From contig CAMOKF010000004.1 in the NCBI GenBank assembly GCA_946617625.1, forward strand, positions 1 to 55,215: a stretch of DNA of 55,215 bases, read 5' to 3'. Both the position numbers and the translations under genes were made by a program. The stretch is from an uncultured Bacillota bacterium. Its GTDB lineage: Bacteria; Bacillota_I; Bacilli_A; RF39; UBA660. Below are positions 1-55,215 of this stretch, piece by piece; the first letter of the stretch is position 1; each line of letters begins with the position of its first letter. A model generated the notes under the pieces. The model did no database searches. It was not told the origin of the DNA and worked only from the letters and a program-made list of their open reading frames with translations.

Positions 1-99
1 ATTCTCCTTTCTATTTTGATTATAACAATATATATTAGAATTTTCTAGTATATTTTCTAATATATTTTTTAACTTATTATAATATTACAATATTAGTAG

Positions 100-291
100 G
101 TGATGGAGATGGATTTTATACCAAAAATAAATAAAAAAGACAAAGTATCTGTTTATAAGTCATTATATATTAGGGAAGAACTTGTAAATAAAGTTGAAAA
201 GATAGCTAAAGATAATAATACTTCTTTTAATAATGTGATTATTAGTATGATAGAAGCTTGTCTAGAAGAAAATGAAAAAAACAATAAATAA
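100..291 (+). CDS. small ribbon-helix-helix-like (Arc/CopG type) DNA-binding protein
   Basis: 63 aa ORF; VSVYKSLYIREELVNKVEKIAKDNNTSFNNVIISMIEACLEE resembles an RHH fold; start could be 100, 103 or 109; followed by a terminator hairpin. Confidence 0.6.
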   Translation: MMEMDFIPKINKKDKVSVYKSLYIREELVNKVEKIAKDNNTSFNNVIISMIEACLEENEKNNK

Positions 292-322
292 AAATATCCA
301 CAATTTCTGTGGATATTTTTTT
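289..322. terminator. bidirectional intrinsic terminator
   Basis: AAAATATCCACA-ATTTC-TGTGGATATTTT perfect inverted repeat (291-319) with flanking A/T tracts, between convergent genes. Confidence 0.85.
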
Positions 323-1970
323 ATTCAAAATAACTTCCTCCAATAAATTCTCTTATAATAGAGTCTTCTGGAATAGCATCAGATGGTATTGGTAAGAATA
401 ATCTTAGGAAATCTAACAATCTAATTGCTTCTTCATAGTACTCAGAGTCTGCTGGTACTGAAAATAATAGTGGTTCTACATATGTTTTTAATACTCCAAG
501 CTCATATATTAGAGCCGAATTAAATGTAGCATCAGCTTCATCTTGATATGGGAATATATACTTTTCTTCCCCTTCTCTTACGCTCTTCCACATAGCTAAT
601 GTTGCTTCTACTGAATGTCCTCTAGTTCTATTATCTCTTATTATTCTTCTTAATAATCTATTATCTGTTGTTGAAATACGATTGTGATCATCCATATTAA
701 TCTCAGTAAGAGCTGAAATATAAATTTTATATTTTTTATTTCTTTCTATATTAGTTAATACTTTATTATCTAGAGCATGAATTCCTTCTATTACTAAAAT
801 ATCATTTTTTTCTAATATCATTTCTTGTTTATATTCTTTTTTACCAATATAGAAATTATATGTAGGTACTTTTACTGTTTCCCCATTTAGTAAAGCAGCT
901 ATTTGTTTATCAAATAAATCTAGATCTAATGCTTCTAGACATTCAAAATCATAGTTACCATCTTTATCTTTAGGAGTTTGATTTCTTTCTAAGAAATAAT
1001 CATCCATTCCTAGAACTTTAGGGTTTAATCCAAAACTTTTTAAATACATACATAGTTTCTTAGATGTAGTTGTTTTTCCTGATGATGATGGTCCTGCTAG
1101 TAAAACAACTTTTACTTTATTCTTCTTATCATTTATTTCTCTTGCAATATTTAGTAATCTATTACTTTGAAGATTTTCATCTATTTTTATTAAATCATTT
1201 ATTTTTCCGCTAGATACTACTTCATTTAATTCAGCAGAATTTTCTATTTTCATTGTCTTTGCCCAATCTCTATATTCTTTAAATACTTCAAACATATTTG
1301 GATGTGGCTCATAGTCTTTTATCTTGTCATTTATATAGACTGTTGGAAATCTTAGTAAGAAACCATTATCTTTAATAAAAGTTAAATCAAAGTCTTTTAC
1401 TCTTTCAGTAGAGATAGGCATATAGTTATAGAAATAATTATAATGATTTCCTAACCTATATAAATTAATATATGTATTAGTATTATACTTAAGAATACTT
1501 GCTTTTGTATGATCTCCTATATTTTCAAAATAATTCATAGCTTCTATTCTATCAATTGTTACTTTTGTAATAGGCATATCAGCATTTATTATGGATTCCA
1601 TTGCTTCTTTTATAGTTTCTACTTTTTCTTTTGTAATTTTAAAATTAGTTTCAATATATATTCCTTTATCTAATGAATGTTGTACTAGTATGTTAGCTTT
1701 TCTACCATATAGTTTTTTTATTGCACATAAAAGAATATAAGTTAATCCACTTATATGGCATCTGTTTCCTTCTCTTGTTGTTAAATCTAAGAATTCTACT
1801 TCTGCATTTTCTGTTAATGTAGCAGTTAATTCTTTTAATCTATTATTAACTCTAGCTAAAAGAATAGGATATTTACCTTCTTTAGCTACATTAGCTACTT
1901 CTTCTAAGGTAATTCCTTTAGTTAGTTCATATTTTTTACCTTTTATAGTGACTTCAATTGTTTCTATCAT
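321..1970 (-). CDS. nucleoside (uridine) kinase family protein with N-terminal TGS domain
   Basis: N-terminal TGS-like region, P-loop GPSSSGKTTTSKKL, uridine kinase-like KVLGMDDYFLER. Confidence 0.85.
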   Translation of the reverse strand: MIETIEVTIKGKKYELTKGITLEEVANVAKEGKYPILLARVNNRLKELTATLTENAEVEFLDLTTREGNRCHISGLTYILLCAIKKLYGRKANILVQHSLDKGIYIETNFKITKEKVETIKEAMESIINADMPITKVTIDRIEAMNYFENIGDHTKASILKYNTNTYINLYRLGNHYNYFYNYMPISTERVKDFDLTFIKDNGFLLRFPTVYINDKIKDYEPHPNMFEVFKEYRDWAKTMKIENSAELNEVVSSGKINDLIKIDENLQSNRLLNIAREINDKKNKVKVVLLAGPSSSGKTTTSKKLCMYLKSFGLNPKVLGMDDYFLERNQTPKDKDGNYDFECLEALDLDLFDKQIAALLNGETVKVPTYNFYIGKKEYKQEMILEKNDILVIEGIHALDNKVLTNIERNKKYKIYISALTEINMDDHNRISTTDNRLLRRIIRDNRTRGHSVEATLAMWKSVREGEEKYIFPYQDEADATFNSALIYELGVLKTYVEPLLFSVPADSEYYEEAIRLLDFLRLFLPIPSDAIPEDSIIREFIGGSYFE

Positions 1971-2030
1971 ATTATCACCCTTCTATTCTCGTATTATTAG
2001 TATATCATAAATAGATATCTATTAATAATC

Positions 2031-2399
2031 TTATTTTTCTTCATTTACATTATTCTTCTTATTTATTTTTTTATCTGTAGAAATAATTAATCCAATATAT
2101 ATTAGTAATAGTATTAAAGTTATCATTCCAAATAACGAGCTATATGTTTTTTTGTTTATTTCTTCTAATATAATTTCTTGTTCCTTAATAAAGAACATAT
2201 TAGTAAGAAAACTACTAATAATTATACAGATGAAACATATTAGTTTTTTTACTTTAAACTTTATGATTACAAATAACAATAGTATTAAAAATACTATTAC
2301 TGCAGGAATAATCATCTTTATAGCTGATGAAATTAAGAAAGCAGGTATACAACCTATAAAGAAAATTGCTAATCTAATTAACTCTATTACACTTTCCAT
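2031..2399 (-). CDS. small membrane protein of unknown function
   Basis: 122 aa with several hydrophobic segments; AGGAG RBS upstream of ATG. Confidence 0.6.
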   Translation of the reverse strand: MESVIELIRLAIFFIGCIPAFLISSAIKMIIPAVIVFLILLLFVIIKFKVKKLICFICIIISSFLTNMFFIKEQEIILEEINKKTYSSLFGMITLILLLIYIGLIISTDKKINKKNNVNEEK

Positions 2400-2440
2400 A
2401 CTATTCTCCTATTATATCTTAATTATATTATTTTATATAA

Positions 2441-2474
2441 AAAGAAACAAGATTATTTGTTATCTTGTTTCTTT
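2441..2474 (-). terminator. intrinsic terminator after whiA
   Basis: AAAGAAACAAGAT / ATCTTGTTTCTTT stem overlapping the 3' end of whiA. Confidence 0.7.
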
Positions 2475-3391
2475 AATTTATTAGCTAATTCTTTTATTTT
2501 TCTTAATCTATGATTTAATCCAGATTTGGTTAATGGTTTGTTTGTTTCTACTGATATTATTTCTGCTAATTCTTGTAGTGAACTTTCAGGATATTTCTTT
2601 CTATATTCTAAAGCTATTTGAGTTTTTTCATCCAACAATTCTTTAGAACCTGTTTTTTCTATTATTTCTATTTGATTCAATTGATCTTGTGCAGTCGCAA
2701 AAACTTTATCCATATTGGCTTGTTCACAATTGTTTAATCTATTTGCTTTATTTTTTTGATGTCTATATATTCTAACATTTTCAAAATATAGTACTGCATT
2801 ATTAGCTCCTAATATTTTAATAAAGTCACTTATTTTTTCAGCTTCTTTAATATATATCATGTATCCTTTTTCTCTATTTAGTATCTTTGCATTTAAATCA
2901 AAAATATTTAATAATTTTTGAACAAAGACTGCTTCTTCTGGACTAAATACCAATAATTCCATATGATATCTTGATGTCTTTGGATCATTTATACTTCCAC
3001 TACTTAGGAATACTCCTCTTAAATATGCTCTTATTTCTTCGTTGGCTCCTACTATATATGTTGGTGGCATATCTAATAGTTCTCCACCTTCATCAAGAAA
3101 TCCTATATCTTTTAATATAAGATCAACTTTATCATTGATATTTATTACATATAAATCTTTTTTACTAAAATTTAGGCTATCTTTTATCTCTACAATTGAC
3201 TCTACTTCGTATGAGTCTTTAAGAAATTCTATTATTCTATTTTTTGTTGTTTCTGATTCAGTAGTTAATATTATTGTATTATCTGAGTATGTACCATTAT
3301 TTCTTATAAATCCAGATAACTCAGCAATCATCTCAGATTTAGTACATTTGATGGTTGCAATTTCTTCTTTTATTCTAACTGTATAAGACAT
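2453..3391 (-). CDS. whiA: DNA-binding protein WhiA
   Basis: MSYTVRIKEEIATIKCTKSEMIAELSGFIRNNG; LAGLIDADG-like plus C-terminal HTH; next to yvcK. Confidence 0.93.
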   Translation of the reverse strand: MSYTVRIKEEIATIKCTKSEMIAELSGFIRNNGTYSDNTIILTTESETTKNRIIEFLKDSYEVESIVEIKDSLNFSKKDLYVININDKVDLILKDIGFLDEGGELLDMPPTYIVGANEEIRAYLRGVFLSSGSINDPKTSRYHMELLVFSPEEAVFVQKLLNIFDLNAKILNREKGYMIYIKEAEKISDFIKILGANNAVLYFENVRIYRHQKNKANRLNNCEQANMDKVFATAQDQLNQIEIIEKTGSKELLDEKTQIALEYRKKYPESSLQELAEIISVETNKPLTKSGLNHRLRKIKELANKLKKQDNK

Positions 3392-4350
3392 TATCTCATT
3401 AAATAAGAGAAAATCATTGAACTAACTTTTAGACTATTATGTCTTAATCTATTATCTTCGACTACTATTAAGTCATCATCGATTAACTCTATATCCATTT
3501 CTTTTATCTTTTCATAATCTATTAATACTGGATCTTTTTGCTCTTCTGTTGCATATTTCTTAGCCATTCTTTTTGGAATAGCTGTATTACTAGCAATTAC
3601 TACATCTATTTTTCTCTTTGGTAAATATGAATTTAACATATTAACGTGATCACTTACTGTGAAGTTATCAGTTTCCCCCGGTTGTGTAACTGCATTACAA
3701 ACATACATAATTGGTGCTTTAGAATCTTCTATAGCTAGTTGTACTTCTTTACAAATTATATTAGGTAATATTGAAGTATATAAACTTCCAATACTTAAGA
3801 TTATTAAGTCTGCTTCATTTATAGCTTTAATAACTTCTGGTAATACTTGAGGTTCTTTCTTATAGAAAATTCTTTTTATTTTATTAGGAGATTCAGTTAT
3901 TTGTTCTTCTCCTTCAATAATATTACCTTTTACATCTTCTCCCATTAAAGTTAAATCAGAATCTTCTGATATTGGAAGAACTGTATGTTTAACATCTAAT
4001 AATTTGCTTAAACTTTTTATTGAATCTTTTAATGATCCAGTAATATCTAACATAGATGTTAATATTAGATTACCTACTGCATGTCCATTTAAATCGCTTG
4101 ATGTTTTAAATCTATATGACATCATTTGTTTTATTGGTTCATCTATTGATGACAAGTTTGTTATTACTTGTCTTATATCTCCTACAGCTGGTGTATGAAA
4201 TTCTTGTCTTAATTTACCAGTTGATCTACCATTATCAGATACTGTTATTACTGCTGTAATATCAATTGGAAAATCTTTAAGTCCTCGAAGAAGGAATGAA
4301 ATTCCAGTACCTCCTCCAAATACAACTACTTTCTTGTGCATTTGCATCAC
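3391..4350 (-). CDS. yvcK: YvcK/CofD-like gluconeogenesis factor
   Basis: KKVVVFGGGTGISFLLRGLKDFPIDITAVITVSDNGRSTGKLR. Confidence 0.93.
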   Translation of the reverse strand: MMQMHKKVVVFGGGTGISFLLRGLKDFPIDITAVITVSDNGRSTGKLRQEFHTPAVGDIRQVITNLSSIDEPIKQMMSYRFKTSSDLNGHAVGNLILTSMLDITGSLKDSIKSLSKLLDVKHTVLPISEDSDLTLMGEDVKGNIIEGEEQITESPNKIKRIFYKKEPQVLPEVIKAINEADLIILSIGSLYTSILPNIICKEVQLAIEDSKAPIMYVCNAVTQPGETDNFTVSDHVNMLNSYLPKRKIDVVIASNTAIPKRMAKKYATEEQKDPVLIDYEKIKEMDIELIDDDLIVVEDNRLRHNSLKVSSMIFSYLMR

Positions 4351-4352
4351 CT

Positions 4353-5183
4353 CTACTTAAAATAAACTATTGCTGGAGCTTCTTTAGGCTCTACATACTT
4401 ATATAAATACTTTTCTTCTTGTTTTTTATTATTTCTAATGAATAGATATATTCCTACTCCTATAAATATTACTGATACTAACTGTGCCATTTTAATTGGT
4501 CCTAACATTAGGGAATCTGTTCTTAAGGCTTCTATTACTAATCTAGCAATTCCATACCATACTAAGTAGAAACCAGTTAGTTGACCTTTTTTTAATGTTT
4601 TACTTAACTTTCTTATAATAATCATTGCTAAGAATCCGAAAAAGCACCATAGTGATTCATAGAAGAATGTAGGTTGTCTATATGATCCCATTATATACAT
4701 TCCATTTATTACAAATTTAGGTATTCCTTGATATAGTAAATCGTCATATGTTGTTGCTCCTCCATAGGCTTCACAATTAAAGAAATTTCCCCATCTTCCT
4801 ATGGCTTGTGCAATTATTAGTCCTACTACTATTATATCTAATACATCTATTAAATTTACTTTATGTTTCTTGCAATAATATACGACAAATAATAATCCTG
4901 CTATTATTCCTCCATGTATTGCTAATCCACCATTCCATATTTCTAATATCTCTATTGGATTGGTTATATAGTAAGATAGATTGAATATAACATAATATAA
5001 TCTTGCTCCTACTATTCCTATGAGTATAGTATTAAAAGCTAAATTTACTAAAAAATCTTCATCTATTTCCTTTTTCTTTGCTTCCATAAATATTAATATA
5101 CTTGCTACTACCATTGCAACAAATATTAATATTGAATACCAATATACTTGTATTACTCCTAAATCTATAGCAACTCTATCCAT
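4353..5183 (-). CDS. lgt: prolipoprotein diacylglyceryl transferase
   Basis: GARLYYVIFN, GGLAIHGGIIAG, GRWGNFFNCEAYGG motifs. Confidence 0.95.
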   Translation of the reverse strand: MDRVAIDLGVIQVYWYSILIFVAMVVASILIFMEAKKKEIDEDFLVNLAFNTILIGIVGARLYYVIFNLSYYITNPIEILEIWNGGLAIHGGIIAGLLFVVYYCKKHKVNLIDVLDIIVVGLIIAQAIGRWGNFFNCEAYGGATTYDDLLYQGIPKFVINGMYIMGSYRQPTFFYESLWCFFGFLAMIIIRKLSKTLKKGQLTGFYLVWYGIARLVIEALRTDSLMLGPIKMAQLVSVIFIGVGIYLFIRNNKKQEEKYLYKYVEPKEAPAIVYFK

Positions 5184-5601
5184 GAAGTTTCACCTTCTTT
5201 ATAATAGATTTTACTATTTCTTGTGCTATAAAGTTCATTACTGATAAAAGAATAGCTAAAAAGAATGTTGCATAAATGTTTGTTAAATTAAATGCTGGCC
5301 CTGTAATCCAATCTGCTAGCTTTAAAATGAATACATTAATGAACGGATAAAATAATCCTAAAGTTAATCCTGTAATTGGTATTGTTAGTGTTACTAATAT
5401 TGGCTTTACTGTTTTGTTTAAACCATAAATAACTAATACTATTAAGGCAGCTATTAATATTTTATGATCTCCTTTTATTTGTACACTTTTAAATAAACTT
5501 GTAGCAATAATAAATACTAAAGTGTATCCTACCATATATAATAGCCAATCAAATAATGCATTAATTCTAACTTTATTCTTTTCAATAATAACTAACTTCA
5601 T
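5176..5601 (-). CDS. phage holin family / YvlD-like membrane protein
   Basis: 141 aa, multiple TM helices with TLPITGLTLGLFYPFINVFILKLADWITGPAF-type pattern. Confidence 0.7.
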   Translation of the reverse strand: MKLVIIEKNKVRINALFDWLLYMVGYTLVFIIATSLFKSVQIKGDHKILIAALIVLVIYGLNKTVKPILVTLTIPITGLTLGLFYPFINVFILKLADWITGPAFNLTNIYATFFLAILLSVMNFIAQEIVKSIIKKVKLHG

Positions 5602-5611
5602 ATAGCACCCC

Positions 5612-8425
5612 TTATAGTAATCTTTTTAAGAATTGACCAGTGTAAGATTCTTTTACTTTAGAAACTTGTTCTGGAGTTCCTGTTGCTACAACTGTTCCTC
5701 CACCATCTCCACCTTCTGGTCCTAAATCTATAATATAGTCTGATACTTTAATTACGTCTAAGTTATGTTCTATAACTACCACGGTATCTTTATTATCTAC
5801 TATTTTCTGTAAAATTGCAAGCAAACGCCTTATATCATCGGAATGTAATCCAGTTGTAGGCTCATCTAATACAAATAGAGTTTTTCCTGTTGCTTTTCTT
5901 TGTAACTCTTTTGCTAGTTTTACTCTTTCTGCTTCTCCTCCTGATAAAGTTGGAGCTGGTTGACCTAATTTAATATAACCTAATCCTACATCATTTAAAA
6001 CTTGTAGCTTTTGTTTTATCTTAGGTACATTTTCAAAGAATTCTAATGCTTCTGTAACTCTCATGTCTAAAACTTCAGCAATGTTCTTACCTTTATATTT
6101 TATGTTAAGAGTCTCTCTATTATAACGAGTACCATTACATACTTCACATGGTACATAAACATCTGGTAAGAAGTGCATTTCAATTTTTTTAACTCCATCT
6201 CCACGACAAGCTTCACATCTTCCACCTTTTACATTAAATGAAAATCTATTCTTTTCATATCCAAACATCTTAGCTTCTTTTGTTGTTGTAAACAATGCTC
6301 TTATATCATCAAATACTCCTGTATATGTTGCTGGATTACTTCTTGGAGTTCTACCTATAGGATTTTGTGATATTGCTATTATTTTATCAATATTGTCTAT
6401 TCCATTAATCTTTTTGAATTTTCCAGGTTTTTCTTTTGAATTATATAATTCTTTAGATACATGTTTTACTAATATATCGTTTATTAGTGTTGATTTACCT
6501 GATCCAGATACTCCTGTTATACATGTTAATGTTCCTAGTGGAATATCTACATCAATATTCTTTAAATTATGTTCTACTGCTCCTTTAATAGAAATCTTCT
6601 TACCATTTCCTTTTCTTCTCTTTTTAGGAATTTCTATACATTTTTTACCACTTAAGTATTGACCAGTTATAGAGTTTTCATTTTTCATTACTTCTTCTGG
6701 AGTACCTTGTGCCATTATTCTTCCTCCATTTTCTCCTGCTCCTGGTCCAATATCTACTAAGTAATCTGCAGCTAACATAGTATCTGTATCATGTTCTACC
6801 ACTATTAGTGTATTACCTAAGTCTCTCATCTCTTTTAAAGAATTAATTAGTCTTTCATTATCTCTTTGATGTAATCCAATTGATGGTTCATCAAGTACGT
6901 ATAATACTCCTGTTAAATGTGATCCTATTTGTGTAGCAAGTCTAATTCTTTGAGCTTCTCCTCCTGATAATGTTCCTGCACTTCTATCTAAAGTTAAGTA
7001 TTCTAATCCAACATTAGATAAAAATTCTAATCTTGATTTTATTTCTTTTAGTACTAAGTCTGCTACTTGTGCTTTTTCTTCAGATAGTTTTAAACTATTT
7101 AAAAATACTAATAAATCTTTAATACTCATCTTAGTCATTTCATAGATATTTTTTTTATTTATTTTTACACATAGTACTGAGTCATCTAATCTTGATCCAT
7201 TACATGTATCACATGTATATTCGACCATGTAATTATCTAACCATTCTCTTATCCATTCTGAAGATGTTTCCATATATCTTCTTTCTAAATTATTTATGAT
7301 TCCTTCATATACATCTAATTTATTATATACAGTACCACCTTTTGTTTTATAATTAAATCTTATTACATCTGGTGATCCATGAAGAACTATTTCTCTTTCT
7401 TTCTTAGTTAGTTTATTAAATGGTTTGTCCATATCTATTTTATAGTGATTACAACATATTTCTAATTGTTTATAATATATTCCATCTTGATCATCACTTA
7501 GTGTCTTTATACATCCTTCATTAATACTCAATGTTTTATCAGGTATAACTAGATCTTCATCTATCTGTAATTTTACTCCTAGACCTTTACAATCATGACA
7601 TGCTCCATATGGGGCATTAAAACTAAACATTCTAGGTTCTAATTCTGGAAGACTAAACTCACAATATGGACATGCAAATTGTTCTGAGAATACTAATTCT
7701 TTAGGTTCATCTCCTAATATTTGAATTACTACTTTTCCACCACTTAATTTAGTCGCTTGTTCTATAGCTTCAAATAGTCTAGCTCTAGAGTCTTCTTTAA
7801 TTACAATTCTATCTATTACTACTTCAATTTTATCTTTTTTATTTTTTTCTAATTCTATTTCATCACTAAGATCATGCATTTCTCCATTTATTCTTACTCT
7901 TACATAACCTTCTTTTTGTAAGTTTTCTAAAGTATCTTTGTGTGTTCCTTTTTCTCCATATACCACTGGTGAAAGTATTATTATCTTACTTCCTAATGGG
8001 TATTCTAAAATCTTATTAGTCATTTCTTCTACACTTTGAGAAGTAATAGGTATATTATGATTAGGACATATAGGAGTTCCTACACGAGCATATAATAATC
8101 TTAAATAATCATAGATTTCTGTTACTGTTGCAACTGTACTTCTAGGATTATTAGATGTTGTTTTTTGATCTATTGAGATAGCTGGTGATAATCCTTCTAT
8201 ACTATCTACATCTGGTTTTTCAGAATTTCCTAAGAATTGTCTAGCATAAGCTGATAAACTTTCTACATATCTTCTTTGTCCTTCTGCATATATAGTATCA
8301 AAAGCTAATGATGATTTACCTGATCCTGATAGTCCAGTCATAACTATTAACTTGTTTTTTGGTAATTCTATACTTATATTTTTTAAGTTATTTTCTCTTG
8401 CTCCTTTAATAATAATTTTGTCCAT
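5612..8425 (-). CDS. uvrA: excinuclease ABC subunit UvrA
   Basis: [41 protein letters not shown]; duplicated ABC domains and Zn fingers; start set at 8425 because GGGAGGTG lies just upstream (ORF track extends to 8461). Confidence 0.97.
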
Positions 8426-8443
8426 ACTAAACACCTCCCGCTT

Positions 8444-8452
8444 ATTATACCA
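8444..8452 (-). promoter_or_regulatory. extended -10 promoter of uvrA
   Basis: TGGTATAAT on minus strand upstream of GGGAGGTG RBS; -35 weak. Confidence 0.5.
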
Positions 8453-8604
8453 AATCTTCATTTATTTAAAAAGTGAAATTACTTATATTTTTAGTTTTCT
8501 CATGTGTGTAAAATTGATACATTATAGACAAATTTTAATATTTTTATTTAATTTCTAGTTTTTTTATTTATATCTGTGGTAAAATTATAATAGAGGTGGA
8601 GACT

Positions 8605-9204
8605 ATGAGTGTACAAGTTGAAAACACAAGTAGTAAAAAGAAAATACTTGTTTTCTTGCTCTTATTTCTAATTTGTTTATTCTTGTTCCAGGAAGCTTAT
8701 GCTAAATATCGTAAGTTTGCTACTGTAAATGTTAATAATACAGTTGCTAATTGGAATATTAAAATAAATAATGAAGATATAAGAAATAAAACTACTCTTA
8801 CAAATAATATTACTCCTACAATTAATAGTAATGCTAATGTAAATGCTAATGTCTTAGCTCCAGGTAGCTCTGGTTACTTTGATGTAACAATTGATGCTAC
8901 TAATGCTGATGTTTCATTTACTTATGAGATAACAATAGATAGTTTAAATGCTTCTACAATAGAAGATTTGGATATAAATTCTTATGCAGTTAATGATTTC
9001 ACTAATGTACAAACTATATCAAATGGTGTTGTCAGTGGTACAATTACTCATAATACACCATCTACTGTTGTTCGAGTTTTCTTTAGTTGGATTGATGATG
9101 GTACTGATACAATGACTAATCAAGATGATACAGCAGCAGCTACTAGTGGTACTGCTAATGCTGATATTTTAGTTTCGTTCCACTTAACACAAGTAAGTAG
9201 TTAA
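8605..9204 (+). CDS. SipW-dependent TasA/camelysin-like secreted protein
   Basis: Hydrophobic N-terminus ending EAYAKYRKF; VANWNIKINNEDI and FFSWIDDG; start set at 8605 (GAGGTGG RBS); ORF track start 8596. Confidence 0.7.
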   Translation: MSVQVENTSSKKKILVFLLLFLICLFLFQEAYAKYRKFATVNVNNTVANWNIKINNEDIRNKTTLTNNITPTINSNANVNANVLAPGSSGYFDVTIDATNADVSFTYEITIDSLNASTIEDLDINSYAVNDFTNVQTISNGVVSGTITHNTPSTVVRVFFSWIDDGTDTMTNQDDTAAATSGTANADILVSFHLTQVSS

Positions 9205-9235
9205 AAAAAAGAAAGGTTTAAACCTTTCTTTTTTT
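9204..9235. terminator. bidirectional terminator shared by convergent TasA-like genes
   Basis: AAAAAAAGAAAGGTTTAAACCTTTCTTTTTTT perfect palindrome. Confidence 0.9.
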
Positions 9236-10001
9236 AGTTTCCTGTATTTTCTGCTTGTTCAGCTGTTAGTACTCCTTTTAGTTCTAAGCAGCTTTTATTA
9301 TTTGCATTTTGATATATTCCGCATTGTTCTCCTATATAGCTATCAATTTCATCTTTTTGTAAATATAGAGTGCTAGCTTTAGTTGCATAATTTGCACTAG
9401 TTACCGTTGAATCTACTGTATATGTACTTCCTTGTTTTATATAGTATGTTAATTCCTCATCAAAAGTAAATATTGATGGTACTTTAAAATAAGCACTATT
9501 ATCTTCATAATCCCAATTTACTGAGATTGTGAATGATTCATTTCCTTCTTCATCTAGTACATCACTTGATACATCATAAGTTATTTCAAATGGTAGTTCT
9601 GTTGCTAACATTACAATCTTATCATGTTCTTGCATGCTTTGTGTTATCATTTCTTGTCCAAATAATTTAACACTATTAGTTGTAAAATATAGACTGGCAG
9701 ATGTCTCACTGGAATTATTTACACTTAATGTATAAGAATACTCATCCATACCTGGATATATATCTACATTAAGATTTACATCTTTAACACTAGAGCCACC
9801 TTCAGAGAATACTACATCCCAACTTAAAACATGTAAGTCCATTGTTGTACTTACTTTTGAAATATAAATAAACCATGCGAAAACATTGAATACTAATAGA
9901 AATCCTATTAATAATATACTTCTTATTATTACCATCTTTCTATTTCTTTTGAAGTATTCTTTTTCTTCTGGAGTTAATTGTCGATTCATTAATTTCTTCA
10001 A
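9234..10001 (-). CDS. SipW-dependent-type secreted/membrane protein
   Basis: N-terminal TM followed by FAWFIYISKVSTTMDLHVLSWDVVF; beta-rich remainder. Confidence 0.6.
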   Translation of the reverse strand: MKKLMNRQLTPEEKEYFKRNRKMVIIRSILLIGFLLVFNVFAWFIYISKVSTTMDLHVLSWDVVFSEGGSSVKDVNLNVDIYPGMDEYSYTLSVNNSSETSASLYFTTNSVKLFGQEMITQSMQEHDKIVMLATELPFEITYDVSSDVLDEEGNESFTISVNWDYEDNSAYFKVPSIFTFDEELTYYIKQGSTYTVDSTVTSANYATKASTLYLQKDEIDSYIGEQCGIYQNANNKSCLELKGVLTAEQAENTGN

Positions 10002-10020
10002 TTTATCAACTCATTTCTAG

Positions 10021-10590
10021 TTAATCTTTTATTTCTATTAGTTCTTTCTTTTCTAATTTATTATCTATAATTGTTTCTGCTATTTCCATACATGCCATTA
10101 GTACTACAGGCACAAATACTAAAAAGAAGAATCCTGCTTGTGTCATTACTATGGCATTTATTGATGATATTATTGGTACTACTCCAACTACTTTTCCTAC
10201 TACTTGTTTAGTTGTAATAGGTGGATCTGATAAAGCATTATTAACACCTTTAGTAGTTATTTCTCTTACACCATTATTATCTTCTATTTTAATTATTCTA
10301 TGGGTAATAATCTTACCACCTAGTCCTAATTTTTCTCCTCTATAAGCAATGTCATCTCCAACTTTTAGAGTCGCTGTATCACAATCCTTTACAGCAATTA
10401 TATCATTAACTTTGTATACAGGCACCATACTTTCTGATGCAACATTGTACATTCTGTATCCGAATACACTTTTATTGCCAGAAAACCTTTGTATTAATAC
10501 TACTGCTATATATAGAGCAATAATTAGTATAAATATTACATCAATTATTGTTTTTATAGTTGTATATACTTTAAAACCTTTTCTTGTCAT
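10021..10590 (-). CDS. signal peptidase I, SipW (Ser/His) type
   Basis: VASESMVPVYKVNDIIAV (Ser box) and KIITHRIIKIED (His box); N- and C-terminal TM. Confidence 0.85.
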   Translation of the reverse strand: MTRKGFKVYTTIKTIIDVIFILIIALYIAVVLIQRFSGNKSVFGYRMYNVASESMVPVYKVNDIIAVKDCDTATLKVGDDIAYRGEKLGLGGKIITHRIIKIEDNNGVREITTKGVNNALSDPPITTKQVVGKVVGVVPIISSINAIVMTQAGFFFLVFVPVVLMACMEIAETIIDNKLEKKELIEIKD

Positions 10591-10591
10591 T

Positions 10592-11680
10592 CTAATCCTC
10601 TTTTTCCATATATTTTAGTAGATTACTAAATTTATCTTCTTCTCTGGATAATCTATCTTCAAACACATCAAAAATATAGGCATATTTTCTCTTATTATCC
10701 TCTTTTATCTTATTTATTTTTTTGATAAATATTTCTTTTAAATCTTCTTCATTTATTGTTTCACTACTATCTAGAATATTATTAATAAATGCTTCGCTCA
10801 TCTCAGCTATTTTTCTTTCAAACTTAGTGTTTGGCTTTTCTGTACTAATAAGCTTGTTATAATTATATAACATTAAGAATACTGAGTCATAGTCTTGTTT
10901 TACTACTCCATCATCATAGTAATTAGATTTTGAAGCTTCTTTTTTATCTTTAGATTCAAATAATTGAATATAGTTCCATAATTCCTCTGCTTTTTGGAAA
11001 TTAGGGTTCTTTAAGATAACATTTGTTTTTCTAATTGGTGATCGTACTGGAGGTACATGTAGTCTGTGAAGAGTTCTATATAATTCAGAAGCTTTAAATC
11101 CATCTAATTGTACTTTTACTTTAGCAACTCTTTCTGAGAAACTTTCTCCTGTTTGGCTTTTTACTTCTTCTTCACTTTTATCAAACGAATTAATATCAAT
11201 ATTAATATTAATGTTTTCTGTTCCTACTTTTGCATTTCCAGTATATTTTATAATCTTTTTATCACTAAAATGTGATTTATCTCCTGACTGTTCTACTCTT
11301 TCTTTAAAGAATAATTCAAGATTACCTAAAAGAGTAAATACAAATCTATTTTCATATGTATCAAGAGATTCATCTCTGTTAATATTTAATACTTTAGATG
11401 GTTTTACATCTCCAGTTTTTTTATCATAATCTTGGATGAAATTAGTATGCTGAGTAAGGTGAATAATTGATTCTACTGTTGTTCTTCTAGCAAGTTCAAC
11501 CTTAACAACTTCTTCTTCATTAATGATAAATCTTTTGGGGTTTCTTAAAATATTATCTATATATGGTACTACTTCTTCTACTTTATCTAACCATTCATAA
11601 TCAAATTTTTGATTAATATAGTCTCGATCTATATTTAATGTTGCATTTATACTCTCGAGAAAGTTCTTCTCTTCATCCAT
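10592..11680 (-). CDS. DUF2357-like protein, apparently without C-terminal nuclease domain
   Basis: 362 aa; ESLDTYENRFVFTLLGNLELFFKER resembles the DUF2357 core; adjacent to McrB-like gene. Confidence 0.5.
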   Translation of the reverse strand: MDEEKNFLESINATLNIDRDYINQKFDYEWLDKVEEVVPYIDNILRNPKRFIINEEEVVKVELARRTTVESIIHLTQHTNFIQDYDKKTGDVKPSKVLNINRDESLDTYENRFVFTLLGNLELFFKERVEQSGDKSHFSDKKIIKYTGNAKVGTENININIDINSFDKSEEEVKSQTGESFSERVAKVKVQLDGFKASELYRTLHRLHVPPVRSPIRKTNVILKNPNFQKAEELWNYIQLFESKDKKEASKSNYYDDGVVKQDYDSVFLMLYNYNKLISTEKPNTKFERKIAEMSEAFINNILDSSETINEEDLKEIFIKKINKIKEDNKRKYAYIFDVFEDRLSREEDKFSNLLKYMEKED

Positions 11681-11710
11681 ATCATCACCCCATTCTTATT
11701 CTAATTTATA

Positions 11711-13246
11711 CTATACCATTTTCTTAAGTCTTAATAGGTATTCTTTACATTCATTAAAATGTTCTTTACCAAATGCTTGATCTAGCCATTTAACGAAATC
11801 ATCTATTTCATCTCTTATGTAAGCTATATTTAATTGTTCAAATTTTCTAAATATTTTTCTTGCTATGAAGTAGTCAACTGCATCTACTTCTGTTCCACCA
11901 CATTCTATGAATGTAGCTACGAAATCTCTCATCTGCTTAACGATACGGTTACCGAAAGCTATACGGAAATGTTTAATAACATAATTATCCATATCTTCAA
12001 TTTTCTTTTCCATCTCAGCTGATAATTTATTTTTCTCTTTAGCTGCTTTAAATAATCCTTCTAGATATGAACTGTTAATATCTAATGAATCCATATCAAT
12101 AGGTTCAAATACTTGTCCTTTATCGTTGATATCTATTGGCATAGCACGGTCGTACACTTTATCTGTAACAGCAAATGTAGAGTCATCGTTATTGATTGTA
12201 CCGATATACCACATGTTACCAGGAATTTGTAATTTACCATTTTTTAATAGTTTTGGATCTGAATCCCATGTACTTGGAACTAACTCAATTATCCATTCAT
12301 CACGGCTAGGCATTTCTAGAATAGATAACATTTCTGCGAAATAATACTCGACACGGGCGATGTTCATTTCATCTAGTACAGTTACATATACATCATCTGT
12401 ATAATTTGCTTTATATAATCCTTTTAATACATCAGTTTCATTGAATTTTTTAGTAAATTCGTTGAAGTAACCAAAAAGTTCTGTTCTATCTCTCCATGAT
12501 GGTTGTACTGATGCGATAATGGCATCGTTCTTTATAAATTTACCCCAAGCATAAGCTAAGGAAGTTTTACCAGTACCAGAAATACCTTGTAGGATAACTA
12601 ATCTTGTACAGCTTAAACCTGAAATAAATAATCTAATCATATCACTTGTATAATATAGTCTTAATTTTGATGCTGCAAAGTTTCTAAAATGTTCAACTAA
12701 CTCTTGTAATGTGAATGTATTACCATAGTTAACTGGTTTATAATTAGCATACTCAACATCAATCTCATGTAATTTACTGAATCTGATATTAGATAAGTCA
12801 ACGTCTTTCTTCTCACCTTCAGATACATCTTCTTCATCAACTATATTAGCTTCATCTGGTTTAAGTCCTAATTGAGAAACTTTCATAGCTAGTATTTTAT
12901 CTTTTTCATTTGATAATTTAGCTACTTCTTTATTTAAGTTTCCAATTTCTTCTAACATAGATTCTTGTTCTACTAGTGTTTTTCTAAATCTTATGTACTT
13001 TCTTACTATGAACCATCCTAACAGAATAATTAGAGTTAGTATTACAGCTAATACTATGATTGCTATAACTACTAATATCCATTCTCCCATTTTGAAGTCT
13101 TCTCTATACATAGATATTACGTATCCGTATTCTCTTACATTGAACATTTGGATTACTCCTAGGATTATTCCTTTGAAAATGCCTAGGAAACCTTCAAAAA
13201 ACACGGACATGAATTCATATAGAAATCTTACAAATGTATCCATCAA
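11711..13246 (-). CDS. membrane-anchored McrB-like AAA+ ATPase
   Basis: Walker A LQGISGTGKTSLA, Walker B VTVLDEMNIARVEYYFAEML, GTINNDDSTFAVTDKVYDRA; N-terminal TM (MGEWILVVIAIIVLAVILTLIILLGWFIV) and short coiled coil. Confidence 0.85.
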   Translation of the reverse strand: MMDTFVRFLYEFMSVFFEGFLGIFKGIILGVIQMFNVREYGYVISMYREDFKMGEWILVVIAIIVLAVILTLIILLGWFIVRKYIRFRKTLVEQESMLEEIGNLNKEVAKLSNEKDKILAMKVSQLGLKPDEANIVDEEDVSEGEKKDVDLSNIRFSKLHEIDVEYANYKPVNYGNTFTLQELVEHFRNFAASKLRLYYTSDMIRLFISGLSCTRLVILQGISGTGKTSLAYAWGKFIKNDAIIASVQPSWRDRTELFGYFNEFTKKFNETDVLKGLYKANYTDDVYVTVLDEMNIARVEYYFAEMLSILEMPSRDEWIIELVPSTWDSDPKLLKNGKLQIPGNMWYIGTINNDDSTFAVTDKVYDRAMPIDINDKGQVFEPIDMDSLDINSSYLEGLFKAAKEKNKLSAEMEKKIEDMDNYVIKHFRIAFGNRIVKQMRDFVATFIECGGTEVDAVDYFIARKIFRKFEQLNIAYIRDEIDDFVKWLDQAFGKEHFNECKEYLLRLKKMV

Positions 13247-14265
13247 GCTTCCTCCTCATATATTACTATTCTATCATCAGTATCAGCATAACTAATTATA
13301 TCAGTTTCTCTCTTAGTTTTATAGCTAGTAACTATAAAAAATTCTATTGGTAGTGTCAATATAGTTGCAAACTTTTTATCTATATCATTTACATATGTCA
13401 TATCTCTATAGCATGAGATTTTAACTTTATTATTAAATACTCTATTTCTTGTAAATAATATTTCATCTGTTAGTCCAATACCTAGCTTTTTAATCATAAA
13501 TGTATTATTTACTATGTCTTTTATTTCACTGCATATGTCTCCATCAACTATAGCTGCATTTTCAAGTAATACTATATATCTTAGATCATCTTCATAACCC
13601 ATACATTTATCTTTTAATATTTTAAATGATAGTTTATTCAATATATTTATTGCTTTCTTAATATATAGTTTATTATCTTTATAAACTTGATTAACTAATG
13701 TCTTTCTATAACTATGAAGTACTTTAATGTCATAGTTCATATCAATTATGACTAAATTATTTTGTTTGTGAGTTGTTATTTGAAAGAACTCATCTAACTC
13801 AGTATCAAATATTTTATTTTCTTTGATAGTCATATTAGTAAATTCTTTAATAAACTGTTCTTTTTTACTCTTCTTTCCTAAGATAATACTTATAAATTGA
13901 TTTTTTGCTATTTCTTCTTCAAGTATTTGTCTTAGTTCATCTTTATCTTTATATATATTGTCTAAACAACATAAGAAATAAGCTACTTTTCTTAATTCTT
14001 TTATTTGTTTGGTATGTTCTTTATCATTTTCTACTAATTCTATCTCTAAGTTAGCAAATTCTTCTTTTAAAACTCCAAAAGAAAATGGTGTTCCATCTTC
14101 TACTGTTTCATATATATTATAAAATTTTGAATTAAAATAGTTGTCTATATATCTAGTAAGAACTTTATAGGATACTTCTTCTTGACTAGAGTTGTATAAT
14201 GTCATTCCTATTTTCTTTAGGTAATAGGTTTTAAATTTTCTATATGATTCTACTATATTGTTCAT
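13243..14265 (-). CDS. protein of unknown function (linked to McrB-like ATPase)
   Basis: Overlaps the AAA gene by 4 nt; no TM or motif recognised; probable start MNNIVESYRKF at 14265. Confidence 0.6.
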   Translation of the reverse strand: MNNIVESYRKFKTYYLKKIGMTLYNSSQEEVSYKVLTRYIDNYFNSKFYNIYETVEDGTPFSFGVLKEEFANLEIELVENDKEHTKQIKELRKVAYFLCCLDNIYKDKDELRQILEEEIAKNQFISIILGKKSKKEQFIKEFTNMTIKENKIFDTELDEFFQITTHKQNNLVIIDMNYDIKVLHSYRKTLVNQVYKDNKLYIKKAINILNKLSFKILKDKCMGYEDDLRYIVLLENAAIVDGDICSEIKDIVNNTFMIKKLGIGLTDEILFTRNRVFNNKVKISCYRDMTYVNDIDKKFATILTLPIEFFIVTSYKTKRETDIISYADTDDRIVIYEEEA

Positions 14266-14295
14266 TTCAACCACCAACTATCTATTCTCTACTAA

Positions 14296-14304
14296 ATTAT
14301 AGCA
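14296..14304 (-). promoter_or_regulatory. extended -10 promoter for the 14.27-9.23 kb unit
   Basis: TATATGCTATAATTTAG on minus strand; TGC-TATAAT extended -10, weak -35. Confidence 0.5.
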
Positions 14305-14343
14305 TATATATTTTTTTAATAAAAGTTATTAAATATATTAATT

Positions 14344-15282
14344 TTAATCTCTTGCTAATACTACATCCACTGTAACTATTGAATTAGGATTTGTTATTGG
14401 ATATGTATAATTCAGAGATGGATTATTTTTATAAAAAATTATTTTCTTATTTGTTGCTGCATCAACTTTAAAAGTATATTTTGATACATAATTTTTACCA
14501 TTTATTGTTGTCTCTTGATATCCTGTTGATAATCTATTCTTAATTGATTCATCTGTTGAGTCTAATAATATTACATTTGGATCAAAGGTTAATGTTACTT
14601 TTGCTGAAAAGCATTTTGCTTTATTAGTATCAGATAAAGTTTCATATACTTCTTGTGAGATTGTATCTCCTACTGAGTAAGATCCAAATGCTTGTTCTAC
14701 TTCATAATATGCCATGGAGTTAGTTAAATTTAGATTTAATGCTAATTCTCCTGCAGCATCATCAATGTTATAAGTAAACTTACTGTTAACAACATTTAAT
14801 GTATATGTTGCTGAAAGTTCTTTTTCATAAGGATAAGTTGATCTTGCAATAGTTTTAAAACTAATTGATTCTCCTGCTGTAAAACTTACTTTAGGAGTTA
14901 TAGTTACTTGATAACTATCCGTATGTGACTCTTTTCTAATAGTTCCAGAATTTTTACTTGTTACGCATGTTAGTTTTGTATCATCACACTCAACAGTTAT
15001 TGTATACTCTATATCACTATTAGTATATCTTTCATCAGTCTTTTTATTACTAACATCTACTGTTACAAAGTATGTACTTATACCATCCCAGTTATTAATT
15101 TGATATTGTTTATTATTCATTGATAATACTGAACTATTAAAATAAAACTTTTTACTTTCTAGTATATAATTATTAATAATATTGTAGATATATTTAGCGT
15201 AGACTATTCCTACTATAAAAAATGCTACTAATACTAGTAATATTGAAGTACTTATTATTTTGTGTTTTCTAATAAACTTCAT
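14344..15282 (-). CDS. secreted protein with SipW-like signal region
   Basis: ISTSILLVLVAFFIVGIVYAKYIYN; beta-rich domains. Confidence 0.55.
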   Translation of the reverse strand: MKFIRKHKIISTSILLVLVAFFIVGIVYAKYIYNIINNYILESKKFYFNSSVLSMNNKQYQINNWDGISTYFVTVDVSNKKTDERYTNSDIEYTITVECDDTKLTCVTSKNSGTIRKESHTDSYQVTITPKVSFTAGESISFKTIARSTYPYEKELSATYTLNVVNSKFTYNIDDAAGELALNLNLTNSMAYYEVEQAFGSYSVGDTISQEVYETLSDTNKAKCFSAKVTLTFDPNVILLDSTDESIKNRLSTGYQETTINGKNYVSKYTFKVDAATNKKIIFYKNNPSLNYTYPITNPNSIVTVDVVLARD

Positions 15283-15293
15283 AGCTTTCTCCT

Positions 15294-15890
15294 TTATACT
15301 TTTTGTTCTGAATAAATTGCTACCTCTATATTTTCAGGTACACCAGCATATTGTAAATATGATTTATATATAGATGGATACTCTACTACTAATATATAAG
15401 TATCTTTTCTTCTTACATTATATTGAAATTCATAAGTTGGAGATTGATTGTATAATTTATACCAAGCTCCATCTTCATCATTAACTAATGTGTATCCATT
15501 AGCTATATTTGTTGCACTGTTACTATATTGTTCATTTCTTACTAATTTTAATGTTATTGGTAAATTAGTTGTTGTTTTTAATTGAATATAATATTTTAAA
15601 TTAATGTCTCCATTTTCAGAATCATTATAATTTGAAACTGTAAATGTATATTGATATGGTGTATCACTCGGTATAATAGCATCTGGATCTATATTAAAAG
15701 TTAATTTTTCATCTTTTAATAAATATATTGCTTTGTCTATATTTGCACTTAATTTAGCATTTGTTTCATATTTAGCATATGATTGTGCAAACAATGTACT
15801 TAGTAGTATGAAAAGTAAAAGAACTAATGTTACTTTTAATACATTTTTTACTCTGTCTTCTCCTATTATTCCAATAAGTTTATTAACCAT
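15294..15890 (-). CDS. SipW-dependent TasA-like secreted protein
   Basis: VLLLFILLSTLFAQSYAKYETNAKLSANIDKAIYLLKDEKLTFNI. Confidence 0.6.
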   Translation of the reverse strand: MVNKLIGIIGEDRVKNVLKVTLVLLLFILLSTLFAQSYAKYETNAKLSANIDKAIYLLKDEKLTFNIDPDAIIPSDTPYQYTFTVSNYNDSENGDINLKYYIQLKTTTNLPITLKLVRNEQYSNSATNIANGYTLVNDEDGAWYKLYNQSPTYEFQYNVRRKDTYILVVEYPSIYKSYLQYAGVPENIEVAIYSEQKV

Positions 15891-15901
15891 TGTATCACCT
15901 G

Positions 15902-16489
15902 CTATTCATTATATTGTACTAATGTTTCTCCTGTATACTGTATTGCATTTAAATTTATTTCTACAAAACTATCACTTGTAGTTTCTTCATTATATTCTAT
16001 TAATGAACCATCATCTATCCATTCTAATACTAAAGTCAAATTCTTAATTGTTGATAAAGACGATTTATCAATAATTGTTGAATATGCAGATGGTCCTGTT
16101 CTAACTATTGTTAAATTACTTGATTCTATATCAGTTAATGTTAGATATTTTTCACTATCTATTGTTTTATCTTTTATAGAAAATGTAAGAAGAATAGCTA
16201 CATCACTGCTTGATGCATCTATTGTTACTGGATATGTCAAAACTGCTCCAGGTCCTACTTTTCCAGCTCTTATATTATTAAGAGTATTCATAGTATATGT
16301 TAAATCAATTGTATTTGAGTTATTAGTTATTTCTTGATTATTAACTTTTATTGACCAATTAGCTATATTATTATGAGCTGTTGCTGATACAATAGATTCA
16401 TATGCTCCTTGTGCTCCTCTAACTATTAGATAGGCAAAGCATAGAACTAATAAAAATATAATCATTGTTACTTTTCTTTTATCTTTCAT
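15902..16489 (-). CDS. SipW-dependent TasA/camelysin-like protein, paralogue of the 8605-9204 product
   Basis: FLLVLCFAYLIVRGAQGAYESIVS; NNIANWSIKVNNQEI and LEWIDDG shared with 8605-9204. Confidence 0.65.
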   Translation of the reverse strand: MKDKRKVTMIIFLLVLCFAYLIVRGAQGAYESIVSATAHNNIANWSIKVNNQEITNNSNTIDLTYTMNTLNNIRAGKVGPGAVLTYPVTIDASSSDVAILLTFSIKDKTIDSEKYLTLTDIESSNLTIVRTGPSAYSTIIDKSSLSTIKNLTLVLEWIDDGSLIEYNEETTSDSFVEINLNAIQYTGETLVQYNE

Positions 16490-16510
16490 ATTTTCACCTA
16501 GTTTGATGTA

Positions 16511-16539
16511 ATTATATCATAATTACAAGTTAATTTGAA
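16511..16539 (-). promoter_or_regulatory. sigmaA-type promoter of the 15902-16489 gene
   Basis: TTCAAA-N17-TATAAT with TGA-TATAAT extended -10, directly after the terminator of the upstream gene. Confidence 0.6.
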
Positions 16540-16547
16540 TATATCAT

Positions 16548-16580
16548 AAAAAAAAATAAGGATTTTTGTCCTTATTTTTT
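16548..16580 (-). terminator. intrinsic terminator
   Basis: AAATAAGGA / TCCTTATTT stem (16554-16577) followed by a T run on minus strand. Confidence 0.8.
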
Positions 16581-17141
16581 TTCTTCTAATACTTCAATTT
16601 CATCAGCAAAGTCATTTTTCTCAAATTTTAGTAATACTATGAATGAATATACATGATATATAAAGATACACATCATTGGTAATAATACTAAGAATAGGAA
16701 TCCCATTTTAGACTCTAAAGCTTTTAATATCTTTCCTAGATGTCTATGAATTGAAATATAATTACCTATTACTTTTCTATCATTTACTGTTGATGTTTCT
16801 CCTACATTTTTAATATCTAATGAATAGATTTGACCGAATCCATCATCTTTAACTTCAGTTACAGGAGCTCTTTTAACATAATATTGATCATTAATAACAC
16901 TGTAGTAATATATAACACTACCAACTTGAATGTTTTTATCATTCTTTATTATTAATAAATCTCCTTGTTCTACTCCTTCTAATAAAGAGGCTTGCCCTTT
17001 ATTTACTTCTACTAAAGTATAATCTCCAAATTGTGTATATCCGTAATCATTAACAAATAGTAGACATCCTGTTAGGAAGATAACATATGCTATTATAATT
17101 ACTTCAATTATTCCTAAAATAAATGATCCCAATCTTTTCAT
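16572..17141 (-). CDS. divergent signal peptidase I-like protein with putative Ser/Lys dyad
   Basis: KGQASLLEGVEQGDLLIIK aligns with the Ser box at canonical spacing; DQYYVKRAPVTEV places Lys where SipW has His; N- and C-terminal TM. Confidence 0.6.
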   Translation of the reverse strand: MKRLGSFILGIIEVIIIAYVIFLTGCLLFVNDYGYTQFGDYTLVEVNKGQASLLEGVEQGDLLIIKNDKNIQVGSVIYYYSVINDQYYVKRAPVTEVKDDGFGQIYSLDIKNVGETSTVNDRKVIGNYISIHRHLGKILKALESKMGFLFLVLLPMMCIFIYHVYSFIVLLKFEKNDFADEIEVLEEKK

Positions 17142-17174
17142 CTTTTTATCACCATCCTAATTTTAACATACATA

Positions 17175-20100
17175 TTAATTCGAAACAACTTGTTTTTTAA
17201 CTATTAAGTATGCTTCATCTGTATCTACTACTTGATCACCATCACATAATTTGAATACTAATTTATAAGTTCCACTAGGAGCATTACTATTAATTTCTAA
17301 TGATACACTTCTAGGTGAAGTTCCAAATGGTATAGTTACCTCATACGGATATGTAGAAGACATAGTTCTTGCTAAACTTGTAGAGATAACTGTAGTATGG
17401 TCAACTTCTTCATATTCTGTTGTATCATATCTGTTAATCTTTCTCTTATAAACACTTAATCTTAAATTAGTATTATTTAATGATGATCGATATTTAATTA
17501 CGTATGAATTAGTATTTTCTCCTAATTCATTTAATCCTGTATCTGAATAGAATATTTTAGTTTTATCATGATTATCAACTGTTATTTCATTATTGGCACT
17601 TACTACTTGAATATTTTCAGTATATGTATGTGTATCTAGTTCTGAAGAATGTAATCCATCTGATGAAGCTATAATAGAATACTTAACTGTATAATTACCT
17701 GCTGGTAATAATGAATCTACAGTAATATTAAGATTTCTTGTTAATCTAGTAACTTTATCAGCTAATTTAATTCTAAATACTCCATCACTATCAACGAAAT
17801 AGTCTACATTATTAATAGTTATCTTTGTACCTGATAGCATTGATGAACTGACACTATTACCTTCACTATTGAAGAATTGAATATTAACACCCATACAACT
17901 TGCTTCATAGTTAGTATCGATTACTTTTATGTTGCTTCCGCCTGTTGTATAAGCTACTTCTGAAGTATAAATTGTTGTATTTGGACTATCATAATAATAA
18001 TTTTTATTTGCAGTTGTTACTGTTTGAGATAAAGCTATGTTAGATGTTGTATGAATATTAAATACCATGGCTCTATCTTCCAAACGTTTTTCTAGTACAC
18101 TTATCGTAGTTCTATCTTGTGAATTACGCATTTCAAATAACATTTCATTATCTAACTGAGCAGATGTTATATTTGCTCCTTTGAAGTCAAATATAAATAA
18201 GAATTCTTCATATGCCATACCGAGATCATCATCATAATATGCATTATTCATCGTCAGATCACTATATTTATTCGATGAAGTAGTTGTATCCATAGCTAAG
18301 AAGTCTGATAGTTTATATGTAACTTCATGATCTACTGATAATTGATTTACTTTTTGTTGATAATTAGTTGAATCTACTTCATAGTAATAATATTTTGGTG
18401 TTTCTCTTGATACATCTAGCATTGTTATTGTTGTACCAACTGGTAATACATAACTAGATACTAAAGTACGATAGTTATCTAAGTTTGTACCATAAACTTC
18501 AGTTTGTTGGCTATTAGATATTAATGAGAAATATTCAGTAAATTGTGATTTTGGAGTGATATTAACAGCTGTTGTAATTGGCATTGAATATTTCTTACCA
18601 TAAGTAATACTTGCATCGTATTGATCTCCATCATTATGAGCTTGAGCTACTATATTAATCTTAATAGTAACTATTTTTACATCCATTTCATAACCGTTTT
18701 TTGGAGTTTCTGCTTCCATAGTAATCTTTAATGTTCCAAGATCACCTTCCATCTCAATATTCTTAGCATGATATAAATAGAACATTAAAGATGCAGCACC
18801 TGCTTCAGAGTTTGTTAAATAAACTTGATCGCCGGTATATGAACCACCATTAGCACTTAAGAATGATGTTTTCTTAAATCCAGTCCATTCAGTTGTTTCA
18901 CTCTTCATATTAAGGCCAAATTTTTTAGATTCATCTGAACCTACTCTTGCAAATTTTGGTACTTGTGATTCATCAACTAATGTTAAATCATTTTGGAATT
19001 CTGAATCATCAAATTGTAATACTGTGAATTTTGTATCTCCATTAGGAAAGTCAATTAATGATAATGCATGAGTACCCATAGATAGGTATTTAGATGCAGT
19101 CATAATAAATTCATATTCTATTGATTCTGTACCTATTTGCCATCTATAGTAATTTGTATTATCAGGAGTTGGTTGGATATAGGCTGTTCTAACTACGTTA
19201 TAGTTTGTTTCTTCATCTAAGTAGTTAGTATAGAATCCATCTTTTGTAATATCATGATTTGTAGTATGTTGTCCTAATACATAAGAACTACCTATTACTA
19301 AATCTGATGCACTACTTGATGTTCCATATGTATAATTTGAACAATTATAAACTCCAGTTTGTGTAATATTTCCAGCAGAGTTTCTATACATTCCAAAGAA
19401 TGTCATACCTGTTACTTTACCATATTCTGTAGCATCTTCATCAAGTGCAACATTTAAGTTTTTATTAGCTAACATATATACTCTGTTATCTACATTCTTT
19501 GTAACAAGTTTTGTTTCATCATTTATATTTACTTCTGCAACTTTTTGAGTTACTACTCCACCTTCTTCTACATCTACTGCTGATGTAAATGATACTAATT
19601 GGTTTGCATTGTAATCTAGTAATAATGTTGTGTTATTTTTGATTGTTAAACCACCAATTGAAGAATCTTGTGCAAGTCTCTTACCTATCAAACTGAATGA
19701 ATATAAGTCATCTGAATATTTGTTTGTTGTATCTTTTGCACCTGTTAAATGAATAACTGATTCATCTATTGTTAGGTTTTGTGTTCTTTGAATAGATACA
19801 TTTTCACTAGGACTAGCTAATGTACCTAATTTTTTAATATAAATTGATGAAGTACCACTTGATGATGAGGCATTTCCTGAACCAAAGATTGAACCTTCTA
19901 GTTTGAATGTATGTGAGTTTTCAGTATAACCTTCTCCATTTATATTAATATCAATTTCTTGTGTTACAGATATAGCTGTATAGTCGTATGTAGGAGATCC
20001 TGATGCATTTGATTCTCCTCCACCAAAGACTGTTCCTTTTATTAAAATACTTTCTTCTTCTAATCCATTTTTATTTACTGCTGCTGTTCCTATATTAACC

Positions 20101-23100
20101 TTTGCTGCTCCATAAACTACTGATGTATTAGCTCCACCATAGACATTTCGATAGATTGTTCCACCTACTATGTTTACTGTTGATGTTGCTGCTGTTTGTG
20201 AAGAACCTGTACCAGCAGAGTTTCCTGATCCAAAGACTGATCCATTAGGGGCAACTGATTCTGAAGTTCCTATTGTACTTGCTCCTTCTAATGTTACAGT
20301 AGTATTTCCTCTTACATATGCTTCGTTTCCTCCAGCATATAAACTTCCTGCAATTGAAGAATCTTTTACTTTGATATTTGCATTTCCTAGTACTTCTCCT
20401 TGATTTCCTCCACCGAAAGAGTTACCAGAAACACTAGCATTATTTATTGAAACTTCTGTATTAGTTTGAACATTTGCTCTATTTCCACCGCCATAGATAT
20501 TACCAAATGAACCGGCATTTACCTCTACATTTGTTTCTGTTACTGCTGCATAGTTTCCTCCACCGAATAAATCTGTAATTGTACCAGTGGTTACTTCTAC
20601 ATCAGTTGAACCTGTTACTGCTTTATATCCTCCACCATAAACAGAGTCAATATTTCCTTTTGTAATTAATACATTAGCAGTTACAGTATTTCCTCCGGCA
20701 TTATTTCCACCATATACTGAAGGTATATGTTGATTTGAATTGATTGTAACATTTGTCTCTGCTACAGTACCTAATTGGTTTGATCCTCCAAATACAGATT
20801 CTCCAATTGTTCCACCAGTTACATTTACATTAGTTGTTCCTGCTCCTACTTCGTTTCCTCCTCCGTAGATGCTTTGATTTGTTGTAGCTCCACTTACGTT
20901 AACATTTGCTGTTGTAGTGTTACCACCAATATTGTTAGCTCCAAATACATTTTGAACTGTACCTGAAGTAACTGTAACATTACTTGTAGTAATATCACCA
21001 CTTTCATTGGAACCACCATATACATTATTACTTATAGTTGCTCCTTGTAGATATATATTTGTTGTTGTTTGACCTGTATTATTTCCTCCTCCGAAAGCAT
21101 TACCTATAGTTCCTCCGTTTAAGTAAACTATATCTGTTCCGCTAGGACTTCCTACTAAGTCATTTCCACCAAATACTTTACCTATTGATCCACCATTTAC
21201 TGTTACTGTTATAGCACCATATTCTTTTGGAGTATAAGTGACATTATCTACTCTACCACCTTTACTACCTCCAAAAACATTATTTACAATTGTTCCTTTA
21301 TTTACTGTTACATTTGTTGTTTTAGAGTTAGTAAAGCTTCCGTTTTCTGTTGTTCCATTTACTGTACCAAAAGCTGATCCTCCATAGACATTTCCTTCAA
21401 TTTTAGGAATTGTTTGTAATGAAGTATCTCCTATTGTTACATTTACATTATCTCTTACATAAGTACCTGGATTATTATTATTTTGGTATCCACCTTCACC
21501 ACCACCGTAAACGTCAGTTTTTATTGTTCCACCATTTACATTTACATTAGTGCTTCCATAAATGACACCTTTAATATTTGATCCTCCAAATACTGAATTG
21601 TCTATTGTTCCACCATTTACTGTAACATTTACTGTAGCATTTACACTACTTGTTCCAGCTCCATTACGGTTTCCACCACCATAAACTGAACCATTAATTG
21701 TTCCGGCATAAACTCTGACATCTGTTGTTACTGCTCCACTTGTCTTACTTGCTCCAACAGCACCATAGTTTCCTCCTCCAAAGACACTTCCTTGGATTGT
21801 ACCGCCGTTTATAAGTACTCTAGAATTTCCAACTGATCCTATTGTTGAGACAGAGGAGTTACCATTTCCAGCACCGAATACATTTCCTGGCAATACTTCA
21901 AATAATCCTGTTGAGTTTCCACCTCCGATTAAGGCTTTTCCTCCTATGTAGACAAATGTATCACCATCTAGTGTACCTTTTCTACTATTTGATCCATCAC
22001 CACTATTACCATTGGATCCGCCGAATACACCATAGTTAACTTGTCCACCTGTTACTGCAACTATTCTGTTACCATATGTTTCAGATACTCCGGCTCCTCC
22101 TACTATAAGATCTACTTTTCCACCTTTAATGAATAAGTAAGAATCGTTCATAGTATTTCTAGAACTTGCTGAGAAGGCTCCACCAATTAAGTTATATATA
22201 TATCCACCTTCGACTATTACTTCTCTTGCGGCATAGTGTGTATTTCCTGTAGTACCACGGCCTCCTGCATAAATTCCACAAGAATAATTATTTTTACTAG
22301 TTCCATATGATCCACTTTTAACTATTTGAGTTACTGCTACTTTATTATCAGCATCACTTCTTAAGTTTCCTCCCCAGCCTCCAGCTGTTGAGTGATATAC
22401 ATGTAGATAATCATTATCTGTATCAATTCTGTCAAAGTCACATCCTAGAACTGCTACTCCATCTACATATTGATCTGTACTTGATTCGGCAGATCCACCA
22501 GTAACACTAATATTATTATATTTTCCACTTTCAACTATCATTTTATATCTTGTTAATGATGAACTTGATCCTGTTGATGATAAGTTTCCTGCCATTACAC
22601 TGTCAGCGTTAACTCGTGATGTGCTTGAAGGGAATTCGATTCCTCTTCCAATTTTAAAATTATGGTAGTTACCATATATATTTTCATATGTATTACTGCT
22701 TGGAGGTCCAGCATTATTAGATGCATCTGCATCTATATTACCTGATGTTGTTACATATTCTATTCTTAAATCTTCATTCGGAGAAATATATCCATTGTAT
22801 AAGTTTATACTTCCACTACTTCTATAATCGCTTCCTCCATAAAGTGATGTTATTGTCATTGGCTTTGTATTACGATATCTGCTGCTTGATCTATTTAGAG
22901 ATGCTCTTAATACAACTATATTAGTATCTCTTGTAGTTAAATAATATGTATTTGTATCTCCATTAGCTAAAGTATTTACTGTTCCATTAGTTGAATATGG
23001 AATTAATTGATAATATGTTTGATTATTTCCATTTCCAGAAGTTTGTAATTCTCCATTTTCATCATAGTATCCAGCTTTACTTCCACTTACTCTTACTGCT

Positions 23101-25040
23101 CTAAAGTATCCTGCTATAATATCTCCTGTATTTAGATAATTAGCAGTTACTGTATTGTATGTTACTGTAGATGCTCCATTATTATAATCTAATTCATAAT
23201 AAGTCTCATTTTCATCGTATTGTGATTCTGCTTGAATATAGTATGTACATGAACCCCACATAGAATTACATCTACCTGTTAATGGTTGACCATATTGATT
23301 ATATGCTCCATCTGGATATCTATTTCTAGTTGTTCTTCTTAGATAGTAAATACTGAAATCATCAGTTCCATAGTCTCTATAGGAATATGTTGTTTGAACC
23401 ATTCCCTCTGTAAAATCATCTTCTGCTGTTCCTAAAGTTTGAGATGAAGTCATTTGGTATATTTTTCCTTTAGTCCAAGATGCATACATAGTTATACTTG
23501 TTGCAACACTAGGATTTGATGGAGCTGGTATAGTTACATATCTATCATAAGTATCCATATCAATACTTACTTCTGCTCCGGTATAATCTGTAATCCATCC
23601 ATTAAACATTAGCTCTGACCCGTTTTCCATTGGTCTTTTTGCATATGGATTATCTATTAAAGGTATTTTTACTTTTCCATTTTCTATTGGATAATATTTG
23701 TAATATATAAAGTTTTTATAATTATCTGCATTACTTACATATCCTATTCTATTAGTATGATCTATACTTGCTCCAGAATATTTAATATATATTTTTGCTA
23801 AATTTGATGTTGTATATAAATTTTTATTTGTAAAGTTTGGTATCGTGTTTTCTTCTTTAAAGTCAACGTAATTTTGTCCTTCATAATAATCCCAATCAGA
23901 TTGAAGATCATTTATGTATACAGTACCAGTTGAAGATTCTTTTCCTGTTGCATGTAATGCTATTGGAGTAGAACCTCCAGGCATTGTTGGACCTGTTGCA
24001 GGTTCTGTTTGAGGTTCTTCTTCTTCAGGTTCTTTGACTGCTAATATAATTTGATTATTCTCAGATTTCCACTCATAATCTGTAAGATTTAAATTAAATG
24101 CATCTATTACTGATTGCTCAGTTACTTCTGTTTCTCCTAAGTAATATTTTGATTCTTTGTATTCATAGATATTTGTTAAAGTTTGTTCGTTCTCTTCGTT
24201 GATTTTCTGTAATTCGTTTTCACTTTCTATACTATAAATAACATTTGTAAGAGGAGATTCTGTACTTCTTGTAATCATAGATGCATTAGCAACTGTAGTT
24301 ACTGCCATTTCTCCATATATACTTACATTTTTAATAGTATAGTCTTCTCCAATAATTCCAATGAATCCAGCTACATTACTGTTTTCTGTTAATTCCATTT
24401 CTGATACATCAATATTTATATTTCTTATGGAAATATTACTTAAAGAGTTTGGAGTTCCAGAATCATTTGTTAAAGCTCCGGCTAGAGCTCCAACATCTAC
24501 ATTACCAGTTCCAGTAACTGTAATAGTCATTCCATCTATATTTAAATTATTAATTGTTGCATTATTTAAATGTCCAAACAACCCAAAATAATCTGTTTTT
24601 ATTTCTTCAGTTCCTGTAGGTTCTGTACCTTCTCCACTTTCTTCTGCCAGACTTTCTCCTGTTACAACAGCATTCTTAATTGTATTTCCATTTCCTTCAA
24701 TGTGTCCTGCGAATGGAGTCTCTGTTCCTATAGGAGCTAATGCATGGCTTCCTAAGTTTATATCTTTTGTTATTGAGTAATATAGAGTACTATAGCTAAT
24801 TGCCTCTGTTCCAGACATTACTTTTTGTAAGTAAGCTAGCTCGTTTCCGTTTGATATTAAATATGGGTTATCTTGTGTACCATTTCCTCCACCAAATCCT
24901 GTTGCAATAGTTGTACCATCCCATATTTCATTTGTTTCATCTCCTAATGCAGCTCGATTAGTGTAGATAAAAAAGAAGGCCACACTCAAAACTGCAAGAA
25001 AAACAATTGTTACAATTATTGTTAATACTTTCTTTTTCAA
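17175..25040 (-). CDS. giant secreted repeat protein (probable beta-helix surface/adhesin-like protein)
   Basis: 2621 aa; N-terminal TM/signal; GLUG-like N-terminal region; FNGWITDYTG...ITMYASWTKGK InlB B-repeat-like segment; about two dozen [FY]GG(G/S)N-type repeats; no LPXTG or C-terminal TM seen. Confidence 0.8.
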   Translation of the reverse strand: MKKKVLTIIVTIVFLAVLSVAFFFIYTNRAALGDETNEIWDGTTIATGFGGGNGTQDNPYLISNGNELAYLQKVMSGTEAISYSTLYYSITKDINLGSHALAPIGTETPFAGHIEGNGNTIKNAVVTGESLAEESGEGTEPTGTEEIKTDYFGLFGHLNNATINNLNIDGMTITVTGTGNVDVGALAGALTNDSGTPNSLSNISIRNINIDVSEMELTENSNVAGFIGIIGEDYTIKNVSIYGEMAVTTVANASMITRSTESPLTNVIYSIESENELQKINEENEQTLTNIYEYKESKYYLGETEVTEQSVIDAFNLNLTDYEWKSENNQIILAVKEPEEEEPQTEPATGPTMPGGSTPIALHATGKESSTGTVYINDLQSDWDYYEGQNYVDFKEENTIPNFTNKNLYTTSNLAKIYIKYSGASIDHTNRIGYVSNADNYKNFIYYKYYPIENGKVKIPLIDNPYAKRPMENGSELMFNGWITDYTGAEVSIDMDTYDRYVTIPAPSNPSVATSITMYASWTKGKIYQMTSSQTLGTAEDDFTEGMVQTTYSYRDYGTDDFSIYYLRRTTRNRYPDGAYNQYGQPLTGRCNSMWGSCTYYIQAESQYDENETYYELDYNNGASTVTYNTVTANYLNTGDIIAGYFRAVRVSGSKAGYYDENGELQTSGNGNNQTYYQLIPYSTNGTVNTLANGDTNTYYLTTRDTNIVVLRASLNRSSSRYRNTKPMTITSLYGGSDYRSSGSINLYNGYISPNEDLRIEYVTTSGNIDADASNNAGPPSSNTYENIYGNYHNFKIGRGIEFPSSTSRVNADSVMAGNLSSTGSSSSLTRYKMIVESGKYNNISVTGGSAESSTDQYVDGVAVLGCDFDRIDTDNDYLHVYHSTAGGWGGNLRSDADNKVAVTQIVKSGSYGTSKNNYSCGIYAGGRGTTGNTHYAAREVIVEGGYIYNLIGGAFSASSRNTMNDSYLFIKGGKVDLIVGGAGVSETYGNRIVAVTGGQVNYGVFGGSNGNSGDGSNSRKGTLDGDTFVYIGGKALIGGGNSTGLFEVLPGNVFGAGNGNSSVSTIGSVGNSRVLINGGTIQGSVFGGGNYGAVGASKTSGAVTTDVRVYAGTINGSVYGGGNRNGAGTSSVNATVNVTVNGGTIDNSVFGGSNIKGVIYGSTNVNVNGGTIKTDVYGGGEGGYQNNNNPGTYVRDNVNVTIGDTSLQTIPKIEGNVYGGSAFGTVNGTTENGSFTNSKTTNVTVNKGTIVNNVFGGSKGGRVDNVTYTPKEYGAITVTVNGGSIGKVFGGNDLVGSPSGTDIVYLNGGTIGNAFGGGNNTGQTTTNIYLQGATISNNVYGGSNESGDITTSNVTVTSGTVQNVFGANNIGGNTTTANVNVSGATTNQSIYGGGNEVGAGTTNVNVTGGTIGESVFGGSNQLGTVAETNVTINSNQHIPSVYGGNNAGGNTVTANVLITKGNIDSVYGGGYKAVTGSTDVEVTTGTITDLFGGGNYAAVTETNVEVNAGSFGNIYGGGNRANVQTNTEVSINNASVSGNSFGGGNQGEVLGNANIKVKDSSIAGSLYAGGNEAYVRGNTTVTLEGASTIGTSESVAPNGSVFGSGNSAGTGSSQTAATSTVNIVGGTIYRNVYGGANTSVVYGAAKVNIGTAAVNKNGLEEESILIKGTVFGGGESNASGSPTYDYTAISVTQEIDININGEGYTENSHTFKLEGSIFGSGNASSSSGTSSIYIKKLGTLASPSENVSIQRTQNLTIDESVIHLTGAKDTTNKYSDDLYSFSLIGKRLAQDSSIGGLTIKNNTTLLLDYNANQLVSFTSAVDVEEGGVVTQKVAEVNINDETKLVTKNVDNRVYMLANKNLNVALDEDATEYGKVTGMTFFGMYRNSAGNITQTGVYNCSNYTYGTSSSASDLVIGSSYVLGQHTTNHDITKDGFYTNYLDEETNYNVVRTAYIQPTPDNTNYYRWQIGTESIEYEFIMTASKYLSMGTHALSLIDFPNGDTKFTVLQFDDSEFQNDLTLVDESQVPKFARVGSDESKKFGLNMKSETTEWTGFKKTSFLSANGGSYTGDQVYLTNSEAGAASLMFYLYHAKNIEMEGDLGTLKITMEAETPKNGYEMDVKIVTIKINIVAQAHNDGDQYDASITYGKKYSMPITTAVNITPKSQFTEYFSLISNSQQTEVYGTNLDNYRTLVSSYVLPVGTTITMLDVSRETPKYYYYEVDSTNYQQKVNQLSVDHEVTYKLSDFLAMDTTTSSNKYSDLTMNNAYYDDDLGMAYEEFLFIFDFKGANITSAQLDNEMLFEMRNSQDRTTISVLEKRLEDRAMVFNIHTTSNIALSQTVTTANKNYYYDSPNTTIYTSEVAYTTGGSNIKVIDTNYEASCMGVNIQFFNSEGNSVSSSMLSGTKITINNVDYFVDSDGVFRIKLADKVTRLTRNLNITVDSLLPAGNYTVKYSIIASSDGLHSSELDTHTYTENIQVVSANNEITVDNHDKTKIFYSDTGLNELGENTNSYVIKYRSSLNNTNLRLSVYKRKINRYDTTEYEEVDHTTVISTSLARTMSSTYPYEVTIPFGTSPRSVSLEINSNAPSGTYKLVFKLCDGDQVVDTDEAYLIVKKQVVSN
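19860..22200 (-). repeat. intragenic repeat region encoding tandem [FY]GG(G/S)N units
   Basis: Units such as TNVNVTGGTIGESVFGGSNQLG and TNVEVNAGSFGNIYGGGNRANV recur across about 780 aa; boundaries approximate. Confidence 0.8.
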
Positions 25041-25057
25041 GTGTACCTCCTTACTAA

Positions 25058-26332
25058 TTAGTAATTATTAATTTCTACTAATTTCTTTTCTCTATTTAGA
25101 TCTAAGTTATCGTTTTTATTGTATTTTTTTGATACTCTTTCTATAAATGCAATTAGTTCTTTTAATTTTTTCTTATCATATTTTTCTTTTACTACTACAA
25201 ATGAATTATTCTTATCTATAAGTATTTTATATTTTAGTATCTTGAATACTCCATCAAAGAAATTCTCATCATTATATAGTATTGCTATAAATAAGATTTT
25301 TAAGAATGCATAGATTGGTAAATCATAAATCTTATTTCTTAATTCTTTATATAATCCAATCTTATCGATATCATAATCAAACAATTCTTTAAATGGAACT
25401 TCATTTATTTCTTTATCAAGTAAATCATATCTTCCATTTTGTAGATGTAGACATAATCTATAAATATATTTATATTTCTTTTGCCATTCTTTTGTAAGAT
25501 GTGTTGTTTCTAATTGACCATTATTAACTTTAAGTACTACATCAACTATATTGTAAATATCTTCTTCTTTCTTTTCTCTATCTTGTGTAACTACTTTAAT
25601 ATCATCATTTTCAGCATCAAGTACTTCTATTTCATCATCTTCTAGAACTTCTAGGCTATCTGATACTTTTTGCTCTTTTTCTAACTTCTTTCTTAAACTT
25701 TTCAATTCACTTAGTGGAATTGTTATTGTTAGTCCAGAATGTTCATTATAATTATTTCTATCTTGTGGACTACAGAAGATATCTTGCGGTAGAACTTCTT
25801 TATATTCTCTTTTGATCTCAGGTTCTACTGCTTTTTCTTCCTCCTTTAAATCTTCTTTCTTAAATAACTTTTTAAAGAATCCATCAAAGTTAAGTAAGGC
25901 AATTACAATTAATATTATAAATACTAGTACTACAAATTCTAATAAGAATTTAGGAGATACTACAAATACTATTTTACCTATGATATCATTTTTGGTAATT
26001 GCTTTATCATATGTATCATTTGCATCACCTTTTGTTACAAATTTATCTCCTGTTTTTTGTATTAATCGGTGAGTTACTATCGACTTCTCACTTTTATAAG
26101 CAATGATATCATCAACATTAACTTCTTTAGTAATATCAACTAAAACTATATCATTTACTTCTATTTCACCTGACATAGATCCACTTACTACTACGAAATA
26201 TGTGTAACCAAAAATATTAACATAATCTTTATGTAGAATATCTAAACATACAAATACGTAGCAACATAAACCTACTAAAAAGATTAAAAATGTATAAAAT
26301 ATGTACTTAAAAATTGCTTTTATCTTTTTCAT
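25058..26332 (-). CDS. SipW-type signal peptidase I with about 270-aa C-terminal extension
   Basis: VVVSGSMSGEIEVNDIVLV and KSIVTHRLIQ (Ser/His); second TM then long charged tail; start MKKIKAIF at 26332 (ORF track 26338). Confidence 0.8.
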   Translation of the reverse strand: MKKIKAIFKYIFYTFLIFLVGLCCYVFVCLDILHKDYVNIFGYTYFVVVSGSMSGEIEVNDIVLVDITKEVNVDDIIAYKSEKSIVTHRLIQKTGDKFVTKGDANDTYDKAITKNDIIGKIVFVVSPKFLLEFVVLVFIILIVIALLNFDGFFKKLFKKEDLKEEEKAVEPEIKREYKEVLPQDIFCSPQDRNNYNEHSGLTITIPLSELKSLRKKLEKEQKVSDSLEVLEDDEIEVLDAENDDIKVVTQDREKKEEDIYNIVDVVLKVNNGQLETTHLTKEWQKKYKYIYRLCLHLQNGRYDLLDKEINEVPFKELFDYDIDKIGLYKELRNKIYDLPIYAFLKILFIAILYNDENFFDGVFKILKYKILIDKNNSFVVVKEKYDKKKLKELIAFIERVSKKYNKNDNLDLNREKKLVEINNY

Positions 26333-26360
26333 AAACACGACTCCATTTTATTCTCTTTTA

Positions 26361-26369
26361 ATTATATCA
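26361..26369 (-). promoter_or_regulatory. extended -10 promoter upstream of the 25058-26332 gene
   Basis: TATATGATATAATTAAAAG on minus strand; TGA-TATAAT, just after a terminator. Confidence 0.55.
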
Positions 26370-26380
26370 TATAACCATTA

Positions 26381-26403
26381 AAAAAGGAAACCATAGTTTC
26401 CTT
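26381..26403 (-). terminator. intrinsic terminator
   Basis: AAGGAAAC-TATG-GTTTCCTT plus T tract on minus strand after the 26412 CDS stop. Confidence 0.85.
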
Positions 26404-26411
26404 ATTTTTTA

Positions 26412-28043
26412 TTAAATTATTTCTGTATCTAATGGTTTAATTTTATTATAATCACAAATGAATTTAATATTCTCCATAGATAAAATATTATTCTCAATAT
26501 TTTGGATTAAATAAATTAAAGATACATCATTTAAAAGAGAGTCAATTCCATCTTTACTTACTTTTTCAGTAGAAATATTTAGTCCTAAAAGCTTATATTT
26601 ATTGCTTACAGTTTCAGTAATATCTAATTTGTTAAATACAAATATTCCATCTAAGAAATTACCATTAGGATCATAAACAAAGTCTATATAATCATCTATT
26701 TCCTTTTCAATATCAACATTTAATTCTTCTTTATTTATTTCTTTTAGAGCTCTATCTAAATATGAGTAAGAAGATAATGCCACATTAAATAATTCATGGA
26801 CATTAGATCCATCTTTAATATTTGCATCTAAGTTCATAGATATTTTAGCTTCATCATAAGTAGTAAAATCAGTCATTATCTTATCAAATAGCTCATTCAT
26901 TTTTACTTTATTGATGTTTTGCTTATCTATATTTTCTTTTGCAAATAAACCTTTCCCACAACTTTTTTGATATTCTTTATATAGTTTATCTTTATCTTTG
27001 TTATCTTTATCTAGTTCTTTTTCAATATTTTGGAATGTTGTTTTAATATTAGCTCTAGCATTATACTTTTCTACTAAATCTGTAACTATAAACTCATATT
27101 TATAGTATTTCTTTAATATTTTCAAAGTATTATATAAATCTATTATATTATCTTTAAATTTAAGCTTATCTTCTACTGATAAATCTTGATATGATCCTGT
27201 TACTACAAAGGAATCATAGATTTTATTTCTAGTAGCAGAATCTCTTAAGTAATTATCAATATTATGCTTACCTTGTAAGAAGTCTCTTAAAATATTATAA
27301 TCATCATTTTCAATATCTTCTTCTAGAGATTTTCTAGAAAGGGTATATACTTCTTCAATATTCTTTAATTCTACTTCATTTTCTTTTGTTAATTCATCTT
27401 CACGTGTTTTTATATATGATTTTATTTGCTTTTCATATTTTTTTAGTATTGTTAATAGGTTTTGTCTTATTTCTAATACTATTTCTGGACATTCCCAATA
27501 TACTTTTTCAAACTTCTTCTTTCTTTCATTTTGATCAGTTGTTTCAAAGTATGTATTGAAATAATCTTCTGTAAACATAGTATATTTAAAGTCTTCTATG
27601 TTTAATGTGATATTCATTACTTCAAAACTTTTTTGGAATTTATCTAAAATTATATTAAGTTCACTCAAAGATGTTTCTTCTTTTATTGCATATATCAAAT
27701 CATAGAATCCAAGTTTAAAATTATTACTCATAAACTTATTAGTATATATAAGTAAATCTTGTAATTTCTTTAATTTTTCTTTTCTTTCTTCATAATTAGC
27801 ATTTTTATTTAGAGGTAATAATACATTACATCTATTTTCTAACTCTACTAGTACCTTTTTCTTGTAGTCTTCATAAATATCTATTTTTTCTCTTACGTAG
27901 GCATTTCTACCTTCAACAGCTTCTTTATGAAATTTCTTTTTTAATGCTTTTGTCCCACTTTTTCTTTCTAATTCAAAATTATCAATATAATCATTTATTG
28001 AGGAGATATCTAATACTAAATTACTTTCATCAACTTTGCTCAT
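26412..28043 (-). CDS. large charged, probably coiled-coil cytosolic protein of unknown function
   Basis: 543 aa, Lys/Glu-rich helical composition, no TM; inside the surface locus. Confidence 0.65.
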   Translation of the reverse strand: MSKVDESNLVLDISSINDYIDNFELERKSGTKALKKKFHKEAVEGRNAYVREKIDIYEDYKKKVLVELENRCNVLLPLNKNANYEERKEKLKKLQDLLIYTNKFMSNNFKLGFYDLIYAIKEETSLSELNIILDKFQKSFEVMNITLNIEDFKYTMFTEDYFNTYFETTDQNERKKKFEKVYWECPEIVLEIRQNLLTILKKYEKQIKSYIKTREDELTKENEVELKNIEEVYTLSRKSLEEDIENDDYNILRDFLQGKHNIDNYLRDSATRNKIYDSFVVTGSYQDLSVEDKLKFKDNIIDLYNTLKILKKYYKYEFIVTDLVEKYNARANIKTTFQNIEKELDKDNKDKDKLYKEYQKSCGKGLFAKENIDKQNINKVKMNELFDKIMTDFTTYDEAKISMNLDANIKDGSNVHELFNVALSSYSYLDRALKEINKEELNVDIEKEIDDYIDFVYDPNGNFLDGIFVFNKLDITETVSNKYKLLGLNISTEKVSKDGIDSLLNDVSLIYLIQNIENNILSMENIKFICDYNKIKPLDTEII

Positions 28044-28161
28044 TTTTTGGCTCCTCTTCTTCTTCTACTATAATACTATCTTTTAAGTGGTTTATTTCTT
28101 GATCTACTTTTTCATATATTTCAAGTAATTCTTCATTATTAAATATATTTAATTCATCCAT
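28030..28161 (-). CDS. small acidic ORF, absent from the supplied ORF track
   Basis: MDELNIFNNEELLEIYEKVDQEINHLKDSIIVEEEEEPKNEQS (43 aa, TGA stop); AGGAG RBS 7-8 nt upstream; overlaps the start of the 543-aa gene by 14 nt. Confidence 0.6.
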   Translation of the reverse strand: MDELNIFNNEELLEIYEKVDQEINHLKDSIIVEEEEEPKNEQS

Positions 28162-28177
28162 ATTTTCACTCCTCTAG

Positions 28178-28204
28178 AAGAAAAGACCTTCTTTATGAAG
28201 GCCT
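28178..28204 (-). terminator. intrinsic terminator/attenuator inside the surface operon
   Basis: AGGCCTTC-ATAAA-GAAGGTCT then TTTCTTC on minus strand. Confidence 0.75.
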
Positions 28205-28223
28205 TGATTATATTTATTATATA

Positions 28224-29255
28224 TTAAACTAATACGAAGTTCATATTATAAGTAATAGCGTCTCCAGATGCTGTATTTTCACAATCTACGTCTTGACCTT
28301 CAATCCATAGATAGAATCTTACTTTTGTAATACCTGCATCTAAAGAGAACCAGTTTTGATCTGCTGTTAATGCTCCATCAGGTGTTTTTAATGTTGGAGT
28401 AACTGATTTAAAGTTAGTTCCAATTGGGTTACTTGATGAACCTAAATCTTTTAAGCTTACTCCTGTTGATAATACTGCATCTACACCATAATAACTAGCT
28501 ATTTGTTGATTACTTGTAACTGATAAGTTATAAGTAGATAATGCATCTGCTATAGCCGCATCAGTATGTACGTTGTTATTTGGTTCCCAGATAATCAAAT
28601 CTTGTCCACCACCAATACCTTGAATAGTTGAAGCATTTGATCCAATAGTAGCTTTTCCTAATTTAATAAATGCTGCACGAGCTGCATTCTTTAATCCTCT
28701 GTTAGTAGCTCCTGCAGAAGCACTTACTTCAGATCCAGTTCCTAATTTAACTGTTGAGTTTTGAGTTACCATGAAGAATAAGTCGAAAGCAACGAAATCT
28801 CCTTTATCACCTTTTGCTTCAGTAGATTTAGTAGATTTTAATATTGTATTACCTCCAGCGTCACTTGCTAATTCTCCTAAATACATATTTAATTTATCAT
28901 TTGCTATAGTTCCTCCAGTTGATACTGGTTTAACTGTAGCAGCAGTTCCTGAGTTATTATTTGTTCTAAATGGTAATTGATTTGTGTTTGTTGTATACAA
29001 TGTTGATGCTCCTAATGTTGAATTTAAATCAGCATTAGTAATAATTGTTTTCCAGTTAACTCCGTCAACTGATACTTGAATACCATTAGCTGTAGCTACT
29101 TGTACATCGATTGCTTCAACAGTTATTGTTTTATTTGAAGTGAACCATGCATAAGTATTAGCAGTTAAGATTATTCCTGTGAATACTACTAGTAATAATG
29201 CTAGTAAAATTTTTCTTCTTCTTCTTTTGTCTTTCTTTTTTTCTTGCTTAGTCAT
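28224..29255 (-). CDS. SipW-dependent TasA-like protein (possible major subunit)
   Basis: KILLALLLVVFTGIILTANTYAWFTSNKTITVEAIDVQVATA; C-terminal YLWIEGQDVDCENT. Confidence 0.7.
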   Translation of the reverse strand: MTKQEKKKDKRRRRKILLALLLVVFTGIILTANTYAWFTSNKTITVEAIDVQVATANGIQVSVDGVNWKTIITNADLNSTLGASTLYTTNTNQLPFRTNNNSGTAATVKPVSTGGTIANDKLNMYLGELASDAGGNTILKSTKSTEAKGDKGDFVAFDLFFMVTQNSTVKLGTGSEVSASAGATNRGLKNAARAAFIKLGKATIGSNASTIQGIGGGQDLIIWEPNNNVHTDAAIADALSTYNLSVTSNQQIASYYGVDAVLSTGVSLKDLGSSSNPIGTNFKSVTPTLKTPDGALTADQNWFSLDAGITKVRFYLWIEGQDVDCENTASGDAITYNMNFVLV

Positions 29256-29257
29256 GT

Positions 29258-29977
29258 TTAAGCTCCTCCCTTTCCTGTTCCTGAAACATGTTCTTCAGTT
29301 ATATCCATGTGCATTTTAATTTCTCCTCCAAGGAGATCATTTAAGCACTCTGGATCGTCTCCTTCAATCCATACTACTATTGTAAATCGATCTTTCGTAT
29401 TAGGCTTGAAATTCTTTCTTTGTTCCAATAAAGCGACGTCCTTAGAATAAAATTTCTTTGTACCTTCCTCTGCTCCACCATTTTTAGCGGCTTTTGCATA
29501 GATAGTAGGTTTACCATTTAGATATACCATTATTCTAATTGCTTCATCTACATTTCTTATAGTGTCGTCTATATCTAACTCATACCAATAATGTACTGCT
29601 TCTTTTCCATTATTTACGACATAAAAACTGTAAGCAATATAATTATCTCCGTTATGGGATCCATTAGCCTCAGTATCAAGATTATCTGGTAACCATTTTA
29701 CTGATATGTTATCCATATACTCAATGGTTTCCGCAGATAACTTTCTTGTTTTACTGTTCTGCTCACCTGTTTCTGTCAAAAATATGTTCTTTCTATTAGA
29801 CATATTCTTATCTAAAGAAACTGTAAATCGTCCACCTTTATAGGCAACATATAAAAATAGATATATAGTAGATATTATAATTAGCAATAATAGTAATGTG
29901 ACTTTAACTATTCTGACTACAAGTTTTCGCTTGTAAATCTTATTGGCTTTTATACCAATTCCATTTCCATCATTCAT
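29258..29977 (-). CDS. secreted TasA-like partner protein
   Basis: N-terminal TM, C-terminal VVWIEGDDPECLND related to the 28224 product; likely start MNDGNGIGIK at 29977 (ORF track 30001). Confidence 0.6.
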   Translation of the reverse strand: MNDGNGIGIKANKIYKRKLVVRIVKVTLLLLLIIISTIYLFLYVAYKGGRFTVSLDKNMSNRKNIFLTETGEQNSKTRKLSAETIEYMDNISVKWLPDNLDTEANGSHNGDNYIAYSFYVVNNGKEAVHYWYELDIDDTIRNVDEAIRIMVYLNGKPTIYAKAAKNGGAEEGTKKFYSKDVALLEQRKNFKPNTKDRFTIVVWIEGDDPECLNDLLGGEIKMHMDITEEHVSGTGKGGA

Positions 29978-29996
29978 ACCATCACCACACCGTAGC

Positions 29997-30058
29997 TGCA
30001 ATATTCTATTTTTTATACAATAAGTATATCTTAATTTTTTGAAGAGTGCAATATTCTA
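29997..30058. repeat. pair of 12-bp direct repeats flanking a promoter
   Basis: TGCAATATTCTA at 29997-30008 and again at 30047-30058, exactly 50 bp apart. Confidence 0.85.
30023..30051 (-). promoter_or_regulatory. sigmaA-type promoter for the surface operon
   Basis: TTGCAC-N17-TATACT on minus strand; the -35 overlaps one direct repeat. Confidence 0.75.
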
Positions 30059-30087
30059 AATATAATTTTTTTTAATTTTTTTATTTA

Positions 30088-30924
30088 TTATTTAAATCTT
30101 TCTTTGAATGTACAACTTAAACATAACTTTTCACAAGGATTTCTATCTTGAAATGATTGTTTTAATTTTTTATATTTATCTTTATTAATTATTTGTTCTA
30201 ATGATTCTTTATATATATTACCTAAGTCTATTATTCCATTACTATCTAAACAACATGGTACTACTGTTCCATCTACTAGAATAGCTATTTGTGTTTTTAA
30301 AGCCATGCAATAACCCTTTAAATTATTATCATTATTAATATTGGGCCATATAAACTCATTATCTTTATCTATATATAGATTATTATCTATTTTAATATTA
30401 TTGCTTTTATATATTTTATCCACAATATCTGTGGAAAGATTATAATGAGCTATTATTTTTTCCACTATTTCCTGTGACTTATTATCAAATTCACCATTCT
30501 TAAGAGTCCATAGTCTATATATAACTGTTTTATCTTTTAAATAATTATCTCTAGTTTCTAATATTTCTTCTAAATAATTATTTTTATTATTCTCTGAATG
30601 TAATGATATATTTATTTTATTTAGATTTGGCTTATTACATATTAGTTTTATTTTATCTTTAAGTAGAGTACCATTAGTAGTTAGATTAACTTTTAGATTA
30701 TAGTTATTTGCTAAATCTATTATTTTATCTATATCTTTATGTAGTAATGGTTCTCCTTTAACATGAAGATATATATAGTCTGTGTAATCTTTTATCTCAT
30801 TAAATATATGATTAACTTTTTCTAATGAAATATACCCTTTATTTTTTGTTACTTTAGAACAGAAACTGCAATTTAAGTTACATATATTTGTTATTTCTAT
30901 GTATATCTTTTTATATTTTTTCAT
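30088..30924 (-). CDS. radical SAM/SPASM protein
   Basis: CNLNCSFC (CxxxCxxC), GEPLLH, C-terminal Cys cluster GYCMAL...PCCLD...CEKLCLSC. Confidence 0.85.
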   Translation of the reverse strand: MKKYKKIYIEITNICNLNCSFCSKVTKNKGYISLEKVNHIFNEIKDYTDYIYLHVKGEPLLHKDIDKIIDLANNYNLKVNLTTNGTLLKDKIKLICNKPNLNKINISLHSENNKNNYLEEILETRDNYLKDKTVIYRLWTLKNGEFDNKSQEIVEKIIAHYNLSTDIVDKIYKSNNIKIDNNLYIDKDNEFIWPNINNDNNLKGYCMALKTQIAILVDGTVVPCCLDSNGIIDLGNIYKESLEQIINKDKYKKLKQSFQDRNPCEKLCLSCTFKERFK

Positions 30925-30928
30925 ATTG

Positions 30929-31648
30929 TTACTCTTCTTTTGTAAATACTATGCATGTAGCATGTTTACCTACTTTATTACCAATTTTTGAATAATATTT
31001 ATCGGCTTCTACTGTATCTGTTGAATCAAAATATATATTATTTGGATCTACTATTTCTAAATATAGTTGATTAAAAATTGTGTATCTTATGTCCAGATGT
31101 ATATCATTATTTATTTCTTCTATAGATTTTTTAAATATCTTTTCATTTAATTCAGTATTTCTATCTATTATATATTTTTCTTTAGATGGACATGGTCCTA
31201 TATAAAAAGTCATCTCAAATGTTGCAGCGTTAGTTTCTAACATTAATGCTTCTGTCATATTTCTAATTAAGTCATTATTAATATTTTCTATAGTTCCTAA
31301 TCCTACTGCTACTGTTGTTTTATCATTTTCATCTTTAGCATATCCAACTATTACTGGGTCATCATTTGTTTCTACTATTATAGGAGTATTAATACTATCT
31401 TCTTTTAGAGTATAGATATAATCTTTAGAATTTTTATTATTATTTGTAATAGTTTTTTTACCTATCTTATTATTTTTATTATTCATTACATAATAATTTT
31501 TTATCTCTATGTTATTCTTCTTTAATAATCTCTTCACCTTATTATCGTACAATTTATCTATCTCTTCTTTTGTTAGATTTGGATAATATTTCTTTTCCTT
31601 AGTGAATATTCCATCTAATCTTGTTGATGTAAAAATATTTAACTTCAT
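30929..31648 (-). CDS. possible degenerate YfiH/PgeF (laccase-fold) protein
   Basis: DDPVIVGYAKDEND...AVGLGTIEN...FYIGPCPSKEKYIID...YYSKIGNKVGKHATCIVF follow the YfiH order but lack the usual ADC and HAGWRG residues. Confidence 0.4.
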   Translation of the reverse strand: MKLNIFTSTRLDGIFTKEKKYYPNLTKEEIDKLYDNKVKRLLKKNNIEIKNYYVMNNKNNKIGKKTITNNNKNSKDYIYTLKEDSINTPIIVETNDDPVIVGYAKDENDKTTVAVGLGTIENINNDLIRNMTEALMLETNAATFEMTFYIGPCPSKEKYIIDRNTELNEKIFKKSIEEINNDIHLDIRYTIFNQLYLEIVDPNNIYFDSTDTVEADKYYSKIGNKVGKHATCIVFTKEE

Positions 31649-31658
31649 ATTTTCTCCT

Positions 31659-33611
31659 CTATTCTGATTTCATTTCAAATAATATATCTCTTAATTCCAT
31701 TGCTCTTTCAAAGTTAAGTGACTTAGCTGCTTCTCTCATTTCTTGCTCTATAGATTCCATTATCTTTTCTTTTTCTTTTCTACTTATTTGTTTAGGTTTC
31801 TTATTACCTTTTTCTTCTGATGTATTACTAATTACTTCTCTTATTTCTTTTTGAATTGTTTCTGGTACTATATTATGTTCTTTATTGTATTTATCTTGAA
31901 TACTTCTACGTCTAGCTGTCTCATCTATTGCATATTGCATTGAGTCTGTAATCTTATCTCCATACATGATTACATGTCCATTAGCATTTCTAGCACATCT
32001 ACCGATAGTTTGAATTAGACTTCTATCACTTCTTAAGAATCCTTCTTTATCTGCATCTAATATTGCTATTAAGGATACTTCTGGTATATCTAATCCTTCT
32101 CTTAATAGATTTATTCCTACTAATACATCATATTTTCCAGCACGTACATCATGTATTATTTGCATTCTTTCTAATGTTTTTACTTCACTATGTAAATATG
32201 CTACTTTAATATCTAATTCTTTTAAATAATTAGTTAGTTCTTCTGCCATTCTTATAGTTAATGTTGTTACTAATGTTCTTTCGTTCTTACTTATTCTATC
32301 TCTTATTTCTCCTAATAAGTCATCTATTTGACCTTCACTCTTTCTTACTTCGATAGTTGGATCTAATAATCCTGTAGGTCTAATTATTTGTTCTATATAC
32401 TTATTATTTGTATAAGATAATTCGATGTCTCCTGGAGTCGCTGAAACAAAGATAGCTTGTTTTATCTTCTTTTCAAATTCTTCATATTTTAATGGTCTAT
32501 TATCTAAAGCACTAGGTAATCTAAATCCATATTCTACTAAATTAAGTTTTCTAGCTCTATCTCCATTATACATTCCTCTTACTTGTGGAAGTGTAACATG
32601 AGACTCATCTACTACTAGTAAATAATCATCACCAAAGAAGTCCATTAATGTTGTAGGAGTTTCTCCAGGTTTTCTTCCAGCTAGTGGAGCAGAATAGTTT
32701 TCTACTCCAGAACAAAATCCAGTTTCTTCTAACATCTCAATATCATAATTTGTTCTTTGCTCTAGTCTTTCTGCAGCTAATAATTTATTATTGCTTTTTA
32801 GCTCTTCTAATCTTTCTTTTAGCTCTTCTCTTATTCTTACAATTGCATCTTTTAGTTTTTCTTCGCTTACAACAAAGTGACTTGCTGGAAAGATTGATAC
32901 ATTTTTAACTTTATTAATAACTGCTCCTGTTAGAGTATCTATTTCACTTATTCTATCTATTTCATTATCAAAGAACTCTATTCTGTATCCAGTATTATTT
33001 TGATTTGCTGGAATAATCTCTACTATATCTCCTCTAACTCTAAAAGTACCTCTTTTAAAATCTAAATCATTTCTTTCATATAACATATCTACTAATTTTG
33101 TTAACATTTGATTTCTATCTATTGTTTCTCCTACTGATAAAGTTAGCATTTTACTTTTATATTCTTCTACTTCACCAATACCATATATACATGATACTGA
33201 TGCTACTACTATTACATCATCTCGGGATAATAAAGCACTAGTAGCTGCATGACGTAATTCATCAATTTCATCATTAATAGAAGAATCTTTTTCAATATAA
33301 GTATCAGTTGATGGAACATAAGCTTCTGGTTGATAATAATCATAATAAGAAACAAAATATTCAACTCTATTCTCTGGAAATAATTCTTTTAGTTCACTAT
33401 ATAATTGTCCAGCTAATGTTTTATTATGGGCTAATACCAATGTCTTTTTGTTTACCTCTTTTATAACGTTTGCTATAGTAAAGGTTTTTCCTGTTCCTGT
33501 AGCTCCTAATAATACTTGATACTTTTCTTTATTATTAACTCCATCTACTAATTTTTTTATAGCTGAAGGTTGATCTCCACTGGGTTTATATTTAGATACT
33601 AGATTAAACAT
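31659..33611 (-). CDS. uvrB: excinuclease ABC subunit UvrB
   Basis: [51 protein letters not shown] motif; start at 33611 with GGAG RBS (ORF track 33683). Confidence 0.97.
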
Positions 33612-33675
33612 ATGAATTACTCCTTTCATAATATATGGACTTTTTCGATATATAATTTTATCATTCTTAATATAA

Positions 33676-33700
33676 AAAAACAAGGAAGTCTCCTTGTTAG
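33676..33700 (-). terminator. intrinsic terminator
   Basis: AACAAGGA-GACT-TCCTTGTT-TTTTT on minus strand. Confidence 0.85.
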
Positions 33701-33708
33701 TATGTTTA

Positions 33709-35151
33709 TTATACTTCTTCTTTATTAATTATTTTTTGATTTATAGTTACTAGAAATGTAGTACCTACTCCTTCAGTACTATTTACTGTTATTTTTCCTT
33801 CTAGTAATTCTACTAATGATTTAGTTATAGAAAGGCCTAAACCTGTACCTGTAATATCACTATCTTTATTATCAGCTGTTCTAAAGAATCTATTAAATAT
33901 ATTTTTTATATCTTCTTCTTTAATTCCTTTACCTGTATCAGTAATAGATATTCTTAAATTACATTTATCTTTATTATTTATGCAATCGATTGCTAGTTCT
34001 ATATAACCAGAATCTGTATACTTAACTGCATTACTTAATATGTTATTTATAATTGTTTCTATCTTTTTAGAGTCTCCATACAAATACTCTGGTAGTTCAC
34101 TACTTATTCTTTTTCTTACTTCTATTGGTTTATATCCTATTCTTAGTTTTAATGATTTTTCTACTCTATCTAATAAATCTTTAATACTATAGTTGTCATT
34201 TTCTACTTCTATTATATTAGAATCTAATTTATTAATATCCAATATTCCATCTACTAATTCTAATAGATTATTAGATGATTTTAATATATCATCTATATCT
34301 TGTTTAGTATCATCTTCTTCAGTATTATCTTTTATCATTTGTGATAATCCTACTATAGCATTAAGTGGAGTTCTTAATTCATGTGACATAGAAGATAAAA
34401 ATTCACTTTTTGCATTATTAGCTTTTTCTGCACTTTCTTTAGCAAGAGTTAATTCTGTGATTAACTTTATATCTGGATTCTCTATTGTATGATACATCAA
34501 GTAACTAACTACTGTCATAAATAATGTAGCAAGTGGTGAAGAAATAGTTTGATATATTAAACTAGATACTTCAACTATAACTCCAAATATAATAATAAAA
34601 TATATTGGTATTATTTTCTTTTTATTAGATTTTTTAATATTTAATATTATAGATGTTATTGCACATAAAACAAAAGTTATTGGTGTTAAATTACCAAAAA
34701 GTGCTCCTCCTGAAGGTAAGGCTCCTATTTCTCCATTATCAGGATAATGCATTCTAACTGGTAATAATAACTGAACAATAGTTAAAACCGCTAGAAATAT
34801 AAAGATTCCTAAGTTTATTTTCTTTTCATTATCTGTATAAAAGTTAAAAATCTTTTTTCTATTTTCATTTGTGATAACTATTATGTAATAAGATAGCAAG
34901 AAATACCAAATATCACAAAGAGCATAGTATATTTTAAATAAAAATACTATTAATGACATCCAGTCTCCTCTTATTAATACGATAAATAAGAATACTAAAT
35001 AATCCACTAATATTAATAAGTTTAATATTATTAACTTTCTATAGATTTTATTTTCTATATTAGGTGAATTCTTTTTAGAAAAGTATATTCCTAATAAGAA
35101 TAATAAAAATAGTAATGCTACTAAGCATATAGAAAAATTAGCTTTGTACAT
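33709..35151 (-). CDS. membrane sensor histidine kinase
   Basis: Multi-TM N-terminus, [19 protein letters not shown]-box, HATPase motifs [18 protein letters not shown]. Confidence 0.88.
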
Positions 35152-35165
35152 ATAATCTACCTCTT

Positions 35166-36605
35166 TTAGTTATTTTCTTCTATTAATTGTGGAATTGTTA
35201 CAGTAAATAGTGAACCTACTCCATAGGTACTTTCTACTTCTATTTTTCCATTTAATAGCTCTACTAAAGATTTAGTTATAGCAAGTCCTAATCCTGTTCC
35301 TTCGATATCTGTATCTTTATCTTCTTCTAGTCTATTAAATTTAGTAAATAGATGTGGAAGCATTTCTTTTTTCATTCCTCTACCAGTATCTTTTACTGAA
35401 AATATTAATTCACATATCTCTTTATTATTCTTACATTCTACTTTTAATTCTACTATTCCTTCATCTGTGTATTTGACCGCATTAGTTAATAGATTAGTTA
35501 ATATTTGTTTAATCTTATCTTTATCTCCATATAGATTATTTGGAATTCTTTCATCATATTTAACTCTTAAATCTATAGGTTTGTCATCTATTCTTATTTT
35601 TATCATTTTAATGAGATGATCTATTTCTTCTCTTAAGTTATAGTTAGAATTTATTATTTCCATTTTATTAGCTTCTAGTCTATTTATATCTAATATACCA
35701 TTAACTATTTCAAGTAAGTTTTGAGATGCTATTAAGACATCTTTTGAGTCTCTTCTCATATCTTCTATATTTGTACCTTCAGATATCATTTGAGATAGCC
35801 CTACTATTGCATTTAGTGGTGTTCTAATTTCATGTGACATAGAGCTTAAGAAATCAGTTTTAGCTTCATTTGATTTTTCAGCTTGATTCTTTGCTAACTC
35901 TAATTGATTTATTAAAGAGATATCTGGATTTTCTATTGTATGATACATAAAATAACTAATAAGAGTTATTGATAATGTATAAATATTAATAGTCTTATCA
36001 AACATATTTAAAAATAAAGCAAATAATTCTAATACTACAAATAGTAAAAATGGGAAAGCTTTTTTTCTATTTACATATTTAGAATTAGCTATAATAACTA
36101 TTAAACAGCAAATACCTATAGTTCCTAAAAGATATGTAATAAAATCACTTCTTACTCCATAATATGCTATAACATTTTCTTTACCAATAAATATATAGGT
36201 AACTGGAAGTATTCCTACTATTAACAAAATAATGAATATTATTGAAAACAATAGATAATTAAATTTTTTACTCTCATATAATATATGATGTAGTTTTCCT
36301 TTTTGTTCTTGTGCTATTACAACTACAGTATAATAAGCTAAAAGTATTGCCCATAATACCTCCGAAACACAGAATAATCTGGCAAATATATCATATGTAT
36401 AAAAAAACACATCATATCCTTTTATAAAATTAGCTACTACTAGGCAAACCATACTTGTTGATAATACAAAAAAATCTACAATTATTTGAGATTTATAAAT
36501 TTTGTTCTCTATGTTGGACATATTTCTTTTTGAAAAATAAACAATTGCTAGTATTCCCCAAAATAAAAGTCCACAAAAATTAGATGTAAATGTAAACATG
36601 TTCAT
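35166..36605 (-). CDS. membrane sensor histidine kinase (paralogue of the 33709 product)
   Basis: [35 protein letters not shown]; multi-TM N-terminus. Confidence 0.88.
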
Positions 36606-36656
36606 CTAGTACCAACTCCTATTATCTTATTTAATTATACACTATTTTTCATAAAA

Positions 36657-36680
36657 AAAAGAATAGAAATCTATTCTTTT
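36657..36680 (-). terminator. intrinsic terminator after clpB
   Basis: AAAAGAATAG / CTATTCTTTT stem and T tract. Confidence 0.75.
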
Positions 36681-38785
36681 ATTTTTATATAATACTTATC
36701 ATTATAATCTATTATTAAATTATCTCCTTCGTGGATTTTTTCATTTAATAAATCTTCTGCTATAAGAGTTTCTATATTCTTAGTCATATATCTTTTTATT
36801 GGTCTTGCTCCAAATTCTTTATTATATGATTCTTCAATTACTTTGTCTTTAGCTTTAGAAGTTAGTTCTATGGATAGTTTTGAATTCTTTAGATGTTTAT
36901 TAATGTTATCAATGATAGTGTCTAATACTTCATATATTACATCTTTACTTAATGAATTGAATATTACTATTTCATCTATTCTATTTATTAATTCTGGTCT
37001 AAATCTAGATTTTAATATATCTAATACTAATTTATCTCTATCTTTATCATCATTATGATCTAATATTATTTCTGATCCTAAATTAGATGTCATTATAATA
37101 ATTGTATTCTTAAAGTCAATTAATCTTCCTTGAGAATCTGTTATTCTACCATCATCTAATATTTGTAATAAAATATTAAAAACATCTGAGTGAGCTTTTT
37201 CAATTTCATCAAATAAAACTATAGAATAAGGATTTCTTCTTACTGCTTCTGTAAGTTCTCCTCCTTCATCATATCCCACATATCCTGGAGGAGCTCCTAT
37301 TAATCTTGAAACATTAAATGCTTCCATATATTCTGAACAATCTATTCTTATCATATGTCTTTCATCATCAAATAGTTCATATGCTAAAGATTTGGCTATT
37401 TCTGTTTTTCCTACTCCAGTTGGTCCCATAAATATAAATGATCCAATAGGTCTATTAGGATCTTTTATTCCGGATCTTGCTCTTATAATGGCATCTCCAA
37501 CTAATTCTATTGCTTCATCTTGACCTTTAACTCTTTTTCTTAAGTTTTCTTTTAGAAGTAATAGTTTTTCTTTTTCTCCACTTACTAGTTTTGCTACTGG
37601 TACATTAGTCCAACGAGATACTATTTCTGCTATGTTATTTTCATCAACTACATCAGATAAAACATTATTTTGAATTGTTAATTTAAGTTGTGAAATCTCT
37701 GATTCTACTTTAGGTATTTCACCATGTTTAATTTTAGCTGCTTCAGTTAAGTCATATTCATTTTCAGCTTTTTCAAGCTTAAATTTTAACTCTTCTAGCT
37801 TTGCCTTCTTATCATTAATTAGGTCGTTTAATTTCTTTTCTTCTTCCCATTTCATTCTTAAATCATCTTGTTCTGACTTAAGTTTTTCCATCTTTTTATC
37901 AATTTCAGCTACTCTTTTTTTAGATTCTTCATCTTTTTCTTTTTTAAGAGCTTGGTGTTCTATTTCTAAAGTCATTATTTCTCTATTAATTTTATCTAAT
38001 GATGATGGCACTGAATTCATTTGCATCTTAATAGTTGCACAGGCTTCATCTATTAAATCTATAGCTTTATCTGGTAAGAATCTATCTGTTATATATCTAT
38101 CTGATAAATTGACTGCTGCTACTAAAGCATTATCTCTTATAGTTACTCCATGATATACTTCGAATCTTTCTTTTAATCCTCTTAATATAGTTAATGTATC
38201 TATTGTAGATGGTTCTTGTACTAGTATCTTTTGTAATCTTCTTTCTAATGCTCCATCTTTTTCTATAAACTCACGATATTCTTTTAATGTAGTAGCACCT
38301 ATTAATCTTATCTCTCCTCTAGCTAGCATTGGTTTTAACATATTTCCAACGTTCATTGCATTGTTTGAACCTGCTCCTACTATCATATGTATTTCATCAA
38401 TAAACATTATAATATCTCCGTTAGAGTCAGATATTTCTTTTAAAACTGCCTTAAATCTCTCTTCAAATTCACCTTGATATTTAGCTCCTGCTACTAAAGC
38501 AGATAAATCTAGTTCCCAGACTATTTTGTTCTTTAAATCATCAGGAACGTCTCCTTTAACTATCCTTTGAGCTAATCCTTCTACTATAGCTGTTTTACCA
38601 ACACCTGGAGACCCTATTAATACTGGATTGTTTTTACTTTTCCTAGATAGAATTCGAATTAAATTTCTTATTTCTTCATCTCTACCTATTACAGGGTCAA
38701 TTTTATTATCTTTTACGGCACTTGTTATATCTCTACCATATTTTTCTAATGGATTTTTTAAGTTTTCTTCCATATTTGGATACAT
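36671..38785 (-). CDS. clpB: ClpB-type AAA+ disaggregase lacking the N-terminal Clp_N domain
   Basis: [43 protein letters not shown]; long ClpB-type middle domain; [15 protein letters not shown]; begins about 30 aa before the first AAA domain. Confidence 0.88.
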
Positions 38786-38809
38786 TATATCACCCTCTTT
38801 TCATAATAT

Positions 38810-38838
38810 ATGATATACCTATTATTAGCACTTGTCAA
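38810..38838 (-). promoter_or_regulatory. sigmaA promoter of clpB
   Basis: TTGACA-N17-TATCAT on minus strand. Confidence 0.75.
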
Positions 38839-38851
38839 TAGAGAGTGCTAA
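38825..38851. promoter_or_regulatory. CIRCE element (HrcA operator)
   Basis: TTAGCACTT-N9-GAGTGCTAA, one mismatch to TTAGCACTC-N9-GAGTGCTAA; overlaps the clpB -35. Confidence 0.9.
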
Positions 38852-38867
38852 TAATTATATAAATAAA

Positions 38868-38892
38868 AATATCCACAGTAGTTGTGGATATT
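38868..38892 (-). terminator. intrinsic terminator
   Basis: AATATCCACA-N5-TGTGGATATT after the L,D-transpeptidase stop. Confidence 0.75.
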
Positions 38893-38895
38893 ATT

Positions 38896-39966
38896 TTATT
38901 GTTTTACTAAAACTTTGTCTCCAATATTTAAATGACTATATATTGTTTTTGCAGCAGAATTAGGCATATTTACACATCCATGTGATCCACTATTTTTATA
39001 TAGATTTCCTCCAAAGGCACTTCTCCAGTTTGCATCATGTAATCCTTCTCCATTATGGAAAAATGCAACTACATCTACATGTACTTTAAAATCTGCTCCT
39101 GTTAAATATCTATCTTTTTCCATACACCATACTTCATGTAATCCTTTTGTTGTTGGTGTAGAATTCTTTCCTGTTACTACTGGTGTAGATATAACTAATT
39201 CATTATCTTCATATAAATAAGCTGTTTGATCAGATATATCTACTATTACAAATGTACCATTTAATTCTTTTGCATCACTTGTTTTTACTGTTCCAACTTT
39301 ATCATTATAATAAGTTAGATAATAACCATCTTTTTCTCCATATACTGGTATAGCTTCTAATTTAGGAAGAGAAGTTAACTCTTTATCCTCGTTGTTATAA
39401 TCATATACTTTAGTATCTTTAGTAATATATGCAATCTTTGATACTGGACTTAGAATTGTTTTTTGTTCTTCTATATTAGAATATTTAGCTGAAATATAAG
39501 CTTCTTTATCATTATATTTTACTTTATACCAATCATCATTTTCTTGATATATTAAATCTAGTTTATTATTTGTACTAATAGTACCATATTTTTCACAATC
39601 AGTATTTGCTTCACTTCTTACATTTACTGTTGTAGTTGGTACTACTACTTTTTTAGTTTCTAATTGAAGATTACCTGTAGGTGTTTCTATAGTTTCTACT
39701 ATAGCTTTTTCTTCTACTTTTGGTTCTTCTTGTTCTATAACCAACTCTTCTTTTTTATCTTCTTTTTCTTCTTGTTTTTCTTCTACTTTTTTCTCTTCAA
39801 CTATTTCATTTTCTATAGTTTCATCTTCCATATTTGATACTGAAACTATTTCATTATCTACTTCAATATTATTTTGATTTATCTTACCTATTTTAGATGC
39901 TCCGTATCCAATTACTGCACCTAATAATAATGTAGGAATTACTATTTTAGTAATTTTAACCTTCAT
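38896..39966 (-). CDS. L,D-transpeptidase (YkuD) with SH3-like region
   Basis: NSGSHGCVNMPNSAAK catalytic motif; TVNVRSEANTDCEKYGTI SH3-like; start MKVKITK at 39966. Confidence 0.85.
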   Translation of the reverse strand: MKVKITKIVIPTLLLGAVIGYGASKIGKINQNNIEVDNEIVSVSNMEDETIENEIVEEKKVEEKQEEKEDKKEELVIEQEEPKVEEKAIVETIETPTGNLQLETKKVVVPTTTVNVRSEANTDCEKYGTISTNNKLDLIYQENDDWYKVKYNDKEAYISAKYSNIEEQKTILSPVSKIAYITKDTKVYDYNNEDKELTSLPKLEAIPVYGEKDGYYLTYYNDKVGTVKTSDAKELNGTFVIVDISDQTAYLYEDNELVISTPVVTGKNSTPTTKGLHEVWCMEKDRYLTGADFKVHVDVVAFFHNGEGLHDANWRSAFGGNLYKNSGSHGCVNMPNSAAKTIYSHLNIGDKVLVKQ

Positions 39967-40018
39967 TAAAATATCCCCCATTCATGGTAGCTAATTATAC
40001 TACTTTTTCGTTATTTTG

Positions 40019-40816
40019 TCAATTTTTGGCTTTAATACAAGCATATGTATATGTAGTAGTTTGATTATAAAGAATAGTTTCTCCTTTAGATCCAACTATA
40101 AGGTTAAATTTAGTACTAGATGGTTCTTTTATTTCTTTTCCGTTAATAATTCTTTTTGTTGCGGTAAATGTAAAATCATACTTATATGAATTTGTTTCTT
40201 TTGTATATTCATTTTGATCTTCTTTATAAGTTCCTTCTATTATACCTTTATCATTATCATTGTAATTATATTTAATTATAAATATATTATCTTTTGTTAA
40301 TTCTAATGTAAGGTTTTCATCAAACTCTCCTATCTTCATATTTTCTTCATAGTTTCCACAACTATAAGTTCCTATATACTTTGGACCTGATATTTTATTA
40401 GATATTATTCTTAATAGTGTTGAAGTAAAAAATATAAAAATTATAACTCCTATAATAATACTTAATAAACCTAGTACTAGTCCTTTTCTTCCTTTTTTCT
40501 TTCCTTTTACTCCATATACTATTGAGATAATTGATAGTGGTAAGGCTATTATTCCTATTACCAAAGATAATATGATTGATATTATTCCATAGATTAAGCT
40601 CTTATTCCCATATAATTCTTCTTGTTCCCCTACATAGTCTTTTTTTTGTTCTTGGAAATAGTGCATTTTTTGATACTTATCTTTATTATCTAGTGGATTC
40701 ATCTTCATTGTAAAATCAAATTGTTCTTCTTTTGATTCTTTTGATAACTTAGTTCCACATACTACGCAATACTCATTACTATTGTTATTACTCATTCCAC
40801 ATTTTGGGCAATCCAT
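40019..40816 (-). CDS. zinc-ribbon membrane protein with DUF4190-like TM region
   Basis: MDCPKCGMSNNNSNEYCVVCGTKL then two TM segments; start 40816 with AGAGGTG RBS (ORF track 40873). Confidence 0.7.
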   Translation of the reverse strand: MDCPKCGMSNNNSNEYCVVCGTKLSKESKEEQFDFTMKMNPLDNKDKYQKMHYFQEQKKDYVGEQEELYGNKSLIYGIISIILSLVIGIIALPLSIISIVYGVKGKKKGRKGLVLGLLSIIIGVIIFIFFTSTLLRIISNKISGPKYIGTYSCGNYEENMKIGEFDENLTLELTKDNIFIIKYNYNDNDKGIIEGTYKEDQNEYTKETNSYKYDFTFTATKRIINGKEIKEPSSTKFNLIVGSKGETILYNQTTTYTYACIKAKN

Positions 40817-40865
40817 ATTATCACCTCTATCTTTATATATATTATAACTTAGTAAAAATAAAAAA

Positions 40866-40884
40866 ATCCACAATTGTTGTGGAT
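40866..40884 (-). terminator. intrinsic terminator
   Basis: ATCCACAA / TTGTGGAT hairpin with downstream T7 on minus strand. Confidence 0.7.
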
Positions 40885-40889
40885 AATTA

Positions 40890-41282
40890 TTATTTTCTAC
40901 GTATATATCTTTTAACTTTTTGTTGTTCTTTTAATTTTTTATTTTCTTCTTCTAGCTCTTTATTTTTAGCTCTTAAAAGTAATAATTCATTAAATTTATC
41001 TGCACCTAATTCTTCTATTAATGATTCATTGCGTTTGTAGTTCTCCATGTATTTTAGATATTCAATATATCTTTCTTCCCCAAGTTCATTTAATAACATG
41101 ATAGCTTTCGAATTTTTATTATGTTGTTCTATTTCTTCTTCTGTTGCTGTTGCAACCCATTCTTTATGTTTCTCAATCTTAGATTTTATTTTTGAACAAT
41201 TTATAATTCCAGATTGTGTATTATCACTTTTATTTGATTTAGAAATAGCATCGGCAATAAACAAATCTCCTAATAACCCCAT
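40890..41282 (-). CDS. small coiled-coil protein of unknown function
   Basis: 130 aa, charged C-terminal coiled coil. Confidence 0.55.
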   Translation of the reverse strand: MGLLGDLFIADAISKSNKSDNTQSGIINCSKIKSKIEKHKEWVATATEEEIEQHNKNSKAIMLLNELGEERYIEYLKYMENYKRNESLIEELGADKFNELLLLRAKNKELEEENKKLKEQQKVKRYIRRK

Positions 41283-41312
41283 ACATAAGCCTCCTTCAAT
41301 TTGCTTATTTTA

Positions 41313-42071
41313 TCACGAATTGCTTTTAATTTCAATTCCTATTGGACAGTGATCTGACCCTTCTACTTCTGTATATATATTTGTACTTATTACATTATTT
41401 ATAAAGTCCTTATTTACTATAAAATAGTCTATTCTCCATCCTATATCTTTTAATCTTGCTTGATGCATATAACTCCACCATGTAAATTTCTGAACTTCAG
41501 GATTAAAGTATCTATATGTATCAATAAATCCACTATCCAATAATTCTGTCATTTTATTTCTTTCTTCATCTGTAAATCCTGCTGAAAAATGATTTGTACT
41601 TGGATTTTTTATATCTATTTCTTCATGAGCTACATTTAAGTCTCCACAATATATGACATTCTTTTTCTTTGATAAATTCAATAAGTAATCTCTCATTAAA
41701 TCTTCAAATCTCATTCTAGATTCTAATCTTTCTAATTCTTTTTTAGAATTAGGCACATAACAATTAACTAAATAATAATTATCAAATTCTAATGTTATAG
41801 TTCTTCCTTCACTATCATATTCAATGTCTCCTATTCCATATTTAACTTCTATAGGATCTACTTTTGTATAAACAATAGTTCCAGAATAGCCTTTTTTCTC
41901 TGCTGGATATAGATACTCCTTATATCCTATAGGATGAAACATATTTTGCTCTTCTGTTACTTTTGTTTCTTGAAAACAATAAATATCTGCTTTTTCACTT
42001 GATACAAATCTATCTAACCCTTTATTTAAACAGGCTCTAAGTCCTGCTACATTCCATGATATTATTTTCAT
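41313..42071 (-). CDS. xth: exodeoxyribonuclease III / AP endonuclease
   Basis: MKIISWNVAGLRA, QETKV, YCGDLNVAHEEID, WRIDYF, GSDHCPI. Confidence 0.93.
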   Translation of the reverse strand: MKIISWNVAGLRACLNKGLDRFVSSEKADIYCFQETKVTEEQNMFHPIGYKEYLYPAEKKGYSGTIVYTKVDPIEVKYGIGDIEYDSEGRTITLEFDNYYLVNCYVPNSKKELERLESRMRFEDLMRDYLLNLSKKKNVIYCGDLNVAHEEIDIKNPSTNHFSAGFTDEERNKMTELLDSGFIDTYRYFNPEVQKFTWWSYMHQARLKDIGWRIDYFIVNKDFINNVISTNIYTEVEGSDHCPIGIEIKSNS

Positions 42072-42099
42072 TCTACCACCTCACTAGAATTATACCATA

Positions 42100-42125
42100 A
42101 AAAAAGAAGAAGATTATTCTTCTTC
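42100..42125 (-). terminator. intrinsic terminator
   Basis: GAAGAAGA-ATAA-TCTTCTTC-T7 on minus strand. Confidence 0.85.
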
Positions 42126-43850
42126 TAGTTCTGTTGAATATAATCTGTTATATATATCTGACTTAACCATTAACTCTTCATGTTTACCTGATGCAACTAG
42201 TTTTCCTTTATCTATAACATGTATTTCATCTGCATCTACTATTGTTGACAATCTATGAGCAACTATTATTATAGTGTGATCTTTTACTAAACTATCTATT
42301 GTCTTCTTAATATATTCTTGTGACTCATTATCTAAAGCTGACGTTGCTTCATCAAATAATATTATTTTAGTATTTAATAACAGAGTTCTTGCTATTGCTA
42401 TACGCTGTTTTTGTCCACCTGATAAATTAATTCCACCTTCACCTATTATTGTGTCATATTTTTCTGGTAATGATTCTATATATTTATCTATATAAGCTTT
42501 TTTACATACTTCTTTTACTTCTTCAATAGTTACATTATCTTTTACTATTTTGAAGTTATCTAATATGGACATATTAAATAAGAATGGTGATTGTCTTATG
42601 ACTGATATATTTTTTCTTAAAGATTCTTCTGTTAAATCAGTAATATTAATATCATCTATTGTAATTGAACCTTCTTTAGTATCAAAGTATCTTAATAATA
42701 AGTTAAATAAAGTTGATTTACCATTGCCTGATCTTCCTACAATTGCTATCTTCTTATTAGGTTCTAAAGTAAGATCTAATCCTCTTAATGTGTAATCTTC
42801 TTCATCTCTATACTTAAATTTAGCATCATTAAATCTAATAACACCTTTAGTATCCTTTAGTTCTTTAATACCATATTTTTCATCTTCATATAGTTTGTTA
42901 TTTACTATTTCATCTATTCTTTTTAAAGAAACTGTTACTTTATTATAGTTTATTCCAAAATCTGATATAGATTCTACTACATCATCTATTCTCCATATAA
43001 ATGAATCTAACATTGTAAATAAAGCAAATACTATTTTACCCTCTACAAAGAACTTTGCTGCTGTTAATAATATAAAGAATTGTAATATGAAGTAACATAA
43101 TCCATTAAATGTGTAATAGAATATTTCATAATTTCTTATTTTCTTTTCATTTTTAAATATATCATTTAATGTATTAAAGATGTTTTTTTCTGTGTTTTTC
43201 TTAATACCTAAAGCCTTTATTTCTCTTATACCTGTAATATTTTCTGTTGCTTGTTTTACGTATTTATCTGTTTCTTTCTTTATACTTTCTTGAGTAGTTT
43301 TAATCTTTGGAAAGAACTTATAACTAATAATTCCCATTATTAGTCCAAATATTGTTATTTCTAATCCTAAGATCCATGAGATGTAGTATGAAATTACTAA
43401 TACTACTATTACTATTAATGCTTTACATATTAACTTGATAAGTCTATTTAATAAAGACATTACTCTATCTGTATCACTGTGTAGTCTATTGATAAATTCT
43501 CCTACTCCAATTTCTTCAAATGCTATAGCTGGTAGATTATCAATTTTTTGATATAAATCTTTTGAAACATTCTTCATAAATTTTATTTCAAAATAGTTAT
43601 ATAGTTTTTCTCTGGGAATCTGTAATAAGTTATAACATACTATATAAAGAGCCTCCCAACATATTAAGTATTTAACAAATCCATAAAAATCTTTTACTAT
43701 TAATAGTTCTACTGATTTACCCCAAAGATAAGTTGCGATAACAGCTGGTAAATAAGTTGTTAAGACTAGTAGAACATAAATAAATAATTTTAACTTATCA
43801 TCTTTTAAATACTTATATAAAACTTTAAAATTCTTTATCTTTTTCAACAC
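42114..43850 (-). CDS. ABC transporter, fused permease/ATP-binding exporter
   Basis: Multi-TM then GRSGNGKSTLF, LSGGQKQRIAIARTLL, DEATSALD; GTG start with GGGAGG RBS. Confidence 0.93.
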   Translation of the reverse strand: MLKKIKNFKVLYKYLKDDKLKLFIYVLLVLTTYLPAVIATYLWGKSVELLIVKDFYGFVKYLICWEALYIVCYNLLQIPREKLYNYFEIKFMKNVSKDLYQKIDNLPAIAFEEIGVGEFINRLHSDTDRVMSLLNRLIKLICKALIVIVVLVISYYISWILGLEITIFGLIMGIISYKFFPKIKTTQESIKKETDKYVKQATENITGIREIKALGIKKNTEKNIFNTLNDIFKNEKKIRNYEIFYYTFNGLCYFILQFFILLTAAKFFVEGKIVFALFTMLDSFIWRIDDVVESISDFGINYNKVTVSLKRIDEIVNNKLYEDEKYGIKELKDTKGVIRFNDAKFKYRDEEDYTLRGLDLTLEPNKKIAIVGRSGNGKSTLFNLLLRYFDTKEGSITIDDINITDLTEESLRKNISVIRQSPFLFNMSILDNFKIVKDNVTIEEVKEVCKKAYIDKYIESLPEKYDTIIGEGGINLSGGQKQRIAIARTLLLNTKIILFDEATSALDNESQEYIKKTIDSLVKDHTIIIVAHRLSTIVDADEIHVIDKGKLVASGKHEELMVKSDIYNRLYSTELEEE

Positions 43851-43873
43851 ACTTTTCCTCCCTTCAGCTATAA

Positions 43874-43902
43874 TTTATCACTCTAGTTAACTAGAGAGTC
43901 AA
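43874..43902 (-). promoter_or_regulatory. promoter with 16-bp palindromic operator filling the spacer
   Basis: TTGACT-N17-GATAAA on minus strand; spacer contains CTCTAGTTAACTAGAG (43881-43896). Confidence 0.7.
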
Positions 43903-43906
43903 CACT

Positions 43907-44833
43907 TTATTTAAATAAAGATAAAATCGCTTCTTTATATATATCTTTTACTATTTTTTTATCTAATAGGTGATATATATTTTTCATCATTACTCCACTA
44001 TTTATCTCCATAACTAGATATTTATTATCTTTTGTTTTTATTATATCTATACTTGCAAATCCAATATTTAATTTACTTAATACTTGATTTACTATTGTCA
44101 TTAAGTTATCTTCTACTATTTTATCATTTAATATTTGTGCTGTTGCTCCTGTTGATAAATTAAATTTCCAATTATATTCAAATATTTCATCTTTTTCTAA
44201 TACTTTGTTATATGTATTATCAAATTCAATATTTTTAAAATAGTTATAGTTAAAATCTATTAATAGTTCTTTTATACTTTTTACTCCATCACCCATTACT
44301 ACCGGTTTATTCTTTTGATATATAAGTTTTATTTCTTTATTTAAAACAATAATTCTATATTCTTTATCTATATCATAAAATGGACAATAGCTAATTGAAT
44401 AGTTATCCTTATGAAGTTTTTGTATTAATGGCTCTATATCATCTACATTAGTAATATGATATACACCATTTCCACAAGTTCCTTTATTTGGTTTAATTAC
44501 TATACTTTGATTATTATTATAAAAGAATTCTTTTACTTTGTTTATGTCATTATATCCAATAGCAAATTCATTATTATTGTCATTAGAATACAAAATATTA
44601 TGGTCTATAATTGGTATATTATCTTCTCTTAGTACTTCATATAATCCATATTTATCATCTAATATTTCTCCTAAGGCATGACTATTTAGATCAAACTTAT
44701 ATCCTGATATAAATCTTTCTTTATTATCTTTTTTTAATCTTATTATCCAGTCTCTTGATAATAATTTAAACTCTATATTTTCTTCTTCACAGATTTCTTT
44801 AATTACTTTATGAATAATCTTTTCTTCTACCAT
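43907..44833 (-). CDS. ATP-grasp family protein
   Basis: SIVIKPNKGTCGNGVYHI, EYRIIVLNKEIKLIYQK, YLVMEINSGVMM; start MVEEKII at 44833 (ORF track 44869). Confidence 0.75.
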   Translation of the reverse strand: MVEEKIIHKVIKEICEEENIEFKLLSRDWIIRLKKDNKERFISGYKFDLNSHALGEILDDKYGLYEVLREDNIPIIDHNILYSNDNNNEFAIGYNDINKVKEFFYNNNQSIVIKPNKGTCGNGVYHITNVDDIEPLIQKLHKDNYSISYCPFYDIDKEYRIIVLNKEIKLIYQKNKPVVMGDGVKSIKELLIDFNYNYFKNIEFDNTYNKVLEKDEIFEYNWKFNLSTGATAQILNDKIVEDNLMTIVNQVLSKLNIGFASIDIIKTKDNKYLVMEINSGVMMKNIYHLLDKKIVKDIYKEAILSLFK

Positions 44834-44881
44834 GGTTATCACTCTCTTTAAACAGGTATATTTTATCATTATCCATGTTAA

Positions 44882-44910
44882 TTGACAATGATTTATTATT
44901 CTTATAAAAT
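44882..44910 (+). promoter_or_regulatory. sigmaA promoter
   Basis: TTGACA-N17-TAAAAT upstream of CGGAGGT RBS. Confidence 0.8.
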
Positions 44911-44932
44911 AAATTTATATCGGAGGTAGAAT

Positions 44933-45397
44933 ATGGAAACAAGTATTTATAATTCAGATCAAAAGTCTTTTTTAGAAAAAAATTTGGAAGATCAGGACAG
45001 AATTAAGAACTTAAAGAGGCAATTAGCTGACTCAATTGATAATGGAGAAATAGTATTAGGTACTAATATGGCTAGTACTACTATGAGAGATTTAATGTCT
45101 CTACTTAATGAAGATGAAGTAAGAGTTAGAGATAATTTAGCTCCTTTTATAAAAAAAGAAGAAGAATATGAAAGAAGAAAAGATGATATTAGAAAAGCCC
45201 ATGGCTTAGGTAGTGATGACTTTTTAGATGATGATACTTTAAAAGAAATTGTTAATTTACAAGCAACAATGAGGCAAGAGAATTTTAATCTTCCTGAAAA
45301 TTTAAAAGAAGATAATTTCAAAGAAAATGAATTAGAATCTATGTTTAAAACTGAAGTAAAGGAAGAAACTAGTAGTCTAGCTAGACAGTTTAAATAA
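44933..45397 (+). CDS. hypothetical protein
   Basis: 154 aa, charged helical composition; good RBS and promoter. Confidence 0.65.
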   Translation: METSIYNSDQKSFLEKNLEDQDRIKNLKRQLADSIDNGEIVLGTNMASTTMRDLMSLLNEDEVRVRDNLAPFIKKEEEYERRKDDIRKAHGLGSDDFLDDDTLKEIVNLQATMRQENFNLPENLKEDNFKENELESMFKTEVKEETSSLARQFK

Positions 45398-45990
45398 TGA
45401 AAACAATTGCTAATAAAATTATTGATGGTGGAATAGGAGTTATTCCTACTGATACTGTTTATGGTTTGGTTTGTGATGCTCTTAATATAGATTCTGTTGA
45501 TAAAATATATAAATTAAAGAAAAGAGATTATAATAAACCTTTAGTTATATTAATATCTAATATAGAGATGTTAAAGAGATGTGTAAAAAATATAAATGAA
45601 TTAGAATTTGATATTATAAATAGATATTGGCCTGGGGAGCTTACTATAGTCTTTAAAAAGTCTAATTATATACCTGATATAGTTGCTGGTGGTACTGATG
45701 AAATAGCTATTAGAATGCCTAATAATATAGAATTAATTGAATTAATAAATTCTATTGATAGGCCTTTAGTTGCTACTAGTGCTAATGTTTCTAGTAAAGA
45801 AACTATTACTAATATTGAAATGTTAGAGGACTCCATTAAGAATAATATAGATTTTATTATTGATGGTGGTAATATTAATAATAATGCATCTACTATTATT
45901 AAAGTAATAGATAATAAAATAAAAGTATATAGAGAAGGAAATATCTCTAAAGATATTATTAATGCATATAAAGATATAATTATAAAATAA
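45397..45990 (+). CDS. L-threonylcarbamoyladenylate synthase (Sua5/YrdC family)
   Basis: GGIGVIPTDTVYGLVCDA...KIYKLKKRDYNKPLVILI; RPLVATSANVS. Confidence 0.92.
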   Translation: MKTIANKIIDGGIGVIPTDTVYGLVCDALNIDSVDKIYKLKKRDYNKPLVILISNIEMLKRCVKNINELEFDIINRYWPGELTIVFKKSNYIPDIVAGGTDEIAIRMPNNIELIELINSIDRPLVATSANVSSKETITNIEMLEDSIKNNIDFIIDGGNINNNASTIIKVIDNKIKVYREGNISKDIINAYKDIIIK

Positions 45991-46017
45991 AAAAGAGAAA
46001 TTAATTTCTCTTTTTTT
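45989..46017. terminator. bidirectional terminator between convergent genes
   Basis: AAAAAGAGAAATTAATTTCTCTTTTT palindrome. Confidence 0.88.
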
Positions 46018-47233
46018 ATCTATTATCCCATCTGCTAGGTATTGATATATATCTAGTTGGATTTACTGTACTTCTTTGATATGTGTACCATGTACATCCT
46101 CCACCTTTATGCCAACTACATGTTGTCATTTCTATATGAAGATGTGGACCTGTAGAATATCCTGTAGAACCCATATTTCCTATTGAAGTATTTGCTGAAA
46201 TTATTGGTCCATTTTGAATACTACTACTGCTGTTATAACTTACATATCCAGCTACTGCACTACTGAAGCTTCTTAAATGTGCATATGTTGAATAAATATA
46301 TTGTCCATTATAATTATGTCTTAATACTACAATTAATGCTCCATATGTATCATATCCTACAAAGAATAATTGCCCTGAAGCTATTGGATATACAGGTATA
46401 GATTTATTTGAACTTGATAAGTCTACTCCTAAATGTCCACCATATCCTGAATACCATTGTGTAACATATCCATATTCCATTGGTCTATAGAATCCATTTG
46501 TACTAGGAACTGATGAAGAAGAATTTCTTTGTTGTACTCTATATTGGCAAGTATATATATCTTCTGTATCTCCACATCCTAAATTTTTATAATAAGTAAT
46601 ATTTCCTTTAGCAGCTTTAATTTGATCTTCTAGAGCTGGCATAGTTTCTCTGATTGACTTAGAGTCAGCATTTATTCTTTCTTTTTCACTCTCTAACTCT
46701 TCTTCCATACTCTTTAGTTCAACTTTTTTATTAGCTAGCTCTTTCTGTCTTTGTTCATTAATCTTAATTAATTCTTCTAATTCTTTCATTACTTTATTAT
46801 TATATTCAGTTAATTGTTCTACTACTGATACTCTATAAATAAGATCAGTTATTGAAGATGCTCCAAAAGCATATTCTAGATACACATTATCTCCATTAGA
46901 TAATTGATAGTATTCCATTATTTTTTTGCTTTCTTCACTCTTCTTTGCTATTTCTTCATTACTTTCATCAATCTCTTTTTGTAATTCATTTATTTCATTT
47001 TCAGTAGCTTCTATTTTTGCTTCTATATCTTGAATTTTTTTCTTTATTTCTGCTATTTCAGCATCGTTAGTAGCTATTTTTGCTTTTTTTGCTTCTAACT
47101 CACTTGTATATTTTTCTACTTCTGCTTCAAACTCTTTTATAGTTTTTGCTTTTGTTTCAATAGGTAGTACAGATATTGAAACTATTAGAACTATAATTGA
47201 GAATATTGAGAAGTATTTATTTATTTTTTTCAT
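46016..47233 (-). CDS. EnvC-like murein hydrolase: coiled coil plus M23 (LytM) peptidase
   Basis: N-terminal signal, long coiled coil, GGHLGVDLS and GPHLHIEM zinc-ligand motifs. Confidence 0.88.
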   Translation of the reverse strand: MKKINKYFSIFSIIVLIVSISVLPIETKAKTIKEFEAEVEKYTSELEAKKAKIATNDAEIAEIKKKIQDIEAKIEATENEINELQKEIDESNEEIAKKSEESKKIMEYYQLSNGDNVYLEYAFGASSITDLIYRVSVVEQLTEYNNKVMKELEELIKINEQRQKELANKKVELKSMEEELESEKERINADSKSIRETMPALEDQIKAAKGNITYYKNLGCGDTEDIYTCQYRVQQRNSSSSVPSTNGFYRPMEYGYVTQWYSGYGGHLGVDLSSSNKSIPVYPIASGQLFFVGYDTYGALIVVLRHNYNGQYIYSTYAHLRSFSSAVAGYVSYNSSSSIQNGPIISANTSIGNMGSTGYSTGPHLHIEMTTCSWHKGGGCTWYTYQRSTVNPTRYISIPSRWDNR

Positions 47234-48132
47234 TATATCTTTAAGTATTTTCTAACGGCACTAGCACTACCAATCATACCGACTAATACTCCTATTATTA
47301 CTATCATTCCTGAAGTAGTATAAATAAATGGCTCTGGTTTAATTAATTTAATTAACTCAGAAAATAAATATCCATCAAAATGATTATAGAAAGCTAAATA
47401 TCCATATGTTGTAAATATTATAGGAATAATTGATCCTAGAAGTCCTAAAATCATTCCTTCTATTACAAATGGAGCTTTAACTGCTAAGTTGCTTGCTCCT
47501 ACTACACGCATTATTCCAATACTTACTTTTCTATTATCTATAGTTAACTTAATAGTATTTATTATTAAGAATACTGTTACAAGTATTAAGGCTATTACAA
47601 CTATATAAGTAACCTTTTCTATAGAGTCAAATGCTGATACTAATTTATCAACCATTCCTTCTCCATATCTAACTACTGATACGTGTTTTATTGCTTTTAT
47701 TTTATCTGCTGTATGTTTAATTTGTTCAACATCTTTAACTTTTATTTGGAATGTGTCTTTTAATGGGCTTTCTTCATCATCCCAGTTTTCTAATACTGCA
47801 TTAAAGACATCTGATTGTGACTGAATTTCTTCTTTAACTTCTACTCTACTTTGAAATTCATAACTATCGATATTTTCAATATCGTCTAGCTCTTCTTTTA
47901 TTTCATCTATTTCTTGATCAGTTACTTCTCTGTCTAAAAATACAACTATAGTAAGATCTTTTTCTATTTCTTTAGTAAAATTTTGAACATTAAATGATGC
48001 CATTATTGCAACTGATACTATTATTAATGTGATTGTAATACATGATATAGAGGCTAATGATAAACTGAAATTTCTTTTTACACTTTTTAAAGCATCTCTT
48101 ATGCTTCTTACTAACATTCTAAGCAACTTCAT
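47233..48132 (-). CDS. ftsX: cell division protein FtsX
   Basis: FtsX-type topology; next to ftsE. Confidence 0.92.
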   Translation of the reverse strand: MKLLRMLVRSIRDALKSVKRNFSLSLASISCITITLIIVSVAIMASFNVQNFTKEIEKDLTIVVFLDREVTDQEIDEIKEELDDIENIDSYEFQSRVEVKEEIQSQSDVFNAVLENWDDEESPLKDTFQIKVKDVEQIKHTADKIKAIKHVSVVRYGEGMVDKLVSAFDSIEKVTYIVVIALILVTVFLIINTIKLTIDNRKVSIGIMRVVGASNLAVKAPFVIEGMILGLLGSIIPIIFTTYGYLAFYNHFDGYLFSELIKLIKPEPFIYTTSGMIVIIGVLVGMIGSASAVRKYLKI

Positions 48133-48817
48133 TTTTATAAGTTCCTTTCTTCTTAAAATTAACTAATCTACCATCTTTTAGTGTAATTACTTGTTTTTTC
48201 ATTTTATCTACTATATCTCTATCATGAGTAGCCATAATAATTGTTGTACCTCTATTATTGTTTATTTCTTCTAGTACTTTTACAATCTCCATACTCATAT
48301 CTGGATCTAAGTTTCCAGTTGGTTCATCACATAATAATAGTTTTGGATCATTTACTATAGCTCTTGCTATAGCAACTCTTTGTTGTTCTCCACCAGATAA
48401 TTGATCTGGGTAATTATGAATTTTATTTTTTAATCCAACATCTTCTAAAGCTTTAAGTACTTTTTGTCTTATTTCATCTCTAGGAGCTCCAATTACTTCT
48501 AGGGCGAAGGCAACATTTTCGTATACTGTTTGCTTTTCTAATAATCTATAATTTTGAAAAACTATACCTAGTTTTCTTCTTAATCTGTATACTTTTGAAT
48601 TTCTTAATTTAGCTACATCCAAACCACCAACTATTATTTGACCTTTAGTTGGTTTTTCTTCACGGTATAACATTTTTATTAATGTACTTTTTCCGCTTCC
48701 TGAACCACCTATAACAAAGACAAAGGCACCTTTTTCAATGGCTAAATTTAAATCATAGATAGCTGTAACGCCGTTCTTATATTTTTTCTCGACATTTTTA
48801 ATTCTTATTAGGTCCAT
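48119..48817 (-). CDS. ftsE: cell division ATP-binding protein FtsE
   Basis: [50 protein letters not shown]. Confidence 0.95.
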   Translation of the reverse strand: MDLIRIKNVEKKYKNGVTAIYDLNLAIEKGAFVFVIGGSGSGKSTLIKMLYREEKPTKGQIIVGGLDVAKLRNSKVYRLRRKLGIVFQNYRLLEKQTVYENVAFALEVIGAPRDEIRQKVLKALEDVGLKNKIHNYPDQLSGGEQQRVAIARAIVNDPKLLLCDEPTGNLDPDMSMEIVKVLEEINNNRGTTIIMATHDRDIVDKMKKQVITLKDGRLVNFKKKGTYKNEVA

Positions 48818-48887
48818 TTTCTCCTCCTATCCTTATTAATTTATTTTAACATAAAATATAATACTTATAAAGTAAATAAAAGAAAAA

Positions 48888-48911
48888 AAACAAATTGTTA
48901 TAAATTTGTTT
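48888..48911 (-). terminator. intrinsic terminator
   Basis: AAACAAATT / AATTTGTTT plus T tract on minus strand. Confidence 0.75.
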
Positions 48912-49757
48912 TTAGTCAGCTCCTTTAACTTCATATGAATCTGTTGCTACAAAGAAGGCTTTTGAATCTATCATTCTAACTCCTTCTTTAACTTTATAAT
49001 AATCTTTAGTTGGTATTACAACAAGAACTACATCCTTCTTTTTTTCTAAGATTCCACCTTTTACTCCAAATTCTGTTGTTCCATGATTTAGTACATCTAT
49101 TATATAACTAGATATTTTATCAGCTTCTGTTGTTACTATAAAGAATGCCTTATTCTTTGATACTCCTAATATTACTTTGTCTATTACGTAGCTACTTATA
49201 TATAAATATATAATTGCATACATTGCTTTTACTATTCCAAAGTATAGTGATGCAACTAGTACTATTGTTGTATTCATTACTAAATTTGTTTTAGCTACAG
49301 GAATTTTAAGCTTTTCAAATAATATTTGACTTATTATACTAAATCCTCCAGAATTATACCCTTGCTTATATATTAGTCCACTAGCTATTCCACTAATAAT
49401 TCCTGCAAATATTGCTATTACAAATATATCTGCTTTTTTTATTATGAATAAATCTACCATGAACCCAGTCATTTTTACATATAATGGATAAATAATACTA
49501 ATATAAGTACTTGCTAATGTTGTTTCTTTTCCTAAAAAAATATAACAAATTATTAGACAAGCTATTGCTAATACAAGTAGAGATACTGATGGATCAATAT
49601 TTAGCGCTGTTTTCAGAATTGTTGCTACTCCTCCTGTACCACCAGATACTATATTCATAGGAAGTAGTAATACATTATAACAAATAGCAGATATTATAAG
49701 GGCAATATTTATTATGATAAAACTACTCCATTTTTTGTTTTTATCAATACTGTTCAT
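48912..49757 (-). CDS. YitT family membrane protein
   Basis: Multi-TM; NVLLLPMNIVSGGTGGVATIL; C-terminal DUF2179-like. Confidence 0.9.
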   Translation of the reverse strand: MNSIDKNKKWSSFIIINIALIISAICYNVLLLPMNIVSGGTGGVATILKTALNIDPSVSLLVLAIACLIICYIFLGKETTLASTYISIIYPLYVKMTGFMVDLFIIKKADIFVIAIFAGIISGIASGLIYKQGYNSGGFSIISQILFEKLKIPVAKTNLVMNTTIVLVASLYFGIVKAMYAIIYLYISSYVIDKVILGVSKNKAFFIVTTEADKISSYIIDVLNHGTTEFGVKGGILEKKKDVVLVVIPTKDYYKVKEGVRMIDSKAFFVATDSYEVKGAD

Positions 49758-49759
49758 TG

Positions 49760-50638
49760 TTACTCACCACCAAATACTTCATAGGCATCAGTAACTACAA
49801 AGAAGGCATCTTTATCTATTTCATTTATTCCAGATCTTAACTTATAATACTCTTTTGTTGGTAAAACACATAATAAAACATTTCTATTTTCTTTTTTAAA
49901 TCCTCCTCTGGCTTTAAAGATAGTTACTCCATGATTTAAGTATTTTAATATATAGGCCTTTACCTCTTCATCTTTATCAGTAATTATATAAAATGCCTTA
50001 CTATCTGATATACCTAAAATAACTCTGTCTGACATAAAACTAATTATATAAATAACTATTATTGAATACATTAAATGTGTTAATCCAAAAACTATAGATG
50101 ATAAAAGTACTATCATTCCATCTGTTAGTAACATACTAGTACCTATACTTATTTTTAAATATTTAGATACTATTTGATTAACTATATCTGTTCCACCGGC
50201 AGTAAATCCTGCTTTAAATATAAGTCCTGCTCCAAATCCAAATAGTAGTCCTCCAAATACTGAGGATAATAATAATTCACTTGTATTAATATAAAATAAG
50301 TCTGTTATATTACTTGTTAAGTTAATAAATAAAGGTAGTAATAGTGCTCCTAGAATAGTAGCAAGTGTTTTTTCTTTACCTAATAAAATTAAACTAACTA
50401 ATAGTAATATTAAGTTACATATTAATATTATTAATGAACTATTAATTGCTATATAATTATTAATTATAATAGCTATTCCTGTTACTCCTCCAGGTACTAA
50501 ATGATTAGGTTCTAGGAATAGATTATATGATATTGATATTAATAATAGTCCTACTATAAAAGTTATAAATCTCTTTACTAATCCTTTTCTTCCTATTTCT
50601 TTTAATATACTCAAATTATCTTTTTCAAATATTTTCAT
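49760..50638 (-). CDS. YitT family membrane protein
   Basis: NLFLEPNHLVPGGVTGIAIII; FTAGGTDIVNQIVSKY; C-terminal DUF2179-like. Confidence 0.9.
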   Translation of the reverse strand: MKIFEKDNLSILKEIGRKGLVKRFITFIVGLLLISISYNLFLEPNHLVPGGVTGIAIIINNYIAINSSLIILICNLILLLVSLILLGKEKTLATILGALLLPLFINLTSNITDLFYINTSELLLSSVFGGLLFGFGAGLIFKAGFTAGGTDIVNQIVSKYLKISIGTSMLLTDGMIVLLSSIVFGLTHLMYSIIVIYIISFMSDRVILGISDSKAFYIITDKDEEVKAYILKYLNHGVTIFKARGGFKKENRNVLLCVLPTKEYYKLRSGINEIDKDAFFVVTDAYEVFGGE

Positions 50639-50639
50639 T

Positions 50640-51720
50640 CTACAACCTCTTTTTTAAATTACTTTCAATAAATATATCTAAATCTCCATCTAACACTCTA
50701 TTAACATCACTTGTTTCAATGTTAGTTCTATGATCTTTGACTAAAGAATATGGGTGCATTATATAACTTCTAATTTGTGATCCAAACTCTATATTTAGTT
50801 GTGCTCCTTTTACTTCTTGCATTTCTTTTTCTTGTTGTTCTAACTTCAACATTAGTAATTTACTTTTTAGCACTTTCATTGCTTCTTCTTTATTTTGTAT
50901 TTGACTTCTTTCGTTTTGACAAGTTACAACTATCTTTGTTGGTAAGTGTGTTATTCTTACTGCTGAATCTGTAGTATTTACTCCTTGTCCTCCTGCTCCT
51001 GTAGATCTATATACATCAATTTTTAAGTCTTTATCATCTATTTGTATTGAATTATCTACTTCTATATCTGGAGTTACTTCTGCTGATGCAAATGAAGTGT
51101 GTCTTCTATTATTTGAATCAAATGGTGATAGTCTTACTAATCTATGAACACCTTTTTCATTTTTTAGATATCCATAAGCGTTTTTTCCTTTAACTTTGAA
51201 TGATACACTTTTTATTCCAGCTTCTTCTCCATATTGAATATCTAGTAATTCTATTTTATATTTTTTTTGTTCACACCAACGTTGATACATTCTATAAATC
51301 ATATTTGCCCAATCACAGGCTTCTGTTCCACCAGCTCCAGAATGAATTTCTACAATACAGTCTTTAGAATCATATGGACCATTTAATAATAAAAGTAGAT
51401 TTAATTTTTCTAATTCCTTATTACAGTTCTTAATGTTTTCTTCTAGTTCTGAATAGTCATCCAATATATCTACTAATTCAGTATTATCAACTATTTGTTG
51501 TTTTAAGTCTTTAATTTGACTTATTAATGATTTTGTATCATTTATTTCTTTTAACACACTTTCAGCTGATTGTCTGTCTTCCCAGAAATTAGGTTCAGTA
51601 GTCTTTAATTCTAATTCTTTTAGTTCTTTTTCTCTTTGATCTATGTCAAAGTGACCTCCATAAGCCATTAATTGTTTCTAAATTATTAGATAATATATTT
51701 AATAAGTCTCTTTTTTCCAT
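50640..51720 (-). CDS. prfB: peptide chain release factor 2, with +1 programmed frameshift at codon 24/25
   Basis: Frame 0 MEKRDLLNILSNNLETINGLWRSL-TGA; shift at CTTTGAC (51645-51651) into DIDQREKELKEL...; GGAGG just upstream; GAGGQGVNTTDSAVRITH. Confidence 0.95.
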
Positions 51721-51855
51721 AGTATCCTCCTATTATTATATCTAGTATATTTATTATAATACTTCTTTTCAGTTGTAGAATATCATATTTTAGTAAATTT
51801 TTAAATATTTATTAAATACTAGTATTATTTTATTATTTTTTACATATATTATTTT

Positions 51856-51930
51856 AGAGGAAGGTTCGCTTTAAGTGTGAAGATCCTCTGTATATAGATA
51901 AAGCTCCTTATATAAAGGAGCTTGTTTTAT
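51856..51930 (+). ncRNA. candidate small RNA: two hairpins, second terminator-like
   Basis: AGAGGA-AGG-TTCGC-N7-GTGAA-GA-TCCTCT (51856-51889), then AAGCTCCTT-N5-AAGGAGCTT-GTTTT (51901-51928). Confidence 0.35.
51901..51923. terminator. intrinsic terminator, possibly bidirectional
   Basis: AAGCTCCTT-ATATA-AAGGAGCTT with T-rich flanks; follows the PH-domain gene on minus strand. Confidence 0.75.
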
Positions 51931-52544
51931 TTATTATTATAAGTTGTGTTATATCCTGGATTTTCTTCAGGTCTATATGCATTAGGATATTCAATATCAG
52001 TTTGTATATCCATAATAGTTTTTTGAATAGTTGGATATATATCATATACATTTTCCACATCGAAAAAAGCTTGTGACATTGAACTATTTGATTCAAAGTA
52101 GATATCTCCTACTCCTAATATTTTGTCAATTATTCCTATTTTTAAATTTATATTAGAAATATCTTTATAATATAGTGTTTGAAAGTTTCCAGCTATAAAT
52201 CCATTTTCTATTATTATTCTTTTATCAGTTACATAGTATGTTGTATTTTTCCATCTTCTAGATGCTGTTATTACTCCACCTAACCATATCCATACTGGCA
52301 TCAAATGTAATGCAAAAAAAGGAACAAAGAATAAAAGCATTGCTTTTGGTGTTTCTACATTCATGATATTAAATATAAAGAATGAATCAATAGTCAACCA
52401 TATAAGTGCTATTGGCATCATTGTAAATACTCTATTTAAAATAAATGCTGACTTTTTAGGTTTTGTTTTTATAATTACATTTTCTCCTTCTACTAAAGGA
52501 TTTATATTTACTTTTTCATTTAATGATTGATCATATTTTGACAT
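51927..52544 (-). CDS. PH-domain (bPH2-like) membrane protein
   Basis: Two TM segments then TTYYVTDKRIIIENGFIAGNFQTLYYKDISNINLKIGIIDKILGVGDIYFES. Confidence 0.8.
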   Translation of the reverse strand: MSKYDQSLNEKVNINPLVEGENVIIKTKPKKSAFILNRVFTMMPIALIWLTIDSFFIFNIMNVETPKAMLLFFVPFFALHLMPVWIWLGGVITASRRWKNTTYYVTDKRIIIENGFIAGNFQTLYYKDISNINLKIGIIDKILGVGDIYFESNSSMSQAFFDVENVYDIYPTIQKTIMDIQTDIEYPNAYRPEENPGYNTTYNNK

Positions 52545-52546
52545 AT

Positions 52547-53077
52547 TTACCTCCATATATTTCCATTAATATGACTAGTTAATGCCATTATAAATGCATT
52601 TTCTGTTATATCAATTCTTGATACTTGATCATGTGTAAGTATTCCTATTCCGCCTTTTCCTTTTGATAAACCATTTCCATTTAATATTTTATCCATAACC
52701 GTTCCAAAATCAGTTGCTTTTATATCATCCATGTATTTTTCTGGTATTGGAAATCCCTGTGATGTTCCAACGCTTTGGAATCCTTCTTTGTCTTCTACTA
52801 CTGCTATATTTAATTCTATAATTGTTCCTAATGATGTAGTTATACCACCTTCTACAGCAATATAGAAGTCTGCTTCTATATTATTATCTTTTGCATACTC
52901 TCTAACATTTTTTACTCTATTTCTTGCTCCAGTTAAAACTTCATTATCAAAAGGTTGATCATTTACATCTGAGCTTACTGGTATTCCTATAACTTCTACA
53001 TCTTTAAAATATCTTTCAAACGCTTTAGTAGCTCCTTCTATTTTACCTGGATTTTTAGTTCCTATTAGTACTTTCAT
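52547..53077 (-). CDS. inosine/xanthosine triphosphatase (YjjX/DUF84 family)
   Basis: MKVLIGTKNPGKIEGATKAFERYF; SSDVNDQPFDNEVLTGARNR; start 53077. Confidence 0.88.
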   Translation of the reverse strand: MKVLIGTKNPGKIEGATKAFERYFKDVEVIGIPVSSDVNDQPFDNEVLTGARNRVKNVREYAKDNNIEADFYIAVEGGITTSLGTIIELNIAVVEDKEGFQSVGTSQGFPIPEKYMDDIKATDFGTVMDKILNGNGLSKGKGGIGILTHDQVSRIDITENAFIMALTSHINGNIWR

Positions 53078-53088
53078 TTTATCTCCTT

Positions 53089-53907
53089 TCACATCTCTTT
53101 TTGTAATACTCTTTTTACTGATCTTAAATTATCTGGTAGTTTAAAGTTATTATGTTCTTCTAACTTATATTTTAAATAACTATAATCATTATCTTTACCT
53201 ACATAATTATTGATAACAGAAGAATTTAATATTACTCCAAAGGAATCAAATATTCGATCTAATTCTTGATCATTAGACTTCATATTTAATAAGTATCCTA
53301 CTGGTCGTAATCCTTGTTTTAATTCTCCTGCAGTATCATAATCATAGTCAAAACATTTTTCTTTATCAGCAACATTAATAATTGCACTTGTTATATCATC
53401 AAAACTGTATGTATCTTTTTCTTCATCATACACTAGATTTATTTGATGATTACGTAGATTTAAATTATCACATATAACACAAGCTGAATAAATATTATTA
53501 TATTCTAATAATAATTTATAATATTGAGAAATTGAATTACATATTCCTTTCTTATTATATATTGTATCTATTAATTCTTGGGCTAAATCTCTTCCAATAT
53601 TATGATTATCTTCTTTTCTTTTTTCTTCTAAAACTTTAAATAATTCTATATTTTTAAGGTCATTATCTTCTAAATACTGGCTTATAAAATCTATTTTTTG
53701 AATATAATTATCATCTTTTGTATGAAGATTCATTAAGTAAATATCAATTAATTTACCATAATCATAGTCTATATTATTACAAAGATAATTAAATATGACT
53801 CTTCTTTTTTCATAGTTTGATAATTCATTTTTATTTATATTTTCAAAGATCTTTTTATCTTCTTCTACTAACTTTTTACTTATTTCTTCCCAATTACCAA
53901 ACTTCAT
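53089..53907 (-). CDS. transglutaminase-like protein
   Basis: GICNSISQYYKLLLEY ... NHQINLVYDEEKDTYSFDD (Cys-His-Asp order). Confidence 0.6.
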   Translation of the reverse strand: MKFGNWEEISKKLVEEDKKIFENINKNELSNYEKRRVIFNYLCNNIDYDYGKLIDIYLMNLHTKDDNYIQKIDFISQYLEDNDLKNIELFKVLEEKRKEDNHNIGRDLAQELIDTIYNKKGICNSISQYYKLLLEYNNIYSACVICDNLNLRNHQINLVYDEEKDTYSFDDITSAIINVADKEKCFDYDYDTAGELKQGLRPVGYLLNMKSNDQELDRIFDSFGVILNSSVINNYVGKDNDYSYLKYKLEEHNNFKLPDNLRSVKRVLQKEM

Positions 53908-53942
53908 GTTATCACTCCTATAAATATAATAACATAAACAAA

Positions 53943-53962
53943 AAAAGATATAAATATATCTT
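53943..53962 (-). terminator. intrinsic terminator
   Basis: AAAGATATA / TATATCTTT plus T run on minus strand. Confidence 0.6.
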
Positions 53963-55215
53963 TATTTTGTTAATACATATCCATCGATATATATTTCATC
54001 TAATTGTGGTTCATTATTCTTAATAATTAGATATAGATTCATATCTTTTATATAATAGTAAGTATTATCATCTATTTTTATTAATGGGTTTTTTTCTACA
54101 TATTTTGAATATTCTTCATCAAGTATATTATCTTTTTCTTTATACATTTCATTTATATATTCAGAAAAATCATATGATACTTTTTTATCTATATATGCTT
54201 TATTTTTATTACTTTGTACTGTTAATTCTTTCATAGTTTTATATTCACTTATATCTATTATTTCTTTTCCATGATGGGACAAGTATAAATATCTGTTATC
54301 ATCGTCATAATAAATTGGTGTATATAATTCTTCAAAGTCTATTTTCTTTAGATAGTCAGGAAACAAATATTTTACTTCATTTTCATTAAAGCTATCTACA
54401 ATTGCACGATATGCTGAGTATACTTTTCTCTTTTGACCATTTTCTAATTTTTCAATATTTGTATCTTCTTTTATCTCTTCTTTAATAACTTTTATTTGAC
54501 TTCTAGTTACAACATCCATCATATTTGTATATGGTAAAACATTAGTGACTATTAAAGTTACTGCTATTAGTATAAATATATTTGATATGTACTTTTTATT
54601 TTTATATGTTAAAAATACTATAGTTCCTATTTCAATTACTAATAATGCTATTCCTAAATATCTATTTAGTGTTATTCCATAATCGTTTATTCTTATTGCT
54701 AGAGAATATATTTGAAGTATCAATGGTATTATAAATAAAGGAGCTAAATACTTGTTATTATACTCATAATATTTACTTTTATATTTACCTGAAAATATAG
54801 TTATTGGAACCATAAATATAAATAAACTACTACATATTGCAAATACTTCATTTTGAGGTACTTCTAATTCTAATATTATTTTTACTATATATATCAATAT
54901 AATAGCAAATGCTATATCAAATAAAGGTATTAAAATCTTACTAATTAATATATCTATAAATTTACTTAATTCATAATCTTCTGTTAATAAACCATTTAGC
55001 ATGTTAGGAACAGTATACAAAAGAAATACAATATATAATATTCTTTCATAAATATCAAAATCTATACTAAATATAAGTGTATCTATGATACCTATAATCA
55101 TAAATAGTCCTATTATAATTATTATTGAATTAGTTCCTATTATAAATTCATTTTCAAATAACTTACATAGATACTCTGATATTTTCTTTTTAGGTAAAAT
55201 TATTTTATATAAAGT
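53962..55215 (-). CDS. DUF4153-like multi-TM membrane protein, truncated by the window edge
   Basis: ORF-track M at 55101 is internal: the frame stays open upstream (…LYKIILPKKKISEYLCKLFENEFIIGTNSIIIIIGLFMIIG) to the end of the window. Confidence 0.55.
   Translation of the reverse strand, partial: TLYKIILPKKKISEYLCKLFENEFIIGTNSIIIIIGLFMIIGIIDTLIFSIDFDIYERILYIVFLLYTVPNMLNGLLTEDYELSKFIDILISKILIPLFDIAFAIILIYIVKIILELEVPQNEVFAICSSLFIFMVPITIFSGKYKSKYYEYNNKYLAPLFIIPLILQIYSLAIRINDYGITLNRYLGIALLVIEIGTIVFLTYKNKKYISNIFILIAVTLIVTNVLPYTNMMDVVTRSQIKVIKEEIKEDTNIEKLENGQKRKVYSAYRAIVDSFNENEVKYLFPDYLKKIDFEELYTPIYYDDDNRYLYLSHHGKEIIDISEYKTMKELTVQSNKNKAYIDKKVSYDFSEYINEMYKEKDNILDEEYSKYVEKNPLIKIDDNTYYYIKDMNLYLIIKNNEPQLDEIYIDGYVLTK

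Follow-up and report, generated by a model that had tools for sequence, protein, structure and literature searches.

GTPases of the McrB type are familiar from DNA restriction, and the McrBC Type IV restriction systems share with the locus described here a McrB GTPase domain and a DUF2357 protein. A closer relative was named CoCoPALM in 2024, in two sentences of the part of the paper available to us, where McrB carries a fused membrane/coiled-coil segment and is associated with signal peptidases; the traits given there are an NxD McrB GTPase, an FtsB-like membrane/coiled-coil segment and a coiled coil on the McrC homologue (PMC11090510). No description of CoCoPALM after this naming was found as far as the literature could be searched. 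Among surface fibres, the TasA/SipW (and CalY/CapP) fibres of Bacillus are the nearest; TasA subunits join into fibres through donor-strand exchange (PMC9674648), and SipW-type cleavage requires an aromatic P2′ residue, according to the accessible portion of PMC10269814. The pilus operon of S. pyogenes encodes SipA, an inactive signal-peptidase relative proposed to hold precursors or subunits for streptococcal pili (PMC4049620). In the FimX-PilB system of type IV pili a degenerate GGDEF-EAL receptor is encoded with a cytosolic fibre-assembly NTPase (PMC5595344).

The window, a stretch of 55,215 nucleotides from an uncultured Bacilli bacterium, contains a 21.6-kb operon-like island of 14 minus-strand genes and one divergent gene (Table 1), and every gene listed by the first-pass annotation lies where it had been placed. 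In four related genomes (L149-L152) the site uvrB-(laccase)-radicalSAM-uvrA is present without the gene set, which makes the set an island; its ends are clean and its coordinates are those of the insertion missing in these four genomes. The chromosomal site of the island differs between genomes. The best explanation is that the island relocates and codes for a surface fibre/adhesin assembly system. When the AAA protein was compared with plasmids, only partial AAA-domain matches were obtained, with less than 60% identity and none covering 80% of the query.

Table 1. Features of the island and the main evidence for each assignment (positions in the window).
Feature	Position	Strand	Evidence or remark
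Whole island	8462..30087	.	flanked by uvrA and radical-SAM gene
TasA-like subunit (predicted), 202 aa, AYAKY signal end	8596..9204	+	divergent transcription; AF2 and PDB fold match
Subunit of the superfamily of the 202-aa protein, 255 aa, FAWF signal end	9234..10001	-	iterated profile of 202-aa protein, E 9.9e-25
SipW/ER-type signal peptidase, predicted active, Ser54/His97	10021..10590	-	TIGR02228 (NCBIfam), E 4.5e-23
DUF2357 McrC-like activator (predicted), 362 aa	10592..11680	-	PF09823, E 2e-10
McrB-type GTPase anchored by a membrane helix, with likely coiled coil and NxD motif	11711..13246	-	PRK11331, PDB McrB, motif conservation
C344, cytosolic, EAL-like predicted fold	13243..14277	-	gene directly before motor; AF2 and PDB matches
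Exported protein, 312 aa, conserved, YAKY end	14344..15282	-	partial-length relationship to 198-aa subunit
TasA-like-family subunit, 198 aa, YAKY end	15294..15890	-	profile of 202-aa protein, E 4e-28
TasA-like-family subunit, 195 aa, GAYE end	15902..16489	-	profile of 202-aa protein, E 1.8e-35
Pseudo signal peptidase of the S26 fold family, without the catalytic Ser/His	16572..17141	-	residues of relatives
Giant secreted protein, 2621 aa, ~25-residue G/T/N-rich repeats (..VNGGTI..VFGG..)	17175..25040	-	no LPxTG motif
S26 signal peptidase, predicted active, 426 aa, long cytosolic tail	25058..26338	-	TIGR02228, E 3.7e-15
Cytosolic protein, 543 aa	26412..28043	-	16 sequences in locus set
Subunit, 343 aa, TYAWF end	28224..29255	-	SipW-type signal sub-threshold; related to 255-aa protein, E 2.8e-30
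Membrane-signal protein, 247 aa	29258..30001	-	related to C-terminal half of 343-aa subunit, E 1.6e-46

The McrB-like character of the AAA+ protein was confirmed with the protein alone (PRK11331 of NCBIfam, E 8.6e-6), and its profile, which included one canonical McrB row, retrieved McrB from the PDB (E 8.5e-24). N352-x-D354 is conserved, and in relatives N-x-D is followed by D or E. A hydrophobic membrane segment is present in nearly all relatives examined and a coiled coil is likely; the FtsL model gave a weak match (E 0.038). The true start of the gene is probably the ATG at 13243. Its neighbour, described at first as DUF2357-like, is indeed a member of PF09823; the C-terminal part is helical in appearance, no nuclease family, PD-(D/E)xK included, was detected in Pfam and NCBIfam profile scans, and sequence-level comparison with the PDB gave no convincing match. 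Motor and partner fit CoCoPALM: an NxD GTPase placed after a membrane helix and a likely coiled coil, a McrC-like partner, and signal peptidases as neighbours. The likeness rests on these traits and not on FtsB homology or a coiled coil of the McrC homologue. Unlike McrBC, the island pair has no detected nuclease, a membrane anchor replaces the DNA-binding domain and the motif is NxD instead of NxxD.

The seven small proteins with an N-terminal membrane signal are present, five of them with the signal ends first listed, and FAWF in the 255-aa protein is a sixth. The AF2 model of the 202-aa subunit (pLDDT 89.9) had the TasA fibre 8aur as its top PDB match by Foldseek (E 1.9e-4, probability 1.00, TM-score only 0.35), so that structure prediction, which the first-pass annotation had named as a test, does yield a putative TasA-like fold, with a low score. 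TasA/camelysin models of Pfam or NCBIfam matched none of the island subunits, and comparison of the subunit sequences with the PDB was not convincing; the 343-aa subunit reached 17.2 bits with the SipW-type signal model TIGR04088 (cut-off 19). Judging by profile relationships, one family takes in most subunits. The subunit families carry an aromatic residue at P2′.

Three S26 peptidases had been announced; three S26-like proteins exist, one of which is without catalytic residues, and only two look active. On the evidence of residues, the Ser-His pair of ER/archaeal type appears in the SipW/ER-type peptidase (Ser in 96/96 relatives, His in 94/96) and in the 426-aa peptidase (24/24), and not in the protein between them, 60 of whose 61 relatives are without the pair and which matched TIGR02228 below the cut-off (E 1.2e-3). 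Three active peptidases are thus ruled out, the third being a conserved pseudo-peptidase. It recalls SipA, an inactive signal-peptidase relative in a fibre operon (PMC4049620); the S. pyogenes system, however, uses sortase, whereas no sortase gene was found within the island, and here the inactive protein belongs to the SipW/ER-type S26 family. By comparison with the Bacillus fibres, the island shares a predicted TasA-like fold (one subunit), a SipW-type Ser-His peptidase and the aromatic P2′, and adds many subunits, a second and an inactive peptidase, an NTPase and the giant repeat protein. The latter is real, and had no match in Pfam, NCBIfam or the PDB; the 543-aa protein had none in Pfam.

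The reading frame of C344 overlaps that of the AAA protein by 4 bases, and 104 of 106 C344 members adjoin an AAA gene. The AF2 model (pLDDT 91.8) placed EAL structures on top among PDB matches (E 6e-4 to 6e-2, TM-score 0.28-0.47, which is low). At sequence level the island's C344 had no Pfam match, and therefore no EAL profile, nor a convincing PDB match; hhalign gave no significant alignment with EAL, and one of 52 family members matched Pfam EAL (E 0.014). These TM-scores and the hhalign result, like the 0.35 to TasA, count against the assembly-motor reading given below. In two congeners (L155 and L158) C344 is fused to an S26 signal peptidase predicted to be active; a similar C-terminus was found neither in the 426-aa peptidase nor in the peptidases of the nearest other families. 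EAL proteins occur in 24 of 44 distant Bacilli loci, in four of them directly before the motor, and where related loci hold an EAL pair one of the two is degenerate; degenerate EAL proteins lie at 2930-4303 of L133 and 13736-15160 of L144. By analogy, these loci resemble FimX-PilB (PMC5595344), although the island has a McrB-type motor and not a PilB-type one, no type IV pilin, and a C344 that is EAL-like by model only. c-di-GMP probably controls the system in other lineages. The island's genome has no EAL match and one GGDEF match, so such control does not apply directly there, and C344 is unlikely to be an active c-di-GMP phosphodiesterase.

Of 80 loci retrieved from the GTDB collection, most show this gene order again. 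Among the Bacilli motor loci outside the home family with flanks of at least 5 kb (44 loci), DUF2357 was found in 42, S26 in 37 and TasA/TYAWF-like proteins in 35. An AAA match was present in 148 of 397 sampled Bacilli-class genomes, not all of the island's type. Protein distances correlated (r 0.64-0.92; AAA-DUF2357 r=0.91), and no observed value was reached in any of 200 permutations. Synteny and distance correlation rule out a chance neighbourhood; the McrB-like/DUF2357 genes do not move independently of the SipW/TasA-like genes, being linked across many genera and families. In these comparisons of sequences and models, TasA-like subunits, peptidases, pseudo-peptidase, giant protein and McrB-type ring with its McrC-like partner are kept together and evolve together.

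The first-pass idea of a dedicated fibre/matrix or adhesin export and assembly system is favoured by gene linkage and the TasA-like fold, while its function we still infer. We consider it rather probable that surface fibres or adhesins are assembled by this system and that a McrBC-like motor in the membrane drives or gates it; the motor's mechanical role we infer. In favour of this reading are also the co-evolution of the genes and their association throughout the class, two peptidases with intact catalytic residues beside one that has lost them, with SipA as a precedent, the C344-peptidase fusion, the EAL proteins of distant loci, the aromatic P2′ and the clean island ends. Subunits would enter the membrane as signal-anchored precursors, which the Ser-His peptidases would cleave where P2′ is aromatic, and the pseudo-peptidase may hold precursors or subunits, as proposed for SipA (PMC4049620). 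Polymerisation would follow TasA-like donor-strand exchange, the giant protein being carried or anchored by the subunits. The McrB-type hexamer, turned on by the DUF2357 protein, would spend NTP on the cytosolic side, either for release of subunits or for gating of the peptidase/assembly site. The motor's regulator or linker would come from the preceding gene, being of the c-di-GMP receptor EAL kind in several other lineages and the degenerate EAL-like C344 here. To our knowledge, B. subtilis TasA fibres need no NTPase, and we know of no NTPase part in the Bacillus tasA operon; the necessity of a motor is therefore unexplained, which counts against its role in assembly.

It is unlikely that the AAA+ ring serves adhesin quality control or turnover, pulling out or clearing stalled signal-anchored precursors instead of powering assembly. 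Protein extraction from membranes is a common activity of AAA+ rings, and membrane anchor, coiled coil and C344-peptidase fusion put the motor near the peptidase; McrB-type rings, however, are known to us for nucleotide-driven translocation on DNA and not for protein extraction. Donor-strand exchange as the assembly mode of TasA (PMC9674648) agrees with quality control, whereas a related tandem-AAA group, with giant proteins and no S26 genes nearby, counts against it and against the assembly motor as well. A defence system, in which the McrB/DUF2357 pair would be a membrane-acting Type IV restriction or CoCoNuT relative and the surface proteins a linked barrier or cargo, appears quite improbable. 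The AAA domain hits the PADLOC candidate model PDC-M26A (E 3.4e-38), the island is missing from some close relatives, and the available text of PMC11090510 assigns McrBC and CoCoNuTs a known or predicted role in defence. Nevertheless, PADLOC matched none of the DUF2357, C344 and 543-aa proteins, the DUF2357 protein has no detected nuclease domain, in Pfam and NCBIfam scans the island showed neither a methyltransferase gene nor one for a HEPN or another nuclease, and the pair is accompanied across families by exported proteins and peptidases. That a fibre operon and a McrBC-like pair merely adjoin at a hot spot is very hard to believe: the different chromosomal sites of the island would agree with it, but the pair lies mid-operon and its neighbours stay the same from genus to genus and family to family, distances correlate, the C344 and AAA frames overlap and C344 is fused to a peptidase.

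The assembly-system reading thus stands as the preferred one. The first-pass annotation knew of no such combination; the link of McrB, membrane segment and signal peptidases had already been named CoCoPALM, while the available text of that paper mentions no TasA-like subunits, pseudo-peptidase, C344 or its fusion, EAL proteins or giant proteins (PMC11090510). New here are the TasA-fibre match, the loss pattern of the pseudo-peptidase, the C344 fusion and EAL-like fold, and the Bacilli-wide gene association. Tentatively, these systems could form a distinct class of fibre machine, with a membrane McrBC-type GTPase ring that powers or gates the assembly of TasA-like fibres, c-di-GMP acting via adjoining EAL proteins, and C344 as a receptor remnant rewired onto a signal peptidase where c-di-GMP signalling was lost. 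The association suggests that a DNA-defence-type motor was reused for the building or control of surface fibres. It connects TasA-type matrix fibres, the part of signal peptidases and pseudo-peptidases in assembly, and the regulation of Gram-positive surface structures by c-di-GMP, which have been separate subjects, and with a membrane-anchored McrB-type GTPase placed centrally in fibre operons, CoCoPALM systems gain a concrete, testable role.

The surface-protein locus postulated in the first-pass annotation is real, and its genes are present between uvrA and a radical-SAM gene. It is formed by 14 minus-strand genes, most of them separated by under 100 bases, and one divergent gene. Four related genomes (loci L149, L150, L151, and L152) lack the locus and have uvrA, uvrB, and the radical-SAM gene next to one another, and this locus-free site puts the island ends very close to the coordinates first proposed. 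A related locus occupies other sites in two congeners: in L158 it is downstream of tsf- and frr-looking genes, and in genome G001 (L155) it is near WXG100/LXG-like genes with the appearance of type VII secretion (L155:7207-10908). Taking into account the empty site and these other positions, gene order indicates that the locus is an island that changes place. The genome bearing it is a draft of 1.19 Mb with 82.75% completeness, and its nearest relatives in the public genome collection are uncultured Bacilli, many of gut or rumen origin. Nearly all genomes sampled are drafts, and gene calling was mechanical.

Coordinates of the island neighbours and of the proteins discussed
Feature	Start	End	Strand
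uvrA, left neighbour		8461	
202-aa exported subunit	8596	9204	+
189-aa signal peptidase	10021	10590	
DUF2357 protein	10592	11680	-
AAA+ protein	11711	13246	-
C344, cytosolic protein	13243	14277	-
S26-like protein, Ser/His pair mostly absent in relatives	16572	17141	
Giant protein, 2621 aa	17175	25040	-
543-aa cytosolic protein	26412	28043	
Radical-SAM gene, right neighbour	30088		

The AAA+ protein (511 aa) matched the McrB model PRK11331 when searched alone (E 8.6e-6), and the profile of its AAA family, which contained one canonical McrB row, matched solved McrB structures with E 8.5e-24; by these comparisons the protein is McrB-like. It has a membrane helix at the N-terminus, and a coiled coil is likely in its N-terminal part. 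The partner product matched DUF2357 in Pfam (E 2e-10), the portion of McrC by which McrB is activated; no nuclease domain was found in it by Pfam and NCBIfam scans. The AAA motif N-x-D-D is kept across relatives, with NNDE in one of them, and in the window protein it corresponds to the NxD variant given for CoCoNuT and CoCoPALM GTPases in PMC11090510. A search for CoCoPALM by name in the available literature collection gave no later paper on these systems.

Profile searches showed that the small exported proteins are mostly mutually related. The iterated profile of the 202-aa protein matched the 195-, 198-, and 255-aa proteins over at least 150 residues (E 1.8e-35 to 9.9e-25), and the 312-, 343-, and 247-aa proteins were joined to them through related profiles. 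The 202-aa protein was modelled with AlphaFold2 (pLDDT 89.9), and only one PDB match of the model fell under E 1e-3, namely 8aur, a TasA fibre (E 1.9e-4, probability 1.00); archaeal bundling pili came at rank 26. The TM-score with 8aur was only 0.35, a value that would be depressed by a donor strand in a different position and by the signal helix included in the model, and for this reason the modelled fold is named TasA-like and not TasA. Conserved columns of the subunit families have an aromatic residue two positions past the likely cut site, as read from sequence. TasA shares this feature, which makes it dependent on SipW and resistant to LepB (PMC10269814).

The three S26-like proteins form one family by iterated search. 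In the 189-aa peptidase the Ser is kept in 96 of 96 relatives and the His in 94, and in the 426-aa peptidase both are kept in 24/24, whereas the third protein lacks the Ser/His pair in 60 of its 61 relatives. An inactive signal-peptidase relative within a fibre operon has a precedent in SipA of S. pyogenes, which is essential to pilus polymerisation (PMC4049620). Considering that Ser and His are kept in nearly all the checked peptidases of other Bacilli families where the residue was covered, the inactive paralogue appears to be specific to the lineage of the window.

In 104 of the 106 members found, C344 immediately precedes the AAA gene, and in the window the two frames share 4 bases. Two congeners encode a fusion (L155:17555-19642 and L158:2339-4342) in which C344 follows, at the C-terminal end, a signal peptidase bearing the SM...H residues; in L155 the C344 part has E 3e-69 and the S26 part E 4e-31. 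This fusion suggests that C344 and the signal peptidase are physical partners. The AlphaFold2 model of C344 was confident (pLDDT 91.8), and its top 13 PDB matches were all EAL proteins (E 6e-4 to 6e-2; TM-scores 0.28-0.47). EAL was also the best-scoring of 7 profiles in profile-profile comparison, yet not significantly, and descent of C344 from EAL proteins is likely but unproven.

A stronger result came from the neighbourhoods of the AAA gene, surveyed for EAL proteins in view of this model. Among 44 loci from other Bacilli families that had 5 kb or more to either side, 24 have EAL proteins near the AAA gene and 20 have two of them, and 10/10 tested proteins passed the Pfam EAL cut-off (E 5.5e-69 to 5.9e-8). 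The slot immediately before the AAA gene holds an EAL gene in L130, L181, L140, and L024, the last two from the same genome. By hand count, about 57 of 121 EAL matches in 25 genomes lay within about 13 kb of an AAA copy, when only a few were expected; most of these genomes were picked for EAL genes at the locus, and 24/44 is the fairer figure. In the usual pair, one member has every examined catalytic residue, and the other keeps most of them but has lost either the second Asp in the DD motif or the residues around it. Such a pattern is what one would expect of FimX-like receptors; FimX acts on PilB, the pilus ATPase (PMC5595344). Genome searches gave no EAL match in the window's genome nor in five congeners, and one GGDEF match in each; c-di-GMP control has thus probably been lost in them. 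The sole GGDEF match of the window's genome (G000:C23:5979-6407) is inside a 679-aa frame, a length that a c-di-AMP phosphodiesterase of GdpP type would have.

The AAA protein was matched in 148 of 397 genomes of the Bacilli class. The distant loci were hand-picked from the AAA match list; 44 that lay outside the home family and had 5 kb or more to either side had DUF2357 in 42, S26 in 37, and TasA/TYAWF-like subunits in 35, and in 42 there was S26, a subunit, a giant membrane protein, or more than one of these. Distances among the locus proteins were strongly correlated, though common ancestry by itself would raise the correlations too. A separate group has a tandem AAA-DUF2357-AAA arrangement with membrane-anchored AAA (L129, L138, L141, L142, L159, L183, and L190) adjoined by giant membrane proteins of 700-2200 aa; no S26 peptidase was found near these loci, which form one weakly supported clade. 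L130:10055-19000 and L181 combine a giant protein roughly 2500 aa long, a membrane-anchored and strongly degenerate GGDEF-EAL protein, AAA, and DUF2357, with no S26 or TasA-like genes in the arrangement. In the divergent loci L139, L145, and L146, the AAA gene comes after genes for an S26-like protein and for small TasA-like proteins that are exported, and before ABC transporter-looking genes. In some related loci, the gene of the 543-aa protein adjoins that of the giant protein or of the 343-aa subunit.

Several genomes (G170, G119, G221, G110, and others) have at least two copies of AAA, separated by about 15 kb or located elsewhere, which suggests that a single cell has more than one fibre system. 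The PADLOC candidate defence model PDC-M26A matched the AAA domain with E 3.4e-38, and because of this match automatic defence annotation may tag such fibre loci as anti-phage.
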